In this document: piece after piece, positions 1 through 64,000 of the stretch | Layout: every line of letters begins with the position of its first letter | How positions within the stretch are numbered: position 1 is the first letter of the stretch | Source: Sinomonas atrocyanea | Lineage (GTDB): Bacteria; Actinomycetota; Actinomycetes; Actinomycetales; Micrococcaceae | Length of the DNA stretch: 64,000 nt | Reading direction: 5' to 3' | NCBI RefSeq assembly: GCF_030811715.1 | Contig: NZ_JAUSRH010000014.1 | Location: 1-64,000, forward strand | Position numbers and translations under genes: made by a program | Notes under the pieces: generated by a model | What the model saw: the letters and a program-made list of their open reading frames with translations, nothing else | Database searches by the model: none | Told to the model about the DNA's origin: nothing

Positions 1-31
1 TGGCACACTATTGAGTTCTCAAACAACACGC
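1..31 (-). promoter_or_regulatory. rRNA operon leader, BoxA-type antitermination segment
   Basis: On the minus strand this edge reads TGTTGTTTGAGAACTCAA followed by TAGTGTGCCA. This closely resembles the BoxA/leader sequence that precedes 16S rRNA in many actinobacteria. It implies that an rRNA operon is transcribed leftward and that its 16S gene begins just outside the window. No mature rRNA sequence is visible here. The assignment rests on remembered leader sequences, not on an alignment; a tRNA-operon leader is the alternative. Confidence 0.6.
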
Positions 32-87
32 CGCACCCGGTAACAACCAGACCAGAACCAGCCAGGCCCTCCCGGAGCAACTTCTCA

Positions 88-116
88 AACCTACCAGAGC
101 GGCTTTCCCGACGCAA
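88..116 (-). promoter_or_regulatory. candidate rRNA promoter
   Basis: On the minus strand a TTGCGT hexamer (111-116) is separated by 17 bases from TAGGTT (88-93), about 60 bases upstream of the BoxA-like segment. Position and spacing fit a sigma-A promoter for the leftward rRNA operon. Both boxes are imperfect. The rest of 120-338 shows nothing else I recognise. Confidence 0.35.
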
Positions 117-338
117 ATTCGTTGTTCCGAATTCTCTTCGTGGGAAGTCACCCGAACCGTGTTTCCGGCCGCGACTCAGCGCTTCCGTTTCCGGTTCTTC
201 TGGTGGGGTTTGGCCGTCTGCGTCCTCCGCGTTTCCGCGGCAACCCCCGACGACTCCGAGAACATTACCGGTGGGGCGGACGTCGGGCAAATCGCCTGCA
301 TCCCGGGCGTGTCGCCGACCGGCCCCGCCCCGGGAACG

Positions 339-375
339 CCGAAGGGCGGCACCCACACGGGGTGCCGCCCTTCGG
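339..375 (-). terminator. hairpin terminator of the rpmB-rpmG-rpsN operon
   Basis: A perfect 16-bp inverted repeat (339-354 and 360-375) with a 5-base loop begins 33 bases after the rpsN stop codon. There is no T-tract, which is common for terminators in high-GC actinobacteria. It separates the ribosomal protein operon from the downstream rRNA leader. Confidence 0.7.
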
Positions 376-408
376 ACGGGTCTGCACTTCGCCCAGAGGG
401 CGGAGTTC

Positions 409-714
409 CTACCAGGACGACTTGGTGACGCCCGGAAGCTCGCCCTTGTGGGCCATCTCGCGGAAGCGGACGCGCGAGATGCCGAACTTCTGGAACGTGC
501 CGCGCGGGCGGCCGTCGATCTGGTCGCGGTTGCGCAGGCGCACCGGCGAGGCGTTGCGCGGGAGCTTCTGGAGACCGAGGCGGGCTGCCTCGCGGGCCTC
601 GTCGGTCGCGTTCTCGTCGACGAGGGTCTTCTTCAGCTCGGCGCGCTTCGCGGCGTAGTGCTCAACGATGGCCTTGCGCTGCTCGTTGCGGGCAATCTTG
701 GACTTCTTGGCCAT
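409..714 (-). CDS. rpsN: 30S ribosomal protein S14, zinc-independent form
   Basis: The 101-residue protein is the long form of S14 and starts [14 protein letters not shown]. It carries the conserved segments [22 protein letters not shown] and [12 protein letters not shown]. It lacks the two CxxC pairs that bind zinc in the short S14 form. It is the last gene of rpmB-rpmG-rpsN, starting two bases after the rpmG stop codon. In Micrococcus luteus S14 is reported to be absent from the spc operon, so in this family the copy may be the only S14; that cannot be tested from this window. Confidence 0.95.
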
Positions 715-716
715 GT

Positions 717-887
717 TTAGCGCTCCTCTCGGAAGTCGACGTGCTTGCGGACGACCGGGTCGTACTTCTTCATGACCAGACGATCGGGGTCGTTGCGACG
801 GTTCTTGCGGGTCACGTAGGTGTACCCGGTGCCCGCCGTGGACTTGAGCTTGATGATGGGACGAGCGTCCTTGTCCTTCTTGGCCAT
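717..887 (-). CDS. rpmG: 50S ribosomal protein L33, cysteine-free form
   Basis: The 56-residue protein runs from [19 protein letters not shown] to [12 protein letters not shown]. The central segment [24 protein letters not shown] is typical of L33, but the positions that hold the two zinc-binding CxxC motifs in the other form have no cysteine. The start ATG shares its A with the rpmB stop codon (TGATG), so translation is probably coupled. The gene lies between rpmB and rpsN. Confidence 0.95.
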
Positions 888-1123
888 CAGAGCTTCACAC
901 CCTTCGCAAGCAGCTCGGAGACAACCGCGTCAATGCCGCGGACGTCGATGGTCTTGATGCCACGGGCCGACACCGTCAGGGTGACGTTGCGGCGCAGGGA
1001 CGGGACCCAGTAGCGCTTCTTCTGGATGTTGGGGTCGAACCGACGCTTGGTGCGGCGGTGCGAGTGGGAAATGCTGTGACCGAATGAGGGCGATGCCCCG
1101 GTCACCTGGCAATGCGCTGCCAT
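887..1123 (-). CDS. rpmB: 50S ribosomal protein L28
   Basis: The 78-residue protein starts [20 protein letters not shown] and contains the L28 core [22 protein letters not shown]. It has one cysteine only, as in the zinc-independent RpmB2 of mycobacteria. A GGAGGAG ribosome site lies seven bases before ATG. The rpmB-rpmG-rpsN order is the operon that Zur represses in several actinobacteria. I looked for a Zur-type palindrome in 1124-1354 and found none, so zinc control is not supported here. Confidence 0.95.
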
Positions 1124-1354
1124 GTTCGCTCCTCCAAGGTGTAGTCAAACAGTTGCAGTAAAAATGGCGTTCCGCATGAGCGTCCCGCCACCTCGATGCA
1201 CCGTTCGCCTGCAGCTTTCCGGAGGGTGAACCAGGCGGGGTGAGAGCCAGCCGAAGTTCCCTCGCCGCGGTTTGACGGTGACTTCAGTGCCGATAGTGGA
1301 AACCACTGCATACGACAGCGTTAAATACTAGGCGGCGCGCCCCGGTGCCGCAAA

Positions 1355-1810
1355 TCAGCCCGCGGCACCCACGGTCTCCTTGAGCCTGCCGAGGATGCGG
1401 CCGGACCAGCCGCCGCCCATGATGGTACGCGCCATCTGGTCACCCGGGTGATCCGGGCGGTAGCCCGCCTGGGCGATCGTGAGGCGCGTGCCGCCGTCGT
1501 GCGCCTCGAGGCGGAAGGTGACGGTCGTGGCCATGTCGTTCCCCTCCCCCTCGTCCGCCCACGAGATGACGAGCAGCTCGGGCTCGCGGAGCTCGAGGAC
1601 CTCGCACGCGATGAGCCCAGAGAAGCGGGCGGCCGGAATGGGCTCGGTGCGGAAGTGGAAGCGGTGGCCCACGGCGGGAGCGAAGTCGTTGGGCATGAGC
1701 CACTGGGCGAGCAGCTCGGGCGTGGTCAGCGCGTGCCACACCGCGGCCGGCGGCTGCGGCAGGAAGTCCTCGACGCGGACCTCGGTGCGGTCTGCGGTGG
1801 CGTCCGTCAT
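1355..1810 (-). CDS. SRPBCC/AHSA1-type protein
   Basis: This 151-residue protein has the START-like fold pattern of the AHSA1 group: VEDFLPQPPAAVWHALTTPELLAQWL at the N-terminus, a central strand LLVISWADEGEGN, and the C-terminal helix with GGGWSGRILGRLKE. Such proteins bind hydrophobic ligands in a cavity; the ligand here is unknown. Its start overlaps the stop of the upstream ArsR-type gene by four bases (ATGA). ArsR-SRPBCC pairs are frequent in actinobacteria and suggest that the regulator controls this gene. Confidence 0.85.
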   Translation of the reverse strand: MTDATADRTEVRVEDFLPQPPAAVWHALTTPELLAQWLMPNDFAPAVGHRFHFRTEPIPAARFSGLIACEVLELREPELLVISWADEGEGNDMATTVTFRLEAHDGGTRLTIAQAGYRPDHPGDQMARTIMGGGWSGRILGRLKETVGAAG

Positions 1811-2142
1811 GGTTCCTCTTTCTCCAGGAGTGCGGCGAGCCGCGGGGTGCGGCCGCGCCAGAAGTCCTCGTAGGGCTCAAGCCAGGCCCGCAGCAGGGCG
1901 AGGGGCTCCGGCGTCAGCGAGTAGTAGCGGTTCCGGCCCGCCTGCCGCTCGGCGACGAGGCCGACGCCGCGCAGCACCTTGAGGTGCTCGGCGACGCTGG
2001 GTCGGGCCATCTCGTACCGGTCCGCGAGCGCCTGCGCCGTCTGCGCCCCATCGAGGAGCGCCGCGAGGAGGTCCCGCCGCACCGGGTGCGCGAGGGCCGC
2101 GAACACGTGGTCGGTGGGGGTCTCCCGGCTCTGACGAGGCAT
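1807..2142 (-). CDS. ArsR-family transcriptional regulator
   Basis: This 111-residue winged-helix repressor has the helix-turn-helix at about residues 35-58 (ALADRYEMARPSVAEHLKVL) followed by the wing GLVAERQAGRNRYYSLTPEPL. It lacks the ELCVCD-type cysteine motif of metal sensors, so it is more likely one of the non-metal members found beside SRPBCC genes. A palindrome 14 bases upstream of its start, placed between a TTGACG box and the gene, suggests autoregulation. Confidence 0.88.
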   Translation of the reverse strand: MPRQSRETPTDHVFAALAHPVRRDLLAALLDGAQTAQALADRYEMARPSVAEHLKVLRGVGLVAERQAGRNRYYSLTPEPLALLRAWLEPYEDFWRGRTPRLAALLEKEEP

Positions 2143-2155
2143 GCACCCAGATTAG

Positions 2156-2171
2156 GTAGGAAAATTCCTAC
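2156..2171 (-). promoter_or_regulatory. candidate ArsR operator
   Basis: GTAGGAA and TTCCTAC form a perfect 7+7 inverted repeat around two bases, in an AT-rich island of a very GC-rich region. On the minus strand it follows TTGACG (2173-2178), so the site would lie inside the arsR promoter spacer. This placement is typical of an autorepressor operator. Protein binding is inferred. Confidence 0.5.
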
Positions 2172-2259
2172 GCGTCAACGCGGGGCGCGTCGGGAATGGA
2201 TGCGCAGAGATTTTAGTTGTAACTTCAAGTAAGTACCCGACCACCGAAGGAAGACCACC

Positions 2260-2904
2260 ATGAGCGACATCACCATCATCGGCACCGGCAGCATGGCCCG
2301 CGGCATCGCCTCCCGCGCGGTCGCGGCGGGCAAGAGCATCCAGCTCCTCGCCCACGAGGACAGGGCCAAGGCCGAGACCCTCGCGGACGAGCTCGGCGGG
2401 ACGGTCACCCCGGGCGTGCTCGGCGACGACATCACGGGCGCCATCGTGATCCCGGCCGTGTACTTCGACGCCTCGAAGGCCATCGCCGCCCAGTACCGCG
2501 ACGCCCTCGCCGGCAAGGTCTACGTGGACGTCACCAACCCGGTCGACTTCGCGACCTTCGACGGCCTCGCGGTCGCGACGGGCACCTCCGCCGCGGAGGA
2601 GCTCCAGAAGCTGACCCCGGCCAAGGTCGTCAAGGCCTTCAACACGACCTTCGGCGGAACGCTCGTCTCGGGCGCCGTGTCCGGCCAGGAGCTCGACGTC
2701 CTGATCGCGGGGGACGACGAGGCCGCCGTGCAGGCCGTCGCCGACTTCGTCTCCGCGGCGAGCCTCAACGCCGTCGTGGTCGGCCCGCTGCGCCGGGCGC
2801 AGCAGCTCGAGCAGACGGGCTTCCTCAACATCCTGCTCTCGGCCAACGAGTCGCTGCCCGAGTACCAGTGGAACTCGGCGCTGAAGTTCCTCCCGGCGGC
2901 CTGA
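2260..2904 (+). CDS. NADPH-dependent F420 reductase-like oxidoreductase
   Basis: The 214-residue protein is one Rossmann domain. It starts MSDITIIGTGSMARGIASRA (dinucleotide fold GxGxMA), then has TNPVDFATFDG, VVKAFNTTFGG, and an acidic LIAGDDEAAVQAV strand typical of the F420-dependent NADP reductase/NAD-binding family. It is shorter than ketol-acid-type reductases and has no second dimerisation domain. A GAAGGAAG ribosome site precedes ATG. Upstream, 2205-2240 is AT-rich with small dyads (AGTT-GT-AACT) that could be a promoter or operator. The substrate is not known. Confidence 0.8.
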   Translation: MSDITIIGTGSMARGIASRAVAAGKSIQLLAHEDRAKAETLADELGGTVTPGVLGDDITGAIVIPAVYFDASKAIAAQYRDALAGKVYVDVTNPVDFATFDGLAVATGTSAAEELQKLTPAKVVKAFNTTFGGTLVSGAVSGQELDVLIAGDDEAAVQAVADFVSAASLNAVVVGPLRRAQQLEQTGFLNILLSANESLPEYQWNSALKFLPAA

Positions 2905-2911
2905 CCGAACC

Positions 2912-3373
2912 CTATGCGCCCTCGACGAGCGCGGCCAGCCGGTCCACCGAGGCCCGCAGCTTCTCCGCGGTCGTCGCACGGGCGCGCGGGAGGCGCTGCG
3001 GGTCCTCGAGCCGGGTCCAGTCGTAGGTGTGCCGCACGAGCGTCCGGCCCTCCCCCTGCGGCTCGAGCTCCCAGCGCCACAGCTGCCCGATCGGCGCACC
3101 GCCCTCCTCAGCCGGCATCCACCCGATGCGCCGACCCTCCTCGAACTCGACCACGTGGTTCTCGCGGACGGCGCCCTTGGTGAGGGTCATCCGGAAGACG
3201 TCGCCCACGGCGGTGACCCGCTGCCCGGCGGGGGCCTCGCCGAGGTTGTCGTTGCCGTCCCACCGCGGCTGCGCGGCGGGGTCGGCGATCAGCTCGAAGA
3301 TGGCGTTGCCCGGTGCCTCGATGACGCGCTCGGCGCTCACGACACGGGACTCGGCGGAGGGGGAATCAGTCAT
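2912..3373 (-). CDS. SRPBCC family protein
   Basis: A 153-residue polyketide-cyclase/START-like protein: VVSAERVIEAPGNAIFELIADPAAQPRWDG opens the fold, and the C-terminus has the long helix TTAEKLRASVDRLAALVEG. The reading frame extends 22 codons further upstream, but that part is translated from an inverted repeat and is not family-like, so the ATG at 3373 (MTDSPSAES) was chosen. It is convergent with the 2260 gene, seven bases apart. Ligand and role are unknown. Confidence 0.8.
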   Translation of the reverse strand: MTDSPSAESRVVSAERVIEAPGNAIFELIADPAAQPRWDGNDNLGEAPAGQRVTAVGDVFRMTLTKGAVRENHVVEFEEGRRIGWMPAEEGGAPIGQLWRWELEPQGEGRTLVRHTYDWTRLEDPQRLPRARATTAEKLRASVDRLAALVEGA

Positions 3374-3417
3374 GGCGCCAGTCAACCATCCCGCCGGCAG
3401 GCGGGGAAGCCAGGCGG

Positions 3418-3476
3418 ACGACGCCGGCCCCGCACCCACCGCTCGCGAGGAGCCGGGGGTGCGGGGCCGGCGTCGT
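3418..3476. repeat. palindromic repeat (AHDAG family) doubling as a hairpin
   Basis: A perfect 20-bp inverted repeat (3418-3437 and 3457-3476) with a 19-base loop lies between the lipase stop and the start of the SRPBCC gene. Both arms contain the CCGGCGTCGT core that recurs elsewhere in the window. It could stop transcription coming from the lipase gene. Confidence 0.75.
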
Positions 3477-3523
3477 GCACGGCCGCGGAACGGGACCGGA
3501 CGCAGATCAGGACCAGATGAGGA

Positions 3524-4372
3524 CTAGACGCAGGCCGGGCGGAAGGACGGGTCCGCGGGACCGGCCTGGAGGAGTGCGTTCGAGACGAGGGCCCAGACGT
3601 TCGGGTCATTGGGCGACTGGTCGTGCTCGATGGCATCCAGCGGGCAGTAGTCCTGCAGCACGAGGTTGGTGACCTGCTTGGAGGAGCCTGCCAGCGCCTG
3701 GGACGTGTACGGGGTGACCACCTCGTCGTAGCGGGTGGAGATGACGGTGTACGACGGCCCCGCCACAGTGTCGCCGACGGAGTTGAGCTGGGCCATGAAC
3801 GACGAGCCCGCGTGCTGGTCGGCACAGGCCTGGCACGCCGTGCTCGTGGCGGTCGTGTCGAGGACCATCCCCGCGGGCGAGGGCGCGATGAGGCCCTGCG
3901 TGCCGTGGTTGGACGGCGCGATGCCGATCAGCTGGTGCACGTACTTGGCGCCGCCGAGGAAGCCCATGTAGTAGCGCGGCATCATGCCGCCCTGGCTGTG
4001 TCCCACGAGGTCGACCTGCTTGGCGCCGGTCGCGCCGAGCACGGACTGCACGAACTGCCCGAGTTCGGCCGCGGAGTCCGCGACGGGGCCGCTCGCGGGC
4101 ACGCCGTTCACCACGCCGTAGTTGAGGGAGAAGACGCAGTAGCCCTGGTCCTTGAGGACCGGCGAGAGCAGGGCCCAGTTCTTGTACATCGTCTCGAACG
4201 TGCCGGGGACGAGGACCACCGGATACGGGTGGACGGCGGAGGGCTTGCAGGTGAAGTCGTTCGCCCCGGGCGGGTCGGGCGAGACCGAGTCGGCCTGGGC
4301 GGCCGGCGCCGCGACGAGGCTGACGGCCAGCAGGGCGGCGGAGAGCAGTGCGGTGAAGTGGAATCGGCGCAT
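3524..4372 (-). CDS. secreted triacylglycerol lipase/esterase
   Basis: The predicted 282-residue precursor starts MRRFHFTALLSAALLAVSLVAAPAAQADS, a Sec signal peptide with a cleavage site after AQA. The mature protein is a class 2 alpha/beta-hydrolase lipase: VVLVPGTFETMYKNWALLSP (oxyanion region), nucleophile elbow GHSQGG, the acid in STRYDEVVTPY, and the histidine in AIEHDQSPND. Four cysteines may form disulfides. It is likely exported to hydrolyse lipids or short esters. The ATG at 4372 has GGAGG six bases upstream; the frame is open further up but lacks a signal-peptide start there. Confidence 0.88.
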   Translation of the reverse strand: MRRFHFTALLSAALLAVSLVAAPAAQADSVSPDPPGANDFTCKPSAVHPYPVVLVPGTFETMYKNWALLSPVLKDQGYCVFSLNYGVVNGVPASGPVADSAAELGQFVQSVLGATGAKQVDLVGHSQGGMMPRYYMGFLGGAKYVHQLIGIAPSNHGTQGLIAPSPAGMVLDTTATSTACQACADQHAGSSFMAQLNSVGDTVAGPSYTVISTRYDEVVTPYTSQALAGSSKQVTNLVLQDYCPLDAIEHDQSPNDPNVWALVSNALLQAGPADPSFRPACV

Positions 4373-4428
4373 CGGCGACCTCCGGTGTTTCGGGCCGCGG
4401 GCTCCGTTGCCCGCGGACTGGAAGTTAC

Positions 4429-4456
4429 TCTGTAGTAGGTCTGGAAGCGGTCGCAA
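4429..4456 (-). promoter_or_regulatory. candidate lipase promoter
   Basis: On the minus strand TTGCGA (4451-4456) and TACAGA (4429-4434) are 16 bases apart, about 57 bases upstream of the lipase ATG. A TGCAC-GAAT-GTGCA dyad at 4474-4487 lies just upstream and could bind a regulator. Confidence 0.4.
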
Positions 4457-4586
4457 GGGTGATCCACGTCATATGCACGAATGTGCAGCTGGCGCCGAGA
4501 GCCCCATCGCAGTTCGCTGCCGCCCTCGGCCGCTGCATGCACATCCTCGCGCGCCGGCGCGGCGCCCCACGGGACCTTCGGCCCCC

Positions 4587-4615
4587 TTACCGGCCAGTAG
4601 GGAGCGGCGTACCAT
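4587..4615 (+). promoter_or_regulatory. candidate promoter of the acyl-CoA dehydrogenase gene
   Basis: TTACCG (4587-4592) and TACCAT (4610-4615) are 17 bases apart and lie 60 bases before the ATG at 4675, which has AGGGG as ribosome site. Each box matches the sigma-A consensus at four of six positions. The remaining part of 4373-4674 holds only the divergent lipase promoter region. Confidence 0.4.
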
Positions 4616-4674
4616 GAGTCAACAGCTGAAGGGTCACCGGCCCGCGGCGGCCCCTGGACGCTAGGGGAACCGCC

Positions 4675-6699
4675 ATGAGCACGGACATCGACCCTGCCAG
4701 TGCTGAAGCAGCCAGTGCTGACGCAGCCAGCATCACAGCAGCCAGCGCCGCCGAGGGAAAGGCCCCGGGCTGGGAGGAGTCCCGCGCCGTCGCCGAGGCC
4801 AGCCGGCAGACCGACTGGGAGCGGCCGAGCTTCGCCAAGGCCCTCTATCTGGGCGACTTCCAGTGGGACCTCATGCACCCCGTCCCCGAGTCCACGCGGG
4901 AGGACGCCGAGCGCGGCGAGGCGTTCCTCGAGCGGCTCCGCGGCGTGCTGGCGACCATGGACGGCGGCCGCATCGAGGCCGAGGACCGCATCCCCGACGA
5001 GTACCTCCGATCCCTCGCAGAGATCGGCGCCTTCGGGATGAAGATCCCCACGGAGTACGGCGGGCTCGGCCTCTCCCTCGCCTACTACGGGCGCGCGCTC
5101 ATGCTCGTGGGCTCACTCCACCCCTCGCTCGGTGCGCTCCTGTCCGCGCACCAGTCAATCGGCGTGCCCGAGCCTGTGAAGATGTTCGGCTCCGCGGAGC
5201 AGAAGCGGCAGTTCCTCCCGCGCTGCGCGGCCGGCGCGGTGACCGCCTTCCTCCTCACCGAACCGGACGTCGGCTCCGACCCGGCCCGGCTCACGACGAC
5301 CGCGCGGCTCTCCGAGGACGGCCTCAGCTACATCCTGGACGGGTCCAAGCTGTGGACCACCAACGGGGTGATCGCCGAGCTCGTGGTCATCATGGCCACG
5401 GTGCTCCCCCACGGATCCGCCGGCACGGGAGGGGAAGCCGTGCCCGCAGGCAAGGGCGGGATCACCGCCTTCGTCGTGGAGATGGACACCCCCGGGATCA
5501 CGGTCGAGAACCGCAACTCCTTCATGGGGCTCAAGGGCCTCGAGAACGGTGTGACCCGGTTCGACGGCGTCCGCGTGCCTGCCGCGAACCGCGTGGGCCG
5601 CGAGGGCCAGGGCCTCAAGATCGCGCTCACCACGCTCAACACCGGCCGGCTCTCCATCCCGGCCATGTGCGCCGGGGGCGCGAAGTGGTCCCTCAAGATC
5701 GCCCGCGGCTGGTCGGCGGCCCGGGTGCAGTGGGGGCGCCCGATCGGCGAGCACGAGGCCGTCGCGACGAAGATCGCATTCATGGCCACCACCGCGTTCG
5801 CGCTCGAGGCCGTCTTCGAGGTCTCCGCCGCGCTCGCCGACGCGGGCATGAAGGACGTGCGGATCGAGGCGGCGCTCGCCAAGCTGTGGTCCTCCGAGAT
5901 GGCCTACAGGGTGGCGGACGAGCTCGTGCAGATCCGCGGCGGCCGCGGCTACGAGACGGCAGAGTCCCTGCGCGCCCGCGGCGAGCGGGCCGTGCCGGCC
6001 GAGCAGCTCGTGCGCGACCTGCGCATCAACCGCATCTTCGAAGGCTCCACCGAGATCATGCACCTCCTGATCGCGCGCGAGGCGGTGGACGCGCACCTCG
6101 CCGCCGCCGGCGACCTCGCCCGCGCCGACGCGACGCTGTCCGAGAAGGCCCGCGCCGCCAAGGATGCCTCGGGCTTCTACGCCAAGTGGCTCCCCCGGCT
6201 CCTGGCCGGCGAGGGCAACGACCCGCGCGCCTACCGCGGATTCGGGGCGCTCGCCAAGCACCTGCGCTACGTCGAGCGCGCCTCCCGCCGCCTGGCCCGG
6301 CACACCTTCGCCGGCATGGGCCGCTGGCAGGCCGCCCTCGAGCACCGGCAGGCCTTCCTCGGACGGATCGTGGACATCGGCGCCGAGCTCTTCGCGATGG
6401 CAGCCGCCTGCGCCTGGTCCGAGCACCTGCGGTCCACGGGCGCGGACGGCGCGGAGAGCGCCCGGGACCTCGCCGAGGCGTTCTGCGAGCAGTCGCGGCG
6501 CCGCGTCGAGGCGCTCTTCGCCGCGCTGTGGGACAACACGGACGACGCCGACCGGCGCCTCGCGCGCCGCGTCCTCGCCGGAGAGTTCACGTGGCTCGAG
6601 GACGGCGTGCTCGACCCCTCTGAGGGCACCGGGCCGTGGATCGCGCCGCGTTCCGAGGGCCCGGGCACGCGGCGCGACCTGCACCGCGACGTGCGGTGA
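4675..6699 (+). CDS. long-form acyl-CoA dehydrogenase (VLCAD-like)
   Basis: At 674 residues this flavoenzyme is much longer than the usual 380-400 and has the extra C-terminal helical domain seen in very-long-chain enzymes. After an Ala-rich, 15-bp-periodic N-terminal tail (residues 5-22), the dehydrogenase core runs from about 75 to 470: FAD/substrate segment FLLTEPDVGSDPARL, GSKLWTTNG, and the catalytic glutamate in RIFEGSTEIMHLL. It probably oxidises acyl-CoA to 2-enoyl-CoA in beta-oxidation, passing electrons to ETF. Chain length is inferred from the domain layout only. It stands alone and converges with the GH31 gene. Confidence 0.85.
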   Translation: MSTDIDPASAEAASADAASITAASAAEGKAPGWEESRAVAEASRQTDWERPSFAKALYLGDFQWDLMHPVPESTREDAERGEAFLERLRGVLATMDGGRIEAEDRIPDEYLRSLAEIGAFGMKIPTEYGGLGLSLAYYGRALMLVGSLHPSLGALLSAHQSIGVPEPVKMFGSAEQKRQFLPRCAAGAVTAFLLTEPDVGSDPARLTTTARLSEDGLSYILDGSKLWTTNGVIAELVVIMATVLPHGSAGTGGEAVPAGKGGITAFVVEMDTPGITVENRNSFMGLKGLENGVTRFDGVRVPAANRVGREGQGLKIALTTLNTGRLSIPAMCAGGAKWSLKIARGWSAARVQWGRPIGEHEAVATKIAFMATTAFALEAVFEVSAALADAGMKDVRIEAALAKLWSSEMAYRVADELVQIRGGRGYETAESLRARGERAVPAEQLVRDLRINRIFEGSTEIMHLLIAREAVDAHLAAAGDLARADATLSEKARAAKDASGFYAKWLPRLLAGEGNDPRAYRGFGALAKHLRYVERASRRLARHTFAGMGRWQAALEHRQAFLGRIVDIGAELFAMAAACAWSEHLRSTGADGAESARDLAEAFCEQSRRRVEALFAALWDNTDDADRRLARRVLAGEFTWLEDGVLDPSEGTGPWIAPRSEGPGTRRDLHRDVR

Positions 6700-6708
6700 G
6701 CCGGGCGC

Positions 6709-6740
6709 GGCGGGCGCGCGGCCGGCGTCGTGCGCCCGCC
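6709..6740. terminator. hairpin containing the AHDAG-family repeat core
   Basis: GGCGGGCGC (6709-6717) and GCGCCCGCC (6732-6740) form a perfect 9-bp stem between the convergent acyl-CoA dehydrogenase and GH31 genes. The loop and right arm hold the repeat core GCCGGCGTCGTGCG (6721-6734). It is well placed to act as a bidirectional terminator. Confidence 0.55.
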
Positions 6741-6742
6741 CC

Positions 6743-9199
6743 TCACCCCGCGTCGGCGAGGATGAGCTCCACGAGGGCGCCGAAGAGCCCCTCGTCGAGG
6801 CCCAGGCCCGCGAGCGCGGCCACGACGGCCGCCGGAGCGGCGCCCGAGGCGGCCCGGGCGTAGACCTCGCCCTTGACGGCGAACTCCGCGTGCACGTCGG
6901 CCAGGAGACGCTCGACGGCGGGGACGGTCCGGTTGGACGCGAGGCGGAAGCCGTCCCCGGCCGTGAGGGTGAGGGCCTCGGCCGCCTCGAGGCCCTCGAC
7001 CGTCACGCGCAGGGCCGCGGCCTGCTCGTCGTACTCGGCCACGGCCTCCAGCTCTCGGCCGCCCGCCGTCACGCGCACGGTGCCGGGCCGGGCGATCCCC
7101 TCGATGGCGACCTCCCAGGCCCGCGTCCGCGGCACGCCGCTGGCGGTCCCCTGCGCCGGCCCCACCCGCAGGCTGCCGGCGTTCCAGTCGAACGCGATGG
7201 GGGTCCGCACCTGGTGCTCGCGCCGCGCGGCCGCGCCGCTGCCGTCGTCCTCGACGAGCTCAAACGCGCCGGAGGCGCCCCCGAAGACCCGCACTGTGAT
7301 CCGCTCCGGGCAGGCGGTCCCGTTCGCGAGCGGACCGGCGGCCAGCGGCAGGATCGCCCCGGCCCGCGCCAGGACCGGGATCGACTCGAGGGTGCGGAAC
7401 ATCCGCACCCAGCGCCCGCCCCGGTAGCGGGTCCCGGTGAAGACGTCGAACCAGTCGCCGGGCGGGAGCCAGACCGTGACGCTCGCGCGGTTGAGCGCCC
7501 GGTCCCGGGGCGAGACGATCGGAGCGACCATGAGCTCGGACCCGAAGAGGAACTGGTTCGGGGCCACGTACGCCTCCGCCGCCTCGGGATGCTCGTAGTA
7601 CAGGGGCTCCACGAGGGGCCGGCCCTCGCCGGCGGCGCGGTGGTTCATCGTGTGGAGGTAGGGCACGAGCCGGTGCCGCAGGCGCAGGAACTCCTCCATC
7701 GCGGCCCGTGCCTCGGGCCGGAACCGCCACGGCTCCTTCCCCGTGAACGGCATCGACGAGCTGTGGAGGCGTGTGATCGGCGAGAAGACCCCGAGCTGGA
7801 CCCACCGGGCCGCGAGGTCGTCGTCCTTGTACCCGCCCATGTGGCCGCCGATGTCGTGGCTCCACCAGCCGTAGCCGACGTTCGAGGCGGTCGCCGTGAA
7901 GTAGGGCTGGAACGCGAGGGATTCCCACGTGACGATCGTGTCCCCGGAGAAACCGATCGGATACCGGTGGCTGCCGGGGCCGGCGTAACGCGAGAAGGTG
8001 AGCGGCAGGCGCCCCTCGCGGGCCGCATCGAGGAAGTGCACGTGGTTCAGCACCCACAGCGGGTCGAGGCCGCGGAGGCGCGAGTGCGGCCCGGACTGCC
8101 AGTCGAGCCACCAGAAGTCGACCCCGGCGTCCTCGAGCGGATGGTGCACCTCGCGCAGGTAGGCGCTGAGGAACTGCGGATCGGCAGGGTCGAACGCGAT
8201 CGCCTCCCCCGCCGCCGGGTCGAGGCCGAGGGCCAGCGCGGTGCGCTCATACGCATCCTCATGGGCCGCGATCCCGTCCGCGGGGTGGACGTTGAGCGTC
8301 AGCGCGAGGCCCCTGCCGTGGAGCCACCGCGCGAAGCCCTCCGGGTCGGGGAAGAGCTCGCGGTTCCAGGTGTAGCCGGTCCAGCCGGACCCGTGCGCCG
8401 GATCGATCTCGGTGAGGTGCCAGTCCATGTCCAGGACGGCCACGGAGAGCGGGACACGCTCCGCCGCGAAGCGCTCGATCACGCCGCGGTACTCCTCCTC
8501 GGAGTAGCGGTGGTACCGGCTCCACCAGTTCCCGAGCGCGAAGCGCGGCACGAGCGGGGTCGGCCCGGAGATCCGGTAGAAGTCGCGCAGGCACGTGCGG
8601 TAGTCGCGCCCGTAGCCGAAGAAGTACAGATCGACCCGCGCTGGGGCACTGCCTGCGCCAGCCGTCTTGCTCCCCGCGCCAGTGCGGGGGGCGAGCCAGC
8701 CGTCGTCGTCGAAGACAAGCGTGCTGCTGTCGTCCAGGACCGAGAAGCCGTAGCGGGACATCAGCCCGGGCTCGAGCTCGCATGCGCCGTCCACGCCGTC
8801 GAGGGTGCGCGCGGTCCCGCCGAGGTTCCGCTCGCCCTCCTCGCCGTAGTGCCAGACGCTGTGGTAGTTGCTCACTCCGCCCAGGACCTTCACCGAGAGC
8901 CCGTGCGGGGCGAACTCGCCCTTGTCGTAGACGAGGTGGAGGTGCTCCGTGAGGATCTCGAGCCGGCCGTCCGAGTCGAGGACCGTGAACTCGGGCGGCT
9001 CCAGGTCGCGGTGCAGGACGGCCTGCGAGGCGCGGTCCTCGAAGTCGCCGTCCGGGGAGTATTCGAGGCGGAGCAGGCGCGAGGTCAGCACCGTGATCCT
9101 GTAGCGGGGGCCGCGCACGACGGCGGCGGGGCGGGCGCGCGGCGAGGTCACCGGGCGGAGGTGGTCGGGCAGGCGGACAGTTCCCGTGGTCTCGGTCAC
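6743..9199 (-). CDS. glycoside hydrolase family 31 (alpha-glucosidase/alpha-xylosidase type)
   Basis: The 818-residue protein has the GH31 layout: N-terminal beta domain (residues 1-190, DGRLEILTEHLHLVYDKGEF), a (beta/alpha)8 barrel beginning near PRFALGNWWSRYHRYSEEEY and LDMDWHL, and C-terminal beta domains. The nucleophile aspartate is in FWWLDWQS (near residue 363) and the acid/base aspartate in FSGDTIVTWES (near 418), followed by WWSHDIGGHMGG. There is no signal peptide, so it is cytoplasmic and probably acts on imported alpha-linked oligosaccharides. The exact sugar cannot be read from the sequence. A Gly/Ala linker (GAGSKTAGAGSAPA) is inserted in the N-terminal region. Confidence 0.9.
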   Translation of the reverse strand: MTETTGTVRLPDHLRPVTSPRARPAAVVRGPRYRITVLTSRLLRLEYSPDGDFEDRASQAVLHRDLEPPEFTVLDSDGRLEILTEHLHLVYDKGEFAPHGLSVKVLGGVSNYHSVWHYGEEGERNLGGTARTLDGVDGACELEPGLMSRYGFSVLDDSSTLVFDDDGWLAPRTGAGSKTAGAGSAPARVDLYFFGYGRDYRTCLRDFYRISGPTPLVPRFALGNWWSRYHRYSEEEYRGVIERFAAERVPLSVAVLDMDWHLTEIDPAHGSGWTGYTWNRELFPDPEGFARWLHGRGLALTLNVHPADGIAAHEDAYERTALALGLDPAAGEAIAFDPADPQFLSAYLREVHHPLEDAGVDFWWLDWQSGPHSRLRGLDPLWVLNHVHFLDAAREGRLPLTFSRYAGPGSHRYPIGFSGDTIVTWESLAFQPYFTATASNVGYGWWSHDIGGHMGGYKDDDLAARWVQLGVFSPITRLHSSSMPFTGKEPWRFRPEARAAMEEFLRLRHRLVPYLHTMNHRAAGEGRPLVEPLYYEHPEAAEAYVAPNQFLFGSELMVAPIVSPRDRALNRASVTVWLPPGDWFDVFTGTRYRGGRWVRMFRTLESIPVLARAGAILPLAAGPLANGTACPERITVRVFGGASGAFELVEDDGSGAAARREHQVRTPIAFDWNAGSLRVGPAQGTASGVPRTRAWEVAIEGIARPGTVRVTAGGRELEAVAEYDEQAAALRVTVEGLEAAEALTLTAGDGFRLASNRTVPAVERLLADVHAEFAVKGEVYARAASGAAPAAVVAALAGLGLDEGLFGALVELILADAG

Positions 9200-9224
9200 G
9201 TCATGGAGCCTACCCGCGGACCCC

Positions 9225-9284
9225 GGGGCCGAATCGGTGGGCGCCGAATCGGTGGGCGCCGAAGCGCTGGGGGCCGAAGCGCTG
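9225..9284. repeat. 15-bp minisatellite, four copies
   Basis: Four 15-bp units related to GGCGCCGAATCGGTG follow one another, the first two ending in GAATCGGTG and the last two in GAAGCGCTG. The array lies between the start of the GH31 gene and the end of the antiporter gene, both on the minus strand. It is not part of a recognised coding sequence. Confidence 0.8.
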
Positions 9285-9301
9285 GGTGCCCCCGCGCGCG
9301 G

Positions 9302-10873
9302 TCAGCGGTCGAGGGTGACGGTGCGCAGGTCGAGGCGGCGCAGCACGCGGTCGACCAGCTCCGGGTCGCTGCCGGGCTCGTTGCGCGCGGCGAGCATCTC
9401 CCGCCGGGCCGCGGCCAGGGCGTCGCGCTGGGCGCGCTCCATCGCGGCGAGGACGGCCTGGATCCGGCGCATCTTCTCGGGATCCTCGGCGTAGTCGGCC
9501 TGGAGGATCGTGTGCAGGGAGGACATGCGCCGGGCCAGGGCCCTGCGGCGCCCCTCCGGGAGCTTCTGCGCCGCCGGCGAGGTGCGCAGTGCCTCGAGCG
9601 CCACCCGCTCGGCACGGCGTGCGAGGGCCCGCTGCGCGCGCTGCTCCGCGGCGCGCCCGTCGGGCAGGTGCAGCATCCGCATGAGCCACGGCAGGGTCAG
9701 GCCGGGCAGCACGAGCGTCACCACGAGCACCGAGGCCGCCGCCACAACCGCGAAGTTGCGCCCCGGCGTGGGCGAGCCGTCAGCGAGCGTGCCCGGCAGG
9801 GCCAGGGCGAGCGCGAGCGTGGCCAGGCCGCGCATGCCGCACCATGTCAGCACCACGACCTCTTTGAGCGAGGCGGGCGTCCTCTCCCGCCGCTCGGCGC
9901 CGCCGATCCTGTACATCGCGTACATCCACACGAAGCGCACGAGGACCACGGTCGCGCAGATCCCGGCGATCCCGGGGACGAACGTCAGCAGGTTGGCCCC
10001 CTCGGCCTGGATGACCGAGCGCATCTCGATACCCACGAGCCCGAACGCCACCCCCGTGGTCAGCAGCTCGAGGACGTCCCAGAAGGCCGAGCGCGTGAGC
10101 CGCTCCCCCGAATCCTGGGGCCGCGCCCGCCGCCCCAGCTCGACGGCGGTCACGACGACCGCGACGACGCCCGAGCAGTGGACCACCTCCGCGAGCAGGT
10201 ACACGGCGTAGGGCGCCACGAGGGACGCGGCGCTGCGGGCCACGAGGTCGGGGACGAAGCGGGTGAGCGCCCCAACGACCCAGGCCATGGCGAAGCCGAG
10301 CAGCGCGGCACCCGCGGCCCCGACGAGGAACTGCGGGACGACGCTCCAGCCCACCCGGCCGTGGCTCACGGTCGCGGACACCGCGGCCTGGAAGACCACG
10401 ATGGCCATCGCGTCGTTGAACAGGCCCTCGGTCTGGAGCACCGTGAGCAGCCGGCGCTGCATGCTGACGTTGCCGGCGATCGCCTCGACGGCCACCGGGT
10501 CCGGCGGCGCGACGATGGCACCGAGCGCGATCGCGAGCGGCAGCCCGACCGCGGGGACGAGCCACCAGGTCACCGCCGCGACCGCCGCCACGGTCGCGAC
10601 GACCAGCAGCACGGCCAGGAGCACGAGCGAACGCCACCGCAGCCTGAACACCGACCAGCTCGAGCGCTGCGCCGCCGCGAAGAGCAGCGGCGGCAGGAAG
10701 AGGGGCAGGATCAGCTCGGGATCGATGTGGACGTCCGGGACGAACGGCAGGGACGCGGCGAGCGCCGAGAACACGAGCATGAGGATCGGGTACGGCAGGC
10801 GGATCCGCTCGCCGACGCCCACGATGAGCACCGTGCCGAACAGCAGGCCGACCACCAGCAGCAGAAATTCCAA
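9302..10873 (-). CDS. cation/proton antiporter, CPA1/NhaP family
   Basis: The 523-residue membrane protein has about 12 hydrophobic segments in the first 400 residues. They include LPLFLPPLLFAAA, the ion-site region GAIVAPPDPVAVEAI (near 120-140) and TEGLFNDAMAIVVFQAA with its conserved ND pair. The last 120 residues are a charged cytoplasmic tail (ALARRAERVALEALRTSP). It probably exchanges Na+ or K+ for H+ across the membrane to control pH and salt. It has no obvious operon partner. Confidence 0.88.
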   Translation of the reverse strand: MEFLLLVVGLLFGTVLIVGVGERIRLPYPILMLVFSALAASLPFVPDVHIDPELILPLFLPPLLFAAAQRSSWSVFRLRWRSLVLLAVLLVVATVAAVAAVTWWLVPAVGLPLAIALGAIVAPPDPVAVEAIAGNVSMQRRLLTVLQTEGLFNDAMAIVVFQAAVSATVSHGRVGWSVVPQFLVGAAGAALLGFAMAWVVGALTRFVPDLVARSAASLVAPYAVYLLAEVVHCSGVVAVVVTAVELGRRARPQDSGERLTRSAFWDVLELLTTGVAFGLVGIEMRSVIQAEGANLLTFVPGIAGICATVVLVRFVWMYAMYRIGGAERRERTPASLKEVVVLTWCGMRGLATLALALALPGTLADGSPTPGRNFAVVAAASVLVVTLVLPGLTLPWLMRMLHLPDGRAAEQRAQRALARRAERVALEALRTSPAAQKLPEGRRRALARRMSSLHTILQADYAEDPEKMRRIQAVLAAMERAQRDALAAARREMLAARNEPGSDPELVDRVLRRLDLRTVTLDR

Positions 10874-10922
10874 TGTGCTCCCCTTCGCCTCAGGAGCATC
10901 TTTCCACGCTGCCGGGCCGCCC

Positions 10923-10968
10923 CTCAGGCGAGCGGGGAGGCCGACGGCGAGCGGCCGGCGTCGTGCGC
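10923..10968. repeat. 46-bp dispersed repeat, copy 1 (AHDAG family)
   Basis: These 46 bases are identical to 16935-16980. The copy contains the stop codon and last 14 codons of the HMG-CoA-lyase-like gene, which are read as AHDAGRSPSASPLA. The 3' part holds the core GCCGGCGTCGTGCG (10954-10967). Confidence 0.95.
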
Positions 10969-11901
10969 GTCCTCACCGATGACCCACTCGAACGCCCGCG
11001 ACCGCGACCGCGCGCCCTGCGCGGCCCGCGAGCGGTTCGGCTCGTCGAGGTCGGCCAGGAGCGATTCGGAGAGGCCGACGAGCTCGGCGAGGGTCGCCGG
11101 CGTGAACCACTCCGGCCGCGTCGCGAACAGGATGTCCTCGCTCGAGGTGTTGCCGCTCGCCCCGGGGGCGAACGGGCAGCCGCCGAGGCCACCGAGTGCG
11201 CCGTCAACCATGGTGGCGCCGGCCTGGATGGCGGCGAGCGTGTTGGCGACGCCGAGGCCCCACGTGTCGTGCCCGTGGTAGACGATCTCGCGCTCGGGGG
11301 TCTCCTCCCCCACCCGCGAGATGAGGTCCGCGACCTGCGCGGGCACAGCCTGGCCGAGGGTGTCGCAGATGACGATGCCTTGGGCCCCCGCGGTCCTCGG
11401 GTCGTTCGCGATGGCGAGGACGCGCTCGGGCGGGACGGGCCCCTCGAAGGGGCAGGTGAAGGACGTCGCGATGCACAGCTGCACGGACGCCCCCGCCTCC
11501 TTCGCGAGCGCGAGGGCCCGCGGCATCGCCTCGAGGCTGGCCTCGGTGGTGCGCCCGATGTTCGCGAGGTTGTGGGCGTCGCTGGCCGAGAAGCAGTACT
11601 GGAGGTTCCGGGCGCCCGCCTCGACCGCGAGCTCCACGTGCCGGGGCGTGGCGACCCAGAGCCAGCACGCGGCCAGCTCCTCGGCCGTCAGCGCGCGGAC
11701 GACGTCCAGGGTGTTGGCCATCGGCGGGACCTTGTCCGGCCGGGCGAGGGATCCGATCTCGAGTGCGGGCACGCCCAGGGCGAGCAGCCGGCGCGCGAGT
11801 TCGACCTTCCGCTCGGTGGGCAGGACCTTGCCGGTGAGCTGCAGCCCGTCGCGGAGAGTCACGTCGCGCAGCTTCGCCGCCGGGGCGAAGGAATGGCTCA
11901 T
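10924..11901 (-). CDS. HMG-CoA lyase-like aldol lyase
   Basis: The 325-residue TIM-barrel enzyme starts MSHSFAPAAKLRDVTLRDGLQ, with the metal-binding aspartate in the RDVTLRDG strand. YHGHDTWGLGVAN supplies the metal histidine, and GGLGGCPFAPGASGN (near 240) carries the lyase cysteine loop. It would cleave a 3-hydroxy-3-methylglutaryl-CoA-like ester to acetyl-CoA plus a keto product. The start overlaps the CoA transferase stop by four bases (ATGA), and the two genes form an activation/cleavage pair at the end of an ABC-transporter operon. The last 14 residues come from a dispersed repeat and are not family-like. Confidence 0.85.
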   Translation of the reverse strand: MSHSFAPAAKLRDVTLRDGLQLTGKVLPTERKVELARRLLALGVPALEIGSLARPDKVPPMANTLDVVRALTAEELAACWLWVATPRHVELAVEAGARNLQYCFSASDAHNLANIGRTTEASLEAMPRALALAKEAGASVQLCIATSFTCPFEGPVPPERVLAIANDPRTAGAQGIVICDTLGQAVPAQVADLISRVGEETPEREIVYHGHDTWGLGVANTLAAIQAGATMVDGALGGLGGCPFAPGASGNTSSEDILFATRPEWFTPATLAELVGLSESLLADLDEPNRSRAAQGARSRSRAFEWVIGEDAHDAGRSPSASPLA

Positions 11902-13172
11902 GCCGTCACCCCCTGAGCGGTGCGGAGGATCGCCCGGATCTCCTCCTCGGACTTGCCCAGCAGGTTCCGGCAGACCTCGGCAGTATGCTCCCCGAGGTCG
12001 GGGCCCAGGGAGCGCACCGGCAGCGAGGCCTCGCCGAGGACCGGAACGATGCCCGGGAAGCCCACACCGGGGATGGTGCGCTCGCCCGTGGAGACGTCGA
12101 ACTTCTGGATCATGTGCCGGGCGGTGTACTGCGGGTCGGCGCAGATGTCCTCGGCTGTGTAGATCGGACCGGACGGCACCCCGGCCTGGTCGAGGACCGC
12201 GAGCGCCTCGGCCGGCGGGAGGGTGGCGGTCCAGACGCCGATCGCCGCGTCGAGCTCGTCGCGCCTCTCCCACCGGCCGGCGTTGCTCGCCAGCGCCGGG
12301 TCCGCCGCGAGGTCGGGACGCCCGATGATCTGCATGAGCCGGGCGAAGATCGAGTCCCCGTTTCCCGCGATCACGATGCTCCCGCCGCCCGCGCACACGT
12401 AGGCGTTGCTGGGCGCGATGCCCTCCATCCGGCCGCCGGTGCGGGTCCTGCGGACGCCGTAGGCCTCGTAGTCCGGGATGAGCGACTCCATCATGGAGAA
12501 GATGGCCTCGTTGAGGGCCACATCGACGACCCTCTCGGCGAGGGGAGCCGGGGCGCCCTGTGAGCGCTCGCGCTGGAACAGGAGCATCATGGAGCCGAAC
12601 GCGGCGTAGAGGCCGGCGATCGAGTCTCCGATGGAGATGCCCACCCGCACGGGCGGCCTGTCCGGGTCCCCGACCAGCTCACGGAAGCCCCCCACGGCCT
12701 CGGCGACCGCGGCGAAGCCGGGCCGATCGGACATCGGCCCGGTCTGTCCGTAGGCGGAGAGCCGGGTGATGATCAGGTCCGGGTTCGCGGCGCTGAGGAC
12801 CTCGGGCCCCAGCCCCCACCGCTCGAGGGTGCCCGGACGGAAGTTCTCGAGCAGGATGTCGCAGTGCTCCACGAGCTCGAGGACCAGAGCCCGCCCGGTC
12901 TCCGAGCGCAGGTCCAAGACGACCGACTTCTTGTTGCGGTTGACCGTGCGGTACAGCATCGACGTGCTGCCCTCGTAGAGCCGCCAGTTGCGCAGCTCGT
13001 CCCCCGTCCCGGGGCGCTCGACCTTGATGACCTCGGCACCGAAATCGGCGAGGAGCCTGCCCGCGGTCGGCGCGGCGATGTAGTTCCCCAATTCGAGGAC
13101 GCGGATCCCGGCGAGGGGCGCGAACGCCCGGGGGGCCTCTGCCGAGCCCGGCTCAGGCCTTGACGTAGTCAT
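11898..13172 (-). CDS. CaiB/BaiF family CoA transferase
   Basis: The 424-residue protein shows the family III CoA-transferase pattern: PLAGIRVLELGNYIAAPTAGRLLADFGAEVIKVERP at the N-terminus, DILLENFRPGTLERWGLG, and SAYGQTGPMSDRPGF. In formyl-CoA transferase the segment after VDV holds the catalytic Asp; here it reads VDVALNEAIFSMME, with Glu at or next to that position. It probably moves CoA from succinyl-CoA or a similar donor onto the acid that the downstream lyase cleaves. It overlaps the binding-protein gene by 20 bases and the lyase gene by four. Confidence 0.85.
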   Translation of the reverse strand: MTTSRPEPGSAEAPRAFAPLAGIRVLELGNYIAAPTAGRLLADFGAEVIKVERPGTGDELRNWRLYEGSTSMLYRTVNRNKKSVVLDLRSETGRALVLELVEHCDILLENFRPGTLERWGLGPEVLSAANPDLIITRLSAYGQTGPMSDRPGFAAVAEAVGGFRELVGDPDRPPVRVGISIGDSIAGLYAAFGSMMLLFQRERSQGAPAPLAERVVDVALNEAIFSMMESLIPDYEAYGVRRTRTGGRMEGIAPSNAYVCAGGGSIVIAGNGDSIFARLMQIIGRPDLAADPALASNAGRWERRDELDAAIGVWTATLPPAEALAVLDQAGVPSGPIYTAEDICADPQYTARHMIQKFDVSTGERTIPGVGFPGIVPVLGEASLPVRSLGPDLGEHTAEVCRNLLGKSEEEIRAILRTAQGVTA

Positions 13173-14271
13173 TCGTGTACGTCTTGCTCAGGTCGATGGC
13201 CTTGTCCCCGATCTCGGGGTTGGCCACGCGCTGGGTCTTGAGGACGGCCTGGGTGCCGTCGTCGGTGAATTTCCCGTCCTTGCTCAGCGTCTTCTTGAGG
13301 TCGTCGATGACCTTGGCGTACTGGGCCTTGTCGCCGCCTGCGAACTTCTCCGGCATCTTGTCCGCGATCTCCTGGCCGGAGTGCTCGCCGATGTACTCGA
13401 GCGTGCGTCTGATCGCCTTGGCCAGCTTGCCCACGGTGTCCTGGTTCTTCCCGATCCAGTCCGTCTTGGCGTACAGGCACGCGGACGGCCACGACTCCGT
13501 GCCGAAGACCTCCTTGAGCCCGTCGACCGTCCGCACATCTTGGAGGATGACGGGCGCCTTGCCCAGTCGCTTGGCGAGGACCGAGATGTCCGGCTCGAGC
13601 ATGACCGCCGCGTCGACCTGGTTGTTCTGGACCGCGGCGACCGCGCTAGAGCCGGCACCGATCGCCGAGACGGCGGCGTCCGTGGGCTGGAGGCCGTTCT
13701 TGGAGAGGAGGTACTTCACGAACATGTCGGTCGACGAGCCGGGCGCGGTCACTCCGACGTTCTTGCCCTTCAGGTCCGCGATGCCCTTGATGGACCCCTC
13801 GTTCTTGGGCGCCACCACGAGCGCGAGGCCGGAGGAGAGGCCCATGTCGACGAAGGCCTCGATGCTCTGGTTCTTGGCCTGCATCTGGATGGTGTGCTCG
13901 TAGTAGCCGCTCGTCACCTGGGTGCTGCCGCCGATCATCGCGGTGAGGGCCTTCGAGCCGCCCTGGAGGTCCTGGAGCTCGACGTCGACGCCCTCCTCCT
14001 TGTAGTAGCCGAGCTGCTGGGCGAGGGTCGTCGGCAGGTACGTCAGGAGGGTCTGGCCGCCGACGCCGATGATCACCTTCGCGCCCGAGCCGCCGCCGGC
14101 AGCCCCCGAGGCCCCGGCGGTGCCGGCCTGCCCGGGCGGCGCAGAGGAGGGCGCACCGCAGGCAGCGAGTGCGAGGCCGGCGGCCGTGATGCCTGCCACG
14201 GAGAGGACGCGGCGGCGGGTCCAGCCCTCGGAGACGGCCGGGTTCTGGTGCGGGTCGGAAGACGAGGTCAT
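13153..14271 (-). CDS. ABC transporter substrate-binding lipoprotein (NitT/TauT type)
   Basis: The 372-residue precursor has a twin-arginine-like start (TRRRVLSVAG) and lipobox LALAAC with the lipidated cysteine at residue 38, followed by a Gly/Ala/Ser linker. The mature domain fits the SsuA/ThiY-like type 2 periplasmic fold: VIIGVGGQTLLTYLPTTLAQQLGYYKEEGVDVELQDLQGG, NVGVTAPGSSTDMFVKYLL, and QVDAAVMLEPD. The start at 14271 has AGGAAGG upstream. It delivers its ligand to the permease/ATPase encoded just upstream. The CoA-transferase and lyase genes suggest a carboxylic acid instead of a sulfonate. Confidence 0.88.
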   Translation of the reverse strand: MTSSSDPHQNPAVSEGWTRRRVLSVAGITAAGLALAACGAPSSAPPGQAGTAGASGAAGGGSGAKVIIGVGGQTLLTYLPTTLAQQLGYYKEEGVDVELQDLQGGSKALTAMIGGSTQVTSGYYEHTIQMQAKNQSIEAFVDMGLSSGLALVVAPKNEGSIKGIADLKGKNVGVTAPGSSTDMFVKYLLSKNGLQPTDAAVSAIGAGSSAVAAVQNNQVDAAVMLEPDISVLAKRLGKAPVILQDVRTVDGLKEVFGTESWPSACLYAKTDWIGKNQDTVGKLAKAIRRTLEYIGEHSGQEIADKMPEKFAGGDKAQYAKVIDDLKKTLSKDGKFTDDGTQAVLKTQRVANPEIGDKAIDLSKTYTNDYVKA

Positions 14272-14312
14272 GGAGAAGGTCCTTCCTGGGGACGTCGGTG
14301 AAGAAGCTGGAA

Positions 14313-15164
14313 CTAGGCGGACTGGGTGGGGCGCCAGCGCAGGAGGCGGTGCTCGATGCGGTTGACCGCGAGATCGACGATCAGGACGACGATCATGAGG
14401 ATGAACATCCCGGCGAACACGCCCTTGGTGTCGAAGACGCCCTGGGCCTGGGCGATGGCATAGCCGACGCCCGCCGAGGCGCCGAGGTACTCCCCGACGA
14501 CGGCACCCGTGATCGCGAAGCCGACGCTGATGTGGAGGCTCGAGAAGATCCACGTGAGCGCGCTCGGGATGAAGACGTGCCGCAGGAGCTGCCGCTCGGT
14601 GGCCCCCAGCATCCGCGCATTGTCGATGAGCACGCGGTCGACGCTCTTGACGCCCTCGAGGGTGTTGAAGAAGACGATGAAGAACACGAGGGTGAAGCCG
14701 AAGGCGACCTTGGACCAGATCCCGAGGCCGAACCACAGCAGGAAGATCGGGGCGAGCACAACGCGCGGGAGGGCATTGAACATCTGCAGGAACGGCTGGA
14801 AGAGCCGCTCGAGGAAGCCGATCCGCGCGAGGGCGAACCCAAGGAGCAGTCCGGCCGCCGCGCCGACGATGAAGGCCAGCAGGGACTCCTGGATGGTGAC
14901 CCACAGGTGCGGGAACACGTAGCCGGAGGAGATCCAGAGCCACATCGTGGAGAAGATCTCCGACGGGCGCGGGAAGAAGAACTCGTCGATGACGTGGACC
15001 CGGACCAGCACCTCCCATGCAGCGAGCACCGCGACGGCCAGGCCCAGCTGGAGCAGCCGCATCCCCGGGGTCATCCTGGTGCGCCCGCGGGGGCGGCGAC
15101 GCGGGCGCGCGGACTGGCTGCCCGCGGTTCCGGCCCCCTGCCGGTTGACGTCAGCGATGGTCAT
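14313..15164 (-). CDS. ABC transporter permease (NitT/TauT type)
   Basis: A 283-residue inner-membrane subunit with about six transmembrane segments after a basic N-terminal tail (ARPRRRPRGRTR). The coupling (EAA) loop is visible as DNARMLGATERQLLRHVFIPSALTWI. It overlaps the ATPase gene by 14 bases and precedes the binding-protein gene. It matches the SsuC/TauC family length. Confidence 0.9.
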   Translation of the reverse strand: MTIADVNRQGAGTAGSQSARPRRRPRGRTRMTPGMRLLQLGLAVAVLAAWEVLVRVHVIDEFFFPRPSEIFSTMWLWISSGYVFPHLWVTIQESLLAFIVGAAAGLLLGFALARIGFLERLFQPFLQMFNALPRVVLAPIFLLWFGLGIWSKVAFGFTLVFFIVFFNTLEGVKSVDRVLIDNARMLGATERQLLRHVFIPSALTWIFSSLHISVGFAITGAVVGEYLGASAGVGYAIAQAQGVFDTKGVFAGMFILMIVVLIVDLAVNRIEHRLLRWRPTQSA

Positions 15165-15993
15165 CGGTCTCCCCTCCCACAGCCGAGGTCTGGTAGGTCT
15201 TGGAAACCTCGATGCGCAGCCGTCCCCAGATCTCGCGGTGGAGCTCGATGAACTGAGGGTCGTCGCGGATCTCGAGGAGGTCCCTCGGCCGCGGAATGGT
15301 GATCTCGTACGAGCCCACCACGGTGCTGCCCGGCCCGGCGCCGAGGATGACGACCTCGTCGGAGAGGGCGATGGCCTCGTCCAGGTCATGGGTGATGAAG
15401 ACCACGGCCTTGCCCGACTCCTGCCAGAGGGCCAGGAGCTCGTTCTCCATGATCTGGCGCGTCTGCACGTCCAGCGCGGAGAACGGCTCGTCCATGAGCA
15501 GGATGTCCGGGTTCACGATCCATGCCTGGGCGACGGCAGTGCGCTTGCGCATGCCTCCGCTGAGCTGGTGGGGATAGCGGTCGGCGAAGTTCTTCAGCCC
15601 CACCTTCTCGAGCCACCTCTGCGCCTCGGCCCGGGCCTCGGCCTTGCCGACGCCGGCCATCGTGAGCCCGAGGCTGACGTTGTCGATGACCGTCTTCCAC
15701 GGCAGGAGCGCATCCTGCTGGAACATGTACGCCGCGCGCCGGTTCACGCCCTTGACGGGCTGGCCGAAGCTCTTCGCGGTCCCTTCTGACGGGGCAAGGA
15801 GGCCCGCGGCCATGTTCAGGATGGTGGACTTGCCCGACCCCGTGGGTCCGACGACGGACACGAAGCGTCCTGGCCGGACTTTGAGGCTGATGTCGCGCAC
15901 CGCGACGTAGGTCTCCCCGCCCGGAGTCGTGAACTCCTTCGAGCAGCCCTCGAGGTCCACCGCATACTCGTCGACCGCAGTCTGCCGATCCAT
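15151..15993 (-). CDS. ABC transporter ATP-binding protein (NitT/TauT type)
   Basis: The 280-residue ATPase has Walker A GPTGSGKST (residues 49-57), Q-loop YMFQQDALLPW, signature LSGGMRKRTAVAQAW and Walker B ILLMDEPFSALD followed by the switch histidine in VVFITHDLDEAI. It is the first gene of the five-gene minus-strand operon and lies divergent from the IclR regulator gene. A GGAG ribosome site precedes the ATG at 15993. Confidence 0.92.
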   Translation of the reverse strand: MDRQTAVDEYAVDLEGCSKEFTTPGGETYVAVRDISLKVRPGRFVSVVGPTGSGKSTILNMAAGLLAPSEGTAKSFGQPVKGVNRRAAYMFQQDALLPWKTVIDNVSLGLTMAGVGKAEARAEAQRWLEKVGLKNFADRYPHQLSGGMRKRTAVAQAWIVNPDILLMDEPFSALDVQTRQIMENELLALWQESGKAVVFITHDLDEAIALSDEVVILGAGPGSTVVGSYEITIPRPRDLLEIRDDPQFIELHREIWGRLRIEVSKTYQTSAVGGETDDHR

Positions 15994-16055
15994 CCCACTC
16001 CCCCCGGCCCCACCACATCGTGGGTTTCAGTTCAGATTATGGGCCGACCCTAACA

Positions 16056-16069
16056 GTGACCGGCGTCAC
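16056..16069. promoter_or_regulatory. candidate operator between the ABC operon and IclR gene
   Basis: GTGAC-CGGC-GTCAC is a perfect 5+5 dyad in the 132-base divergent spacer, about 57 bases upstream of the IclR start. An IclR-type regulator could bind here and control both directions. The dyad is short, so chance is possible. Confidence 0.3.
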
Positions 16070-16125
16070 CCTCAACCCTTCGCGCCCGAATCGACGGGCC
16101 CCAGACGTCCCCCTACACTCAAGCC

Positions 16126-16905
16126 ATGACCGACCGCGACACCGGGGCGACCCCGCTTCTGGTGCTGAAGAAGATCACGGCGATCCTGAGCTCCTTCTCG
16201 CTGACGCGCCCCGAGCTCGGGCTCGCCGAGATCCGTTCGATCACCGGCATCCCGCACTCGACCGTGCAGCGCCTCGTGGCGAACATGGCCCAGGAGGGGC
16301 TCCTCGACCGGCACGGCGACAAGTACCGGGTCGGGCTGCGGGTCGCGCACTGGGCCGCCCCGGCCACGCAGGGGCTCGACTACCTCGAGCTCATCACTCC
16401 CGTGCTGCAGCGGCTCCGGGACCAGCTCACGGAGACGGTGTGCCTCTTCCGGGCGTCCGAGGGCCGGCGGGTGTGCGTCGCCCTGGCCGAGACGCGGCAC
16501 ATCCTCCGACGCGCGGTCGAGGTGGGGAGCATCATGCCGCTCCACGTCGGGTCAGCGGGCCGTGTCATCCTCGCGTGGAGCCCGCAGCTCGCCGAGGAGG
16601 TCTACGCGTCCGGGCTGAACGCGATCACCGACCAGACGATCACGAGCCCGGACGAGCTCAAGAAGGCGGTCGCGCAGACGCGGGCCGAGGGCTACGCCAT
16701 CACCATCGGCGAGCGCGTCACGAGCGCGAGCGGCCTCTCCGCGCCCATCTTCGGCCCCCAGGCCGAGCTGTTCGGCGCGCTCAGCGTCATGGGCCCCACC
16801 GCGCGGATGCCCCGCGATGTGTGCGAATCATGGGTCGAGCCCCTGCTCGAAGCCGCAGAGGAGGCCACCCGGCTCCTGGGCGGGAGGATCCCCGCCGCGG
16901 CCTAG
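16126..16905 (+). CDS. IclR-family transcriptional regulator
   Basis: The 259-residue regulator has the N-terminal winged helix (LGLAEIRSITGIPHSTVQRLVANMAQEGLLDR, residues 32-65) and a C-terminal effector domain with ELITPVLQRLRDQLTETVCLF and SAGRVILAWSP. IclR proteins usually control neighbouring catabolic operons in response to their substrate. It is divergent from the ABC/CoA-transferase/lyase operon and is the obvious candidate regulator for it. Confidence 0.92.
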   Translation: MTDRDTGATPLLVLKKITAILSSFSLTRPELGLAEIRSITGIPHSTVQRLVANMAQEGLLDRHGDKYRVGLRVAHWAAPATQGLDYLELITPVLQRLRDQLTETVCLFRASEGRRVCVALAETRHILRRAVEVGSIMPLHVGSAGRVILAWSPQLAEEVYASGLNAITDQTITSPDELKKAVAQTRAEGYAITIGERVTSASGLSAPIFGPQAELFGALSVMGPTARMPRDVCESWVEPLLEAAEEATRLLGGRIPAAA

Positions 16906-16934
16906 GGTGGCCCCCGTCCACAGGCCCCGCCGTG

Positions 16935-16980
16935 CTCAGGCGAGCGGGGAGGCCGACGGCGAGCGGCCGGCGTCGTGCGC
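16935..16980. repeat. 46-bp dispersed repeat, copy 2 (AHDAG family)
   Basis: Identical over 46 bases to 10923-10968. Here it supplies the stop codon and last 14 codons of the amino acid permease gene, read in the same frame as in copy 1 (AHDAGRSPSASPLA). Confidence 0.95.
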
Positions 16981-18402
16981 CGGGGCACCCTCCGCGCGGG
17001 TGCGGGCCCGACGCCGCACGAACGGGTAGACCACCAGCAGCAGCGCGAGCGCGCCGAGGCTCAGCCAGACCTGCGGGGCGGCCTCGGGGTCCAGGGCCAT
17101 GAGGACCACGATGAGCCCGACCGCGGCGAGGACCACCGCGTTGAGCCACGGGTGCAGCCACATCTTCAGGGCCAGCCCGGCGCGCTCCCGGGCGCTCATC
17201 CGGTTGCGCAGCCGCCACTGGGTGAGCGCGACGAACGCGTACACGAACAGGGCCACGCAGCCGGCGGAGTTCATGATGAAGTCGAAGACGTCCTTGGGCG
17301 CGGCGTAGTTCGCGGCGATGGCCCCGTAGCCCACGACCGTGGAGAGGAGGATGGCCTTCCAGGGCACGCCCGCGCGGTTGCGGTCCTCGACCCAGCGCGG
17401 GGCGTAGCCGTGCCTTGCGAGGGCGAACAGCATGCGCGAGCCGGAGTAGAGGCCGGAGTTGAGCACCGAGAGCGCGGCCGTGAGCACCACGGCGTTCATG
17501 ACCTGCTCGGCACCGGGGAGCCCGAACCGGCCGAAGGCGAACGCGAACGGGCTGGCCTTGGCGGGGAGCTCGTCCCAGGGGACGACCATGAGCAGGATCG
17601 CGACCGAGCCGACGTAGAAGAGCAGGATGCGCCAGACCACGGTGTTGGTCGAGCGGGCGACCGCGCGCGCGGGCTGGTCGGACTCGGCGGCGGCCATCGT
17701 GACGATCTCGGTGCCGAAGTAGCTGAAGATGACGACGGCGACGCCGTTGAACACCGCCGTCCAGCCGTGCGGCATGAAGCCGTGGTCGGTGAGGTGGGCG
17801 ACCGACCCGGTGGAGCCCGGGATGACGCCGAAGACGTAGAGGGCGCCGACGCCGAGGAAGACCACGATGGTGGTCACCTTGATCGACGCGAGCCAGAACT
17901 CCGTCTCGCCGAAGGAGCGCAGGGACATCAGGTTCGTGGCCGTGAAGACGAGCATGCCGGCGAGCGCGAACGTCCAGTCCGGCACCGCGGGGAACCACTC
18001 GTGGAAGATCCGGCCGACCACGACCGCCTCGAAGGCGACCACGCCGACCCAGAAGTACCAGTAGAGCCAGCCGATCGTGAACCCGGCCCAGTTGCCCAAC
18101 CCGTCCCGGGCGTACTCCATGAAGGAGCCGACGACGGGCCGGTTCGTGGACATCTCCCCGAGCATCCGCATGACGAGGACCACGAGCGCGCCGCCGATCG
18201 CGTACGAGAGCAGGGCGGCCGGGCCCACGCTGCGGATCACCGAGCCCGAGCCCACGAAGAGGCTCGCTCCGATGATGCCGCCGAGGGCGATCATGGTGAG
18301 GTGCCGCGGCCTGAGGCTCGCGCGGCCGGACTCCGCCGTCCGGTCAGCGCTGGCCCCCGCCTCTGGGCGGGTGGGCGCGGCCACGTTGTCGGGTGCCTGC
18401 AT
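16936..18402 (-). CDS. amino acid permease, APC superfamily (GABA permease/AnsP type)
   Basis: A 12-segment transporter of the AAT family. The N-terminus carries LRPRHLTMIALGGIIGASLFVGSGSVI (first membrane segment with the GGxIG motif), then EMSTNRPVVGSFMEYARDGLGNWAGF. It should import an amino acid or GABA by proton symport. The ATG at 18402 has GGAG seven bases upstream; a GTG at 18447 is in frame and would add 15 residues. The C-terminal 14 residues derive from the dispersed repeat and match the tail of the lyase encoded 6 kb away. Confidence 0.88.
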   Translation of the reverse strand: MQAPDNVAAPTRPEAGASADRTAESGRASLRPRHLTMIALGGIIGASLFVGSGSVIRSVGPAALLSYAIGGALVVLVMRMLGEMSTNRPVVGSFMEYARDGLGNWAGFTIGWLYWYFWVGVVAFEAVVVGRIFHEWFPAVPDWTFALAGMLVFTATNLMSLRSFGETEFWLASIKVTTIVVFLGVGALYVFGVIPGSTGSVAHLTDHGFMPHGWTAVFNGVAVVIFSYFGTEIVTMAAAESDQPARAVARSTNTVVWRILLFYVGSVAILLMVVPWDELPAKASPFAFAFGRFGLPGAEQVMNAVVLTAALSVLNSGLYSGSRMLFALARHGYAPRWVEDRNRAGVPWKAILLSTVVGYGAIAANYAAPKDVFDFIMNSAGCVALFVYAFVALTQWRLRNRMSARERAGLALKMWLHPWLNAVVLAAVGLIVVLMALDPEAAPQVWLSLGALALLLVVYPFVRRRARTRAEGAPAHDAGRSPSASPLA

Positions 18403-18607
18403 GCGGATCTCCGTTCCGTCCGGGGCGGTCGGCGTGGCGCCGATCACAGTGCCCCGTCAGGATGCGCGATCTCCCAGGGAGGGCGCGATGGATGAACTGC
18501 ACTGGCCAACGGGAGACGTCTGGACTGTTCGTCCAGGGGACCGCCTGCGGTGCCGCGCGCCGCGAGGGTGCGGGGCCGGCGTCGGGCGTCCCGGCGAGGG
18601 TGCGGGC

Positions 18608-19873
18608 TCAGGCCCTGCCGAGCCAGGCCGACGCCGCGACCACGAGCGCAGCCGTGCCCATGGTCAGGGTGGGCTGCATGACGGGGGCGAACATCGGCGA
18701 GTGGTTCGCCGGCAGCGAGCTGACCGTCCCGGAGGCCTCCGCTTCCGCATACACCGCGGGGTCGGCGCCGCCGACCCCCCAGTAGGTGTACGGGGTGCCG
18801 AGCGCGGTGGGGACGTCGCTGAAGTCCTCGCTCGCGGTCTGGCGGCCGTAGTCCCCCACCGCGCCGGCGGGGAAGAAGTCCTCGAACGCGGCGGTGACTC
18901 GGGCGGTGGCCTCGGCGTCGTTGTCCGTGAGCGGGTAGCTGTTGTAGACCTCGAAGTCCGGTTCCTTGGGCGAGCCAGACGCGGCGGACTCCGCCCGCGC
19001 GATCCGCTCGATCGCCGCGAGGAGCTGGTCCCGGATGGGCCTGCTGTAGGTGCGGATGTTCAGTTCGAGGACGGCATGGTCATCGATGATGTTGCTCTTG
19101 GCGCCGACCGCGATCCTGCCCACCGTGAGCACGGCGAACTCGCCGGGCTGCACCTCGCGGGCGACGACGCCCTGGAGCCGCACCACCACCATCGAGGCCA
19201 GCACCGCCGGGTCGATGGACAGGTGCGGCATCGAGCCGTGGCTGCCCCGGCCGTAGAGCGTGATGCGGATGCTGTCCGCCATCGACAGGAACGGCCCCTC
19301 GTGCGTGCCCACGGTGCCGGCGGGGTGCACGAGGACGTGCTGGGCGAGGGCGACGTCGGGCGTGGGGATCAGCGCGGCCAGCCCGCCGTCGACCATCGTC
19401 TTCGCGCCGTCGCCGAGTTCCTCCGCGGGCTGGAACAGGGCGATGAGGGTTCCGGCCCATGCCTCGCGCCCCTCGGCGAACAGCCTCGCCGCGCCGAGCA
19501 GGGTGCTGACGTGGACGTCGTGCCCGCAGGCGTGCATGACGTCCGTCTGGTGGCCCTCGTCGTCGGTGGCGACGGCGGTGCTCGCGTAGTCGAGGCCAGT
19601 CGCCTCCCTGACGGGCAGCGCGTCCATGTCGGCGCGGAGCAGGACCGTGGGTCCGTCGCCGTTGGCCAGGACCCCGACGACGCCGGTGCCGCCCACCTTG
19701 GTGTGGACCTCGTACCCGAGCCCGTCGAGCTGCTCGGCCACGACCCCTGAGGTGCGCTCCTCCTGGTGGCTCAGCTCTGGATTGCGGTGGAAGTCCCGGT
19801 ACAGCTCCTCCTGCCAGTGACGGAGGGACTCCTGGCCGGACAGGATCGTGCGTGCGGCTTCGGTGGATGCCAT
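18608..19873 (-). CDS. M20D amidohydrolase (N-acyl amino acid/hippurate hydrolase type)
   Basis: The 421-residue metallopeptidase-fold enzyme shows DFHRNPELSHQE, VLLRADMDALPV, the metal ligands in HACGHDVHVSTLLGAA and QPAEELGDGAKTMV, the dimerisation-domain motif GRGSHGSMPH, and the C-terminal metal histidine in LPANHSPMFAPV. It hydrolyses N-acyl or N-benzoyl amino acids. The amino acid permease lies next to it on the same strand, 160 bases away; this spacer includes a diverged repeat core near 18565. Confidence 0.9.
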   Translation of the reverse strand: MASTEAARTILSGQESLRHWQEELYRDFHRNPELSHQEERTSGVVAEQLDGLGYEVHTKVGGTGVVGVLANGDGPTVLLRADMDALPVREATGLDYASTAVATDDEGHQTDVMHACGHDVHVSTLLGAARLFAEGREAWAGTLIALFQPAEELGDGAKTMVDGGLAALIPTPDVALAQHVLVHPAGTVGTHEGPFLSMADSIRITLYGRGSHGSMPHLSIDPAVLASMVVVRLQGVVAREVQPGEFAVLTVGRIAVGAKSNIIDDHAVLELNIRTYSRPIRDQLLAAIERIARAESAASGSPKEPDFEVYNSYPLTDNDAEATARVTAAFEDFFPAGAVGDYGRQTASEDFSDVPTALGTPYTYWGVGGADPAVYAEAEASGTVSSLPANHSPMFAPVMQPTLTMGTAALVVAASAWLGRA

Positions 19874-19974
19874 GGCTTCTTCCTCGTGCAGCGGGGGATC
19901 CAGCAGTACGCCCCGAGCCTAGTTCCGCCCCGCCCCCCGCGCACGGGTCGGCGGGACGCCACGCGGGTGCCCGG

Positions 19975-21375
19975 CTAGGTCCGCAGGGCGAGCCAGAGGT
20001 GCGCGGCCACGTCCGGATCGTCGAAGTCGACGCCGAGCAGCTCCCCGGCGCGGGTCATCCGGTGCCGCACGGAATTGCGGTGGACGCCGAGGTCGCGGGC
20101 GGTGGCCTCCCAGTGTCCCCGGTGCTTCAGGTAGGCGCGCACCGTGGGCAGCAGCTCCCCGCCCGCCTCCGCGAGCGCGGCGGCCCACTCGTCGGCGGGC
20201 AGCTCGAGCCCATGGCCCACGCGGACCACGGTCCCGGCGGGGGCGTGCGCGGCGGCGTCGGCCACGTGGGCAGCAATCTCGCGCACGCGCCGCAGCGGCA
20301 CCGGCCCTCCCCAAGCCCCGTGCGCGCCTGCCGGCAGCCGCGGTCTGGGCGCGTCGGCCGCGAGGAGCACGTGGAGCAGGCCCCCGGATTCGGTGGCCAG
20401 CGCGCCCTGGGGCAGTCCCTGCCGCGGGGAGCCCGGGGCGAGCACCGCAAGGTACACCGACTCGGGCAGGGCGGCGCCCGTCTGCCGCGCGAGGACGCGG
20501 GCCGCGTCGTCGTGCCCGGCGAGGACCAGGGCCACGAGCATCCCGTCCCCCCGGGCTCGCTCCTCCTCCGCACGGCGCAGCCCCGCGGCCCGGTGGGCCA
20601 GCAGCGTGGAGGCTGTGAGGAAGAGGTGGCGCTCGGCGGGAGCGAGCTGGCCGCCGCGGCCCACCGCGAGGTAGGCGCCGGCCCCCGGCTCCACCGGGTA
20701 CAGCGCAGCGGGGCCCGAGGGGAGCTGCACCGTCGCGGTGGCGCCACGGCCCGCGGTGCGCAGCGCGGCGGTCTCCCGGCGCAGGTCGCCGAGGAGGGAC
20801 GCGGTCGCACCGTCCGCCCCCGCGCACGAGGCCGCCCGGCCGTCTCCCGGCAGGTAGGCGACCCACGTGCCCAGCGCGTGGGCGAGTTCGCGCACGATCG
20901 AGGGCTCGGCGTCGTCCCCCGAGGCGGCCCGCGTGAGGGCGACCTGGAGGCCCAGCAGGGCGGTGAGCTCGGCCTCTCCCCCGCGGCGGACCAGCTCCCA
21001 GTACGCGCGGGACACGGCGAGGAACGGCGACTCGCGCGGGACCGTCAGCAGTGGCAGCCCCGCCTCGGCGCACGCGGCGCGGAGCTCGTCCGGCACCATG
21101 CTGTGCCCCGAGCCGAGGCCGAGCCCGAGGGCTGCGACGCGGCCGGCGACGAGCCGGGCCACATAGGCGCGGGCCGCCTCGGCGCGCTCGGGGCCGTCCC
21201 GGCCGGCCAGCTGCATGCCGACCGTGAGCAGCAGCTCCCCGCCGTCGAGGAACACCGTGGGGTCCTCGAGCTCGGACACATGCACGCCGGTGAGCTCCAC
21301 GCGCGGGAGCGGGACCGGCCAGTAGGGAACCAGGTCCCCGCGCGCGGCGTCGGCAAGCTGGGCGAGGGTGATCAT
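19975..21375 (-). CDS. PucR-family transcriptional regulator
   Basis: The 466-residue protein starts MITLAQLADAARGDLVPYW and has the N-terminal PucR domain (TVFLDGGELLLTVGMQL to about residue 125). It ends in the PucR-type helix-turn-helix VRAYLKHRGHWEATARDLGVHRNSVRHRMTRA. Such proteins activate or repress adjacent amino acid or purine catabolic genes. It is divergent from the aminotransferase operon at 21687 and probably controls it. The ATG at 21375 with GGGGGAAG upstream was chosen; the frame stays open for 81 more codons without family resemblance. Confidence 0.88.
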   Translation of the reverse strand: MITLAQLADAARGDLVPYWPVPLPRVELTGVHVSELEDPTVFLDGGELLLTVGMQLAGRDGPERAEAARAYVARLVAGRVAALGLGLGSGHSMVPDELRAACAEAGLPLLTVPRESPFLAVSRAYWELVRRGGEAELTALLGLQVALTRAASGDDAEPSIVRELAHALGTWVAYLPGDGRAASCAGADGATASLLGDLRRETAALRTAGRGATATVQLPSGPAALYPVEPGAGAYLAVGRGGQLAPAERHLFLTASTLLAHRAAGLRRAEEERARGDGMLVALVLAGHDDAARVLARQTGAALPESVYLAVLAPGSPRQGLPQGALATESGGLLHVLLAADAPRPRLPAGAHGAWGGPVPLRRVREIAAHVADAAAHAPAGTVVRVGHGLELPADEWAAALAEAGGELLPTVRAYLKHRGHWEATARDLGVHRNSVRHRMTRAGELLGVDFDDPDVAAHLWLALRT

Positions 21376-21415
21376 GGCCGCTTCCCCCGCTCCCCGGGGG
21401 TCGGAGTCCGCTCCT

Positions 21416-21494
21416 GCCCACTCTGGCCGGCGGCCCTCGGGGTGGCGCGGGCCGACACGCCGCTGCCGTGGGCGGCGGGAGGGCCAAGGTGGGC
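21416..21494. repeat. large dyad element in the PucR-aminotransferase spacer
   Basis: GCCCACTCTGGCC (21416-21428) pairs with GGCCAAGGTGGGC (21482-21494) at 11 of 13 positions, with a CCGACACGCC block inside. It resembles, in reverse orientation, the elements at 44084-44165 and 51582-51651. The 311-base spacer 21376-21686 also contains a likely but unresolved promoter for the operon near 21640-21655 (TAGTGT). Confidence 0.45.
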
Positions 21495-21686
21495 ACGACG
21501 GCTCGCCACGCCCCGGAGCCATGGTCCGGACGTGGGCGCAGGGCGCGGGCACCCTGCGGCTCCCCGCGCACGTCGTTGTGCATTCAGTCTCATGGGACCC
21601 AAGTATGGGCCAGAACATCTAAAGACCGGCACGCCGGACCCTCCCTAGTGTGGTCCCAGCCACACGAACCACTCTCGGGAGGACCC

Positions 21687-23057
21687 ATGACCGCCGCAAC
21701 CGTTGCACCCTCCGCCGATCCGGCCGCCGTCCCCCAGCGCGCCCGCCGGCTCGTCACCGAGTTGCCGGGACCGCGCTCGCGCGAGCTCGAGGCCGAGCGC
21801 CGCCGCCACGTCACCGAGGGGTTCGGCGTCACGCTGCCGGTGTTCATCGACCGGGCCGAGGGCTCCCTGCTCGTGGACGTGGACCGGAACCGGATCATCG
21901 ACTTCGCCTCGGGCATCGCGGTGACGAGCGTGGGCGCAGCGAACCCGCGCGTGGCCGAGCGCGCCGCCGCCCAGCTGGGCCGCTTCACGCACACGTGCTT
22001 CATGGTCACGGAGTACTCCTCCTTCGTGGAGGTGTGCCGGTGGCTCAACGAGCACACGCCCGGGGACTTCGACAAGCGCACCGCACTCTTCTCGACGGGG
22101 GCGGAGGCGGTCGAGAACGCGGTCAAGATCGCCCGCTCGGCCACCCGGCGCCCGAACGTCCTCGTCTTCGACGAGGCCTACCACGGCCGCACCCAGCTGA
22201 CCATGGCCATGACCGCCAAGGAGAACCCCTACCGCCTCAATTTCGGCCCCCTCCCCGGCGCGGTATTCCGCGGTCCGACGGCGCCCGCGCACCTCGCGCC
22301 GGCCGATCCGGCAGCCTCCGCGGAGTACGTTGCCGAGGCCCTTGCAGGGGTCGAGACGGTCCTCGCCGAGGCGGGTCCCGAGACGTTCGCTGCCATGGTC
22401 GTCGAGCCCGTCCAGGGCGAGGGCGGCTTCGTGGTGCACACGGACGGCTTCCTGGCGGGGCTGCGCGAGATCGCGACGCGGCACGGGATCGTGCTCGTGG
22501 TCGACGAGATCCAGGCCGGCATGGGCCGCACGGGCGCCCTGTTCGCCTCGGAGCACGACGGCGTGGCCGGGGACATCACCCTCTCCGCCAAGGCGCTCGG
22601 CGCGGGCCTGCCGCTCTCCGCCGTCACCGGCCGCGCCGAGCTCATGAACGCCGTCCACCCGGGCGGACTCGGCGGCACGTACGCGGGCAATCCGGTGGCG
22701 TGCGAGGCAGCGCTCGCCGTCTTCGAGCTCCTCGAGGACGGCTCGCTGCTCGCCGGGGCCCGCGGCATCGAGGCGGCGGTGCGGGCACGCTTCGAGCCCC
22801 TCCTCGCGCACGACGGCGTGGCCTCCGTCCGCGGCCGCGGCGCCATGATGGCGGTCGAGTTCGGGGACGCCTCCGGCCCCCGCGCCGACGTCGCCAAGGC
22901 CGCCGCCGCAGCCGCCAACGCCGCCGGGGTCCTCACTCTCACGTGCGGCACCCACGGCAACGTGATCCGGCTCCTGCCGCCCCTCGGCATCGAGCCCGAG
23001 GTCCTCGATGAGGGGCTGGCGGTGCTCGAGGCCGCGATCCGCGGGGCGCTCTCATGA
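21687..23057 (+). CDS. gabT: class III aminotransferase (4-aminobutyrate/5-aminovalerate type)
   Basis: The 456-residue PLP enzyme has FASGIAVTSVGAANPRV, FSTGAEAVENAVKIAR (phosphate loop), EAYHGRT, VVDEIQAGMGRTG and the PLP lysine in LSAKALGAGLPLSAV (near residue 302). It transfers the terminal amino group of GABA or 5-aminovalerate to 2-oxoglutarate. The glutaryl-CoA dehydrogenase further down the operon favours 5-aminovalerate (DavT role), but sequence alone cannot separate the two. GGGAGGA precedes ATG. The stop overlaps the next start by four bases. Confidence 0.9.
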   Translation: MTAATVAPSADPAAVPQRARRLVTELPGPRSRELEAERRRHVTEGFGVTLPVFIDRAEGSLLVDVDRNRIIDFASGIAVTSVGAANPRVAERAAAQLGRFTHTCFMVTEYSSFVEVCRWLNEHTPGDFDKRTALFSTGAEAVENAVKIARSATRRPNVLVFDEAYHGRTQLTMAMTAKENPYRLNFGPLPGAVFRGPTAPAHLAPADPAASAEYVAEALAGVETVLAEAGPETFAAMVVEPVQGEGGFVVHTDGFLAGLREIATRHGIVLVVDEIQAGMGRTGALFASEHDGVAGDITLSAKALGAGLPLSAVTGRAELMNAVHPGGLGGTYAGNPVACEAALAVFELLEDGSLLAGARGIEAAVRARFEPLLAHDGVASVRGRGAMMAVEFGDASGPRADVAKAAAAAANAAGVLTLTCGTHGNVIRLLPPLGIEPEVLDEGLAVLEAAIRGALS

Positions 23058-24388
23058 CCGCGGTCGCGGGGGGCGGCGCGGGCCGCGCCCCGGAGCCCGC
23101 GGTGACCGCGCCCGCGGGCGGCGACCACGCGACGTCGTCCGCCCGAACCCCAGCTGGAGGTGCCCCCACTTTCGGACAGAACCCCCGTCTGGAGCGCAGG
23201 GCGGCGACCGAAGCGCAGGGCATGTCCGCCGCGACGGCCCCGCTCGAGGGGGTTCTGGTCGCCGACTTCTCGCGGGTGCTCGCCGGGCCCCTGGCCACTA
23301 TGACGCTCGCCGACCTCGGCGCGCGGGTGGTGAAGGTCGAGCGGCCCGGGTCCGGGGACGACACCCGGCACTGGGGGCCGCCGTTCTCCGCGACCGGCTC
23401 CACGTACTTCGAGAGCGTGAACCGGAACAAGGAGTCGGTCGAGCTGGACCTCGGCGACCCCGAGGACCTCGCACTCGCGCGGGAGCTCGCGCTGCGGGCC
23501 GACGTGCTCGTGGAGAACTTCAAGCCCGGTGGGCTCGAGCGGCTCGGTCTCGGATACGAGGCGCTGGCTGCCGAGAACCCGGGGCTCGTCTACGCGTCGA
23601 TCTCTGGATTCGGCTCGGCGGGCGGCCGCGACCTCCCGGGGTACGACTTCATCGTCCAGGCCCTCGGCGGCCTCATGTCCATCACCGGGGCACCGGACGG
23701 AACGCCGGGAGCGGGACCGATGAAGGCCGGCGTGGCGCTCGTGGACGTGCTCACCGCCAAGGACGCCACGATCGGCATCCTCGGGGCCCTGACCGAGCGG
23801 GTCCGGACCGGGCGTGGCCGCAGGGTCGAGGTGCACCTGCTCTCCTCGCTCCAGGGCGCGCTGGCGAACCAGGCCCAGGCCTACCTCGGCGCCGGCGTGG
23901 TGCCGGGCCGCATGGGCAACGAGCATCCGTCGATCGTGCCGTACCAGCTGCTCGCCACCGCGGACGCACCCCTGGCCGTCGCGGCGGGCAACGACTCCCA
24001 ATTCACCCGGCTGTGCGAGGCGATCGGCGCCCCGGACCTCGCCGAAGACCCGCGGTTCTGCACGAACAGGGCCCGGGTGGCCCACCGGGCCGAGCTCGTC
24101 CCGCTGCTCGAGGCCGGGCTCTCCGGCGCCTCCGCCGGGGCCTGGCAGGACAAGCTCACAGCGCTCGGCATTCCTTGCGGGCGCGTGGCCGACATCGGGG
24201 AAGGCCTGGACTACGCCGAGTCGCTCGGGCTCTCGCCCACGGTGGAGGTCCACGACCCCGCCGGCACCGTGATCGGCCGGCAGGTGCGCCACCCCATCAC
24301 CTGGATGCCCCCGCTGCCGCCGCGCACCCAGGCGCCGCCCTCGCTGGGAGCCGACACGGCCGACGTCGTCCGCTGGCTCCGTACCTGA
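23054..24388 (+). CDS. CaiB/BaiF family CoA transferase (possible glutarate-CoA transferase)
   Basis: The family core begins at residue 57 (MSAATAPLEGVLVADFSRVLAGPLATMTLADLGARVVKVERP) and continues with DVLVENFKPGGLERLGLG and GFGSAGGRDLPGYDF. The first 56 residues are unconserved, so translation may start at the ATG at 23223; the ATG at 23054 overlaps the gabT stop. The stretch equivalent to the catalytic-Asp region reads VEVHLLSSLQ, with Ser instead of Asp. In this context it would make glutaryl-CoA from succinyl-CoA and glutarate, as the animal SUGCT protein does. The stop codon is part of the first unit of a 22-bp repeat array. Confidence 0.85.
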   Translation: MTAVAGGGAGRAPEPAVTAPAGGDHATSSARTPAGGAPTFGQNPRLERRAATEAQGMSAATAPLEGVLVADFSRVLAGPLATMTLADLGARVVKVERPGSGDDTRHWGPPFSATGSTYFESVNRNKESVELDLGDPEDLALARELALRADVLVENFKPGGLERLGLGYEALAAENPGLVYASISGFGSAGGRDLPGYDFIVQALGGLMSITGAPDGTPGAGPMKAGVALVDVLTAKDATIGILGALTERVRTGRGRRVEVHLLSSLQGALANQAQAYLGAGVVPGRMGNEHPSIVPYQLLATADAPLAVAAGNDSQFTRLCEAIGAPDLAEDPRFCTNRARVAHRAELVPLLEAGLSGASAGAWQDKLTALGIPCGRVADIGEGLDYAESLGLSPTVEVHDPAGTVIGRQVRHPITWMPPLPPRTQAPPSLGADTADVVRWLRT

Positions 24389-24612
24389 CTCCGCAACCCG
24401 CCGTACGTGACTCCGCAACCCGCCGTACGTGACTCCGCAACCCGCCGTACGTGACTCCGCAACGCGACGTACGTGACTCCGCAACGTTGAGGAGCCACCT
24501 CCGTCCCGCTGAGGAGTCACCTCCGTCCCGCTGAGGAGTCACCTCCGCAGCATTGAGGAGTCACCTCCGCAGCGTTGAGGAGTCACCTCCGCAGCGTTGA
24601 GGAGCCACTTCC
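24381..24612. repeat. 22-bp tandem array, five direct plus six inverted units
   Basis: Five units with GTACGTGACTCCGCAACCCG as their first 20 bases begin at 24381, 24403, 24425, 24447 and 24469. Six units in opposite orientation, containing TTGAGGAGTCACCTCCG, follow with the same 22-bp spacing. The RNA could fold into a very long hairpin. The array overlaps the CoA transferase stop codon and fills the spacer before the dehydrogenase gene at 24655. There are no unique spacers, so this is not a CRISPR array. Confidence 0.95.
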
Positions 24613-24654
24613 ACCCCTCCTCCACACCCTCAGACGTGAAAGGAACCCACCGCC

Positions 24655-25896
24655 ATGACTGCCACCGCTAGCCTTGCCGGCATGGACACTGCCGCAGGCA
24701 ACATCACCGCCCCCGACCCCGCGGACCTGATCTCCTTCGACTCCCTCCTCTCCGCCGAGGAGCTCGCCCTGCGCGACACGGTGCGGGCGTTCGTGCGCTC
24801 CGAGATCAAGCCGAACATCGCCCGCTGGTACGAGGAGGCGACCTTCCCCCTCGAGATTGTCCCCGAGCTGGCCAGGCTCGGCCTGCTCGGCATGCACCTG
24901 TCCGGCTACGGCTGCGCGGGCCGCTCCGCGGTCGAGTACGGCCTCGCCGGCGCCGAGCTCGAGGCCGGAGACTCCGGGCTGCGCACGTTCGTCTCCGTCC
25001 AGGGGTCGCTCGCGATGTCCGCCATCCACAAGCACGGCTCCGAAGCCCAGAAGCAGGAGTGGCTGCCGCAGCTGGCCGCGGGCGAGGCGATCGGCTGCTT
25101 CGGCCTCACGGAACCGACCGCCGGCTCGGACCCCGGGTCGATGACCACCTTCGCGCGCCGCGACGGCGACGGCCCCACCGCGGACTGGATCCTCACCGGC
25201 GCCAAGCGCTGGATCGGCCTGGCCAACGTCGCCAAAGTCGCCGTCATCTGGGCCCAGACCGGGGACCACGGCGACCCGCGGGGAGTGCGCGGCTTCCTCG
25301 TCCCCACCGCGACCCCCGGCTACACCGCCACCCCCATCCAGCCCAAGCTCTCCATGCGCGCCTCGATCCAGTGCGAGATCGACCTCGACGAGGTCCGCCT
25401 CCCCCACGACGCGGTCCTGCCGAACGTCACCGGCCTCAAGGGCCCCTTCTCGTGCCTGAACGAGGCCCGCTACGGGATCATCTGGGGCGCGATGGGCGCC
25501 GCCCGCGACGCATTCGAGGACGCCCTCGCCTACTCCAAGGAGCGCCTCCAGTTCGGCCGCCCGCTCGCCGGGTACCAGCTCACCCAGGCCAAGCTCGTGG
25601 ACATGGCCCTCGAGATCAACAAGGGCTTCCTCCTCGCCCTCCACCTCGGCCGCCTCAAGGACGCCGGCAGGCTCGCCCACCACCAGATCTCGGTCGGCAA
25701 GCTCAACAACTGCCGCGAGGCGATCGAGATCTGCCGCGAGGCCCGCACCATCCTCGGCGGCAACGGCATCACGCTGGACTACTCGCCGCTGCGGCACGCC
25801 AACAACCTCGAATCCGTGCGCACCTACGAGGGCACCGACGAGGTTCACACCCTCATCCTCGGCCAGCAGCTCACCGGAGAGGCGGCCTTCCGGTGA
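24655..25896 (+). CDS. gcdH: glutaryl-CoA dehydrogenase-type acyl-CoA dehydrogenase
   Basis: The 413-residue flavoenzyme has LTEPTAGSDPGSM, TGAKRWIGLANVAKVAVIWAQ, GPFSCLNEARYGIIWGAMGAA, QFGRPLAGYQLTQAKL and the C-terminal catalytic Glu in VRTYEGTDEVHTLILGQ. These segments are characteristic of glutaryl-CoA dehydrogenases, which oxidise and decarboxylate glutaryl-CoA to crotonyl-CoA. Operon context with an aminotransferase, CoA transferase and semialdehyde dehydrogenase supports this. It overlaps the following gene by four bases (GTGA). Confidence 0.88.
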   Translation: MTATASLAGMDTAAGNITAPDPADLISFDSLLSAEELALRDTVRAFVRSEIKPNIARWYEEATFPLEIVPELARLGLLGMHLSGYGCAGRSAVEYGLAGAELEAGDSGLRTFVSVQGSLAMSAIHKHGSEAQKQEWLPQLAAGEAIGCFGLTEPTAGSDPGSMTTFARRDGDGPTADWILTGAKRWIGLANVAKVAVIWAQTGDHGDPRGVRGFLVPTATPGYTATPIQPKLSMRASIQCEIDLDEVRLPHDAVLPNVTGLKGPFSCLNEARYGIIWGAMGAARDAFEDALAYSKERLQFGRPLAGYQLTQAKLVDMALEINKGFLLALHLGRLKDAGRLAHHQISVGKLNNCREAIEICREARTILGGNGITLDYSPLRHANNLESVRTYEGTDEVHTLILGQQLTGEAAFR

Positions 25897-27458
25897 CCGC
25901 GGGAACGGACACCGCGCGGGTTTCGACTCCGCTTCGCTCCGCTCACCCACCGCAGCTGCGCCTCCTCATCGGCGGGGACTGGGTGGCGGGCGACGGCGGC
26001 CCGCTCGCCTCCCGCAACCCGGCCCGCCCCGACGAGGTGGTCGCCGAGGGCACCCAGGCCGTGCCGGCCGACGTCGACCGTGCGGTGCGCGCGGCCCGCG
26101 CCGCCGCCCGCGCATGGGCCAGCACCCCGATCCACGGCCGCGGAGCCGTCCTGGCCCGCGCGGCGGCGGCGCTCGAGGGCCGGGCGGATGAGCTCGGTCT
26201 CGAGCTGGCCCGTGAGGAGGGCAAGACGCTCGCCGAGGGCACGGGCGAGGTGCTGCGCGCGGCGCAGATCCTGCGCTACTACGCCGGCGAGGGCGATCGC
26301 GCGGCGGGCGAGCACTTCGCGTCCCCGCGCCGCGGCGAGCGGATCCTCGTGACCCGCAAGCCCCTCGGGGTCGTCGGGATCGTCACGCCCTTCAACTTCC
26401 CCATCGCGATCCCGGCCTGGAAGATCGCGCCCGCGCTCGTCTACGGGAACACGGTGGTCTGGAAGCCGGCCTCGACCGTGCCGCTGCTCGCGGCGCGGCT
26501 CGCCGAGGCGCTCGACGGCGCGGGCCTGCCCGCCGGCGCGCTCAATGTCCTGATCGGGCCGGGGTCGCTCGGCACCGAGCTCGTGCGGCACCCCGGGCTC
26601 GACGGGCTCTCCTTCACCGGCTCGACGGGGGTGGGCCGCATGCTCGCCGGCGAGGCGGCCTCACGCGGGGTCCCGTTCCAGGGCGAGATGGGAGGGAAGA
26701 ACGCCGCGATCGTCCTCGCGGACGCAGACCTCGACCTCGCCGCCGAACAGGTCCTCTTCGGCGCGTTCCGCTCCAGCGGGCAGAAGTGCACCGCGACGTC
26801 GCGGCTCATCGTCGCCGACGAGGTCGCCGACGAGCTCCTCGCGCGGCTGACCGCCCGGCTCGACGCGTGGCGCGTGGGCGATCCCAGCGACCCCTCGGTC
26901 CACATGGGCCCGCTCGTCACCGCATCCGCGGCCGAGGGAGTGCGGGCCGCGGTCGCCGCGGCCGAAGCCGAGGGCGCGCGGGTCGCCTACCGCGGGCAGG
27001 CGCCTGACGGTGACGCGCACGACGGCGCCGACGCACCGTCCGCGTTCGTCCCGCCCACCATCCTCGAGATCCCCGCCGCAGCCGCGGGCGGCGAGCACGG
27101 AGCGGGAGGCGGGCAGCCGGCGTCGTGCGTCCCGAGCCGGAACACGGCGTGGCGCGAGGAGCTCTTCGGACCCGTGCTCGCGGTGCGCCGCGCGGGCTCG
27201 GTCGAGGAGGCCTTCGCGCTCGCGGAGGACTCGGAGTTCGGGCTGTCCGCGGCCCTGTTCACGCGGGACATCGCCACGGCCCTCGAGGCGGTCGACGCGC
27301 TCGACGTGGGCATCCTCCACGTCAACTCCGAGTCGGCCGGCGCGGACCCGCACGTGCCGTTCGGCGGGGCGAAGAAGTCCGGGTACGGGCCCAAGGAGCA
27401 GGGCGCAGCGGCGCGGGAGTTCTTCACCCATACCACCACGGTCTACCTGCGGGGGTAG
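25893..27458 (+). CDS. aldehyde dehydrogenase (succinate/glutarate semialdehyde type) with repeat-derived insert
   Basis: The 521-residue enzyme has the NAD site TPFNFPIAIPAWKIAPAL, GSTGVGRMLA, the general base in FQGEMGGKNAAIV (near 263) and catalytic Cys in SSGQKCTATSRL (near 297). It probably oxidises the semialdehyde made by the upstream aminotransferase. The GTG start overlaps the gcdH stop. Two regions look foreign: residues 9-20, translated from a GGTTTCGACTCC-type repeat, and about residues 397-417 (GGEHGAGGGQPASCVPSRN), which interrupt the usual PTILEIP...EELFGPVLAV segment and contain the AHDAG-family core read from the other strand. Confidence 0.88.
   Translation: MTAGTDTARVSTPLRSAHPPQLRLLIGGDWVAGDGGPLASRNPARPDEVVAEGTQAVPADVDRAVRAARAAARAWASTPIHGRGAVLARAAAALEGRADELGLELAREEGKTLAEGTGEVLRAAQILRYYAGEGDRAAGEHFASPRRGERILVTRKPLGVVGIVTPFNFPIAIPAWKIAPALVYGNTVVWKPASTVPLLAARLAEALDGAGLPAGALNVLIGPGSLGTELVRHPGLDGLSFTGSTGVGRMLAGEAASRGVPFQGEMGGKNAAIVLADADLDLAAEQVLFGAFRSSGQKCTATSRLIVADEVADELLARLTARLDAWRVGDPSDPSVHMGPLVTASAAEGVRAAVAAAEAEGARVAYRGQAPDGDAHDGADAPSAFVPPTILEIPAAAAGGEHGAGGGQPASCVPSRNTAWREELFGPVLAVRRAGSVEEAFALAEDSEFGLSAALFTRDIATALEAVDALDVGILHVNSESAGADPHVPFGGAKKSGYGPKEQGAAAREFFTHTTTVYLRG
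25918..25952. repeat. GGTTTCGACTCC-type repeat inside the aldehyde dehydrogenase N-terminus
   Basis: The sequence GGTTTCGACTCCGCTTCGCT and the following CCGCTCACCCACCG match the intergenic elements at 28785 and 37975, here slightly longer. It is translated as VSTPLRSAHPP. No other in-frame start lies close downstream, so the repeat seems to be truly coding. Confidence 0.6.
27116..27129. repeat. AHDAG-family core, in frame inside the aldehyde dehydrogenase
   Basis: GCCGGCGTCGTGCG is read on the sense strand as QPASCV. The 30 bases before it resemble those before the core in the 46-bp repeat (GAGC/GGGAGGC blocks), so a whole element seems to be inserted. Confidence 0.7.
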
Positions 27459-27461
27459 CGC

Positions 27462-28748
27462 TCAGGCCGCCGTCGTCCTCCGACGCAGCCGGAGGACGAC
27501 GGCGCGCCCCACCAGCCCGACGGCGAACATCACCACGCCTGCGGCCACCGACTGCCAGGGCAGGGTCGCGACGAGGACGAGGCACCCGATGGCCCCGAGG
27601 ACGTTGAGGGTGCGGGGCCAGCGCCGGTCCGCGGCCGGCTGGGTGAAGGCGGAGGCGTTCGCGACCGCGTAGTAGACGAGCACGCCGAAGGACGAGAAGC
27701 CGATGACCCCGCGCAGGTCCGTGGTCAGGATGAGGACGCTGACCACGACGGCGAGGGCCATCTCGGCGTGGTGCGGGACGCGGTGCACGGGGTGGACCGC
27801 GCCGAGCCATGCGGGGAGGTCGCGCTCGCGGGCCATCGCGAGGCTGGTGCGCCCGATCCCGGCGATGAGTGCCAGGAGCGCGCCGAGGCTCGCGACCGCG
27901 CCGCCGACGCGCACCACGGGAGCGAGCCCGTCGAGGCCCACGGCGTGGGCGGCGTCGGCCAACGGCGCGGAGGAGGCCGCGAGGACGCCCGGGCCAGCAG
28001 CGGCCAGCGCCGTGACGCCCACGACCGCGTAGACGACGACGGCCATGCCCAGCGCGAGCGGGATGGCCCGGGGGATGGTGGTGCGCGGGTTGCGGACCTC
28101 CTCCCCCATGGTGGCGATGCGGGCGTAGCCGGCGAACGCGAAGAACAGCAGGCCCGCGGCCTGCAGCACGCCGTAGACGCCGCCGGAACCCGCGGGCTGG
28201 TCCGCCGCGATGGTTCCCAGGCTCGCGTGGCCGCTGGCCCAGAGCCCGATGACGAGCACGGCCAGGGCCGCGAGCGTGATGGTGACGAGGACGCGGGTGA
28301 GCTGGGCGGTCCGGGTCACGCCGCGGTAGTTCAGGCCCGCGAGCGCCAGGACCGCGGCCACGGCGACGAGGCGCTGGATCCATGCGGCCCCGGGGACCGA
28401 GGCGGGCAGGGCGTAGCTCGCGAAGGTCAGGGCCATCGCGGCGCACGAGGCCGTCTTGCCGACCACGAAGCCCCACCCCGCGGTGAACCCCCACCACGGG
28501 CCGAGGCGCTCGCGGCCGTAGACGTAGGTGCCGCCCGAGGTCGGGTAGGCGGCGGCGAGCTGGGCGGAGGCCGTCGCGTTGCAGTAGGCCACGAACGCCG
28601 CGATCGCGAGGCCCACGAGCAGCCATGCTCCCGCCGCGCGGGAGGCCGGGCCGAACGCGGCGAACACGCCCGCGCCGATCATCGACCCGAGGCCGATCAC
28701 CACGGCGTCGGGCAGCCCGAGCCTGCGGGCGAGCTGGGGGTTGGTCAC
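27462..28748 (-). CDS. APC-superfamily amino acid permease
   Basis: The 428-residue membrane protein has about 12 segments. It begins LARRLGLPDAVVIGLGSMIGAGVFAAFGPASRAAG and contains AYPTSGGTYVYGRERLGPWWGFTAGWGFVVGK and FFAFAGYARIATMGEEVRNPRTTIPRAI, typical of amino acid/polyamine antiporters and permeases. It converges with the aldehyde dehydrogenase, with three bases between the stops, and may import the substrate of that operon. Its last codons also encode a strong hairpin. Confidence 0.88.
   Translation of the reverse strand: MTNPQLARRLGLPDAVVIGLGSMIGAGVFAAFGPASRAAGAWLLVGLAIAAFVAYCNATASAQLAAAYPTSGGTYVYGRERLGPWWGFTAGWGFVVGKTASCAAMALTFASYALPASVPGAAWIQRLVAVAAVLALAGLNYRGVTRTAQLTRVLVTITLAALAVLVIGLWASGHASLGTIAADQPAGSGGVYGVLQAAGLLFFAFAGYARIATMGEEVRNPRTTIPRAIPLALGMAVVVYAVVGVTALAAAGPGVLAASSAPLADAAHAVGLDGLAPVVRVGGAVASLGALLALIAGIGRTSLAMARERDLPAWLGAVHPVHRVPHHAEMALAVVVSVLILTTDLRGVIGFSSFGVLVYYAVANASAFTQPAADRRWPRTLNVLGAIGCLVLVATLPWQSVAAGVVMFAVGLVGRAVVLRLRRRTTAA
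27469..27503. terminator. coding-embedded hairpin between convergent genes
   Basis: GCCGTCGTCCTCCG (27469-27482) and CGGAGGACGACGGC (27490-27503) form a perfect 14-bp stem with a 7-base loop. It lies within the last 14 codons of the permease gene and 10 bases after the aldehyde dehydrogenase stop, so it can end the rightward transcript. Confidence 0.7.
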
Positions 28749-28784
28749 GGGGCCACTCTAGCGAGCGAAGATGGCGGGCGGGCC

Positions 28785-28810
28785 GGTTCCGACTCCGCTC
28801 CACCACCGTG
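28785..28810. repeat. GGTTTCGACTCC-type intergenic repeat
   Basis: GGTTCCGACTCCGCTCCACC followed by ACCGTG lies in the 75-base spacer between the permease start and the hydrolase stop. One of three related elements in the window. Confidence 0.65.
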
Positions 28811-28823
28811 ACGGTGCCCGCGC

Positions 28824-29885
28824 TCAGTCCCCGCCGAACGCGGCCTCGACCTCGCGCGGGTCGACGTCCTCGATCCTCGCCGGGTGCCATCGCGGCGCGC
28901 CGTCCTTGTCGACGAGGAGCGCCCGGATGCCCTCGCGCATGTCGCCGCGGGCCACGAGCGCGGCGCCGAGCCGGAGGTCCTGGGCGAGCACGTCGACCAC
29001 GTCCATGACGGCCGCGCGGCGCAGCGCCTCGAGCGTGACCACGGCCGAGAAGGGGCACACCGAACGGATCGCCTCCTCCGCCGCACGGGCGCCCTCGTGC
29101 CCCTCGGCGGCGAGCTCGACGAGCCGGTCCAGGATCGTCTGGGCGTCGTCGCCCGCGTAGGCCTCGTCCACCCATTCCCGCTCGGCGGCGAGCGGCGCCT
29201 CGGAGGCCAACAGCGCGAGGGAGCGCACGGCGTCGTGCGCGGCCCCCAGCGCCGTCTCCTCGGTCACCTCCGGGTCGCCAAGCCGCGTGCCCAGGAGGTC
29301 CACCAGCTCGCCGAGCCGCTCGGAGGGCACGAGGTGGTCGGCCCAGCCGAGGTACACGGCGTCCGCGCCGGTCGCGGTCGAGCAGGTGAGTGCGAGGTGC
29401 GTGCCGAGCTCGCCCGGAGCCCGGGCGAGCAGCGCAGCCATGCCGACGTCCGGGGTGAACCCGATCCGCGTCTCGGGCATCGCGACGGACGTCCGCTCCG
29501 TCACGACCCGCACCGAGCCGTGCGCCGAGATGCCCAGGCCGCCGCCCATCGTGATGCCGTCCATGAGCGCCACGTACGGCTTCGGGTACCCCGCGATCAG
29601 GGCGTTGAGGCGGTACTCGTCCGCCCAGAACGCAACGGCCGCCTCGTCGGGGCCGTCCCGCAGGGCACGGACGTCGCCGCCGGCGCACAGCCCGCGGCCC
29701 TCGCCGCGCACGACGACGGCGCGCACCTCGGGTTCCTCGGCCCACCGCTCGAGGGCCTCCTCCATGGCAAGGACCATGTCCCGGTCGAGGGAGTTGAGGG
29801 CACGGGGCCGGTCCAGGGTGATGATGCCCAGTGGGCCCCGGGTCTCGGTGCGGACGTGCTGGGTGGGACTGTGCTGCTCGGCCAT
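28824..29885 (-). CDS. 3-hydroxyisobutyryl-CoA hydrolase-like protein (enoyl-CoA hydratase/isomerase fold)
   Basis: The 353-residue crotonase-fold protein has ITLDRPRALNSLDRDMVLAM, the oxyanion pieces GRGLCAGGDVRAL and DGITMGGGLGISAHGSVRVVTE, MPETRIGFTPDVG, and the C-terminal signature GIRALLVDKDGAPRWHPARI. The length and tail are those of HIBYL-CoA hydrolases of valine catabolism. AAGGAGG lies eight bases before ATG. A 22-bp repeat array begins 16 bases upstream of the start. Confidence 0.88.
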   Translation of the reverse strand: MAEQHSPTQHVRTETRGPLGIITLDRPRALNSLDRDMVLAMEEALERWAEEPEVRAVVVRGEGRGLCAGGDVRALRDGPDEAAVAFWADEYRLNALIAGYPKPYVALMDGITMGGGLGISAHGSVRVVTERTSVAMPETRIGFTPDVGMAALLARAPGELGTHLALTCSTATGADAVYLGWADHLVPSERLGELVDLLGTRLGDPEVTEETALGAAHDAVRSLALLASEAPLAAEREWVDEAYAGDDAQTILDRLVELAAEGHEGARAAEEAIRSVCPFSAVVTLEALRRAAVMDVVDVLAQDLRLGAALVARGDMREGIRALLVDKDGAPRWHPARIEDVDPREVEAAFGGD

Positions 29886-29900
29886 GGCGCGCCTCCTTGC

Positions 29901-29966
29901 GGACGTGGCTTCTCAAACGGACGGACGTGACTCCTCAACGCGACGGAAGTGACTCCTCGGCGGTGG
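29901..29966. repeat. 22-bp tandem array, three units
   Basis: Three 22-bp units begin at 29901, 29923 and 29945; their shared core is GTGACTCCTCAA, degenerate in units 1 and 3. Read on the minus strand, the array provides the last codons (EESLPSR) and the stop codon of the amidotransferase-type gene. It occupies the whole spacer before the next gene. Confidence 0.9.
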
Positions 29967-30771
29967 GAGCGGTGGGAGCGGTGGGGTTGCTCTGGCGGGT
30001 CCGGTCGGCGGCAGCCTCGCGGCAGGCCGCGGCGAAGGTGCCCATGATGGCCTCGAGCTGACCCGGTGCGGCACCCGCGGTCTGGGGGTCTTCGGGGTGC
30101 CACTGGACCGCGACGAGCCAGACCTCGGGATCCGTGGCCTCGATCGCCTCGATCACCCCGTCGGGCGCGGTCGCGGCGACGCGCAGGCCCTCCCCGAGCA
30201 CCGCGGCCGCCTGGTGGTGCCCCGAGACCACGCGGGCCCGGTCTCCGAGCATGCCTGCGAGGCGGGTTCCGGGCTCGATCTCCACGTCGTGGAGGACCAT
30301 CGGCCCGGTGGGGTCGGCGTGGTTGCGGTGCATGCCGGGGACGCCGCCCGCAGCAGTTCCGGGAAGGTCCTCGTGCAGAGTCCCTCCGAGCGCGACGTTG
30401 ACCAGCTGCAGCCCCCGGCAGATGCCGAGGACGGGACGGGCGTCGGCGAGCGCCCCGCGCACGAGGCGCGTCTCGGCGTCGTCCGCGGCCCGGTCCACCG
30501 CGTCGATCGTGGGGTGTGCGCCGTCCCCGCCGTACAGGGCGGGATCGACGTCGCCGCCGCCCATGACCACCACCCCGTCGAAGTCCTCCGCCGCGGGCAG
30601 CCTCCCGGTGGCCGCGTCGAGCACGACGGCGTGCGCCCCGGCGGCCCCGAGCGCGGCGGCCGCGCTGGCGGTCAGGCCCGCGAGCTCTGTGTGGAACCAC
30701 GGCTCGTGGGACGGCGCGGTGTCCGCCCAGGTCACGGCGATGCGCGGCGCCGCGGCGGCCGGTGCGCTCAC
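29935..30771 (-). CDS. gamma-glutamyl-gamma-aminobutyrate hydrolase family protein (class I glutamine amidotransferase fold)
   Basis: The 278-residue peptidase C26 member has VVVMGGGDVDPALYGG, the nucleophile in LGICRGLQLVNVALGGTLHEDL (Cys near 116), VVSGHHQAA and the His-Glu pair in VAVQWHPEDPQ (near 225). Relatives split gamma-glutamyl-GABA in putrescine use. The GTG start overlaps the GST gene stop. The tail PTAPTAPTAEESLPSR consists of a 9-bp repeat followed by the 22-bp repeat and is unlikely to be native. Confidence 0.87.
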   Translation of the reverse strand: MSAPAAAAPRIAVTWADTAPSHEPWFHTELAGLTASAAAALGAAGAHAVVLDAATGRLPAAEDFDGVVVMGGGDVDPALYGGDGAHPTIDAVDRAADDAETRLVRGALADARPVLGICRGLQLVNVALGGTLHEDLPGTAAGGVPGMHRNHADPTGPMVLHDVEIEPGTRLAGMLGDRARVVSGHHQAAAVLGEGLRVAATAPDGVIEAIEATDPEVWLVAVQWHPEDPQTAGAAPGQLEAIMGTFAAACREAAADRTRQSNPTAPTAPTAEESLPSR

Positions 30772-31865
30772 GCGCCGCCTCCCGCGGACGCAGCCGGGTA
30801 GAGCGGGTTGTGGCCGGCGGCAATCCGCTCGGCCTCGGGCGGCGGCCCGGGCGGGGTCCCGTCGCCGAACGGGCGGCCGCCGAGCCCTTCGCGGCCGTGC
30901 GGGGTGAGCCAGTTCGACAGGTCCGGCCCGTCCGGGACGATCCCCGTCGGATTGATGTCCTCGTGGACGATGTAGTAGTGCTGCTTGATCTGCACGAAGT
31001 CGATCGTGTCGCCGAATCCGGGCGTCTGGAAGAGGTCCCGGGCATAGCCCCACAGCGCCGGCATCTCGGTGAGCTTGTTCCGGTTGCACTTGAAGTGGCC
31101 GTGGTAGACGGGGTCGAAGCGCGCGAGGGTGGTGAAGAGGCGTACGTCGGCCTCGGTGATGGTGTCCCCGACGAGGTAGCGCTGGCGGCTGAGGCGGTCC
31201 TCGAGCCAGTCCATCGCGTCCCAGAGCCGGGCGTAGGCGCGGCTGTAGGAGGCCTGGGATCCGGCGAAGCCACACCGGTAGACACCGTTGTTGACGTCCG
31301 CGAAGACCCGGGCGTTGACCTCGTCGATCTCGGCGCGGAGGGCCTCGGGGTACAGGTCCGGGGCGCCCTCGCGGTGGAGCGCGGTCCATTCGAGCTCGAA
31401 GTCGAGGGTGATCTGCGGGTAGTTGTTGGTGACGACCGCACCGCTGGACTCCTCCACGATCGCGGGGACGGTGATGCCGCGGGGGTAGTCCGGGAAGCGC
31501 CGGAAGTAGGCCTCCTGGAGCCGCTCGATGCCGAGGACCGGGTCGCGGCCGTCCGGGTCGAGGTCGAAGGTCCACGACCGCGCGTCGTGGGTGGGGCCAG
31601 GGAGACCGAGCGAGATCGCGTCCTCGAGGCCGAGCAGGCGGCGCACGATCACGGTCCGGTTGGCCCAGGGGCACGCTCGGGCGGCGACGAGGCGGTAGCG
31701 GCCGCGTTCAGCCGGCCACGCCTTCGCCCCGTCCGGCGCTGGGCTGCCGGGCGGAAAGGTGCCGTCCCGCGTGATGCGGTCCTCGATGTAGTTCGTGTCC
31801 CGGGTGAACTCCTCGCCCGTGTGGACGTAGGCGCCCTTGGTGCTGAATGCGTCGCTGCCAGCCAT
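30768..31865 (-). CDS. xi-class GST, glutathionyl/mycothiol-hydroquinone reductase type
   Basis: The 365-residue protein matches the YqjG/ECM4 group: FPAESGRY-like AWPAERGRYRLVAARACPWANRTVIVRRL with the catalytic Cys near residue 64, PAIVEESSGAVVTNNYPQI, and a C-terminal all-helical domain with GDTITEADVRLFTTLARFDPVYHGHFKCN. It reduces thiol-conjugated quinones; in an actinobacterium the thiol would be mycothiol (inference). It overlaps the C26 gene by four bases. Confidence 0.9.
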   Translation of the reverse strand: MAGSDAFSTKGAYVHTGEEFTRDTNYIEDRITRDGTFPPGSPAPDGAKAWPAERGRYRLVAARACPWANRTVIVRRLLGLEDAISLGLPGPTHDARSWTFDLDPDGRDPVLGIERLQEAYFRRFPDYPRGITVPAIVEESSGAVVTNNYPQITLDFELEWTALHREGAPDLYPEALRAEIDEVNARVFADVNNGVYRCGFAGSQASYSRAYARLWDAMDWLEDRLSRQRYLVGDTITEADVRLFTTLARFDPVYHGHFKCNRNKLTEMPALWGYARDLFQTPGFGDTIDFVQIKQHYYIVHEDINPTGIVPDGPDLSNWLTPHGREGLGGRPFGDGTPPGPPPEAERIAAGHNPLYPAASAGGGA

Positions 31866-31887
31866 GCCGCCAGCCTAGCGGTCCGCC

Positions 31888-32751
31888 TCAGCCGATGCCC
31901 GCCGGTGCCGGTTCCTGCTCCGGCAGCCCGGCTCGCTTGCTCGCGCGGGCCGTGCGCCCGGAGACCCGGCTCTCGAGGTACCGGGCGAAGTGCGAGATGA
32001 GGATGTTCGTGACCACGTAGACCGCCGCGATGACGAGGAAGGTCTGGATGAGGTGGTTCGTGTACGCGGTGAGGTTGTTCGCCGTCTTCATCAGCTCCGG
32101 GTAGCTGACCGCGTAGCCGAGGGTCGTGTCCTTCAGGAGCACCACCAGCTGGGCCACCATCGACGGCACGATGATCCGGATCGCCTGCGGCAGCACGATG
32201 AACCGGGTCGCCTGGGAATGCTGCATCCCCAGGCTCAGGGCCGCCTCGACCTGGCCGGCCGGGAGGGCGAGGATGCCGGCGCGGAAGATCTCCGCCATCA
32301 CGGCCGAGCTGCACAGCGTGATGGGGATGACGAGCTTCCAGAAGATGTCCGGATTGATGCCGTAGGTCGGAAGGCCGCTCACGAAGATGTACACCACGAG
32401 CAGCAGCGGAACGGAGCGGAAGAATTCGATGTAGGCGGTGGCCGGCCAGCGCAGCCAGGCCCGGTGCGAGGTGCGGCCGAGGGCCATGAGCAGCGCCGTC
32501 GGGATCGCGAAGAGCGCCGAGGCCGCCGCCGCGAGCGCGGTGTTGCCGAGGCCCGCGAGGAGGAACTGGATGTAGGGCCATTGCGTGAACTCGGCCCAGC
32601 GGTCGGAGGCCAGCTGCCCGGCCTGTCCGAAGCGCTGCACGACGAGGAAGGCCACGGCGAGGATGGCGAGGACGCTCAGCACCGTGACGATCCGGATGGT
32701 GCGCCGTCCTCGGGGGCCGGCGGCGTCGAAGATGTGCTCCTGGGTGCTCAC
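31888..32751 (-). CDS. polar amino acid ABC transporter permease (GluD-like)
   Basis: The 287-residue protein has about five or six membrane segments, with FLLAGLGNTALAAAASALFAIPTALLMALGR and the loop RAGILALPAGQVEAALSLGMQHSQATRFIVLPQAIRIIVPSM typical of HisM-family permeases. The GTG at 32751 overlaps the stop of the preceding permease gene. The C-terminal tail is basic. It pairs with the next permease to form the channel. Confidence 0.9.
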   Translation of the reverse strand: MSTQEHIFDAAGPRGRRTIRIVTVLSVLAILAVAFLVVQRFGQAGQLASDRWAEFTQWPYIQFLLAGLGNTALAAAASALFAIPTALLMALGRTSHRAWLRWPATAYIEFFRSVPLLLVVYIFVSGLPTYGINPDIFWKLVIPITLCSSAVMAEIFRAGILALPAGQVEAALSLGMQHSQATRFIVLPQAIRIIVPSMVAQLVVLLKDTTLGYAVSYPELMKTANNLTAYTNHLIQTFLVIAAVYVVTNILISHFARYLESRVSGRTARASKRAGLPEQEPAPAGIG

Positions 32752-33395
32752 CGCTGGACCCTCCACCGCTTCTCGAGCCGCGCCCCGACCCCGCCCGCAA
32801 GCAGCGAGATGATCACATAGGCGAACGCGACGATGACGTACGCCGTGAGGCCGAGGGCCGCCTGGTTGTTGATCTCGGAGACCTGCAGGGTCAGGTCCTT
32901 GACGCCGATGACGCCGGCGAGCGAGGAGCTCAGCAGGATCCCGATGAACACGTTCACGAGCGGCTGGACCACGCTCCGGTAGGCCTGCGGGAACAGGACG
33001 TGGCGGAGCACGCCGAAGAAGTCGAGGCCGATCGAGCGCGCGGCCTCGATCTGCCCGACCGAGACGGCGTTGATGCCGGTGCGGACCGCCTCGCACGTGA
33101 AGGCCCCGCCGAGCAGGGTCATGGACAGGGCCGCGCACGTGAAGAGGTCGAAGGTCAGCCCGATGTCCGGCAGCCCGAACGTCACGACGACGAGCAGGCT
33201 GATCAGCGGGATGTTGACGAACAGCTCCACGTACACGCGCCCCACCGCGCGCAGCGGCACGATCGGACTGATCCGGAAGGCAGCCATGACCGTGCCGAGC
33301 ACGAGCGATCCCAGGAAGCTCACCGCGGTGAGCCTGGCCGTCATCCACAGGCCGTCGAGCAGCTCGGGGAGGTAGGTGGTGAACAGCTCCTGCAT
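32748..33395 (-). CDS. polar amino acid ABC transporter permease (GluC-like)
   Basis: A 215-residue HisM-family subunit: LLDGLWMTARLTAVSFLGSLVLGTVMAAFR at the N-terminus and AVRTGINAVSVGQIEAARSIGLDFFGVLRHVLFPQAYRSVV as the coupling loop. It starts 10 bases after the binding-protein gene and overlaps the second permease by four bases. Confidence 0.9.
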   Translation of the reverse strand: MQELFTTYLPELLDGLWMTARLTAVSFLGSLVLGTVMAAFRISPIVPLRAVGRVYVELFVNIPLISLLVVVTFGLPDIGLTFDLFTCAALSMTLLGGAFTCEAVRTGINAVSVGQIEAARSIGLDFFGVLRHVLFPQAYRSVVQPLVNVFIGILLSSSLAGVIGVKDLTLQVSEINNQAALGLTAYVIVAFAYVIISLLAGGVGARLEKRWRVQR

Positions 33396-33405
33396 GGCGC
33401 GCCGG

Positions 33406-34377
33406 TCAGGAGGCGATGGCCGGCGGCTTGGGCGGATCCGTCTTGACGACCTGGCCCACCGTGGCCTTCCACAGCGCGGCCCACGTGCCGTCCTCCTCGA
33501 TGGACTTGAGCCACGCGTTGACGAACGCGAGCGCGTCGCTGCCCTTGTGCAGTCCGATCCCGTACGGGTCCGCGTTGCCGAACGGGTCGCCGACGATCTT
33601 GACGTCCTTGTTCTTGGCCACGTCCGAGAGCAGGATCGACTGGTCGATCACGTAGGCGTCGACGCGGCCCTGCTGGACGGCGGCGAGGCACTTGGGATTG
33701 TCGTCGAAGGTCTGCACGTTGGCCTTCGGCGCGTACTTCTGCAGGAGGGCGACGCCGGTGCTGGCCGCCTGGGTGGCGACGTTCTTGCCCGCGAGGTCGT
33801 CCACCGAGTTGATGGACGAGTTCGTCGACTTCACGAGGATCGCCGACTTCGACTCGTAGTACGGGCCACCGAAGTCCACCTTCTGCTGGCGCGCCGGGGT
33901 GATCGAGTAGGTCGCGATGACCAGGTCCACGGACTGGTTCTGCAGGAGGGTCTCACGGGTGTCGACCGTGACCTGGCTGAGGTTCTCCTTGGGCTGGCCG
34001 GTGATGTACTTCGCGAGCAGCTGGGAGATGCCGGCGTCGAAGCCCGCCACCTTCCCGGTGGCCGGATCCCGCAGGGAGAACAGCGAGGAGGTGTCGGTGC
34101 CGCCCCGGTTGATCGCACCGCGGGCCTTGATGGCCTTGGCCCACGCGTTCCCGTCCACGAGCGAGGCGTCCGCGACCTTGCCCTTCGACAGGACCGCGTC
34201 GTACGCCGCGAGGTCGATCACCGACCCGGACGCGCCCGCTGAGCCCGATCCGGAGGGCGCAGGGAGCGAGGGGCTGCTCGAGCACGCGGCGAGCGCACCC
34301 GCGCCCAGCGTCCCCAGGCCGATGCCGAGGAGCTTCCTCCTGCTGAGCTGGAACCCGGCGATCTCGATCCGTTCCAT
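33406..34377 (-). CDS. glutamate-type ABC transporter substrate-binding lipoprotein
   Basis: The 323-residue precursor has a lipobox GALAAC after FQLSRRKLLGIGLGTLG (twin-arginine-like). The mature protein is a type 2 solute-binding domain: VAGFDAGISQLLAKYI, DTRETLLQNQSVDLVIATYSITPARQQKVDFGGPYYES and KNVATQAASTGVALLQKYAP, as in GluB. GGAGG precedes the ATG by eight bases. No cognate ATPase (GluA) gene is present beside it. Confidence 0.9.
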   Translation of the reverse strand: MERIEIAGFQLSRRKLLGIGLGTLGAGALAACSSSPSLPAPSGSGSAGASGSVIDLAAYDAVLSKGKVADASLVDGNAWAKAIKARGAINRGGTDTSSLFSLRDPATGKVAGFDAGISQLLAKYITGQPKENLSQVTVDTRETLLQNQSVDLVIATYSITPARQQKVDFGGPYYESKSAILVKSTNSSINSVDDLAGKNVATQAASTGVALLQKYAPKANVQTFDDNPKCLAAVQQGRVDAYVIDQSILLSDVAKNKDVKIVGDPFGNADPYGIGLHKGSDALAFVNAWLKSIEEDGTWAALWKATVGQVVKTDPPKPPAIAS

Positions 34378-34549
34378 GGCTGTACCTCCACGACGTCTGG
34401 CCCGCGAGCGGGCCGTCCAATGGCGGGGCCGGCGCCCCTCGACGATCTACGATTCGCCAGTCTAAGCATGATTTCCGTCACGCACGCACGTGCGCCGCGG
34501 GAAACGCGGGACTACTGTGAAAATCCCGAGACCCTCCGAACGCTAGGAC

Positions 34550-35743
34550 GTGGACGTGGACCTGGAAGCGATCGAATCAGCCGTCTCGCGGGAGACGATG
34601 GACTGGATCACGCGCCTGATTGGACTCGACACCACGAGTCGGGACTCGAACCTGCCGCTCATCGACCTCGTCGCCGCGGAGGTGCGCCGCCACGGCGTCG
34701 AACCCGTCCTCGTCCCGAATGCGGAGGGCAGCAAGGCCAACCTGATCGCCACCTTCCCGGCCTCCGACGGCTCGGTCCACGGCGGGATCGTCCTCTCCGG
34801 CCACACCGATGTGGTTCCCGTGGACGGCCAGGAGTGGTCGAGCGCCCCGTTCGCGCCCGAGATCCGCGAGGGGCGGCTGTACGGCCGCGGGGCGTGCGAC
34901 ATGAAGGGGTTCGTGGGCGCCGTCGTGGCCCGGATCGGGCAGATCGCCGCCGCGGACCTGCGCGAGCCGCTCCACCTGGCCTTCTCCTACGACGAGGAGA
35001 TCGGCTGCCTCGGCGCCGAGGACCTCGTCAAGGACATGGTGGGCCGCGGGCTCCGGCCGAGGGCGTGCATCGTCGGGGAGCCCACGGGCATGCGGGTGAT
35101 CCGCGGCCACAAGTCCATCAACCTCGTCCGCGTGGACTTCCGCGGGGTCGCCGCCCACTCCTCGCTCACCCCGAACGGCGTCAACGCCATCGAGCACGCC
35201 GCGGCGTTCGCCCGGTTCGTGCGCTCGGTCGCGGACGAGTTCCGCCAGCAGGGCCCGTACGACGACGCCTTCGACGTTCCGTACACGACCTGCACCGTGA
35301 ACCTCATCGAGGGCGGGATCGCCGTCAACACGATCCCGGCTGACTGCAGCCTCCACTTCGAGTTCCGCTCCATCGGCGGCGTCGACTCCCGGGCCCTCCT
35401 CGGGCGCTTCCGGGCCGAGCTCGCGCGGATCGAGGGCGAGATGAAGGCGGAGGACCCGCAGGCGGGCGTGGACGTGACCATCGTCGCTGCCGCGCCGGGG
35501 CTGGAGACGGCGGCCGACGCCGAAGTCGTCCGCCTGGCCGCGGAGTGGGGTGGTGAGCCGAGCACGGAGAAGGTCGCCTACGGCACCGAGGCCGGCCTGT
35601 TCGACCAGGGCGGCATCCCCACGGTGGTGTGCGGCCCGGGAGACATCGCGCAGGCCCACTCCGCCGACGAGTACGTCGACCTGGCCCAGCTGGCACGCTG
35701 CGAGGCGTTCCTCGACCGGGTCATCGCCCACCTGTTGGCCTGA
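34550..35743 (+). CDS. argE: acetylornithine deacetylase-type M20 peptidase
   Basis: The 397-residue enzyme has IVLSGHTDVVPVDGQEW, YGRGACDMKGFVGAVVA, FSYDEEIGCLGAEDLV, VIRGHKSINLVRVDFRGVAAHSS and the C-terminal YGTEAGLFDQGGIPTVVCGPG, all typical of ArgE-group deacetylases. It may deacetylate an N-acyl amino acid. The true substrate is uncertain, because it sits outside an arginine operon and next to a transporter. A TAGGAC box immediately before GTG 34550 would fit a leaderless mRNA starting at the in-frame GTG at 34556. Confidence 0.85.
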   Translation: MDVDLEAIESAVSRETMDWITRLIGLDTTSRDSNLPLIDLVAAEVRRHGVEPVLVPNAEGSKANLIATFPASDGSVHGGIVLSGHTDVVPVDGQEWSSAPFAPEIREGRLYGRGACDMKGFVGAVVARIGQIAAADLREPLHLAFSYDEEIGCLGAEDLVKDMVGRGLRPRACIVGEPTGMRVIRGHKSINLVRVDFRGVAAHSSLTPNGVNAIEHAAAFARFVRSVADEFRQQGPYDDAFDVPYTTCTVNLIEGGIAVNTIPADCSLHFEFRSIGGVDSRALLGRFRAELARIEGEMKAEDPQAGVDVTIVAAAPGLETAADAEVVRLAAEWGGEPSTEKVAYGTEAGLFDQGGIPTVVCGPGDIAQAHSADEYVDLAQLARCEAFLDRVIAHLLA

Positions 35744-35771
35744 TCGGCCTGGACCCACCCGAAGGAGCGCC

Positions 35772-37055
35772 ATGCCCGCCACCCCCGCCACCGTCGCGGC
35801 CACCCCTGAACGGCTCGCCGCGGCCCGCAAGGCCGTCGTCAGCAGCTCCATCGGCGCCGCCCTCGAGTGGTTCGACATCATCGTCTACGCCTCGTTCGCA
35901 ATCGTCATCGCCGAGAACTTCTTCCCTGAGGGGGACAGCACCCTTGGGCTCATCCTGACGTTCGCGACGTTCGCCATCTCCTACCTCGTCCGGCCGCTCG
36001 GCGGGATGTTCCTGGGCTCGTACGGCGACCGGCACGGCCGCAAGAAGGCCCTGACCGTGACGCTCGCGCTCATGATGCTCGGAACGCTCATCATGGCGAT
36101 CGCCCCGACCCACGCGCTCATCGGGGCGTGGGCGGGCATCATCATCCTCATCTCCCGGCTTATCCAGGGCTTCTCGGCCGGCGGCGAATTCGGCACGGCC
36201 ACGACCTTCCTCGTCGAGACCGCCCCGCACCGCAAGGCCTACTACGCCTCGTGGCAGGTCGCGGCCCAGGGCATCTCCATGTTCCTGGCCTCGGCGTTCG
36301 GGTTCGCGCTGTTCAGCTGGCTGACGAAGGAGCAGCTGTACTCGTGGGGCTGGCGCATCCCGTTCATCCTGGGGATCTTCATCGGCCCCGTCGGCCTCTA
36401 CATCCGCTCCCGCCTGTCCGAGACCGAGGAGTTCGAGCGGAGCGAGAAGCACGCGGCGCCGATCCGCGCCGTCTTCTCCACCCACCTCGGCAGGCTCTTG
36501 GCCGCCTCGGCGAGCATCGGCGTCGCCACCATCTCGATCTACCTGATCCTCTACATGCCCACCTTCGCGGTGAAGAGCCTGCACGTCCCCGCGAGCGCCG
36601 CCTACCTCGGCGGGGTGGTCGCGGGCCTCGTGATCCTCGTCGGGACTCCGTTCGTCGGCAGCCTCGCGGACCGATTCGGGCCGGCACGGCTCATGCTCTG
36701 GGCCGCGGTGGCGGCCCTCGTGCTCGCGTGGCCGCTGTTCCAGCTGATCATCAGCAGCCCTACGCTTCCGGTCTTCATCCTCGTCATCACGGTCCTGGGC
36801 ATCCTGTGCGCGCTCTACTTCGGCCCCCTGCCGACCCTGCTCACCGAGATCTTCCCGATCAACGTGCGCACCACGGGCGTCGGCGTGGCCTACAACGTGG
36901 GCGTCACCGTGATGGGCGGCCTCGCGCCCCTCGTGCTCACGTGGCTCCTGGGCCTCACCGGCGCGCTGGCCGCACCGAGCTTCTACTACATGGCGGTGGC
37001 CGTGATCTCCCTGATCGGGCTCGCCGTCGCGAGGCGGCGGTACCACGCCCGGTGA
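35772..37055 (+). CDS. MFS transporter, metabolite:H+ symporter (MHS) family
   Basis: The 427-residue 12-segment protein begins AARKAVVSSSIGAALEWFDIIVYASFAIVIAENFFP, the typical MHS start. GSYGDRHGRKKALTVTL, RLIQGFSAGGEFGTATTFLVE and RSRLSETEEFERSEK follow. MHS proteins import organic acids, proline or betaine with protons. GGAG precedes the ATG, 28 bases after the ArgE-like gene; the pair may serve uptake and cleavage of one acyl compound. Confidence 0.9.
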   Translation: MPATPATVAATPERLAAARKAVVSSSIGAALEWFDIIVYASFAIVIAENFFPEGDSTLGLILTFATFAISYLVRPLGGMFLGSYGDRHGRKKALTVTLALMMLGTLIMAIAPTHALIGAWAGIIILISRLIQGFSAGGEFGTATTFLVETAPHRKAYYASWQVAAQGISMFLASAFGFALFSWLTKEQLYSWGWRIPFILGIFIGPVGLYIRSRLSETEEFERSEKHAAPIRAVFSTHLGRLLAASASIGVATISIYLILYMPTFAVKSLHVPASAAYLGGVVAGLVILVGTPFVGSLADRFGPARLMLWAAVAALVLAWPLFQLIISSPTLPVFILVITVLGILCALYFGPLPTLLTEIFPINVRTTGVGVAYNVGVTVMGGLAPLVLTWLLGLTGALAAPSFYYMAVAVISLIGLAVARRRYHAR

Positions 37056-37131
37056 GACTGGGTTTCACCACCGCGCCGGGGACCGCTAGCGTGGGGGTCG
37101 GAACACACCATCGACGGCGAGGACGTGACCC

Positions 37132-37974
37132 ATGGCCCCCACCAGCAGCGATCTGGCAAGCACCGAGCTGGGCAGCTACGAAACGCTCGAGCTCGACCTC
37201 ACGGAGGGCATCCTGACCCTCACCGTGAACCGCCCCCAGGCCCTCAATGCCCTCTCCCAGCAGGTCATCGCGGACCTGTGGAAGGCCTTCACCGCGATCG
37301 AGGACTCCTGCACGCACGACGCCGGGTGGCCGGTCCGCGGGGTCATCGTCACCGGTGCGGGGGGCAAGGCCTTCGTGGCGGGGGCGGACATCCGCGAGAT
37401 GGCGTCGATGGAGCCCGACGAAGCGGCGGAGTACGCGCGCTCCGCCCAGGGCGTGACGCTCCTGATCGAGAAGGTGCCGGTGCCGGTCATCGCGGCGGTG
37501 GACGGGTTCGCCCTCGGCGGCGGCTGCGAGCTGGCCCTCGCGTGCGACTTCATCTACGCCTCGGAGGCCGCCCAGTTCGGCCAGCCCGAAGTCAACCTCG
37601 GGCTCGTGCCCGGCTTCGGCGGGTCGGTGCGCCTGCCCCAGCGCGTGGGACTGGGTCCCGCGCGCGAGCTCATCTACACGGGCCGGCGCATCGACGCAGC
37701 CGAGGCCCTCCGCCTCGGGCTCGTCAACCGGGTCCTCCCCGGCCGCGAGGAGCTCCTCGCGGCGGCGCGCGCCACCCTCGGCGAGATCGCCCCGAAGGCC
37801 CCGCTCGCCGTCGGGCTCGCCAAGCAGTCCATCACCCGCGCGTACGGGCGGCACACCGGCCAGGGCCTCGAGATCGAGGCCGAACTGTTCCGCGAGGCGT
37901 TCACCACCGAGGACATGCGCGAGGGCACGTCGGCGTTCCTCGAGAAGCGCGGGGCGGCGTTCACGGGGAAGTAG
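37132..37974 (+). CDS. enoyl-CoA hydratase/isomerase family protein
   Basis: The 280-residue crotonase-fold enzyme has LTVNRPQALNALSQQVI, GKAFVAGADIREMASM and VDGFALGGGCELALACDFIYASE with both oxyanion loops, then QPEVNLGLVPGFGGSVRLPQRVG with the catalytic Glu region. It hydrates 2-enoyl-CoA in beta-oxidation. CTHDAGWP (about residues 60-67) is an extra segment compared with usual members and contains the CACGACGCCGG core. GAGGAC precedes ATG. Confidence 0.88.
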   Translation: MAPTSSDLASTELGSYETLELDLTEGILTLTVNRPQALNALSQQVIADLWKAFTAIEDSCTHDAGWPVRGVIVTGAGGKAFVAGADIREMASMEPDEAAEYARSAQGVTLLIEKVPVPVIAAVDGFALGGGCELALACDFIYASEAAQFGQPEVNLGLVPGFGGSVRLPQRVGLGPARELIYTGRRIDAAEALRLGLVNRVLPGREELLAAARATLGEIAPKAPLAVGLAKQSITRAYGRHTGQGLEIEAELFREAFTTEDMREGTSAFLEKRGAAFTGK

Positions 37975-38000
37975 GGGTTTCGACTCCGCTCGACCACCGG
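37975..38000. repeat. GGTTTCGACTCC-type intergenic repeat
   Basis: GGTTTCGACTCCGCTCGACC followed by ACCGG starts directly after the hydratase TAG stop. It resembles a repeat type known to me from Arthrobacter and Microbacterium genomes (GGTTTCGAC...ACCACCGG); this is recall, not a search. Confidence 0.75.
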
Positions 38001-38078
38001 TTGAGATTTCAACCAAGGCACGGCTGGGGTCAAGGACCGCCACAGCTAATCGACAGGGTGCTGCCCGATTGTTGAAGC

Positions 38079-39521
38079 ATGACGGCGACACTCCCCACTC
38101 CCCAGCCCCGCACGGAGGCACTGCCCCGGGTGACCCGGCGCACCGCCCTGGGCCGTGAGCTCAGGGCCCGCGGACGGCGCCGCCTGATCGGCGCGGACCT
38201 GCTCGGCGTGGCCGCGTGGAGCTCGGCGGCCGCCGCCGTGGCCCTCTACCTCGCGGACGGCGGGGCCGGCCAGTTCGGCACCGTCCCCTCGGCACTCACG
38301 TCCATCGGCATCATCGCCGGGCTCATCGGCACGGACCTCGTGCTCGTCATGCTCCTCCTCGCCGCCCGGCTGCCCTGGATCGACCGGGCGATCGGCCACG
38401 ACCGCGCCATGGCCGTCCACGGCAGCCTCGGCAAGCCCTCGCTCTACCTGCTCCTGGCCCACATGGCCTTCCTCCTGCTCGGCTACGGCGCCTCCGAGGG
38501 CCTCAACCCGATCGCCGAGGCCGTGAGCCTGTGGAACCTCGTGCCGGACATGTGGCTCGCGTTCGTCTCGATCGCGCTGTTCATCGCCGTGGTCGTCACG
38601 TCCCTCGTCGCGGTGCGGCGCAAGATGCCGTACGAGTTCTGGCACGCGATCCACCTCCTCACCTACGCGGCGGTCCTGACCGCCATCCCCCACCAGTTCA
38701 GCGTCGGCGCACTCTTCGCCGAGGGGCACTGGCAGCGGCTCTACTGGGAGGTCTTCTACTGGGGCGTGGTCGTGGCGCTCCTCTGGTTCCGCGTGGTCAC
38801 GCCGCTGGTGCGCACGTGGCGCCACCAGCTCACAGTGAGCCGCGTGGTGCAGGAGGGGGCCGGCGTCGTGAGCATCGAGATGACGGGCCTGCGCCTGCAC
38901 GAGCTCACCGGCGAGGGCGGCCGGTTCTTCATCTGGCGCTTCCTGGCCCCCGGCCTGTGGTGGCACGCGCACCCGTTCAGCCTCTCGGCGGAGCCGCACG
39001 GGGAGTCCCTGCGCATCACCGTCCGCAACCTCGGCCGGGGCAGCGCCGCGCTCGCCCGGCTCCGCCCGGGAACCAAGGTGGCCCTCGCGGGGCCCTACGG
39101 CAACTTCGCCCACACCTCCCGCACCCGCCCCGGCCTGGTCCTCGTGGGCTCGGGCATCGGCATCACACCGATCCGCGCCCTGCTCGAGCGGGCCGAGTTC
39201 GCCCCGGGCGACGCGACCGTGATCCTCCGGGCCAGCGCCCCGCACCAGCTCTACCTGCGCGAGGAGATCGCCGCCCTGTGCCAGGCCCGCGGTGCCGTGC
39301 TGTACGAGCTCGTGGGCCGGCGCGCCCGCGGCAGCTCCTGGCTCCCCCGTCACCAGACGGGGCTGCGCCTGACCGACTACCTCCCCGCCGGCGCCCCCGC
39401 GCTGGCCGACACCGACGTCTACGTCTGCGGGCCCCGCGAGTGGTCCGACGCCGTCCTCGCCGACGCGAAGGCCTCCGGCGCCCGTGACGAGACCCTCCAC
39501 CGCGAAAGGTTCGACTGGTGA
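38079..39521 (+). CDS. ferric reductase-like transmembrane flavocytochrome
   Basis: The 480-residue protein has about six membrane segments in the first 235 residues with candidate heme histidines (GHDRAMAVHGSLGK, LLLAHMAFLLLG, FWHAIHLLTYAAV, AIPHQF). A cytoplasmic FNR-like part follows: FAD site WWHAHPFSLSAEPHG, LRITVRNLGRGSAAL, and NAD(P) site LVGSGIGITPIRALLERA with the C-terminal YVCGPREW. It would carry electrons from NAD(P)H across the membrane. The next two genes overlap or nearly overlap and encode its likely extracellular FMN carrier and flavin-attaching enzyme. Confidence 0.9.
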   Translation: MTATLPTPQPRTEALPRVTRRTALGRELRARGRRRLIGADLLGVAAWSSAAAAVALYLADGGAGQFGTVPSALTSIGIIAGLIGTDLVLVMLLLAARLPWIDRAIGHDRAMAVHGSLGKPSLYLLLAHMAFLLLGYGASEGLNPIAEAVSLWNLVPDMWLAFVSIALFIAVVVTSLVAVRRKMPYEFWHAIHLLTYAAVLTAIPHQFSVGALFAEGHWQRLYWEVFYWGVVVALLWFRVVTPLVRTWRHQLTVSRVVQEGAGVVSIEMTGLRLHELTGEGGRFFIWRFLAPGLWWHAHPFSLSAEPHGESLRITVRNLGRGSAALARLRPGTKVALAGPYGNFAHTSRTRPGLVLVGSGIGITPIRALLERAEFAPGDATVILRASAPHQLYLREEIAALCQARGAVLYELVGRRARGSSWLPRHQTGLRLTDYLPAGAPALADTDVYVCGPREWSDAVLADAKASGARDETLHRERFDW

Positions 39522-40045
39522 GAAAACGCGCAGCACTCTCCGCCTCCGTCGCGTCCCTCGGCATCCTCGCCATCGGCTGGCAGGCCGGCGCGCACGCCCT
39601 CGAGGCCGCCCAGCCCACGGCCGGCACCCCCGGCACTGCCGGCGCCGCGAACGGCACGGGAAGCACCGCGGCGGCCAGCGGCTCGGGTGCCTCGGGCGCC
39701 TCCGGCGGGGCGTCGGGCACGTCCGGCTCATCTGGATCGGGCACCAGCCAGGCGGCCGGGTCCCAGCCCCAGAACACCTACGCGGGCCAGACCGTCTCGA
39801 CACGCTACGGCGACGTCCAGGTCCAGATCACCGTGCGGAACGGCAAGATCACCGACGTAGCGGCCCTGCACCTCACCGACGCCGAGAGGCGCTCCCAGAT
39901 GATCAGCGCCACCGCGGCCCCGATCCTGCGCTCGGAGGTCCTGCAGGCCCAGTCGGCCAACGTCCAGACGGTCAGCGGCGCCACGATCACTTCGGATGCC
40001 TACCTCCAGTCCCTCCAGGCGGCCCTCGATGCAGCCCATCTCTGA
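39518..40045 (+). CDS. secreted FMN-binding protein
   Basis: The 175-residue protein has an N-terminal membrane/signal segment (RKRAALSASVASLGILAIGWQAGAHA) and a long Gly/Ser/Thr/Ala linker (residues 30-75). The FMN-binding domain has TRYGDVQVQITVRNGKITDV and the flavinylation motif TVSGATITSDAYLQSLQ, whose Thr is covalently linked to FMN by ApbE in this family. It starts four bases inside the reductase gene (GTGA). It is probably anchored outside the membrane, where it accepts electrons. Confidence 0.9.
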   Translation: MRKRAALSASVASLGILAIGWQAGAHALEAAQPTAGTPGTAGAANGTGSTAAASGSGASGASGGASGTSGSSGSGTSQAAGSQPQNTYAGQTVSTRYGDVQVQITVRNGKITDVAALHLTDAERRSQMISATAAPILRSEVLQAQSANVQTVSGATITSDAYLQSLQAALDAAHL

Positions 40046-40937
40046 GCCCACTCCGGGCCTCCGGGCGTCCGACACCTGGGCGCCCGCTCCGGCTCTGCGC
40101 GCACGGACGTTCGCCTGCATGGGCACGGTGGTCAGCCTCACCGCGCCCGTGGGCTCTGGCAGCGCGGCGCAGGCCGATCTCGATCGGCTCGAGGCCGCGG
40201 CCGCCGTGGTCGAGGACCAGTTCGCGGCCCTCGACGCGCAGTTCAGCCTCTACCGGCCGGACTCGGAGGCGAGCCGGATCGCCCGCGGGGAGCTGGCCCT
40301 CCTGCAGGCCAGCCCGCTCCTGCGGGACCTGTACGCCGACGCGGTGCGGTGGCGCGGCCGGACCGACGGCGCCTTCACGCCCGAGCGTCCGGACGGGCTC
40401 CTGGACCTGGGCGGCCTCGTGAAGGGGTACGCGATCGCCGAGGCGGGCCGCTCCCTCGTGGCGCTCGGCCTGCACGACTGGTGCCTCAACGCGGGCGGAG
40501 ACGTGCTCGTCTCCGGTTCACCGGCGCCGTCGTCCGCGTCCTCGGCTTCCGCGGCGGCGGGTGAGGCCGGCGCTCCCCCGTGGCTCGCCGGGATCGTGGA
40601 CCCCGCCGATCGGCGCACCCTGCTGGGCTCCTACCCGCTCGGGCCGCGGCCGCCGGCGCGGCTCGCTCTGGCGACCTCGGGCTCGGCCGAGCGCGGCGAC
40701 CACATCTGGACCGTCGGGCTGCGCGGGCCCTCCGGCCACCGCCGGCCCGAGTTCGCCCAGGTGAGCGTGGCGGCGCAGGACATCGTCACCGCGGACGTCC
40801 TCGCCACCGCGGTCGTCGCCGGCGGCCGGGCCACCCTCGATGCCGTCACCGCCCGCTGGGACGTGGACGTGCTCGCCGTGGCGCACGACGGCGGCCTGCT
40901 CGCCACCCCGGGGTTCCGCGCCCCGAGCGCGGCGTAG
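40029..40937 (+). CDS. apbE: FAD:protein FMN transferase
   Basis: The 302-residue ApbE-family protein has FACMGTVVSLTAPVG, FSLYRPDSEASRIARGE, the FAD-site segment DLGGLVKGYAIAEAGRSL, LNAGGDVLVSG, ATSGSAERGDHIWT and the metal-binding DIVTADVLATAVVAGG. It attaches FMN to the SGAT motif of the preceding protein. The start overlaps that gene by 17 bases; an earlier ATG at 39996 is possible. A Ser/Ala-rich linker (SPAPSSASSASAAAGEAG) is inserted in the middle. There is no clear signal peptide, which is odd because flavinylation is usually outside the membrane. Confidence 0.88.
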   Translation: MQPISEPTPGLRASDTWAPAPALRARTFACMGTVVSLTAPVGSGSAAQADLDRLEAAAAVVEDQFAALDAQFSLYRPDSEASRIARGELALLQASPLLRDLYADAVRWRGRTDGAFTPERPDGLLDLGGLVKGYAIAEAGRSLVALGLHDWCLNAGGDVLVSGSPAPSSASSASAAAGEAGAPPWLAGIVDPADRRTLLGSYPLGPRPPARLALATSGSAERGDHIWTVGLRGPSGHRRPEFAQVSVAAQDIVTADVLATAVVAGGRATLDAVTARWDVDVLAVAHDGGLLATPGFRAPSAA

Positions 40938-40985
40938 GGCCGGACGGCCGCGGGCCCGGAGCCGGACGGGTCAGATGCGGACGGG

Positions 40986-41754
40986 TCAGAGGCGGACGGG
41001 CGCCGGGTACTTCGGGCTCAGTCCGTCCCCCGAGGAGCGGCCCGTGACGCGCCGGACGACCCACGGCCACGCGTACTCCCGCGTCCACGCGGCGTTGGCA
41101 CGGAGCTGCTCGACGCGGCTCAGCTTGGGCAGCGGCACGGCGTCGGGGACCTCGGCCAGGCCCTCGTGCTCGAGCAGCTCCAGGACCCGGTTGGCCATCG
41201 TCGCGTGGCCGAGCGGGGACATGTGCATCCGGTCCACGTCCCACATGCGCCAGTCCTGGAACTCATGGAAGCGCCAGTAGTCGACCAGGGCGGCCCCGTG
41301 GCGGTCGGCGATCCAGCGGACCTGCTCGTTGTAGATCGCGGTCCGGCCGCGCATGGTCCCGAACACCTTGGACGAGCCGGCGTCGAAGCCCGTGAAGAGC
41401 AGCACCTGGGCGCCCGCATCCACGAGGCGGCCCACCGCGGCGTCGTACCCCTCCATGAGGGCGTCGATGTCCACCTTGGGCCGCAGGATGTCGTTCGCCC
41501 CCGGCGTACAGCGTCACGAGCGTGGGGCGCAGCGCGAGGGCGGGCTCGATCTGCTCGGCGAGGATCTGGCGGATCTTGCGGCCGCGGATCGCGAGGTTCG
41601 CGTATCCGAGGCCGGGGTCGGCCCGCTGGAGCTGCTCGGCCACCCGGTCTGCCCAGCCGCGCACGCCGTTCGGGCGCGAGGCGTCCGCGTCGCCGACCCC
41701 CTCGGTGAACGAGTCGCCCAGGGCCACGAAGCGGGAGGTGAAGGACTCGCTCAC
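40986..41754 (-). pseudogene. SGNH/GDSL hydrolase with a single-base frameshift
   Basis: The N-terminal half ([20 protein letters not shown], then [11 protein letters not shown]) is read in one frame and the C-terminal half ([16 protein letters not shown] to DRMHMSPLGHATMANRVLE) in another. The join is a run of five C at 41498-41502; with four, the text reads [17 protein letters not shown], as in the intact paralogue at 53634-54494 (YAGGNDIL). All catalytic blocks (GDS, ND, DxxH) would then be present. A real inactivating mutation or a sequencing error are both possible. It overlaps the MarR gene by four bases. Confidence 0.85.
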
Positions 41755-42278
41755 GGTGCCACCCCGCCGTCGTACGCCGGACCGAGGAGGCGCTCGCGGG
41801 ACGGATCCCGGAAGATCCAGTTCTCCTCCTGGAGCCTGCCGACGATCTTCTCGCCGATGTCCGCCAGCCGGGCCACGTCATCGGCCCCGAGGGCGTCGAA
41901 CACGAGCTGGCGCACGCGCTGCACATGCTCGGGCGCCAGGTCCGCGATGGTCTCCCAGCCGGCGTCGGTGAGGTGCGCGGTGGTGACGCGGGCGTCGTCC
42001 GGGCAGGGGCGCCGGTCGATCCACCCCCGGCCCTGGAGCTTCGTCACCACGTGCGAGAGGCGCGAGAGCGAGGCCGAGGTGCGGGAGGCGAGCTCCTTCA
42101 TCGGGAGCATGCGGCCCTCGGCCTCGGAGAGCATCGCGAGCACGTTGTAGTCGAACAGGGACAGCTTGTTCAGCTGCGTCAGGTGCGCGTCGAGGGCTGC
42201 CGGCAGGAGCGTGGTCACGCTCAGCAGGGCAAGCCACGCCCGGCGCTCCTGGGCGTCAAGCCAGCGGGGTTCCGTCAC
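41751..42278 (-). CDS. MarR-family transcriptional regulator
   Basis: The 175-residue regulator has [75 protein letters not shown], the usual MarR winged helix with DDAR wing. The GTG at 42278 was chosen because upstream sequence is not family-like. It is divergent from the YciI-like gene (24 bases between starts) and overlaps the SGNH gene downstream. Its targets are unknown. Confidence 0.9.
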
Positions 42279-42302
42279 GGGTACCAAGCATAGGCTGTGG
42301 GG

Positions 42303-42587
42303 ATGCTCATCGTTTCGCTCACCTACACCGTGCCGCTCGACGTCGTCGAGGCCCACCTCGAGGCCCACCGGACGTGGCTCCGCGACGCCGTGGACCGCGG
42401 GCTCGTGGTCGCCGCCGGGCGCAAGAACCCGCGCACCGGCGGGATCCTGCTCTCCCTCGCGGACCGGGGCGCGCTCGAGGCCGCGATCGCCGAGGACCCG
42501 TTCTCGGTGCACGGCGTGGCCGAGTTCGAGGTCATCGAGGCGGACATGACCGCGGCGGCCATGGGGTTCGAGGCGCTGCTCGCCTGA
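42303..42587 (+). CDS. YciI family protein
   Basis: This 94-residue ferredoxin-like fold protein starts MLIVSLTYTVPLDVVEAHLEAHRTWLRDAVDRG and has the family core LVVAAGRKNPRTGGILLS with DPFSVHGVAEFEVIE. Family members are small putative enzymes of uncertain function. The TAGGCT box 6 bases upstream of an alternative GTG (42297) suggests a leaderless transcript. Confidence 0.85.
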   Translation: MLIVSLTYTVPLDVVEAHLEAHRTWLRDAVDRGLVVAAGRKNPRTGGILLSLADRGALEAAIAEDPFSVHGVAEFEVIEADMTAAAMGFEALLA

Positions 42588-42723
42588 GCGGCCGCCTGCG
42601 GGGAAGCCCCGTGGACTGGCCCGCACCGGCTGTTCCCTCCCGCACACTCCGCGCCATAGCCTGTCCCCGTGCGGCTCCGGCGTCCCAGAGCACTCCCCGC
42701 ACTATCCGAGCGGAGGGCAGGCC

Positions 42724-44055
42724 ATGGCTGACGGACTCGCAGGAATCGACCACATCGTGGTGCTCATGCTCGAGAACCGCTCGTTCGACCACCTCCTCGG
42801 GTACCTCTACCACGACGCGGGGAACGTCTCGCCGAGCGGGGCGCCGTTCGAGGGCCTCACGGGTGCCGAGAGCTGCCCGGGACCAGACGGCAGACCCGTG
42901 GCCGTCTACCCCATCGCCCCGACCACCCCGGAGGCCTACTTCATGCCCGGCGCCGACCCGGGCGAGGGCTTCGCCAGAGCCAACAACCAGCTCTTCGGGA
43001 CCACGAAGCCCGCTCCCGGCGCCGTGCCCACCATGACCGGATTCGTGGCCGACTACGCCCAGGCCATCAAGGACAACCAGGCGAAGAAATGGTATGTGGT
43101 CCCGGGCACCGCGCCCGGGTGGATCATGGGCTGCTTTGCCCCGGAGACGCTCCCCGTCCTCAGCGCCCTCGCGCGCGGGTTCGCCGTCTGCGACCACTGG
43201 TTCAGCTCCGTGCCCACGGAGACCATGCCCAACCGGGCCTTCACGTGCGCGGGGACGAGCCAGGGCCACATGGACGATGTCACGAAGTCGTTCACCGTGC
43301 CGAGCATCTTCGGCCTCCTCGGCCAGCACAGCCTGCCGTGGAAGATCTACGGCTACAGCAAGCCGCCGCTGACCCGCCTGAACTTCCCGGACACCCAGAA
43401 GGCCCCCGCCGCCAACATCGGCAGGTTCGCGGACTTCCGCGCCGACGCCGCGGCAGGGACCCTGCCCGCGTTCGCCTTCGTGGAGCCGGCCTGGAGCTCC
43501 ACCGGCAACAGCCAGCACCCCAACTACAGCATGGCCGCCGGGGAGCAGCTCATCCTCGACACCTACACCGCCCTCCGCGCCGGTCCCTCGTGGGCCAAGA
43601 CGCTCCTGATCGTGACCTACGACGAGCATGGCGGATGCTACGACCACGTTCCGCCGCCCAGCGGGGCTGTCCCGCCGGATGCCTCCCCGGGCGAGTTCGG
43701 CTTCGACTTCACACGCTTCGGCCCCCGTGTTCCCACGGTGCTCGTGAGCCCCCTCATTCCCGCCGGCACGGTGTTCCGCGTGCCCGCGGGCTCCACGCCC
43801 CTCGACCACACGAGCATCCTGGCCACGGTCGAACGCCGGTTCGGGCTCCCGCCGCTCACCCGCCGGGACGCGGCCGCGCCCGACGTCGGCGGAGCCCTGA
43901 CGCTCGAGGCGGCCCGCACGGACGATCCCCTGGCCGGCGTGTCCGCGCCGCCGCCGCCCGCCGTCCCTGCAGCCCTGGCCGCCACGCCCTCGCACCTCGC
44001 GGACGTCCGGGACGAGCTCATGGCACGCTTCACACCAGAGGACGTGGCGGGCTGA
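42724..44055 (+). CDS. phospholipase C/phosphoesterase family protein
   Basis: The 443-residue protein belongs to the PF04185-type phosphoesterases: DHIVVLMLENRSFDHLLGYL at the N-terminus, PNRAFTCAGTSQGHMDD, IVTYDEHGGCYDHVPPP (metal ligands) and STPLDHTSILATVERRFGL. Relatives are phospholipases C and acid phosphatases. Unlike most of them it has no signal peptide, since the catalytic motif begins at residue 8. It would therefore act in the cytoplasm or leave by another route. GGAGGGC precedes ATG. Confidence 0.88.
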   Translation: MADGLAGIDHIVVLMLENRSFDHLLGYLYHDAGNVSPSGAPFEGLTGAESCPGPDGRPVAVYPIAPTTPEAYFMPGADPGEGFARANNQLFGTTKPAPGAVPTMTGFVADYAQAIKDNQAKKWYVVPGTAPGWIMGCFAPETLPVLSALARGFAVCDHWFSSVPTETMPNRAFTCAGTSQGHMDDVTKSFTVPSIFGLLGQHSLPWKIYGYSKPPLTRLNFPDTQKAPAANIGRFADFRADAAAGTLPAFAFVEPAWSSTGNSQHPNYSMAAGEQLILDTYTALRAGPSWAKTLLIVTYDEHGGCYDHVPPPSGAVPPDASPGEFGFDFTRFGPRVPTVLVSPLIPAGTVFRVPAGSTPLDHTSILATVERRFGLPPLTRRDAAAPDVGGALTLEAARTDDPLAGVSAPPPPAVPAALAATPSHLADVRDELMARFTPEDVAG

Positions 44056-44083
44056 GGCTGGGCGCCCTGGGGCGCGTGCCATT

Positions 44084-44165
44084 CTGCTCACCAAGCCTCG
44101 GCGCCCCGGCGTGTCCCGCCGCGACACGCCGTGCGGACGCAGCTTCGGCCACCCAGCGTGAGCAG
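44084..44165. repeat. large nested palindromic element
   Basis: Outer arms CTGCTCAC (44084-44091) and GTGAGCAG (44158-44165) and inner arms GGCGTGTC (44108-44115) and GACACGCC (44123-44130) are perfect. The central block of about 29 bases differs at only four positions from 51598-51626. It lies in the spacer between the phosphoesterase and LLM genes and may also act as terminator. Confidence 0.6.
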
Positions 44166-44198
44166 GAACGCACGCGCCCGGGAATGCTGCGGTGATGG

Positions 44199-44210
44199 TT
44201 GAATGTTCAA
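44199..44210. promoter_or_regulatory. candidate operator TTGAA-TG-TTCAA
   Basis: A perfect 5+5 dyad seven bases upstream of the LLM gene ATG, in an AT-rich patch. Dyads of this type are typical MarR-family sites, and a protein bound here would block transcription or translation start. The binding protein is not known. Confidence 0.5.
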
Positions 44211-44216
44211 GTGATT

Positions 44217-45263
44217 ATGGACTTCGGCATCTTCACCTTCGGCGAGCTCACCCGCGGCCCCTCGGGCACCGGGCGCTCCGCCGCCCAGCGCATCGACGAG
44301 ACCCTCCGGCTGGCCAGGCTCGCGGACGAGGCCGGGCTGGACGTGATCGGCCTCGGCGAGCACCACCGCCACGACTTCGCGTTCTCGGCCCCAGAGATCG
44401 TCCTCGCCGCGATCGCGCGCGAGACCCGACGCATCCGCCTCACCACGGCCGTCACGGTCCTGTCCACCGCGGACCCGGCGCGCGTGTTCGAGCAGTTCGC
44501 CACCCTCGACATCGTCTCCGGCGGCCGTGCGGAGATCCTCGCCGGACGCGGCGTCTTCCCGGAGTCGTTCCCGCTCTTCGGCTACGACCCCGCCCAGTAC
44601 GACGCCCTCTTCGAGGACAAGCTCGAGCTCCTGCTGCAGATGCGCGAGCACGCCGACGTCACCTGGCCAGCCCCCGCCGCCGCGGGCCCGCGCGCCCACC
44701 ACGCACTCCACCACGCGGCGATCGCGCCCCGGCCGGTCCAGGAGCGGCTGCCGATCTGGCGGGGCGTCGGCGGTACGCCCTCGAGCTTCGTGCGGGCAGG
44801 CCAGGCCGGGGTCCCGCTGTTCCTCGCGCTCCTGTCCGGGCACCAGCACTTCGCCCGGCTCGTCGAGCTCTACCGGGCCGCCGGCACCGAGGCCGGGCAC
44901 CCGGATTCGTCCCTGAAGGTCGGCACGGGCAGCCACTTCTACGCCGCGCGCACCTCCCAGGCGGGCCGCGACGCGTTCTACCCGCACTACGCCGCGTACA
45001 TCCAGCAGAACATGCCGCGGCCCGCCGGCGCGTTCCCGCGCGAGCAGTTCGACGCGTGGTCCGGCCCCGGCGGCGGCCTCCTCGTGGGCAGTCCCGCCGA
45101 GATCACCGAGCGGATCCTCGCCACCCACGAGGCGCTCGGCACGAGCCGGTTCATGGCCCAGGTGGGCCTCGGGACGCTGCCGTTCGCCGAGACCGCGGCC
45201 TCCGTCGAGCTGCTGGCCACCGAGATTGTGCCAGCGGTGAAGAAGGCCCTCGGCGAGGGCTGA
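44217..45263 (+). CDS. LLM class flavin-dependent oxidoreductase (luciferase-like)
   Basis: The 348-residue TIM-barrel flavoprotein has MDFGIFTFGELTRGPSGTGRSAAQRIDETLRLARLADEAGLDVIGLGEHHRHDFAFSAPEIVLAAIA, VSGGRAEILAGRGVFPESFPLFGYD and IWRGVGGTPSSFVRAGQAG. These belong to the Atu2307/SP_0267-like group often linked to redox stress. It uses FMN or F420; the substrate is unknown. ATG 44217 is chosen; GTG 44211 and TTG 44199 are in frame. The operator-like dyad lies across the latter. Confidence 0.88.
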   Translation: MDFGIFTFGELTRGPSGTGRSAAQRIDETLRLARLADEAGLDVIGLGEHHRHDFAFSAPEIVLAAIARETRRIRLTTAVTVLSTADPARVFEQFATLDIVSGGRAEILAGRGVFPESFPLFGYDPAQYDALFEDKLELLLQMREHADVTWPAPAAAGPRAHHALHHAAIAPRPVQERLPIWRGVGGTPSSFVRAGQAGVPLFLALLSGHQHFARLVELYRAAGTEAGHPDSSLKVGTGSHFYAARTSQAGRDAFYPHYAAYIQQNMPRPAGAFPREQFDAWSGPGGGLLVGSPAEITERILATHEALGTSRFMAQVGLGTLPFAETAASVELLATEIVPAVKKALGEG

Positions 45264-45282
45264 GCCCGCTAGCGTAGACGGC

Positions 45283-46203
45283 ATGACTTCCGGTGCCGGA
45301 CGCTTCGCCCCCAGCCCCTCGGGCGAGCTGCACGTGGGCAACCTCCGCACCGCCCTGCTCGCGTGGCTCTTCGCCCGGTCCGCGGGCCGGCGGTTCATCC
45401 TGCGCGTCGAGGATCTGGACCGGGCCCGGGCGGGAGCCGAGGAGGTCCAGCTGAGGGACCTCGCCGCCGTCGGCCTCGACTGGGACGGCGAGGTGGTCCG
45501 CCAGACCGAACGGGGCGGGCTCTACGAGGAGGCGATCGCGCGTCTGGCCGCCGCCGGCCTCACCTACGAGTGCTACTGCACCCGGCGCGAGATCCAGGAG
45601 GCGCCCAGCGCCCCGCACGCGCCGCAGGGCGCGTACCCCGGCACGTGCCGCGACCTCACCGAGGCGCAGCGCGCACGACGCCGCGCGGAGCGTCCCGCCG
45701 CCATCCGCCTCCGCGCCTCGGTCACCGACTGGGCCGTCACAGACGTGCTGCACGGGCGGTATTCGGGGCTCGTGGACGATTTCGTCCTGCGCCGCAACGA
45801 CGGAGTGGTGGCCTACAACCTCGCGGTGGTCGTCGACGACGCCGCCCAGGGCGTGGACCAGGTGGTCCGCGGCGACGACCTGCTCCCCTCGGCCCCGCGG
45901 CAGGCCTACCTCGCCGGGCTGCTCGGCGCGCGCGTGCCCGAGTACGCCCATGTGCCGCTCGTGCTCAACCCCGCCGGGCGCCGCCTGGCCAAGCGCGACG
46001 GCGCGGTGACGCTCGCCGAACTCGCCACCGCCCGGGTCGGCCCCGAGGAGGTGACCGCGCTGCTCCTCGGCTCGCTCGGGCTGCCCGCGACGCTGGCCGA
46101 GGCGCTCAGGGCCTTCGACCCCTCCGCGCTCCCCCGCGACCCGTGGGTCCTGGACCCGCAGGACCTGACAGGCGGGGCGCGCGGGATCAGCCCTGCATCG
46201 TGA
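45283..46203 (+). CDS. gluQ: glutamyl-Q tRNA(Asp) synthetase
   Basis: The 306-residue protein is a truncated glutamyl-tRNA synthetase with only the catalytic domain: RFAPSPSGELHVGNLRTALLAWLFARS (HIGH-type motif), DLDRARAGAEEVQLRDL, the zinc-site region YECYCTRREIQ...YPGTCRDLT, GDDLLPSAPRQAYLAGLLG and the KMSKS-like RLAKRDGAVTL. It charges glutamate onto queuosine in tRNA(Asp). It begins 20 bases after the LLM gene; its end overlaps the convergent monooxygenase gene by 17 bases. Confidence 0.92.
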   Translation: MTSGAGRFAPSPSGELHVGNLRTALLAWLFARSAGRRFILRVEDLDRARAGAEEVQLRDLAAVGLDWDGEVVRQTERGGLYEEAIARLAAAGLTYECYCTRREIQEAPSAPHAPQGAYPGTCRDLTEAQRARRRAERPAAIRLRASVTDWAVTDVLHGRYSGLVDDFVLRRNDGVVAYNLAVVVDDAAQGVDQVVRGDDLLPSAPRQAYLAGLLGARVPEYAHVPLVLNPAGRRLAKRDGAVTLAELATARVGPEEVTALLLGSLGLPATLAEALRAFDPSALPRDPWVLDPQDLTGGARGISPAS

Positions 46204-47317
46204 AGCGTGCGGCCGTCCGCTCGGCGAGCCACGGCACGCGGTAGAGCGCGCGGAAGGCGGCATTGCGGGCGGCCATGATGCCCGCGGGCAGCTCCCGGCC
46301 CAGGGCCATGTTGACCCTCGCCTGCCGGGCCGCGAAGCGCGCGGCCCGGAGCCGCTCCGCCTCCGCCGCGGCCCACAGCTCGTCCCATTGACCGCCGGTG
46401 CCCGCGGCGATGAGCGGCACGAAGGCCTCGGCGTCGAGCCACCCGAGGTTCATCCCCTGCCCGCCGATCGGACTCACCTCGTGTGCGGCGTCGCCCGCGA
46501 GCAGGACCCGCCCGGAGCGCAGCCGGGCCGCGAGCCGCTCGGTGACCGTGAACGCGCTCAGCATCGTGCACGTGGACGGGTCCGGGCGCACGCCGGTCCG
46601 CTCGCCCACGATCCGCGCGAGGTCCCGCGCGGACGGGTCCAGGGCCGGCTCGGGCACGTGCGCGACCCAGCGCCGCACTCCGCCGGGCAGCGGGAACGAC
46701 TCGACGATCCCCGCGGCCTCGAGGTGCAGCACCGCCCGCGCCCCGTCCCCGGTCGCGTCGGCAAAGTCGCCCATGAGGTACGCGTCGGGCAGGGCGTGGG
46801 TGCGCACGGGGATGCCGAGGCCCGCGCGCAGGGGCGAGCGGGCGCCGTCGGCCGCGACGACCCAGCGGCCCGCCACCTGATCGCCGTCCTCGCAGCGGAC
46901 GACGGCGCCGCCCTCCTCGCGCTCGGCCCGCACCGCCCGCACGCCGCGGCGCAGTGCCCCGGGCGCGAGCTCGGCGAGCCGGTCCTCGAGCGCCTGCTCG
47001 GTGGCCCACTGGGGCACGGCGAGCACGGGCGGCCGGAAGCCGATCCGCGCCACCGTGCGGGTCGCGCCGGAGTCGCGGGCGCGTGCGGCGCCCTCGCTGA
47101 TCGGCACGCCCGCGGCGGCGACCCGGTCCGCGACGCCTGCCCGCTCCAGGACGCGCAGCCCGGGCGGGTGGACGCCGATCGCCCGCGTGTGCCGGCCGCG
47201 CTGGGGCCTGGCCTCGAGGACCGCGACATCCAGGCCCCGGTCCGCGAGCAGCACCGCGAAGCAGAGTCCCACGGGGCCCGCGCCCACCACGACCGCGTCG
47301 TGCCGCCCGGCGGCCAT
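46187..47317 (-). CDS. FAD-dependent monooxygenase, downstream of a type III PKS
   Basis: The 376-residue flavoprotein has VVVGAGPVGLCFAVLLADRGLDVAVLEARPQRGRHTRAIG (FAD GxGxxG), WVVAADGARSPLRAGLGI (DG motif) and VLLAGDAAHEVSPIGGQGMNLGWLDAEAF (GD motif), as in aromatic-ring hydroxylases. It lies 45 bases after the type III polyketide synthase. In Streptomyces alkylresorcinol operons (srsABC) a similar flavoprotein hydroxylates the synthase product. The analogous role here is inference. Confidence 0.9.
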   Translation of the reverse strand: MAAGRHDAVVVGAGPVGLCFAVLLADRGLDVAVLEARPQRGRHTRAIGVHPPGLRVLERAGVADRVAAAGVPISEGAARARDSGATRTVARIGFRPPVLAVPQWATEQALEDRLAELAPGALRRGVRAVRAEREEGGAVVRCEDGDQVAGRWVVAADGARSPLRAGLGIPVRTHALPDAYLMGDFADATGDGARAVLHLEAAGIVESFPLPGGVRRWVAHVPEPALDPSARDLARIVGERTGVRPDPSTCTMLSAFTVTERLAARLRSGRVLLAGDAAHEVSPIGGQGMNLGWLDAEAFVPLIAAGTGGQWDELWAAAEAERLRAARFAARQARVNMALGRELPAGIMAARNAAFRALYRVPWLAERTAARFTMQG

Positions 47318-47362
47318 CCTCAGGCGCCCATGCTCGGCCGGCCCGTCCTCAGGCGCCCCGGC

Positions 47363-48556
47363 TCACGGGAGCCTCCGGGTCATGAGGGCCGTCTCCACCG
47401 TCAGCCCGGGGCCGAAGGCCATCGCACAGATGCGTTCTGCGCCGGGCGAGCCGCGTCCCGCCTCCGGTGAGCCGGCGGCGCGCGGCGAGGAGGCGTCGTC
47501 GTCCGGGTCCCGGTCCGGGAGGGCGAGGATCCGTTCGAGGACGAACATGATGGTGGCGCTGGACATGTTGCCGAACTCGCGCAGGGTCTCGTAGGCGGGG
47601 GCGCCCTGCTGCTGCGAGAGGCCGAGGCGGGCCACGACCTTGTCCACGATGCTCCGGCCGCCGGGGTGGATGGCCCAGTGCTCGATCTCGGCGTGCGGGC
47701 GGCCCACGAGGGAGGTGTCGCGGGCGAGGAGGGGTTCGAGGGCGCCGGTGATGTGCTCGTCGATGATGTGGGGGACGTAGGTGCCGAGGACCATCTCGAA
47801 GCCCTGGTCGCCGATGTTCCACGCCATGTTCTCCTCGCCGACCGGGGTGAGCGTGGTCTCGAACGCGTCGAGGCTGATGGCCGGGCGGGTCAGGGGCAGG
47901 TCGCGGGCCGTGACCACGGCGGCGGCCGCGCCGTCGGCGAAGAGGGAGGCGCCGAGGATGGTGTCCGGGTCGTTGGAGCTGCGCACGTGCAGGGTGCACA
48001 GTTCGACGAGTGCCACGAGGACCACGGCGTTCGGGTCCGCGTCGCAGAACGCCTTGGCCATGCGCAGGGCCGGGAAGGCGGCGTAGCAGCCCATGAAGCC
48101 GAGGTGGAAGCGCTGCACGGACGGGCTCAGGCCGAGGTCGCGCACAATCCGGTAGTCCGGGCCCGGGTTGAAGAAGCCCGTGCACGAGACGGTGACCACG
48201 TGCGTGACGTCCTCGGGCGCGATCCCGTCCGCGTTGTCGAGGGCGCGGCGGGCCGTATCAGTGAACAGGGGGGTGGCCTCGCGGACGAACACGTCGTTGC
48301 GGGTCTTGGTGCTCGGGCTCAGGAGCCTGCCCGTGGAGGGGTCGAAGAAGTCCGGATCGTGGTCCGGCCGGTCCCACGAGAACTCGGCGAGGGCCGAGTA
48401 GCGGGTGTCGATCGCGGCGGCGTCGAAGCACGTCGTGACGAGGCGCTGGCCGAGGCGCGTGAGGCCCTCCTGCGCTGCGAACACGTCGCGGGCCTCGGCC
48501 TGCTTGAGCACGGTGGACGGGACAGCGGTCTCGAGGGACCTCACCAGGACGGTCAT
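47363..48556 (-). CDS. type III polyketide synthase
   Basis: The 397-residue protein has the thiolase-fold triad: Cys in FHLGFMGCYAAFPALRMA (near 156), His in EHWAIHPGGRSIVDKV (near 296) and Asn in LREFGNMSSATIMFVLERIL (near 330). It extends an acyl-CoA starter with malonyl-CoA to form an alkylresorcinol or alkylpyrone lipid. A charged low-complexity insert (PDRDPDDDASSPRAAGSPEAGRG) lies before the final GPGLTVETALM. The ATG at 48556 has GGAAG upstream. No methyltransferase gene lies beside it. Confidence 0.92.
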   Translation of the reverse strand: MTVLVRSLETAVPSTVLKQAEARDVFAAQEGLTRLGQRLVTTCFDAAAIDTRYSALAEFSWDRPDHDPDFFDPSTGRLLSPSTKTRNDVFVREATPLFTDTARRALDNADGIAPEDVTHVVTVSCTGFFNPGPDYRIVRDLGLSPSVQRFHLGFMGCYAAFPALRMAKAFCDADPNAVVLVALVELCTLHVRSSNDPDTILGASLFADGAAAAVVTARDLPLTRPAISLDAFETTLTPVGEENMAWNIGDQGFEMVLGTYVPHIIDEHITGALEPLLARDTSLVGRPHAEIEHWAIHPGGRSIVDKVVARLGLSQQQGAPAYETLREFGNMSSATIMFVLERILALPDRDPDDDASSPRAAGSPEAGRGSPGAERICAMAFGPGLTVETALMTRRLP

Positions 48557-48695
48557 GGGCCATTCTTCCCCCGAGGCGGGGGGCGAAGACAAGGGGTGAG
48601 GCGGCAGCACTCCAGAGGTGGCCCGCAGGAGGGGACGTCCACGAGGGGACCTCCGGGAGCTGACCTTCGTTAGGTGACCCGCGGACGGGCTGGGG

Positions 48696-49880
48696 TCAGA
48701 GCACCCCGGCGGACTCGAGCTGCTGGGCCAGTCCCGCGCCGTCCGGCGCCGAAGCCCAGGTGAGGCCCGGGCGGGAGGCGCCCCCTGCGGCGTCGTGCGT
48801 GGTGCCGCCCGAGAAGACCGCCTGGCCGGGCGAGAGCTCCCGGATGGCGACCGCGGCCACGGAGTCGGGGTGCGCGGCGGCGAACTCGGCGTAGATCGAC
48901 TCGTCGTGCTGGCCGTTGTCGCCCACGAGGAGCCAGCGGATGCCGGGGAACTCGGCGGCGAGGCGCTCGAGGTTCTCCCGCTTGTGGTCCCGGCCCGAGC
49001 GGAACCAGCGCTCCGGGGTCATGCCCCAGTCAGTGAGCAGGAGCGGGCCCGCCGGGTACAGGTTGCGTCCCAGGAACCGCTGGAGCGTGGGCGCGGCATT
49101 CCACGGCCCGGTCGAGAGGTACACGATCGGCGCCTCCGGATGCTCCGTGGCGAGCCGGTCGAGGAGCACCGCCATGCCCGGGGTGGGCGTGCGGGCCCGC
49201 TCGCTGAGCACGAAGGTGTTCCACAGCGCGAGGAACGGCCGCGGGAGGGCGGTGACCATGACGGTGTCGTCGATGTCGGAGACGATCCCGAAGCCCGCGC
49301 CCGGCTCGACGACGAGCACCTGCGCGGTGTCCGGCTCGGCCCCGTCCGCGCTCATCCGCGCCTCGTGCCAGCCCGGTTCGAGCTCCACGTCCACGAGCGC
49401 GTCGACCACCCCGCCGGCGTCGGCATGCACGACGGCGCGCGTCGCCCCGATCTCGACCGTCACCTCAGCGTGCTGGATCGGCACGGACGTGAAGGAGACC
49501 CAGCCTCGGAAGTTGTTGAAGGCATCCGACTCACCGTGCAGGCCCGGCCGGGAGTACATGACGCGTCCGAGCACGCGCACGCGCCGCGTGGACCCGTACC
49601 CGCGGTACGCGACCACCTGGGCCACGTAGTCTCCGCGCTTGGCCTGGCGGGTGCGGAGGTCGTTCCACCTCTGGGCGACGCGCTGCGCCACACGGAAGAG
49701 CGGCTTGAGGCGGGGCGAGGCGCCGGCGCACTCCGGTGCAGGCGGGGCGGCGGTGGCTGTCGCGGTGCCGGCTGCCGCGGTGCCTGGTGTCCCGGTGCCG
49801 GCTGCCCCGCCATCGGGCCCAGCGCCGGCGGTGCGGGGGCCCTCGGGGCCGGAGACGGCGTTGGCATGCTGCGCGGTCAT
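48696..49880 (-). CDS. App1-family phosphatase (DUF2183)
   Basis: The 394-residue protein has a Pro/Ala/Gly/Thr-rich N-terminal tail (residues 12-50), a beta-rich middle part (GRVMYSRPGLHGESDAFNNFRGWVSFTSVPI) and a haloacid-dehalogenase-type catalytic domain with VSDIDDTVMVTALPRPF (near 202), IVYLSTGPWN and LLVGDNGQHDESIYAEFA. Yeast App1 is a phosphatidate phosphatase, so lipid phosphatase activity is plausible. GTTHDAAGGASRPG near the C-terminus is probably another in-frame copy of the dispersed repeat. Confidence 0.87.
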   Translation of the reverse strand: MTAQHANAVSGPEGPRTAGAGPDGGAAGTGTPGTAAAGTATATAAPPAPECAGASPRLKPLFRVAQRVAQRWNDLRTRQAKRGDYVAQVVAYRGYGSTRRVRVLGRVMYSRPGLHGESDAFNNFRGWVSFTSVPIQHAEVTVEIGATRAVVHADAGGVVDALVDVELEPGWHEARMSADGAEPDTAQVLVVEPGAGFGIVSDIDDTVMVTALPRPFLALWNTFVLSERARTPTPGMAVLLDRLATEHPEAPIVYLSTGPWNAAPTLQRFLGRNLYPAGPLLLTDWGMTPERWFRSGRDHKRENLERLAAEFPGIRWLLVGDNGQHDESIYAEFAAAHPDSVAAVAIRELSPGQAVFSGGTTHDAAGGASRPGLTWASAPDGAGLAQQLESAGVL

Positions 49881-50013
49881 GGTCCCACTGTCCCACGGGT
49901 CTGGGGCCCGGATCACATCGGGCCGCGCTGCGGCGCGCCCGCGCGGGGGTGCAGTCCGGCCGGGGTGCAGTCCGGCTGGGGGCAGCGGCCCCGGCCCAGG
50001 GACGGGCTCTGCC

Positions 50014-51477
50014 TCAGACGCGCGCGAGCTGCTCGATGTCCTCGAGGAACGCGGCCGCAACCTCCTCGCTCACGGTCGTCTTCGTCTCGGCGACGGCCTC
50101 GAGGTAGTCCTGCGTGGTGGGTCCGCGGCGCGCCAGTGCGGCCGCGGGATGGGACCCGTCCGGTGCACTGGTGCGCCCCGACTCCAGCCCTGCCGCGGGG
50201 CCGCCGGCGAGGGACGCGCCGCCGCCGGCCGGGCCGGCGTCGTGCGCCAGGTCCCCGGCGTCGCGGTGGACGGCGCCCCCGGCCGCGGGCGAGCCTGCCA
50301 TCCCCGGCACTGGGACCGGCTCCGCCGCGTACACCGCCTTCTCGAGCGCGCGCTGGGACGCCGACCGCGCCGCGAACTCGATGTCCGCCGGCGAGAATCC
50401 CTCCGTGTGCTCCACGAGCTGCTCCACGTCCACCTCGGCCAGGACCGCCTCCGGGATGAAGCGCTGCCACATGGCCCGGCGTGCCTCGGCGTCCGGCAGG
50501 CCGATGGGGATCACGTAGTCGAACCGGCCATGGCGCAGGAAGGCGGAGTCGAGGGCGCGGATGAAATTGGTCGCGCACACGAGCAGGCGGCCGGGCTGTT
50601 CGCGGAAGGCAGGGATGATCTTGAGTAGCTCGTTCGTGACGCCCTGGTTGGGGCTGGGCGGGTCGCCGGCGCGGTGGGAGGCGATCTCCTCGACCTCGTC
50701 CAGGAAGACCACGGCGTGCTCGAGCTCGGAGATCTCGAGGAAGGTGGTGCGCAGCGCGCCGGCGAGGCCCTCCGGCCCGGCGGCGAGGCGGGACGGGAAC
50801 ACCTCGACGAACGGCCACTCGAGGCGGGAGGCGATCGCCTTCGCGAACGTCGTCTTGCCGGTCCCCGGCGGCCCGAAGAGCACGACGGCGCGCGGGGGCA
50901 CCACCCCGAACTCGTCCGCGAGCTCGGCCTGGGCCAGCGGAAGCACGAGCCGGCGCTCGAGGAGCTGCTTCTCCCGCTTCATGCCGGCCACCCGGTCCCA
51001 CAGGTCGCGCGGGAGGACGCGGCCGCCCAGCTGGGCCAGAGGCTCGAGTTCGGTGCGCTGGACCGGGATCTGCCGCTCGAAGAAGCGCAGGTTCTGCACG
51101 TCCTTGAATCCGCGGGAGAGGAAGGCCTCGAGGCGGGTCTCGGTGTCCGGCATGAGCGCGGACAGCTTGGTCAGGCCCAGGGGGGCCATGCGGTTCTCGA
51201 GGGCAGCGAGGAGCGCGGTGCCGATCCCGCGCGAGCGCCACTCCGGCAGGGTCGCGAGGAACACGATCCAGCCCTGCTCGTGCGCTGCGCGGCCCACGGC
51301 GGCCCCGACCACGTCGTCGCCGTGCAGGGCCACGACGGCCACGTCCTTCTGGCAGCTCGCGAGGACCTCGGAGAGCGAGTACACCGGTTCGATGCCCGAG
51401 GCCGTCATGGCGCTCCACAGGTGCAGGATCCCGTCCAGGTCCGAGGGGTGGAAGTCCCTGATCCGCCACGTGGTCAT
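50014..51477 (-). CDS. GNAT acetyltransferase fused to an AAA+ ATPase
   Basis: The 487-residue protein joins an N-terminal GNAT domain (residues 1-140: WIVFLATLPEWRSRGIGTALLAALENRM, acetyl-CoA loop RSRGIG) to an AAA+ module. The module has Walker A VVLFGPPGTGKTTFAKAIA near 199, Walker B AVVFLDEVEEIASHR near 257, and sensor/arginine-finger region LLVCATNFIRALDSAFLRHGRFDYVIPI. The AAA part is of the FtsH/Cdc48 type. It might couple acetylation or acetyl-CoA sensing to remodelling of a protein. The function is not known. Residues about 388-440 are a low-complexity linker holding AHDAGPAGGG from the dispersed repeat. Confidence 0.87.
   Translation of the reverse strand: MTTWRIRDFHPSDLDGILHLWSAMTASGIEPVYSLSEVLASCQKDVAVVALHGDDVVGAAVGRAAHEQGWIVFLATLPEWRSRGIGTALLAALENRMAPLGLTKLSALMPDTETRLEAFLSRGFKDVQNLRFFERQIPVQRTELEPLAQLGGRVLPRDLWDRVAGMKREKQLLERRLVLPLAQAELADEFGVVPPRAVVLFGPPGTGKTTFAKAIASRLEWPFVEVFPSRLAAGPEGLAGALRTTFLEISELEHAVVFLDEVEEIASHRAGDPPSPNQGVTNELLKIIPAFREQPGRLLVCATNFIRALDSAFLRHGRFDYVIPIGLPDAEARRAMWQRFIPEAVLAEVDVEQLVEHTEGFSPADIEFAARSASQRALEKAVYAAEPVPVPGMAGSPAAGGAVHRDAGDLAHDAGPAGGGASLAGGPAAGLESGRTSAPDGSHPAAALARRGPTTQDYLEAVAETKTTVSEEVAAAFLEDIEQLARV
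50233..50246. repeat. AHDAG-family core inside the GNAT-AAA+ gene
   Basis: GCCGGCGTCGTGCG, read on the minus strand as AHDAG, within a Gly/Ala-rich linker between the ATPase module and the C-terminal helix TTQDYLEAVAETKTTV. Confidence 0.75.
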
Positions 51478-51581
51478 CCGGGGGTGCTCCTTCGCTCCGT
51501 GGGCCCCTTCGCGGCCGCTGGGGCGAGTCTATCGACGGCACGTGGCGGTGAGGTTGCGCCGGCGGCGTCCGCTCCTGCCCT

Positions 51582-51651
51582 CTTTGGGTCTCGGGCTCCG
51601 GCGCGTCCTGCCGCGACACACCGCGCAGCAGGCCGGCACCGCGGCCCAAAG
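51582..51651. repeat. palindromic element related to 44084-44165
   Basis: Outer arms CTTTGGG (51582-51588) and CCCAAAG (51645-51651) enclose a block that nearly matches the centre of the 44.1-kb element. It lies in the 258-base divergent spacer between the GNAT-AAA+ gene and the monooxygenase gene. The spacer has no other feature I can support. Confidence 0.55.
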
Positions 51652-51735
51652 TGGGCGGGACGGGACGCCCCGGGGATCGTCCCGGGCGGAGCCGGCGTCC
51701 AGTCTGCGGCCAGACTGCTCTGGCAGGATCCCTGC

Positions 51736-52107
51736 ATGAGCATCGTGAAGATCAACGCCATCACCGTTCCCGCCGACTCGGGCGACGAGCTTGCCCGCCG
51801 CTTCGCCGCGCGCGCCGGTGCGGTGGACGGCCAGCCCGGCTTCGAGGGCTTCGAGCTGCTCCAGCCCACCGACGGCCGCAACGTCTGGCTCGTCGTGACG
51901 CGCTGGGCCGACGAGGAGAGCTTCGAGGCGTGGAAGAACTCGGCTTCGTTCGGGCGCGGGCACGGCCGGCCCGAGGGCGCGGCCGCCGGTGCCGGGGGCG
52001 CGGGTGCCGAGGGTGCGGCTCCCGGGGCCGAGGGCGCCGAGCGCCAGCGCCCGGTGGGCATGTCCGCGGAGCTGTGGAGCTTCGTGCCCGCAGACCTGGG
52101 CCGGTAG
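51736..52107 (+). CDS. antibiotic biosynthesis monooxygenase (ABM)-fold protein
   Basis: The 123-residue protein starts MSIVKINAITVPADSGDELARRFAARAG and has FEGFELLQPTDGRNVWLVVTRWADEESFEAWKNS, as in HmoA-like small monooxygenases. The normal C-terminal strand (SAELWSFVPADLG) is split from the core by an insert of about 28 residues rich in Gly-Ala-Glu (GAGGAGAEGAAPGAEGAE) from a short tandem repeat. It may act on a quinone or heme-like substrate; this is uncertain. Confidence 0.82.
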   Translation: MSIVKINAITVPADSGDELARRFAARAGAVDGQPGFEGFELLQPTDGRNVWLVVTRWADEESFEAWKNSASFGRGHGRPEGAAAGAGGAGAEGAAPGAEGAERQRPVGMSAELWSFVPADLGR

Positions 52108-52190
52108 GTCGGGCCCGAGGGCCGGCTGGGGAGCGTGCCACCCATCGCGGCGTCCTCCCGAACCGCTCCACCCAGCAGTCTCTCGGGAAG

Positions 52191-52250
52191 ACCCTGCGCT
52201 TCGGTCGGAACCACCGTCTGCAGCCGGAGGTTCCGACCGAAGGGCAGGGC
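52191..52250. terminator. bidirectional hairpin terminator
   Basis: Two 22-base arms (52191-52212 and 52229-52250) pair with only two mismatches around a 16-base loop, centred on CTTCGGTCGGAACC. It lies between the convergent ABM and MFS genes and can end both transcripts. Confidence 0.75.
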
Positions 52251-52325
52251 GCTTTCCTGCAGCGGGCGCCAGGTCCCGCGCGTCGAGCGGCTTCAGACCG
52301 GCTGCGCCAGGGCCGGTAGCCGTCC

Positions 52326-53519
52326 TCAGCCCTGCCGGCGCCGCAGCACGAGCGCGAGCACCGCGGCCACCGCGGCCGCGACCGTCATGATCACCGCCAT
52401 GGGCACGGCGGTGCGGTCGCCGGCGAGCCCGGACAGCGGTGACACGATCGCGCCGAACACGAACTGGACCGCCCCGAGCACGGCCGAGCCGCTGCCCGAG
52501 ACGTGCCGCACGGCGTCGAGGGCCAGCGCCGAGGAGTTGCCCATGAGGAAGCCCACGCTCGTCACCGCGCACCAGATCGGGATCGCAAGGAGCCAGCGCG
52601 GCACGGGTGCGAGCGCGACCGCGAGGATGGCCACGCAGAAGACGAGCAGGAGCGGCGCGGCCGTCCCCACGATCCGCTGGGCCGGGATGCGCTTGACCAG
52701 GCGGGACGAGATGTACCCGGCGATGATGAGCCCCGCGGCGTTGAGTCCGAACAGAGCCCCGTAGGCGAGGGGCGGCAGTCCCATGACCACCTGGTACACG
52801 AACGGCGACGCCGGGATGTAGGACATCATGGTCGCGAACGAGGTGGCGAAGAGCCCCGCGTACCCGAGGTACCGGGGCACCTTGAACAGCTGCGCGAGGC
52901 CGCCGAGGATGCCGTGCTCGCCACGCGACTCGCGCGGGAGCGTCTCACGGAACACGGACGAGACGCTCAGCATCATGAGCACGAACAGCCCCGCGAGGGT
53001 CCACATGATCCCGCGCCACCCGATCGGCCCCTCGAGCAGCGCGCCGAGCGAGGGCGCCACCGCCGGCGCGACGCCGTTGACGGTCATGAGGAGGCTGAGG
53101 GTGCGCGCGGTCTCCGACCCGCGGGTGAGGTCCACGATGATGGCCCGCGCGATCACGATGCCCGCCGCGCCGAACAGCCCCTGCCCGAGCCTGGCGGTGA
53201 TGAGCACCTCGAGGTTGGGCGCGAGCGCCGCTGCGACCGAGGAGAGGATCGCGCCGACGTTCCCGAGGACCAGCGGCCTGAGCCGGCCGAACCTGTCCGA
53301 GATCGACCCGAACGCGAGCTGCCCCGCCGCCATCCCGAGCAGGAACCCGGTGAGTGTGAGCTGCACGCCGGAGGCCGTCGCGGCGAACTCCTGCTGCACG
53401 CGCGGGAAGCTGGGCAGGTAGAGGTCGGTCGACAGGGGCGCCGTCATGGACAGGAACGCCAGGACCAGGAGCCAGGGCGCGCTGATGCCCTCGCTGCGGT
53501 TCAGCGGCTTCGGGGGCAT
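52326..53519 (-). CDS. MFS drug efflux transporter, Bcr/CflA family
   Basis: The 397-residue 12-segment protein has the Bcr-family start LLVLAFLSMTAPLSTDLYLPSFPRVQQEF, GFLLGMAAGQLAFGSISDRFGRLRPLVLG (motif A) and ARLGQGLFGAAGIVIARAIIVDLTRG. It should export hydrophobic drugs or metabolites by proton antiport. The gap to the next gene (53520-53633) holds a degenerate copy of the dispersed repeat core near 53573. Confidence 0.9.
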   Translation of the reverse strand: MPPKPLNRSEGISAPWLLVLAFLSMTAPLSTDLYLPSFPRVQQEFAATASGVQLTLTGFLLGMAAGQLAFGSISDRFGRLRPLVLGNVGAILSSVAAALAPNLEVLITARLGQGLFGAAGIVIARAIIVDLTRGSETARTLSLLMTVNGVAPAVAPSLGALLEGPIGWRGIMWTLAGLFVLMMLSVSSVFRETLPRESRGEHGILGGLAQLFKVPRYLGYAGLFATSFATMMSYIPASPFVYQVVMGLPPLAYGALFGLNAAGLIIAGYISSRLVKRIPAQRIVGTAAPLLLVFCVAILAVALAPVPRWLLAIPIWCAVTSVGFLMGNSSALALDAVRHVSGSGSAVLGAVQFVFGAIVSPLSGLAGDRTAVPMAVIMTVAAAVAAVLALVLRRRQG

Positions 53520-53633
53520 GGCGGGGCAGTGGTTGAGGCGTCAGGCACCCGCCCAGACTACGCGCCCGCCACGCACGACGCCGCGCCGCACCTCCCGCGT
53601 GACGCCGCCTCCCGCGGGGACTACTCGCAGGCG

Positions 53634-54494
53634 CTAGAGCGGCCTCCGCGCCCAGTCCGGGGTGCCCGCGAGGACTTCGGGATGCTCCTCGGCGTAGCGG
53701 CGGAGTCCGCCCTTGCGCGGCACCTTCACGGGGTCGGGCCAGCGGGGAGACAGGTCGTCGCCGAGGGTGACGCCGCGGATCTTCCGCCCGATCAGGGGCA
53801 CGACCCAGTCGCCGAGCCAGGCCCGCTGGGCCGCGACCCACTCGCGCGGCCCACGCCGCATCCGCGGCTCGCGCCCGCGCTGCTTGGCGCTCTGCGGGTA
53901 TCCGAGCTGCTCGAGCACCCCGCGGGCGAGGAACTTGTGGCCGGCCTTGGACATGTGGAGACGGTCCGTGTCCCACATGCGCCGGTCGGCATACTCATCG
54001 AAGCACCAGTAGTCCACGAGGACGGCGCCGAGCTCGCGCGCGAGGCCGCGGACGCGCTCGTTGTACTGCCAGTTGCGGTGCTTGAGCGGCTCGAGGACGG
54101 GGTTGACCTTGACGTCGTACCCCGTGAACAGCACCAGGGTCGCGCCGGTTGCGGCGAGCCGGCGCACGAGGTCCTCGTACTGGCCGAGCAGCTGGTCCAT
54201 GTCGGTGCCGAGGTCGAGGATGTCGTTCCCGCCGGCGTACAGGGTCACGAGCGTGGGCTCCATGGCCAGTGCCGGCGCAAGCTGGTCCGCGACGATCTGG
54301 CGCAGCCGCTTGGACCGCACGGCGAGGTTCGCGTACTCCCAGCCCTTCTCGGCCTTGGCGAGCTTCTCGGCCATCCGGTCGGCCCACCCGCGGACGCCGT
54401 TGGGCAGGGCGGGGTTCCAGTCCCCCACCCCCTCCGTGAAGGAGTCCCCCAGGGCGACGAACCTCTTCCGGCTCCCGCGAACGCTTCCTGCCAC
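53634..54494 (-). CDS. SGNH/GDSL hydrolase
   Basis: The 286-residue esterase-fold protein has [19 protein letters not shown] (nucleophile block), YANLAVRSKRLRQI, VTLYAGGNDILDLG (ND block) and WDTDRLHMSKAGHKFLAR (catalytic D-x-x-H). No signal peptide is seen. It is an intact paralogue of the frameshifted gene at 40986. A 22-bp array lies immediately upstream, between it and jetC. Confidence 0.9.
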   Translation of the reverse strand: MAGSVRGSRKRFVALGDSFTEGVGDWNPALPNGVRGWADRMAEKLAKAEKGWEYANLAVRSKRLRQIVADQLAPALAMEPTLVTLYAGGNDILDLGTDMDQLLGQYEDLVRRLAATGATLVLFTGYDVKVNPVLEPLKHRNWQYNERVRGLARELGAVLVDYWCFDEYADRRMWDTDRLHMSKAGHKFLARGVLEQLGYPQSAKQRGREPRMRRGPREWVAAQRAWLGDWVVPLIGRKIRGVTLGDDLSPRWPDPVKVPRKGGLRRYAEEHPEVLAGTPDWARRPL

Positions 54495-54558
54495 CCGGCG
54501 AGCCTAGGGCCGGCGTGCTACCGGCGGCCGAAGGGAGGGTGAACGCCAGGCAACGGCA

Positions 54559-54670
54559 GACCTGACTCCTCAACCCGACGGACGTGACTCCTCAACCCGA
54601 CGGACGTGACTCCTCAACCCGACGGACGTGACTCCTCAACCTGACGGGCGTGACTCCTCAACGCCCGACG
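54559..54670. repeat. 22-bp tandem array, five units, downstream of jetC
   Basis: Units begin at 54559, 54581, 54603, 54625 and 54647, with core GACGTGACTCCTCAACCCGA; the last unit is 24 bp. The array ends 29 bases beyond the jetC stop codon, where jetD begins in complete Wadjet operons. Confidence 0.95.
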
Positions 54671-54699
54671 GACGCGCTTGACGGACTGCGGGCCAGCCG

Positions 54700-57600
54700 T
54701 CAGCGCAGCACGATGTCCACGGGGTTCGCCTGCGACACCGGCCCCCCGGGGACCGACGGGCCCTCGATGAGCCCCGACCGGTTGGTGCGCCTGTCCCGCA
54801 GGATCTCCGTGACGGACCCGAGGTAGCGCGAGAGGTCGATCACGTTCTCTGGGGCCGCGAGCAGCAGCTGGAAGCCGAACTCGTGCAGCGCCGCGATGCC
54901 CTGGCCGGCGAACTCCTCGGACGCGAGCACGAACGCCTCGTCCATCATGACGGTCCCGTAGCCCGTGAACCCGTGCTCGGCGATGCCCAGCTGGTAGCTC
55001 AGGGCCGCGGCCATGATGAACGCAGTGAAGCGCTGCCGCTCGCCGCCGGACATCGAGCCCGTGTCCGCGTGCACGAACACCTCGTCCCGCGCCGTGCCCG
55101 CGGCGGCGTCCCGCGAGACCCGGTGCTCCTTGCAGGAGATGAACACGTGGGCGCGCGTGTCGAGCACCTCGGCCCGCCACCGCCGGTCCTCGGGCGTCTG
55201 GGACGCGAGCCGCTTCACGAGCGCCTCCAGCGTCTTGTAGCGGACGGTGAGCTGGTCCTCTCCGGCGCCGACCCCGGCGGTCCCGCTGCCGCCCGAGGAG
55301 GCCGGGCCGGCGTCGTGCGCCGCCGCGGAATTCGCGGACGACGGCGCGTGGCGCGCCTTGAGCGCGGAGACGATCGCCTCCTTGAACTGCTTCGCGGACG
55401 CCGGGACGGTCTGGCGGATGTCCAGCTCGAGGTACGAGCCGTCGTGGAAGTCCACCCCGGCCAGGATCGAGTTGAGCGGCAGGATGCGGGCCGCAATGCC
55501 GCGGCGCTCCTCGTCGAGCAGGTGCAGCAGCGTCGAGAAGGACTCGTGCGTGCGCTGGGCGAAGAACTCCCGGAACTGCGCCTCCTGCGCGGGCAGGCCC
55601 TCCGAGACGATCTGGCGGTAGCGGGCCTCGAACGCGGCCGCGGCCCCGATCGAGACGCCGTGGTCCGCCGCGACCACGGGGCCCCAGTCGCGCTGGAACT
55701 GCTCGAAGATGCGGGTGAGCCGCTCGGCCGCGGCCTGCGCGCGGCTCTCCGCGGCGTGCACGCGGGCAGCGAGGCGGCCATGGACCTCGGCGGCGATCCG
55801 CTCGAGGTCGTGCTGGTCCGCGGCCTGGCCGAACTCCTCGAACAGCGGCCCGAGCGTGCCAGTCGCCGCGGCAGACGGCGGGGCGTCGGCGAGGCGGGCC
55901 CGCGCGGCCTCGAGGAGCCGATCGGCAGTCACCAGCTGCGCGTCGAGCTGGCGGTACTCGCTCTGGAGCACGGCCGCGGCCTCGGTGGAGGCCTGGTGCT
56001 CTGCGCGGGCCGCCTCGACCTTGGCACGCAGCGGCTCGAGGTCACCCTGGGCCGCGAGCGCGTCCTCGAGGCGGGCGCCGATGCGGCGCAGCTCGTCCTC
56101 GGCCGCGGCAGAGGAGACCTCCTCCCACGCCCGCTCGTCCCGGGCCACCCGCCGCAGCGCCTCGAGCCGGCGGGAGAGGCCCTGGTGCGAGTCCTCGCTC
56201 GCCTGGGCCGCCTCGGCCGCTGCGGCGAGGGAGGCCTCGAGCTCGAGGACCCGCCCGGCGAGGAGCTCGACCTTGGCCGCGTTGTCGAAGCCGAGCACGA
56301 AGTCCGCGCGGGCCGCAAAGCGGTCGTCCTTCTCGACAGTGCCGCGGCCGCGCTTGACCACGCCGCCGAGGCTCAGGCCGCGCTCGAGGCCGGCGAGCTC
56401 GTCCGGGTCCTCCACGCACGTGTAGGCGAAGTCCACGGCGATGCGCTCGCGGACGTAGTCGCCGGCCGGGCCCGGGACCACCTCGAGCTTGGAGAGCAGG
56501 TCTCGCTCCCCGACCGAGGCGAGGGCGAGCTCCGCACCGGGGACGCGGCTGGAGAGGTCGACCGCGCGCAGTGCCCCGCGCACCGGGTTCGCGTCGAGCC
56601 ACCGGGTCACCGCCGCGAAGTGCTGGCCCGGGACGAGCAGGGTGGTGGCCAGCGAGCGCAGGGCCCGCTCGGCGGCAGGGCGCCACCGCTCCTGGTCCTC
56701 GGCGAGGTCGATCAGCTCCCCGCCGAACGGCATCTCGTCCTCGTCGAGGCCGAGCGCCGAGGCGATCGCGGCGCGGTTCTCGACCGCGTGCTGGGGCAGG
56801 AGGCTCTTGCTCTGCGCGAGGGCCGCGAGCTCCGAGCGCGCCTCGGCGAGCTCGCGCTTGGCGGTCGCGTGGACCTCGAAGGCGTCGAAGCGGGCCTCCC
56901 GCAGTGCCGCGGTGTCCCCCTCGAGCCCGGCGAGGGCCTCGGCGGCCTGCCGGTGCGCCGCCTCCCAGCCCTCGGCGGAGAACGGAAGGTCGAGGCCGGC
57001 GTCGTGCAGGCCGGCCTTCGCCGCGGCCTCGACCTCTCGGCGCAGGCGCAGGCCCACGGTCGCGTTGTCCCGGGCCTGCTCGAGGGCGGAGATCTGGTTG
57101 CCGCCGGCGCTGTTGTACTCGGCCTCGAGGGAGCGCAGCTCGGCGGCCAGGGCGTCGCGGCGGTGGCGCTCGGCGGAGAGCTCCTTCGCCTTCGCCTGGG
57201 CGCGGTCCCGGATGCCGGCGATGAGCCGCTCCTGGACGGCGACGGCGTGGGACTGGCGGACGGCGTCGAAGGGCTCGTCGGCGAGCTCGCGCAGGCGGGC
57301 GGCCTCGGTCAGGGCGGCCTCGTACTCCTGATTCAGGGCGGGGACGGGGGCGAGCTGGTCGCGCTGGAGCCTGATGTCCTCGAGCCGGGCCCGGATGGAC
57401 ATGAGGTTGCTGAACTCCTCGACCACCTCGTCGGCGGCCGCGAGCGTGGCGGGCGGGTCGAGGACCTGGTCCCGGAAGAAGCTGTTGACGCTGCCGCCGA
57501 GGCCCTTGCCGGCCTGGATGACGCGCAGGAGCGGGAGCGCCTGGTCGCTCGAGATGCCCAGGAGCCGGCGGAAGCGCTCGGCGAAGTTCTTGTGGACGTC

Positions 57601-58173
57601 GAAGACCTGTGCCTCGGGGAAGACAGCTTCGAGGCCGCTGCGGGTGAAGCGCCGGCCGGGAGTCTGGCCGATGATGCCCTCGACCGCCGCCACATCCAGC
57701 GGCACCGAGTCGATGAGGTAGAAGCGCCCCAGGCTGGACTCCGTGCCGTTCTTGGGCAGGTCGAACAGCGCGGTGAGCGTGTAGGCGGTGCCGGCCGCAT
57801 TGTCGAAGGTGAGGGCGACGGCGCTCCAGGTGGCCCCCGGGCGCTGGAACGCGCTCGCGCGGCCCTCCCCCACGGCCATGTCGCCGACCTTGCCGCGCAT
57901 GTACGTGTAGGTGGTGCGACGGTCCTCGCTGTGCCCGGCGCGCGCCGCGGCGGCCTCGTTGGAGCGCGGGCGGGCGTCGAACACGCGGGCGATCGCGTCG
58001 AACAGCGTCGACTTGCCCACGCCCGAGTTGCCCGTGAGCATGGTGCCCGCACGGTCCACGTGCATGGTGTGCGTCCCGTGGAAGGTGCCCCAGTTGACCA
58101 CCTGGACGAGGCTGAGCCGGTACTGGCCGGGATTGATGGCCGTGCCGAGTGGGAGCATGGTCGCGACGCTCAC
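54700..58173 (-). CDS. jetC: JetC/MksB-type SMC-like ATPase
   Basis: The 1157-residue protein opens with [20 protein letters not shown] and Walker [22 protein letters not shown] (near 50). It has long charged helices (about 290-440 and 640-830) on either side of a central domain. It closes with ABC signature [14 protein letters not shown] and Walker [20 protein letters not shown]. This is the motor subunit of the MksBEF/JetABC condensin, which extrudes DNA loops and, with JetD, cuts plasmids. An insert with [18 protein letters not shown] just before [14 protein letters not shown] comes from the dispersed repeat. It overlaps jetB by four bases. Confidence 0.9.
55306..55319. repeat. AHDAG-family core inside jetC
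   Basis: GCCGGCGTCGTGCG on the plus strand, translated from jetC as AHDAG in a Gly/Ser-rich stretch absent from the flanking conserved text. Confidence 0.75.
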
Positions 58174-59150
58174 AGGAGCCCCTCCGTCTCGTCCGATCCG
58201 CCGAGGTCACCCCGTGGGACGCCGACGTCGCCCCCTGGGACGCCGACGTCACCCCCTGGGACGCCGACGTCACCCCGTGGGCCCTCGAAGTCGGGGGCGT
58301 CCTCGTCCTCCACGGGATCGGCGCCCTCGGCGCCCTCGGCGCCCTCGGCGCCCTCGGGTTCTTCTGCTCGGTCCCCGTCGCCTGCGGCGAGGTCCACGTC
58401 CAAGGCGACCTGGCCGGCGTCGTCCGCGGAACCGCCGTCCCGCGCGGGCCCCGCGGCGGCGACGGCCTCGAGGTGCCGGGTGACGTCGCCGATGTTCTCG
58501 AACGGCAGGGCGAGCGGAAGGGCGTTGGAGATGAGGTACACGTCCTCGAGCGGGGTGGGGATGAGGAGGCGGCGGGCCTGGAGCTTGGCGACCGCGCGGT
58601 TGACGGTGTCCGCGTCGCGGAGCGCGTCCTGCTCCTCGGCGGGCTGGTAGTGGGCCACGACGTCGGCGAGCTCCTCGAGCGTGACGGTCGGCTCCGTCTG
58701 GGCCGTGGCATGCCGGTCCAGGAGCAGCCGGAGCCGCAGCAGCAGGATGGTCTCGACGCGGCTGAGCGCGCGCTGCTGGCGCAGGACCGTGGCGCGCGAC
58801 GCCGTCCCCAGCAGCTCCGGGTCCACCGGCCGCAGCACGGCGATCTTGCGTTCGTGGTCGATCTGGAGGCGGAGGAACAGCTCGGACAGCCGCGAGCGCA
58901 GGACGTCCTCGTGGTCCAGCAGCGTGGTCCACGCCTTCTCGTCGCGGCCGCCGTCGAGGTACGGGCCCTTCAGGAGGCGCACCAGGACGTGGCGGACGCG
59001 CAGCGGGAGGACGCCGGTGTCGCCGTCGTAGAGGGCCGTGCCGGGCACGAACGGTTCCTCCGGCCCGACCTCGGCGTCCAGCGGGGTGACCTCGGCGTCC
59101 AGCGGCCCGACCTCGGCGTCCGCAAGGGTGACCTCGGCGTCAGTTTCCAT
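58170..59150 (-). CDS. jetB: JetB/MksE-type condensin subunit (DUF4194)
   Basis: The 326-residue protein has the DUF4194/KITE-like core (about 35-235): [50 protein letters not shown], and [37 protein letters not shown]. The first 30 residues (DAEVTPL repeats) and last 45 residues ([11 protein letters not shown] and GDVGVPG repeats) come from tandem repeats and lie outside the core. The start shares its A with the jetA stop (TGATG), and the end overlaps jetC by four bases. Confidence 0.88.
58203..58286. repeat. 21-bp minisatellite at the 3' end of jetB
   Basis: Four 21-bp units (58203, 58224, 58245, 58266) related to GACGTCACCCCCTGGGACGC. They encode the GDVGVPG repeats at the JetB C-terminus. 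The unit is the inverse of the one at 59062-59145. A 9-bp repeat (CTCGGCGCC, about 58325-58360) follows. Confidence 0.95.
59062..59145. repeat. 21-bp minisatellite at the 5' end of jetB
   Basis: Four 21-bp units (59062, 59083, 59104, 59125) with core GTGACCTCGGCGTCCAGC. They encode the [14 protein letters not shown] repeats at the JetB N-terminus. On the minus strand the unit reads GGACGCCGAGGTCACCCC, nearly the same text as the plus-strand unit at 58203-58286. Confidence 0.95.
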
Positions 59151-60772
59151 CAGTTCTCCTCCCCGGAGGTCACGGAGGTCAGGGAGGCCGCAGGGGCCGC
59201 GGCGGCCCCGGACCTCCCCGCGGCCCCCACGGTCACCGTCGCGTTGGGGACGAAGGCGGTGCGCCGCGTCCCGTCGACCTGTTCGAATTCCAGCGGCGCC
59301 CACGCGTCCCGGCCGAACCCGACGCCCCGGTTGAGCAGGTGCCCCAGGAGCGCGCGGATCGAGTTGATGTGCTGCTCGTCGGCGGGCAGCTGGGACCAGA
59401 TGTCCGGCAGCTCGGCGCGGCCGCCGCCGGCCTCGAGGGCCACGTCCACCGCTTCCCGCAGCGCCGCGGCCCGCGCCTTGCCCGTGCGGGCGGAGCGGAC
59501 GCGGTCCTCGCGGCCGAAGGAGATGGGGGCGGCGAGCCGGGGCGGCGGCGCGAGCTCGTCGGGGTCGAACAGCTTGACCATGGACAGCGACTCGAACTCT
59601 GCGCCGAACAGTTCGGGCGCCGGCGCGAACCCGGACTCCTCGCGGACGTACGGGAGCTGGCGGACCGCCTGCTCGGCCCGTCGGATCGCGTCGCGGAGCC
59701 GGACGGACTGGCGGTAGTCGTCGCTCTGGACGTACGTGTTCAGGCTCTCCGAGAGCTTGCCGTAGATGCGCTGGATCTGGGCGTTGGCCTCGCGCAGCTC
59801 CGCGACGAGGTGCCGCAGGGTCTCCCGCTCCTCGTGGCCGAGCCCGTCGGCGAAGTCGCGCGAGAGGACCTCGGAGATCGCGGCCCGGAAGCGCATCTGC
59901 TGCTCGGGGTCGTCCAGGAACGCCGTGAACGAGCGGAAGGTGCGGCCCTCGCTGGAGGCGCGCAGCCGCCGGTCCGCCTCGAGGACCTGGGCCATCGTGG
60001 CGCCCTTGGTCAGCGACTCTTCGATGATCTGGTTGCGCAGCTGGCCCACGGAGTCCTCGATGCGGTCGCGCATGCGCTTGAAGTCGGCGGGGACGCCGGC
60101 GGCGAGGTCGAGGATGTTCTCGGCGGCCTCGAGCGCGGTCTCGTCGTCGAGGCTCCCGGTCTGCTCGCCGGTGCGCATGGCCCGCACGAGCTCGAGCCGC
60201 TCCTCGATCTCGGCTTCGAGGGCCTCGATCCTCGCCGTCGTGTCCGGGTTCGTCTCGCGGGCGAGCCTCTCCACGTCGCCGAGGAGCGTGCCGAGCCGCG
60301 AGCCGGTGAGTGTTGACCGCTCGGAGGAGAGGGAGTCGAGGAAGGCGAGCACGCGCGCCGTCGCCTCGGTGAGCTCGTACACGATCCGGCCGCCGTGCGC
60401 TCGGCGGGCGAGGAAGCGGCGGCGGGTCCAGTCGTCCGCGACGGCGCGTCCGGTCGCGGAACCGGCCGTGGGGGCGGCGCCGGAGGCGGCATCGTGCGCA
60501 CGGAGGTCGTCGAGGAAGGCGTCGAGCTCCTCGTGGAACTCTTCGAGCTCCACCTGCGGGCGATTGCGGGAGAACGCGGTCTGCAGCGCCGCGATGGTCC
60601 ACGGGGCCGAGCGGGTGAGGGCCCACGCCGGCCCGCGGTGGAGCGACTCGAGCTCGGCGAGGCGGACCAGCATGGCGGACGACGGCGATCCCGCCTGCGC
60701 GGGCCCCTCGCCGCGCGCCGGGGTGCTGGCAGGCACGGGGGCCGGCAGCGGTCGCGGAGAGGGTTCTGGCAC
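59150..60772 (-). CDS. jetA: JetA/MksF-type kleisin subunit (DUF3375)
   Basis: The 540-residue protein carries the DUF3375 pattern: [58 protein letters not shown] and [17 protein letters not shown], a coiled-coil middle ([19 protein letters not shown]) and [30 protein letters not shown]. It bridges the heads of the SMC subunit JetC. GTG 60772 is preceded by a promoter whose spacing fits a leaderless mRNA; ATG 60673 ([10 protein letters not shown]) is the alternative start. [13 protein letters not shown] is a possible degenerate repeat insert. Confidence 0.88.
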
Positions 60773-60780
60773 GGCTGACC

Positions 60781-60808
60781 ACTCTACCGGGCGCCGGCCG
60801 GGCGTCCA
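60781..60808 (-). promoter_or_regulatory. promoter of the jetABC operon
   Basis: On the minus strand TGGACG (60803-60808), a 16-base spacer and TAGAGT (60781-60786) are followed after eight bases by the GTG start of jetA. The mRNA would begin at or within two bases of the start codon. It lies in the divergent spacer with terC; on the plus strand a CATAAT box at 60925-60930 may serve terC. Confidence 0.5.
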
Positions 60809-61028
60809 CCGGACGGGGACCGGGTGCCGACCGGGTGCGGCAGGAACCCGCCCGGCCGCTCCCCCGTTGAACACGCAAGAGACTGCTCAGACCCGGGGGA
60901 TACAGAACTGTCGGCGGCCCGGGACATAATGGGCCTTGGCTGGTCTGGGGGGAACCGCTCCTCGGGCTCTGCAGCCTGCTGATTGCCGCCCGGCACCCCG
61001 GGCCTGAACGAGGAGCTCTGCGCCCCAC

Positions 61029-62120
61029 GTGTTTCTGAAGACGTTCGGTTGGTCCTTCGGTGTGAGCGCCGTGGCGCTTGTCGTGGCCTTCCTCTACGGG
61101 GGCCCGCAGGGCCTCTTCCTCGCGCTGGTCCTCGGCATCCTCGAGGTGAGCCTGAGCTTCGACAATGCGGTGGTCAATGCCCGCATCCTTGAGCGCATGA
61201 ACCCGTTCTGGCAGCGGATGTTCCTCACAGTCGGCGTCATCATCGCCGTGTTCGGCATGCGGGTGCTGTTCCCGCTGCTCATCGTCGGAGTCACCGCCAA
61301 GCTCAACCCGGTCGAGGCGGTCCAGCTCGCCCTCGCCAAGGGTCCCATCGACGAGCCGGGCACGTACGCGTACGTCCTCCACCAGGCCCACCCGCAGATC
61401 GCGGCCTTCGGCGGCATCTTCCTGCTCATGATCTTCCTCGACTTCATGTTCGAGGACCGCGAGCTCAAGTGGCTGCAGTGGTTCGAGGCGCCGCTGGCGA
61501 AGATCGGCAGGATGAACGGCGCCTCGCTCGTGGTCGGGCTCTTCGCCCTCGGCCTCATCGGCCAGCTCTCCGGCCCCGACCTCCAGGGCAGCGTCCTGAT
61601 GGCCGGGATCTTCGGCATGGTGACCTATTTCCTGGTCCAGGGCCTCGGCGAGCTCTTCGACACGGGGGAAGAGGACGAGGACGCAGAGTCCTCCGAGCAG
61701 GCCGGGAAGCGCCCCAACAAGGCGGTCCAGGTGGCCGGCAAGGCCGCATTCATGCTGTTCCTCTACCTCGAGGTCATCGACGCCTCGTTCTCCTTCGACG
61801 GCGTCATCGGCGCGTTCGCCATCACCTCGGACCCGATCATCATCGCCCTCGGCCTCGGCCTCATCGGCGCGATGTTCGTCCGCTCGCTCACGGTCTACCT
61901 CGTCCGCCAGGGCACCCTCGACGAATTCGAGTACCTCGACCACGGCGCCCACTGGGCCATCGGCGCCCTCGCGGTCATCCTCCTGATCACGATCGGCATC
62001 GAGGTCAGTGAGGTCATCACCGGCCTCATCGGCGTGGTCTTCATCGGGGCCGCCTTCGTCGCCTCGGTCATGCGCAACCGGCGCAAGGCCCTCGAACCCG
62101 AGCACGCGACCACCGCCTGA
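61029..62120 (+). CDS. TerC-like integral membrane protein (DUF475)
   Basis: The 363-residue protein has about nine membrane segments with the paired acidic motifs of the TerC superfamily: [22 protein letters not shown] and [23 protein letters not shown] charged loop ([18 protein letters not shown]) divides the halves. It is thought to act with TerD proteins at the membrane in metal or tellurite stress. The GTG start has AGGAG 14 bases upstream. It leads a four-gene operon with three TerD genes. Confidence 0.88.
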
Positions 62121-62165
62121 GACGTCCAACCGCACCCTGTAGAGAGACAACGTAAGGAGCACACC

Positions 62166-62765
62166 GTGGGACTGAGCTTGCAGAAGGGGCAGGGCCTCTC
62201 GCTGACCAAGAAGGACGGGTCCGGCATGACCCAGGTCCGCCTCGGGCTGGGCTGGGACGCCGTCGAGCAGCCCCGCAAGGGCCTCTTCGGGAGCCTGTTC
62301 GGCGGTGGCGCGGCGGAGATCGATCTGGATGCCTCGGCCATCCTCTACAACGCCAGCCGCCAGCCGCTGGACACGGTCTTCTTCAACCAGCTCACGAGCA
62401 AGGACGGCTCGATCCGCCACACCGGGGACAACCTCACCGGCGCCGGCGAGGGCGACGACGAGACCATCATGGTCAACCTGCCCTCCGTCAACGGCGCGGT
62501 CGAGCACATCGTCTTCGTCATCACCAGCTACTCCCAGCAGACCTTCAATGAGGTCCAGAATGCGTTCTGCCGGGTCGTGGACGACTCCGCCGCCGGCAGC
62601 CCCGAGGTGGCCCGCTACACCCTCACCGAGCAGGGGCCGACCACCGGCATGATCATGGCCAAGCTCTCCCGCGAGGGTGCAGGCTGGAAGTTCACGGCCA
62701 TCGGGCAGCCCGCGAACGGCCGCACCGTGGGCGACCTCGTCGGCCCGTCCGCCGCCGTCCTGTAG
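62166..62765 (+). CDS. TerD family protein, divergent member
   Basis: The 199-residue protein starts [29 protein letters not shown] and has [10 protein letters not shown] and [19 protein letters not shown], the calcium-binding TerD pattern. It differs from the two following paralogues by an insert [19 protein letters not shown] before DLDAS and a less conserved C-terminus. AAGGAG precedes the GTG start, as in the next gene. It probably works with the other TerD proteins. Confidence 0.9.
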
Positions 62766-62798
62766 TCCACCGAACCACCGCACAGCACAAGGAGCACC

Positions 62799-63380
62799 GT
62801 GGCAAGCCTCACCCTCAGCAAGGGCAGCAACCTCTCCCTGACCAAGGCCGATCCGGGCCTCACCCGCGCCATGGTGGGGCTCGGCTGGGATCCGCGCACC
62901 ACAGCGGGCGAGATGTTCGACCTCGACGCGAGCGCCCTGCTCGTCTCGGCCCGCGGCAAGGTCCGCAGCAACGACGACTTCATCTTCTACAACCAGCTCG
63001 AGGCCAAGGACGGCTCGGTGGTCCACCAGGGCGACAACCGCACCGGCGAGGGCGAGGGCGACGACGAGCAGATCCTCATCGACCTGACCAAGGTGGCCGG
63101 CGATGTCGAGAAGGTGGTCATCGTCGTCTCGATCGACCAGGCGGAGGCGCGCCGCCAGAACTTCGGCATGGTCAGGGGCGCGTTCTGCCGGGTGGTCAAC
63201 GACGTCACGGACCAGGAAGTGGTCCGCTACGACCTCACCGAGGACGCCGCGAGCGAGACCTGCATGATCTTCGCCGAGATCTACCGGCACGGCGGGGAAT
63301 GGAAGTTCCGCGCCGTCGGCCAGGGCTACGCGAGCGGGCTGGCCGGGCTGGCGACCGACTTCGGCGTCGTCCTCGACTGA
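62799..63380 (+). CDS. TerD family stress protein
   Basis: The 193-residue TerD-domain protein contains [44 protein letters not shown] and [19 protein letters not shown] (acidic calcium site), and ends [17 protein letters not shown]. Start GTG with AAGGAGCACC upstream. It is about 80% identical by eye to the next gene, so the pair looks like a recent duplication. Confidence 0.93.
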
Positions 63381-63414
63381 CGCCGCATCCGAGACGGAAG
63401 AAGGAGCACTTCAC

Positions 63415-63996
63415 ATGGCCGGACTGACCCTCTCCAAGGGCGGCAACCTCTCCCTGACCAAGACCGATCCCGGCCTCACCAAGGCCATCGTGGGGCTCGG
63501 CTGGGATCCGCGCACGACGACGGGCGACGCCTTCGACCTGGACGCGTCGGCGCTGCTCGTGGGACCCAACGGCAAGGTCCGCTCCGACGCGGACTTCATC
63601 TTCTACAACCAGAAGCAGTCCCCGGACGGAGCGGTGACCCATCTGGGCGACAACCGCACCGGCGAGGGCGAGGGCGACGACGAGCAGATCCAGGTCGACC
63701 TGACCAAGGTGGCGGCCGACGTCGAGCGCATCGTCGTGGTGGTGAGCATCGACCAGGCCGAGAGCCGCCGGCAGAACTTCGGCATGGTCCGGTCGGCGTA
63801 CTGCCGGATCGTCAACCAGGGCACCGACGCCGAAGTGGTCCGCTACGACCTCTCCGAGGACGCCGCGAGCGAGACCTGCATGATCTTCGCCGAGCTCTAC
63901 CGCAACGCCGGCGAATGGAAGTTCAAGGCCGTCGGCCAGGGCTACGCGAGCGGCCTCGCGGGCGTCGCCACCGACTTCGGCGTGAACCTCGGCTGA
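63415..63996 (+). CDS. TerD family stress protein
   Basis: The 193-residue protein starts [35 protein letters not shown], with [11 protein letters not shown] and [19 protein letters not shown]. The GAAGGAG ribosome site and ATG follow the previous gene by 34 bases. It is the last gene in the window; the operon may continue to the right. Confidence 0.93.
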
Positions 63997-64000
63997 CGCA

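Follow-up and report, generated by a model that had tools for sequence, protein, structure and literature searches.

The repeat dispersed through this stretch is a sharply defined 13-letter DNA word, CG[C/G]CGTCGTGCGY, found in Sinomonas (Micrococcaceae) and held within genes by constraint on the DNA itself. A tentative explanation, to which we give somewhat less than an even chance, is that the word is a self-recognition signal like the DNA uptake sequences (DUS and USS), read by a DNA-binding protein of the uptake (natural transformation) machinery.

A constrained DNA word in Sinomonas

The window analysed here is the whole stretch of 64,000 nucleotides, taken from genome G000 (4.23 Mb); other G numbers denote related genomes, G005 being S. 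atrocyanea. The core GCCGGCGTCGTGCG occurs exactly 70 times in the whole of G000 (40 and 30 on the two strands), as compared with 0 and 1 for the reversed control. The 12-mer CGSCGTCGTGCG occurs 427 times in G000 (strands 214 and 213; reversed control 15) and 49–892 times in 14 other Sinomonas genomes (reversed controls 4–25). With up to two mismatches allowed, the window holds 37 matches to GCCGGCGTCGTGCG, as compared with a mean of 9.0 and a largest value of 17 in 100 dinucleotide shuffles. These counts, far above chance, bear out the proposal in the sequence-only reading that an actinobacterium carries a dispersed repeat at the DNA level. Among the core positions given there, six are exact (6721, 10954, 16966, 27116, 50233 and 55306), but the copy at 3466 and the weaker ones carry one or two mismatches; in the window, one mismatch is found at 3466 and 18575 (+) and at 3415 and 37313 (−), and two at 48786 and 60485 (+) and 53572 (−). 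The word is also sharp, in that neighbours of CGCCGTCGTGCG altered at positions 1, 2 and 4–7 occur at or below chance in a sample of G002, the variable sites being position 3 and the 3′ end. Copies in the window are as follows, with the peptide read where a copy lies in a gene.

1492..1503, +, copy in gene, CGC form, AHDGG
3416..3478, no strand, intergenic palindrome with outward-facing arms GGACGACGCCGGC...GCCGGCGTCGTGC and complementary inner stem, also in G013 and G005
6713..6735, +, intergenic, GGCGCGCGGCCGGCGTCGTGCGC as one unpaired copy with convergent genes on either side, the core lying 21 nt and 8 nt from their stop codons
9114..9125, −, copy in glycosyl hydrolase 31 gene, CGC form, AAVVR; may be a chance occurrence
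10923..10968, +, 46-nt stretch identical to 16935..16980, coding the C-terminal tail AHDAGRSPSASPLA of an HMGL-like gene (− strand)
16935..16980, +, 46-nt stretch identical to 10923..10968, tail AHDAGRSPSASPLA of an amino-acid permease gene (− strand); hairpin in G005 and G004
22807..22818, −, copy in gene, CGC form, AHDGV
27016..27027, −, copy in aldehyde dehydrogenase gene, AHDGA
27116..27130, +, copy in aldehyde dehydrogenase gene, within a length-polymorphic segment, QPASC
29228..29239, +, copy in gene, AHDAV
37313..37324, −, copy in enoyl-CoA hydratase gene, THDAG, unchanged in 6 of 6 aligned relatives
40882..40893, −, copy in gene, CGC form, AHDGG
45672..45683, −, copy called intergenic
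48788..48799, +, copy in APP1_cat gene, THDAA; the same ungapped place has the CGC form in G012 and G002
50233..50246, +, copy in length-variable linker of GNAT/AAA+ gene, AHDAG
53572..53583, −, intergenic copy
55306..55319, +, copy in variable linker of JetC-like gene (AAA_29, SbcC_Walker_B), AHDAG; other word forms at about the same spot in several other Sinomonas
56997..57008, +, near copy (last base A) in JetC-like gene, LHDAG

Genes were assigned with our own gene caller, which uses start/stop logic and was trained on G000. By this assignment 22 of the 70 exact cores are intergenic (as compared with 11.8% of bases), 47 lie in genes and 1 straddles. The intergenic excess of the 12-mer is clear in G002, G000, G005 and G004 and weak or absent in G013, G012, G003, G014 and G011 (small window-syntenic samples). 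For the 9-mer, no intergenic excess was found in G009 (0.55 vs 0.50 per kb) or G032 (0.44 vs 0.39 per kb), both called with the G000-trained caller. In the G002 sample, genes hold about as many copies as the spaces between them do (65 vs 55).

Between genes the word often occurs in inverted pairs that form near-perfect hairpins close to stop codons, as the sequence-only reading had recognized for some copies. An inverted partner lies upstream of 42 of 55 intergenic copies in G002, 7 of 17 in the G000 sample and 56 of 92 in nine species. These hairpins are ∼28–63 nt long and lie near gene 3′ ends, and their inner stems differ between copies yet stay complementary (covariation). At the locus of 10923..10968, a hairpin CGACGGCG...CGCCGTCG is present in G005, G004 and G012, and its right arm has moved to the CGG form in G000.

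Within genes, synonymous changes in the copies numbered 27 of 544, as compared with 133.1 expected from the same codons elsewhere (28 pairs, eight species); codon-matched counts were 2 of 86 vs 9.9 expected for three pairs and 10 of 117 vs 36.0 for six pairs. Third codon positions differed at 194 of 2183 sites in copies and 6279 of 21178 in flanks over 72 ordered pairs, which are not independent, and single genome pairs gave 1/52 vs 92/491 and 0/31 vs 120/348. CACGAC (His-Asp) codons elsewhere were unconstrained (44 of 348 vs 45.9 expected). Thirty control rows gave ratios of 0.31–1.33, the lowest of which (0.31 from 3/47, 0.51 and 0.52) all came from the poor-species set with few counts. The control word CACGACG was contaminated by the motif itself, and GACGACGSCG, picked as a control (6/105 vs 16.2), proved to be a related dialect. 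In the codon-matched test CG[CG]CCTCGTGC gave 1/33 vs 4.0; no sites were available for one of the intended control words. Because synonymous sites barely change, we conclude that constraint acts on the DNA and not on the AHDAG peptide.

Dialects, genomic setting and the putative reader

Relatives share the core CG[C/G]CGTCGT followed by a lineage-specific 3′ end: nine Sinomonas have GCGY, the remaining six have C(C), and the single g19 genome in the sample has CGT. Each species group conserves its own 3′ form best. The ratio of observed to expected changes was 0.20 for the GCG form and 0.46 for the CC form in rich species, and 0.33 for CC, 1.12 for GCG (25 codons only) and 1.19 for CGCCGTCGTG in poor species; in the Arthrobacter group it was 0.40 for CGSCGTCGT (24/75 named loci, 24 pairs). 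Hairpins with the core ACGACGSCG number 49–185 copies in three genera and near zero in others.

Species-specific DNA, a proxy for recent acquisition in which some segments may merely be without a fetched counterpart, is four-fold poorer in copies (4 in 57.6 kb vs 137 in 468.8 kb, p 0.0006, small sample). In reading frames one orientation is commoner (23 vs 10 in G000; 36 vs 25 in G002), and bias toward gene termini is weak: within 90 nt of the stop codon there are 9 copies for 5.2 expected, and 6 for 2.8. The leading strand is mildly favoured (61:38, p 0.03; G002 sample, 20 × 20 kb), which may point to some connection with replication or the direction of genes but falls short of the strong skew of KOPS-type sequences. 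We rejected an origin-to-terminus gradient in G013, whose copies are concentrated around 3.8 Mb in a genome of 4.4 Mb; this concentration is not at the terminus, because dnaA lies at ∼1 kb. ComEC and ComEA are present in 15 of 15 Sinomonas, and ComEC is present in 120 of 120 Micrococcaceae, including genera almost without hairpins; ComEC therefore does not track the motif.

We liken the word to DNA uptake sequences because its abundance, pairing, constraint, dialects and rarity in species-specific DNA match their signature: a short word far above expectation on both strands, inverted pairs as hairpins at gene 3′ ends, stringent conservation that includes synonymous sites, dialects with an invariant core inside one family, and rarity in recently acquired DNA (here a small sample, with species-specific DNA as proxy). 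Competence machinery is also present but is not discriminating. A sequence-specific DNA-binding protein of the uptake machinery would read the word, word-bearing fragments would be preferentially taken up or recombined, and this biased import would keep and spread the word in permissive places. The inverted pairs would serve also as transcription terminators, and the differing 3′ ends would be dialects. More tentatively still, Micrococcaceae may hold a third uptake-sequence system of independent origin, which would be the first among Gram-positive bacteria, with dialects of genera and species groups (CG[C/G]CGTCGT followed by GCGY, CC or CGT), a putative envelope or pilus receptor, and transformation biased to kin DNA.

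Several observations count against an uptake signal, namely that ComEC does not track the motif, that the intergenic excess is uneven, that pairing in the G000 sample reaches only 7 of 17, that the leading strand is mildly favoured, that copies are fewer than those of DUS in Neisseriaceae, and that the GCG form is scarce in 6 of 15 Sinomonas. Indels near genic copies, described below, also leave room for insertion.

The main rival is that the word is the binding site of some other genome-wide protein, acting in chromosome organisation, recombination/repair or global regulation, with the pairs at 3′ ends a by-product or put to a use of their own. DNA-level constraint in genes, the sharp core, the presence of the word on both strands and the mild leading-strand excess are all consistent with this idea. 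However, hundreds of sites would have to switch dialect along with the protein, neither hairpins near stop codons nor rarity in species-specific DNA is expected, and the strand bias is too weak for a KOPS-like site, so that we regard such a protein as a rather unlikely reader.

If borne out by experiment, an uptake signal would mean address labels for kin DNA that are new for this branch of life, and with a signature of this shape in an actinobacterial family, the questions of where uptake sequences come from and what they are for could be tested directly in a third lineage, which includes a transformable member, Micrococcus luteus. Even with another protein as reader, hundreds of constrained sites with switching dialects would be a large unexplained layer of genome information. 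Judged by title, no report of the Sinomonas motif was met among the papers listed in a collection with few subscription journals.

Insertion, termination and the encoded peptide

The sequence-only reading likened the element to the palindromes that sit in frame in Rickettsia proteins; on this view it would be a mobile, REP- or MITE-type palindrome, whose genic copies would be in-frame insertions decayed to one arm. Genic copies in G002 are mostly single arms, because an inverted partner lies upstream of 18 of 66 and downstream of 16 of 66, as compared with upstream of 42 of 55 intergenic copies; they thus differ from REPs, in which each unit is a hairpin of 20–40 bp with a tag. The surroundings of genic copies in G000 are rich in indels: in alignments with G005, gaps of at least 6 nt lay within 60 nt of 5 of 13 genic copies, as compared with 72 of 1428 (5%) spanned random coding places. 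However, the word itself aligned without internal gap in 13 of 13 copies against G005 (10 of 13 against G013, the other 3 being unaligned), all 5 gap cases against G005 retain the word with at most one mismatch, and most gaps, at 6–16 nt, fall short of the length of a hairpin. In 14 cases one of six relatives covers the place without having the word; a gap of at least 6 nt lies nearby in 8 of these and none in 6, and therefore both indels and substitutions are involved. Genic copies lie in faster-evolving gene parts (flank codon positions 1 and 2, 0.120 and 0.113 vs 0.080 and 0.062).

In-frame insertion is borne out only in part. It is suggested most clearly in the aldehyde dehydrogenase, in which a segment of ∼60–90 nt is mostly missing in G013, G004, G012 and G002. 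In the GNAT-AAA+ and JetC genes copies sit in linkers of variable length; the App1 (48786) and JetA (60485) places align without gaps in the rows shown. At 37313 the same THDAG segment of enoyl-CoA hydratase occurs in G000 and in all six aligned relatives; this is an old conserved position and not an insertion, judging from the alignment.

A mobile palindrome is further favoured by the ∼28–63 nt hairpins near 3′ ends, by the one identical 46-nt pair 6 kb apart, and by CGTC-tagged REPs being likewise without a dedicated transposase (PMC3733652). However, the 70 exact cores have little flank in common. Among the 15 best pairs the longest shared flank is that of 10954 and 16966 (31 identical upstream bases, 46 nt in total), one other pair matches at 32 of 39 positions and the remainder match over at most 27 nt, and we rejected a longer mobile unit since only the first of these pairs shares long identity. 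The Y1/RAYT transposase (PF01797), which the sequence-only reading had proposed to look for, was found in 0 of 15 Sinomonas genomes at E 0.001 (control genomes were positive in 5 of 14). Inner stems vary but pair, and the strong synonymous conservation is not what a decaying insertion predicts. We therefore consider a mobile palindrome improbable.

We think it more improbable still that only the hairpins matter, as a family of conserved-sequence intrinsic terminators, with genic single arms being chance or remnants. Covarying inner stems are consistent with termination, as is the setting of the hairpins in nine species, 15 of 36 lying between convergent genes and 3 between divergent ones (two at stretch edges were excluded). 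However, genic copies equal intergenic ones in number in the G002 sample, the unpaired genic copies show synonymous conservation, and a search of 124 kb against Rfam brought no family to its threshold.

A protein-level linker motif (AHDAG), or codon or composition bias of GC-rich linkers, is scarcely credible: HDAG is indeed the reading of 29 of 47 genic exact cores, but other frames occur (the aldehyde dehydrogenase copy at 27116 reads QPASC), the intergenic share is too high, and the frozen synonymous positions, in contrast to CACGAC elsewhere, refute a motif at the protein level.

Comparison with known systems

Rickettsia palindromic elements are full palindromes inserted in frame. Sinomonas genic copies are mostly single arms with no gap inside the word against G005, but indels near 5 of 13 of them and the aldehyde dehydrogenase segment missing in four relatives point towards insertion. 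Among REPs, RAYT marks the GTAG class, and the CGTC class is without one. CGTC-tagged REPs, among which are Rickettsia RPE-4 and RPE-6, are described as having a CGTC tag that stays unpaired, stems of 8–9 bp that begin with AT pairs, and mostly a CCA tail (PMC3733652). Like the Sinomonas element they are short palindromes, mostly downstream of genes with some in genes, and without a dedicated transposase; the main text of that source names neither 'Actinobacteria' nor 'Arthrobacter' (PMC3733652). In Sinomonas, by contrast, the conserved word forms the end of the arm and is paired, the inner stems are variable, and genic copies are mostly unpaired and constrained.

TRIT are conserved-sequence terminators of Mycobacterium. 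Like the Sinomonas hairpins, they carry a conserved sequence, stand at gene 3′ ends and belong to an actinobacterium; the hairpins here had no Rfam match in the 124 kb searched, and we know of no constrained single copies of TRIT in genes.

In Neisseriaceae the DUS copy number is higher than that of the Sinomonas word. Uptake sequences are described as confined, as far as known, to Neisseriaceae and Pasteurellaceae (PMC12616744). Micrococcus luteus, which shares its family with Sinomonas, is naturally transformable (PMC4322843, PMC8467076). The USS of Pasteurellaceae show an orientation bias in reading frames and a bias to gene termini (PMC2346458); the orientation bias is common to both systems, whereas the terminus bias is weak in Sinomonas and the sequences are unrelated. 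The DUS of Neisseriaceae are short, many-copy words with close inverted pairs acting as terminators, stringent conservation, placement in permissive regions, absence from recently acquired genes, and dialects with an invariant inner core (PMC2397512, PMC12616744). The Sinomonas word differs in its letters and in belonging to an unrelated phylum, and its receptor is putative, whereas DUS have ComP. It is like DUS in its many copies, inverted pairs (with a putative terminator role), conservation, permissive places, rarity in species-specific DNA and dialects.

Definition, abundance and constraint of the word

The repeat first recognized in a sequence-only reading of the window is real and important: its core, GCCGGCGTCGTGCG, is present in 70 exact copies in the 4.23-Mb genome, compared with 1 for the reversed control. 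The window spans positions 1-64000 of contig C14 in this genome, which belongs to a Sinomonas (Micrococcaceae). At the places originally listed the core was exact at six and degenerate at the remainder, and allowing up to two mismatches gave 37 matches in the window (9.0 expected). Among 58 genomes searched, 9 of the 15 Sinomonas had the exact 14-mer 18-70 times, and the remaining 49 genomes had it 0-10 times. The 12-mer CGSCGTCGTGCG was found 427 times in this genome, 892 times in a second Sinomonas (G002), 734 times in Sinomonas sp. R1AF57, and 685, 670, 514, 448, 445 and 387 times in six further Sinomonas; six poor species, which favour a C(C) ending, had 49-116 copies, and controls 4-25.

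Counts of k-mers in stretches picked by synteny, independently of the motif, placed CGGCGTCGTGCG or CGCCGTCGTGCG among the top k-mers of eight Sinomonas and CGCCGTCGTC among those of six; S. mesophila yielded only CGCCGTCGT, yet contains 448 genome-wide copies of the 12-mer. In the 474-kb G002 sample, CGCCGTCGTGCG occurred 90 times (2.9 expected from an order-4 Markov model), and its single substitutions at positions 1, 2 and 4-7 did not exceed chance; position 3 varied (31 with G, 14 with T), as did the 3′ end (CCG 24, GCT 24). The base 3′ of the core was a pyrimidine in 65 of 70 copies, whereas upstream preferences were weak (G at −8, −5 and −1 in 56, 49 and 54 of 70), although −8 was G in all 22 intergenic copies in this genome. 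The repeat unit is thus a short word, CG[C/G]CGTCGTGCGY.

The 47 genic copies in this genome were read as HDAG (29), RTTP (6), AGVV (6) or in other frames (6). Among Sinomonas, third codon positions differed at 194 of 2183 positions in copies, 6279 of 21178 in flanks and 199083 of 693506 overall, from 72 ordered species pairs that are not independent. Within single pairs, the values for copies and flanks were 1/52 and 92/491 for this genome and S. atrocyanea DS1015 (p = 0.0007), and 0/31 and 120/348 for G002 and G012 (p = 7e-6). Codon-matched synonymous changes within the word numbered 2 of 86 (9.9 expected) in three close pairs and 10 of 117 (36.0 expected) in six pairs, compared with 44 of 348, in line with the 45.9 expected, for CACGAC codons outside it. 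Rare codons within the word were nearly frozen (GCA changed in 0 of 58 and CGA in 7 of 58, all ordered pairs), while 82% and 85% of these codons changed elsewhere. We conclude that the genic copies, mostly single arms, are constrained at the DNA level, and therefore that the AHDAG peptide is a consequence and not a cause.

Intergenic hairpins and dialects

Word density per kb, intergenic versus genic, was 0.85 versus 0.16 in G002, 0.30 versus 0.079 in this genome, 0.56 versus 0.17 in DS1015 and 0.60 versus 0.22 in R1AF57; in small samples it was 0.28 versus 0.23 (G013), 0.17 versus 0.31 (G012), 0.19 versus 0.24 (G003), 0.22 versus 0.36 (S. mesophila) and 0 versus 0.44 (G014). A reverse-complement arm lay within 60 nt upstream of 42 and downstream of 7 of the 55 intergenic copies in G002, compared with 18 and 16 of 66 genic copies; in this genome such an arm lay upstream of 7 and downstream of 4 among 17 intergenic copies, and of 5 and 7, respectively, among 34 genic ones. 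Across nine species pooled, 56 of 92 intergenic copies were paired. Inverted pairs form near-perfect hairpins, such as GCACGACGGCG-ACCCCCACCGCGGGCGGTGAGGGT-CGCCGTCGTGC, whose inner stems vary from hairpin to hairpin but remain complementary: when 32 different intergenic hairpins were compared, drawn from the stretches sampled in 11 genomes, the six inner pairs were complementary in 25, 25, 27, 24, 23 and 19 cases, versus 14.4, 13.7, 10.2, 12.2, 12.8 and 12.1 expected if independent. A stop codon lay within 44 nt of 19 of 24 hairpins in G002, and of 36 hairpins in nine species, 15 fell in convergent intervals, which make up 15% of intergenic bases, and 3 in divergent ones (26%). A search of 124 kb against Rfam returned no family at threshold. 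Judged by location and covariation, the hairpins are terminator-like, and transcription may terminate at them.

Each lineage best keeps its own form of the word. In eight rich species (28 pairs), synonymous changes numbered 27 of 544 for CGSCGTCGTGCG (133.1 expected), 53 of 294 for CGCCGTCGTC (89.1) and 22 of 160 for CGCCGTCGTCC (47.9); in six poor species (15 pairs) they numbered 28 of 238 for CGCCGTCGTCC (85.4), 24 of 61 for CGCCGTCGTG (20.2) and 8 of 25 for CGSCGTCGTGCG (7.1). In the Arthrobacter group, CGSCGTCGT had 23 of 188 changes (57.0 expected; 24 of 75 named loci). Ten control words per set gave ratios mostly of 0.7-1.3, with some low ones at small counts. In the sampled genome of genus g19, CGCCGTCGTCGT was abundant (34, with 1.9 expected). 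The hairpin pattern ACGACGSCG-N4-34-CGSCGTCGT had at least one copy in 106 of 120 Micrococcaceae genomes (reversed control 0-3). Five Sinomonas carried 104-185 such hairpins, four g19 genomes 95-105 and five g20 genomes 49-63; genera g11, g21, g22 and g44 carried 0-3. The count was 0-18 in 146 other Actinomycetes genomes, genus g91 excepted; seven genomes of g91 (family f38, outside Micrococcaceae; G190, G207, G223, G260, G271, G281, G291) had 17-46 hairpins of the same pattern.

Other repeats and genes in and near the window

54700-60673, minus strand: three genes that we take to be JetC-, JetB- and JetA-like (SbcC_Walker_B, DUF4194, DUF3375)
62166-62765, 62799-63380 and 63415-63996, plus strand: three tandem paralogues, of which the first and third, when scanned, were TerD-domain proteins

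The 19-kb stretch around the Jet-like genes is matched in all 15 Sinomonas, and tandem repeats of 21 bp and 9 bp lie within the DUF4194 gene (58199-58357). Three arrays (24379-24612, 29900-29958 and 54559-54674) are made of 22-bp tandem units similar to CGGACGTGACTCCTCAACGCGA, with the orientation reversed in part. Stretches sampled in other Sinomonas abound in different words peculiar to them (for example TTGCGGGGTCACCT in S. mesophila and TCGGGTACGCCAAC in G009), and there may therefore be a second family of repeats that is specific to each species. Segments 41171-41730 and 53903-54461, the latter mostly within a GDSL-lipase gene, lie 12.7 kb apart and show piecewise identity of 72-78%. Adjoining the window's counterpart in G013 is a block (L083 12049-20000; contig C1 3870048-3877999) that is unmatched in the relatives' sampled stretches and coincides with a jump of ~9 kb in the G013 alignment; it is one of 12 species-specific segments tested for word density.

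Uptake, binding and insertion as possible explanations

Published DNA uptake sequences (DUS), as described in three papers, are short words on both strands that form inverted pairs near 3′ ends, occupy permissive genic places, are strictly conserved and have a core with dialects (PMC2397512, PMC12616744, PMC2346458). The Sinomonas word, in its distribution, structure, constraint and dialects, has the same traits, including rarity in species-specific DNA (4 in 57.6 kb, compared with 137 in 468.8 kb of other DNA). Given this likeness, we propose as the likeliest explanation that the word is a signal read by a DNA-uptake apparatus; there would then be a receptor for the word, and uptake would be biased toward word-bearing DNA. 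ComEC and ComEA are encoded in 15 of 15 Sinomonas, and Micrococcus luteus, of the same family, is reported to transform with Flp pili (PMC4322843), in the main text of which 'uptake sequence', 'uptake signal' and 'sequence-specific' are all absent. Against an uptake signal, ComEC presence does not follow the motif, the intergenic excess is absent in several samples, and there is a mild leading-strand excess. It is possible that another genome-wide DNA-binding protein reads the word.

The sequence-only reading had favoured a mobile in-frame palindrome, with genic copies as insertions. Indels are indeed frequent around genic copies: gaps of at least 6 nt lay within 60 nt of 5 of 13 coding copies relative to DS1015 (72 of 1428 random coding places) and of 7 of 10 spanned copies relative to R1AF57 (137 of 1161), and the aldehyde dehydrogenase copy shows a large length difference among relatives. 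However, the word itself had internal gaps in 0 of 13 coding copies relative to DS1015 and was ungapped in 10 of 13 relative to G013 (3 unaligned). Because all five DS1015 gap cases retained the word with at most one mismatch, those indels were not its source. In 14 cases among six relatives the word was absent (at least two mismatches) although the place was spanned, with a nearby gap in 8 and none in 6. Despite the indel-rich surroundings, a mobile palindrome is the less probable reading: no REP-type Y1 transposase (RAYT) was found in the 15 Sinomonas genomes, copies share little flank, genic copies are mostly single arms, and decay leaves the synonymous constraint unexplained. The repeat is better described as a signal word in the DNA of Micrococcaceae, spread genome-wide and differing in dialect.

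The copies at 10954 and 16966 correspond in relatives to a hairpin, CGACGGCG..CGCCGTCG, at the 3′ end of a gene; in this genome the right arm is altered to CGGCGTCGTGCG, which weakens the hairpin and retains the word. Both encode the tail AHDAGRSPSASPLA on unrelated proteins. Their 46 nt are identical in this genome and not in DS1015, which suggests local conversion.

For an uptake signal, Neisseria offers a precedent: many recent DUS there lie opposite relatives lacking any similar word and are interpreted as having arrived by recombination (PMC2397512). Arrival of this kind would fit the indel-rich surroundings of the Sinomonas word.
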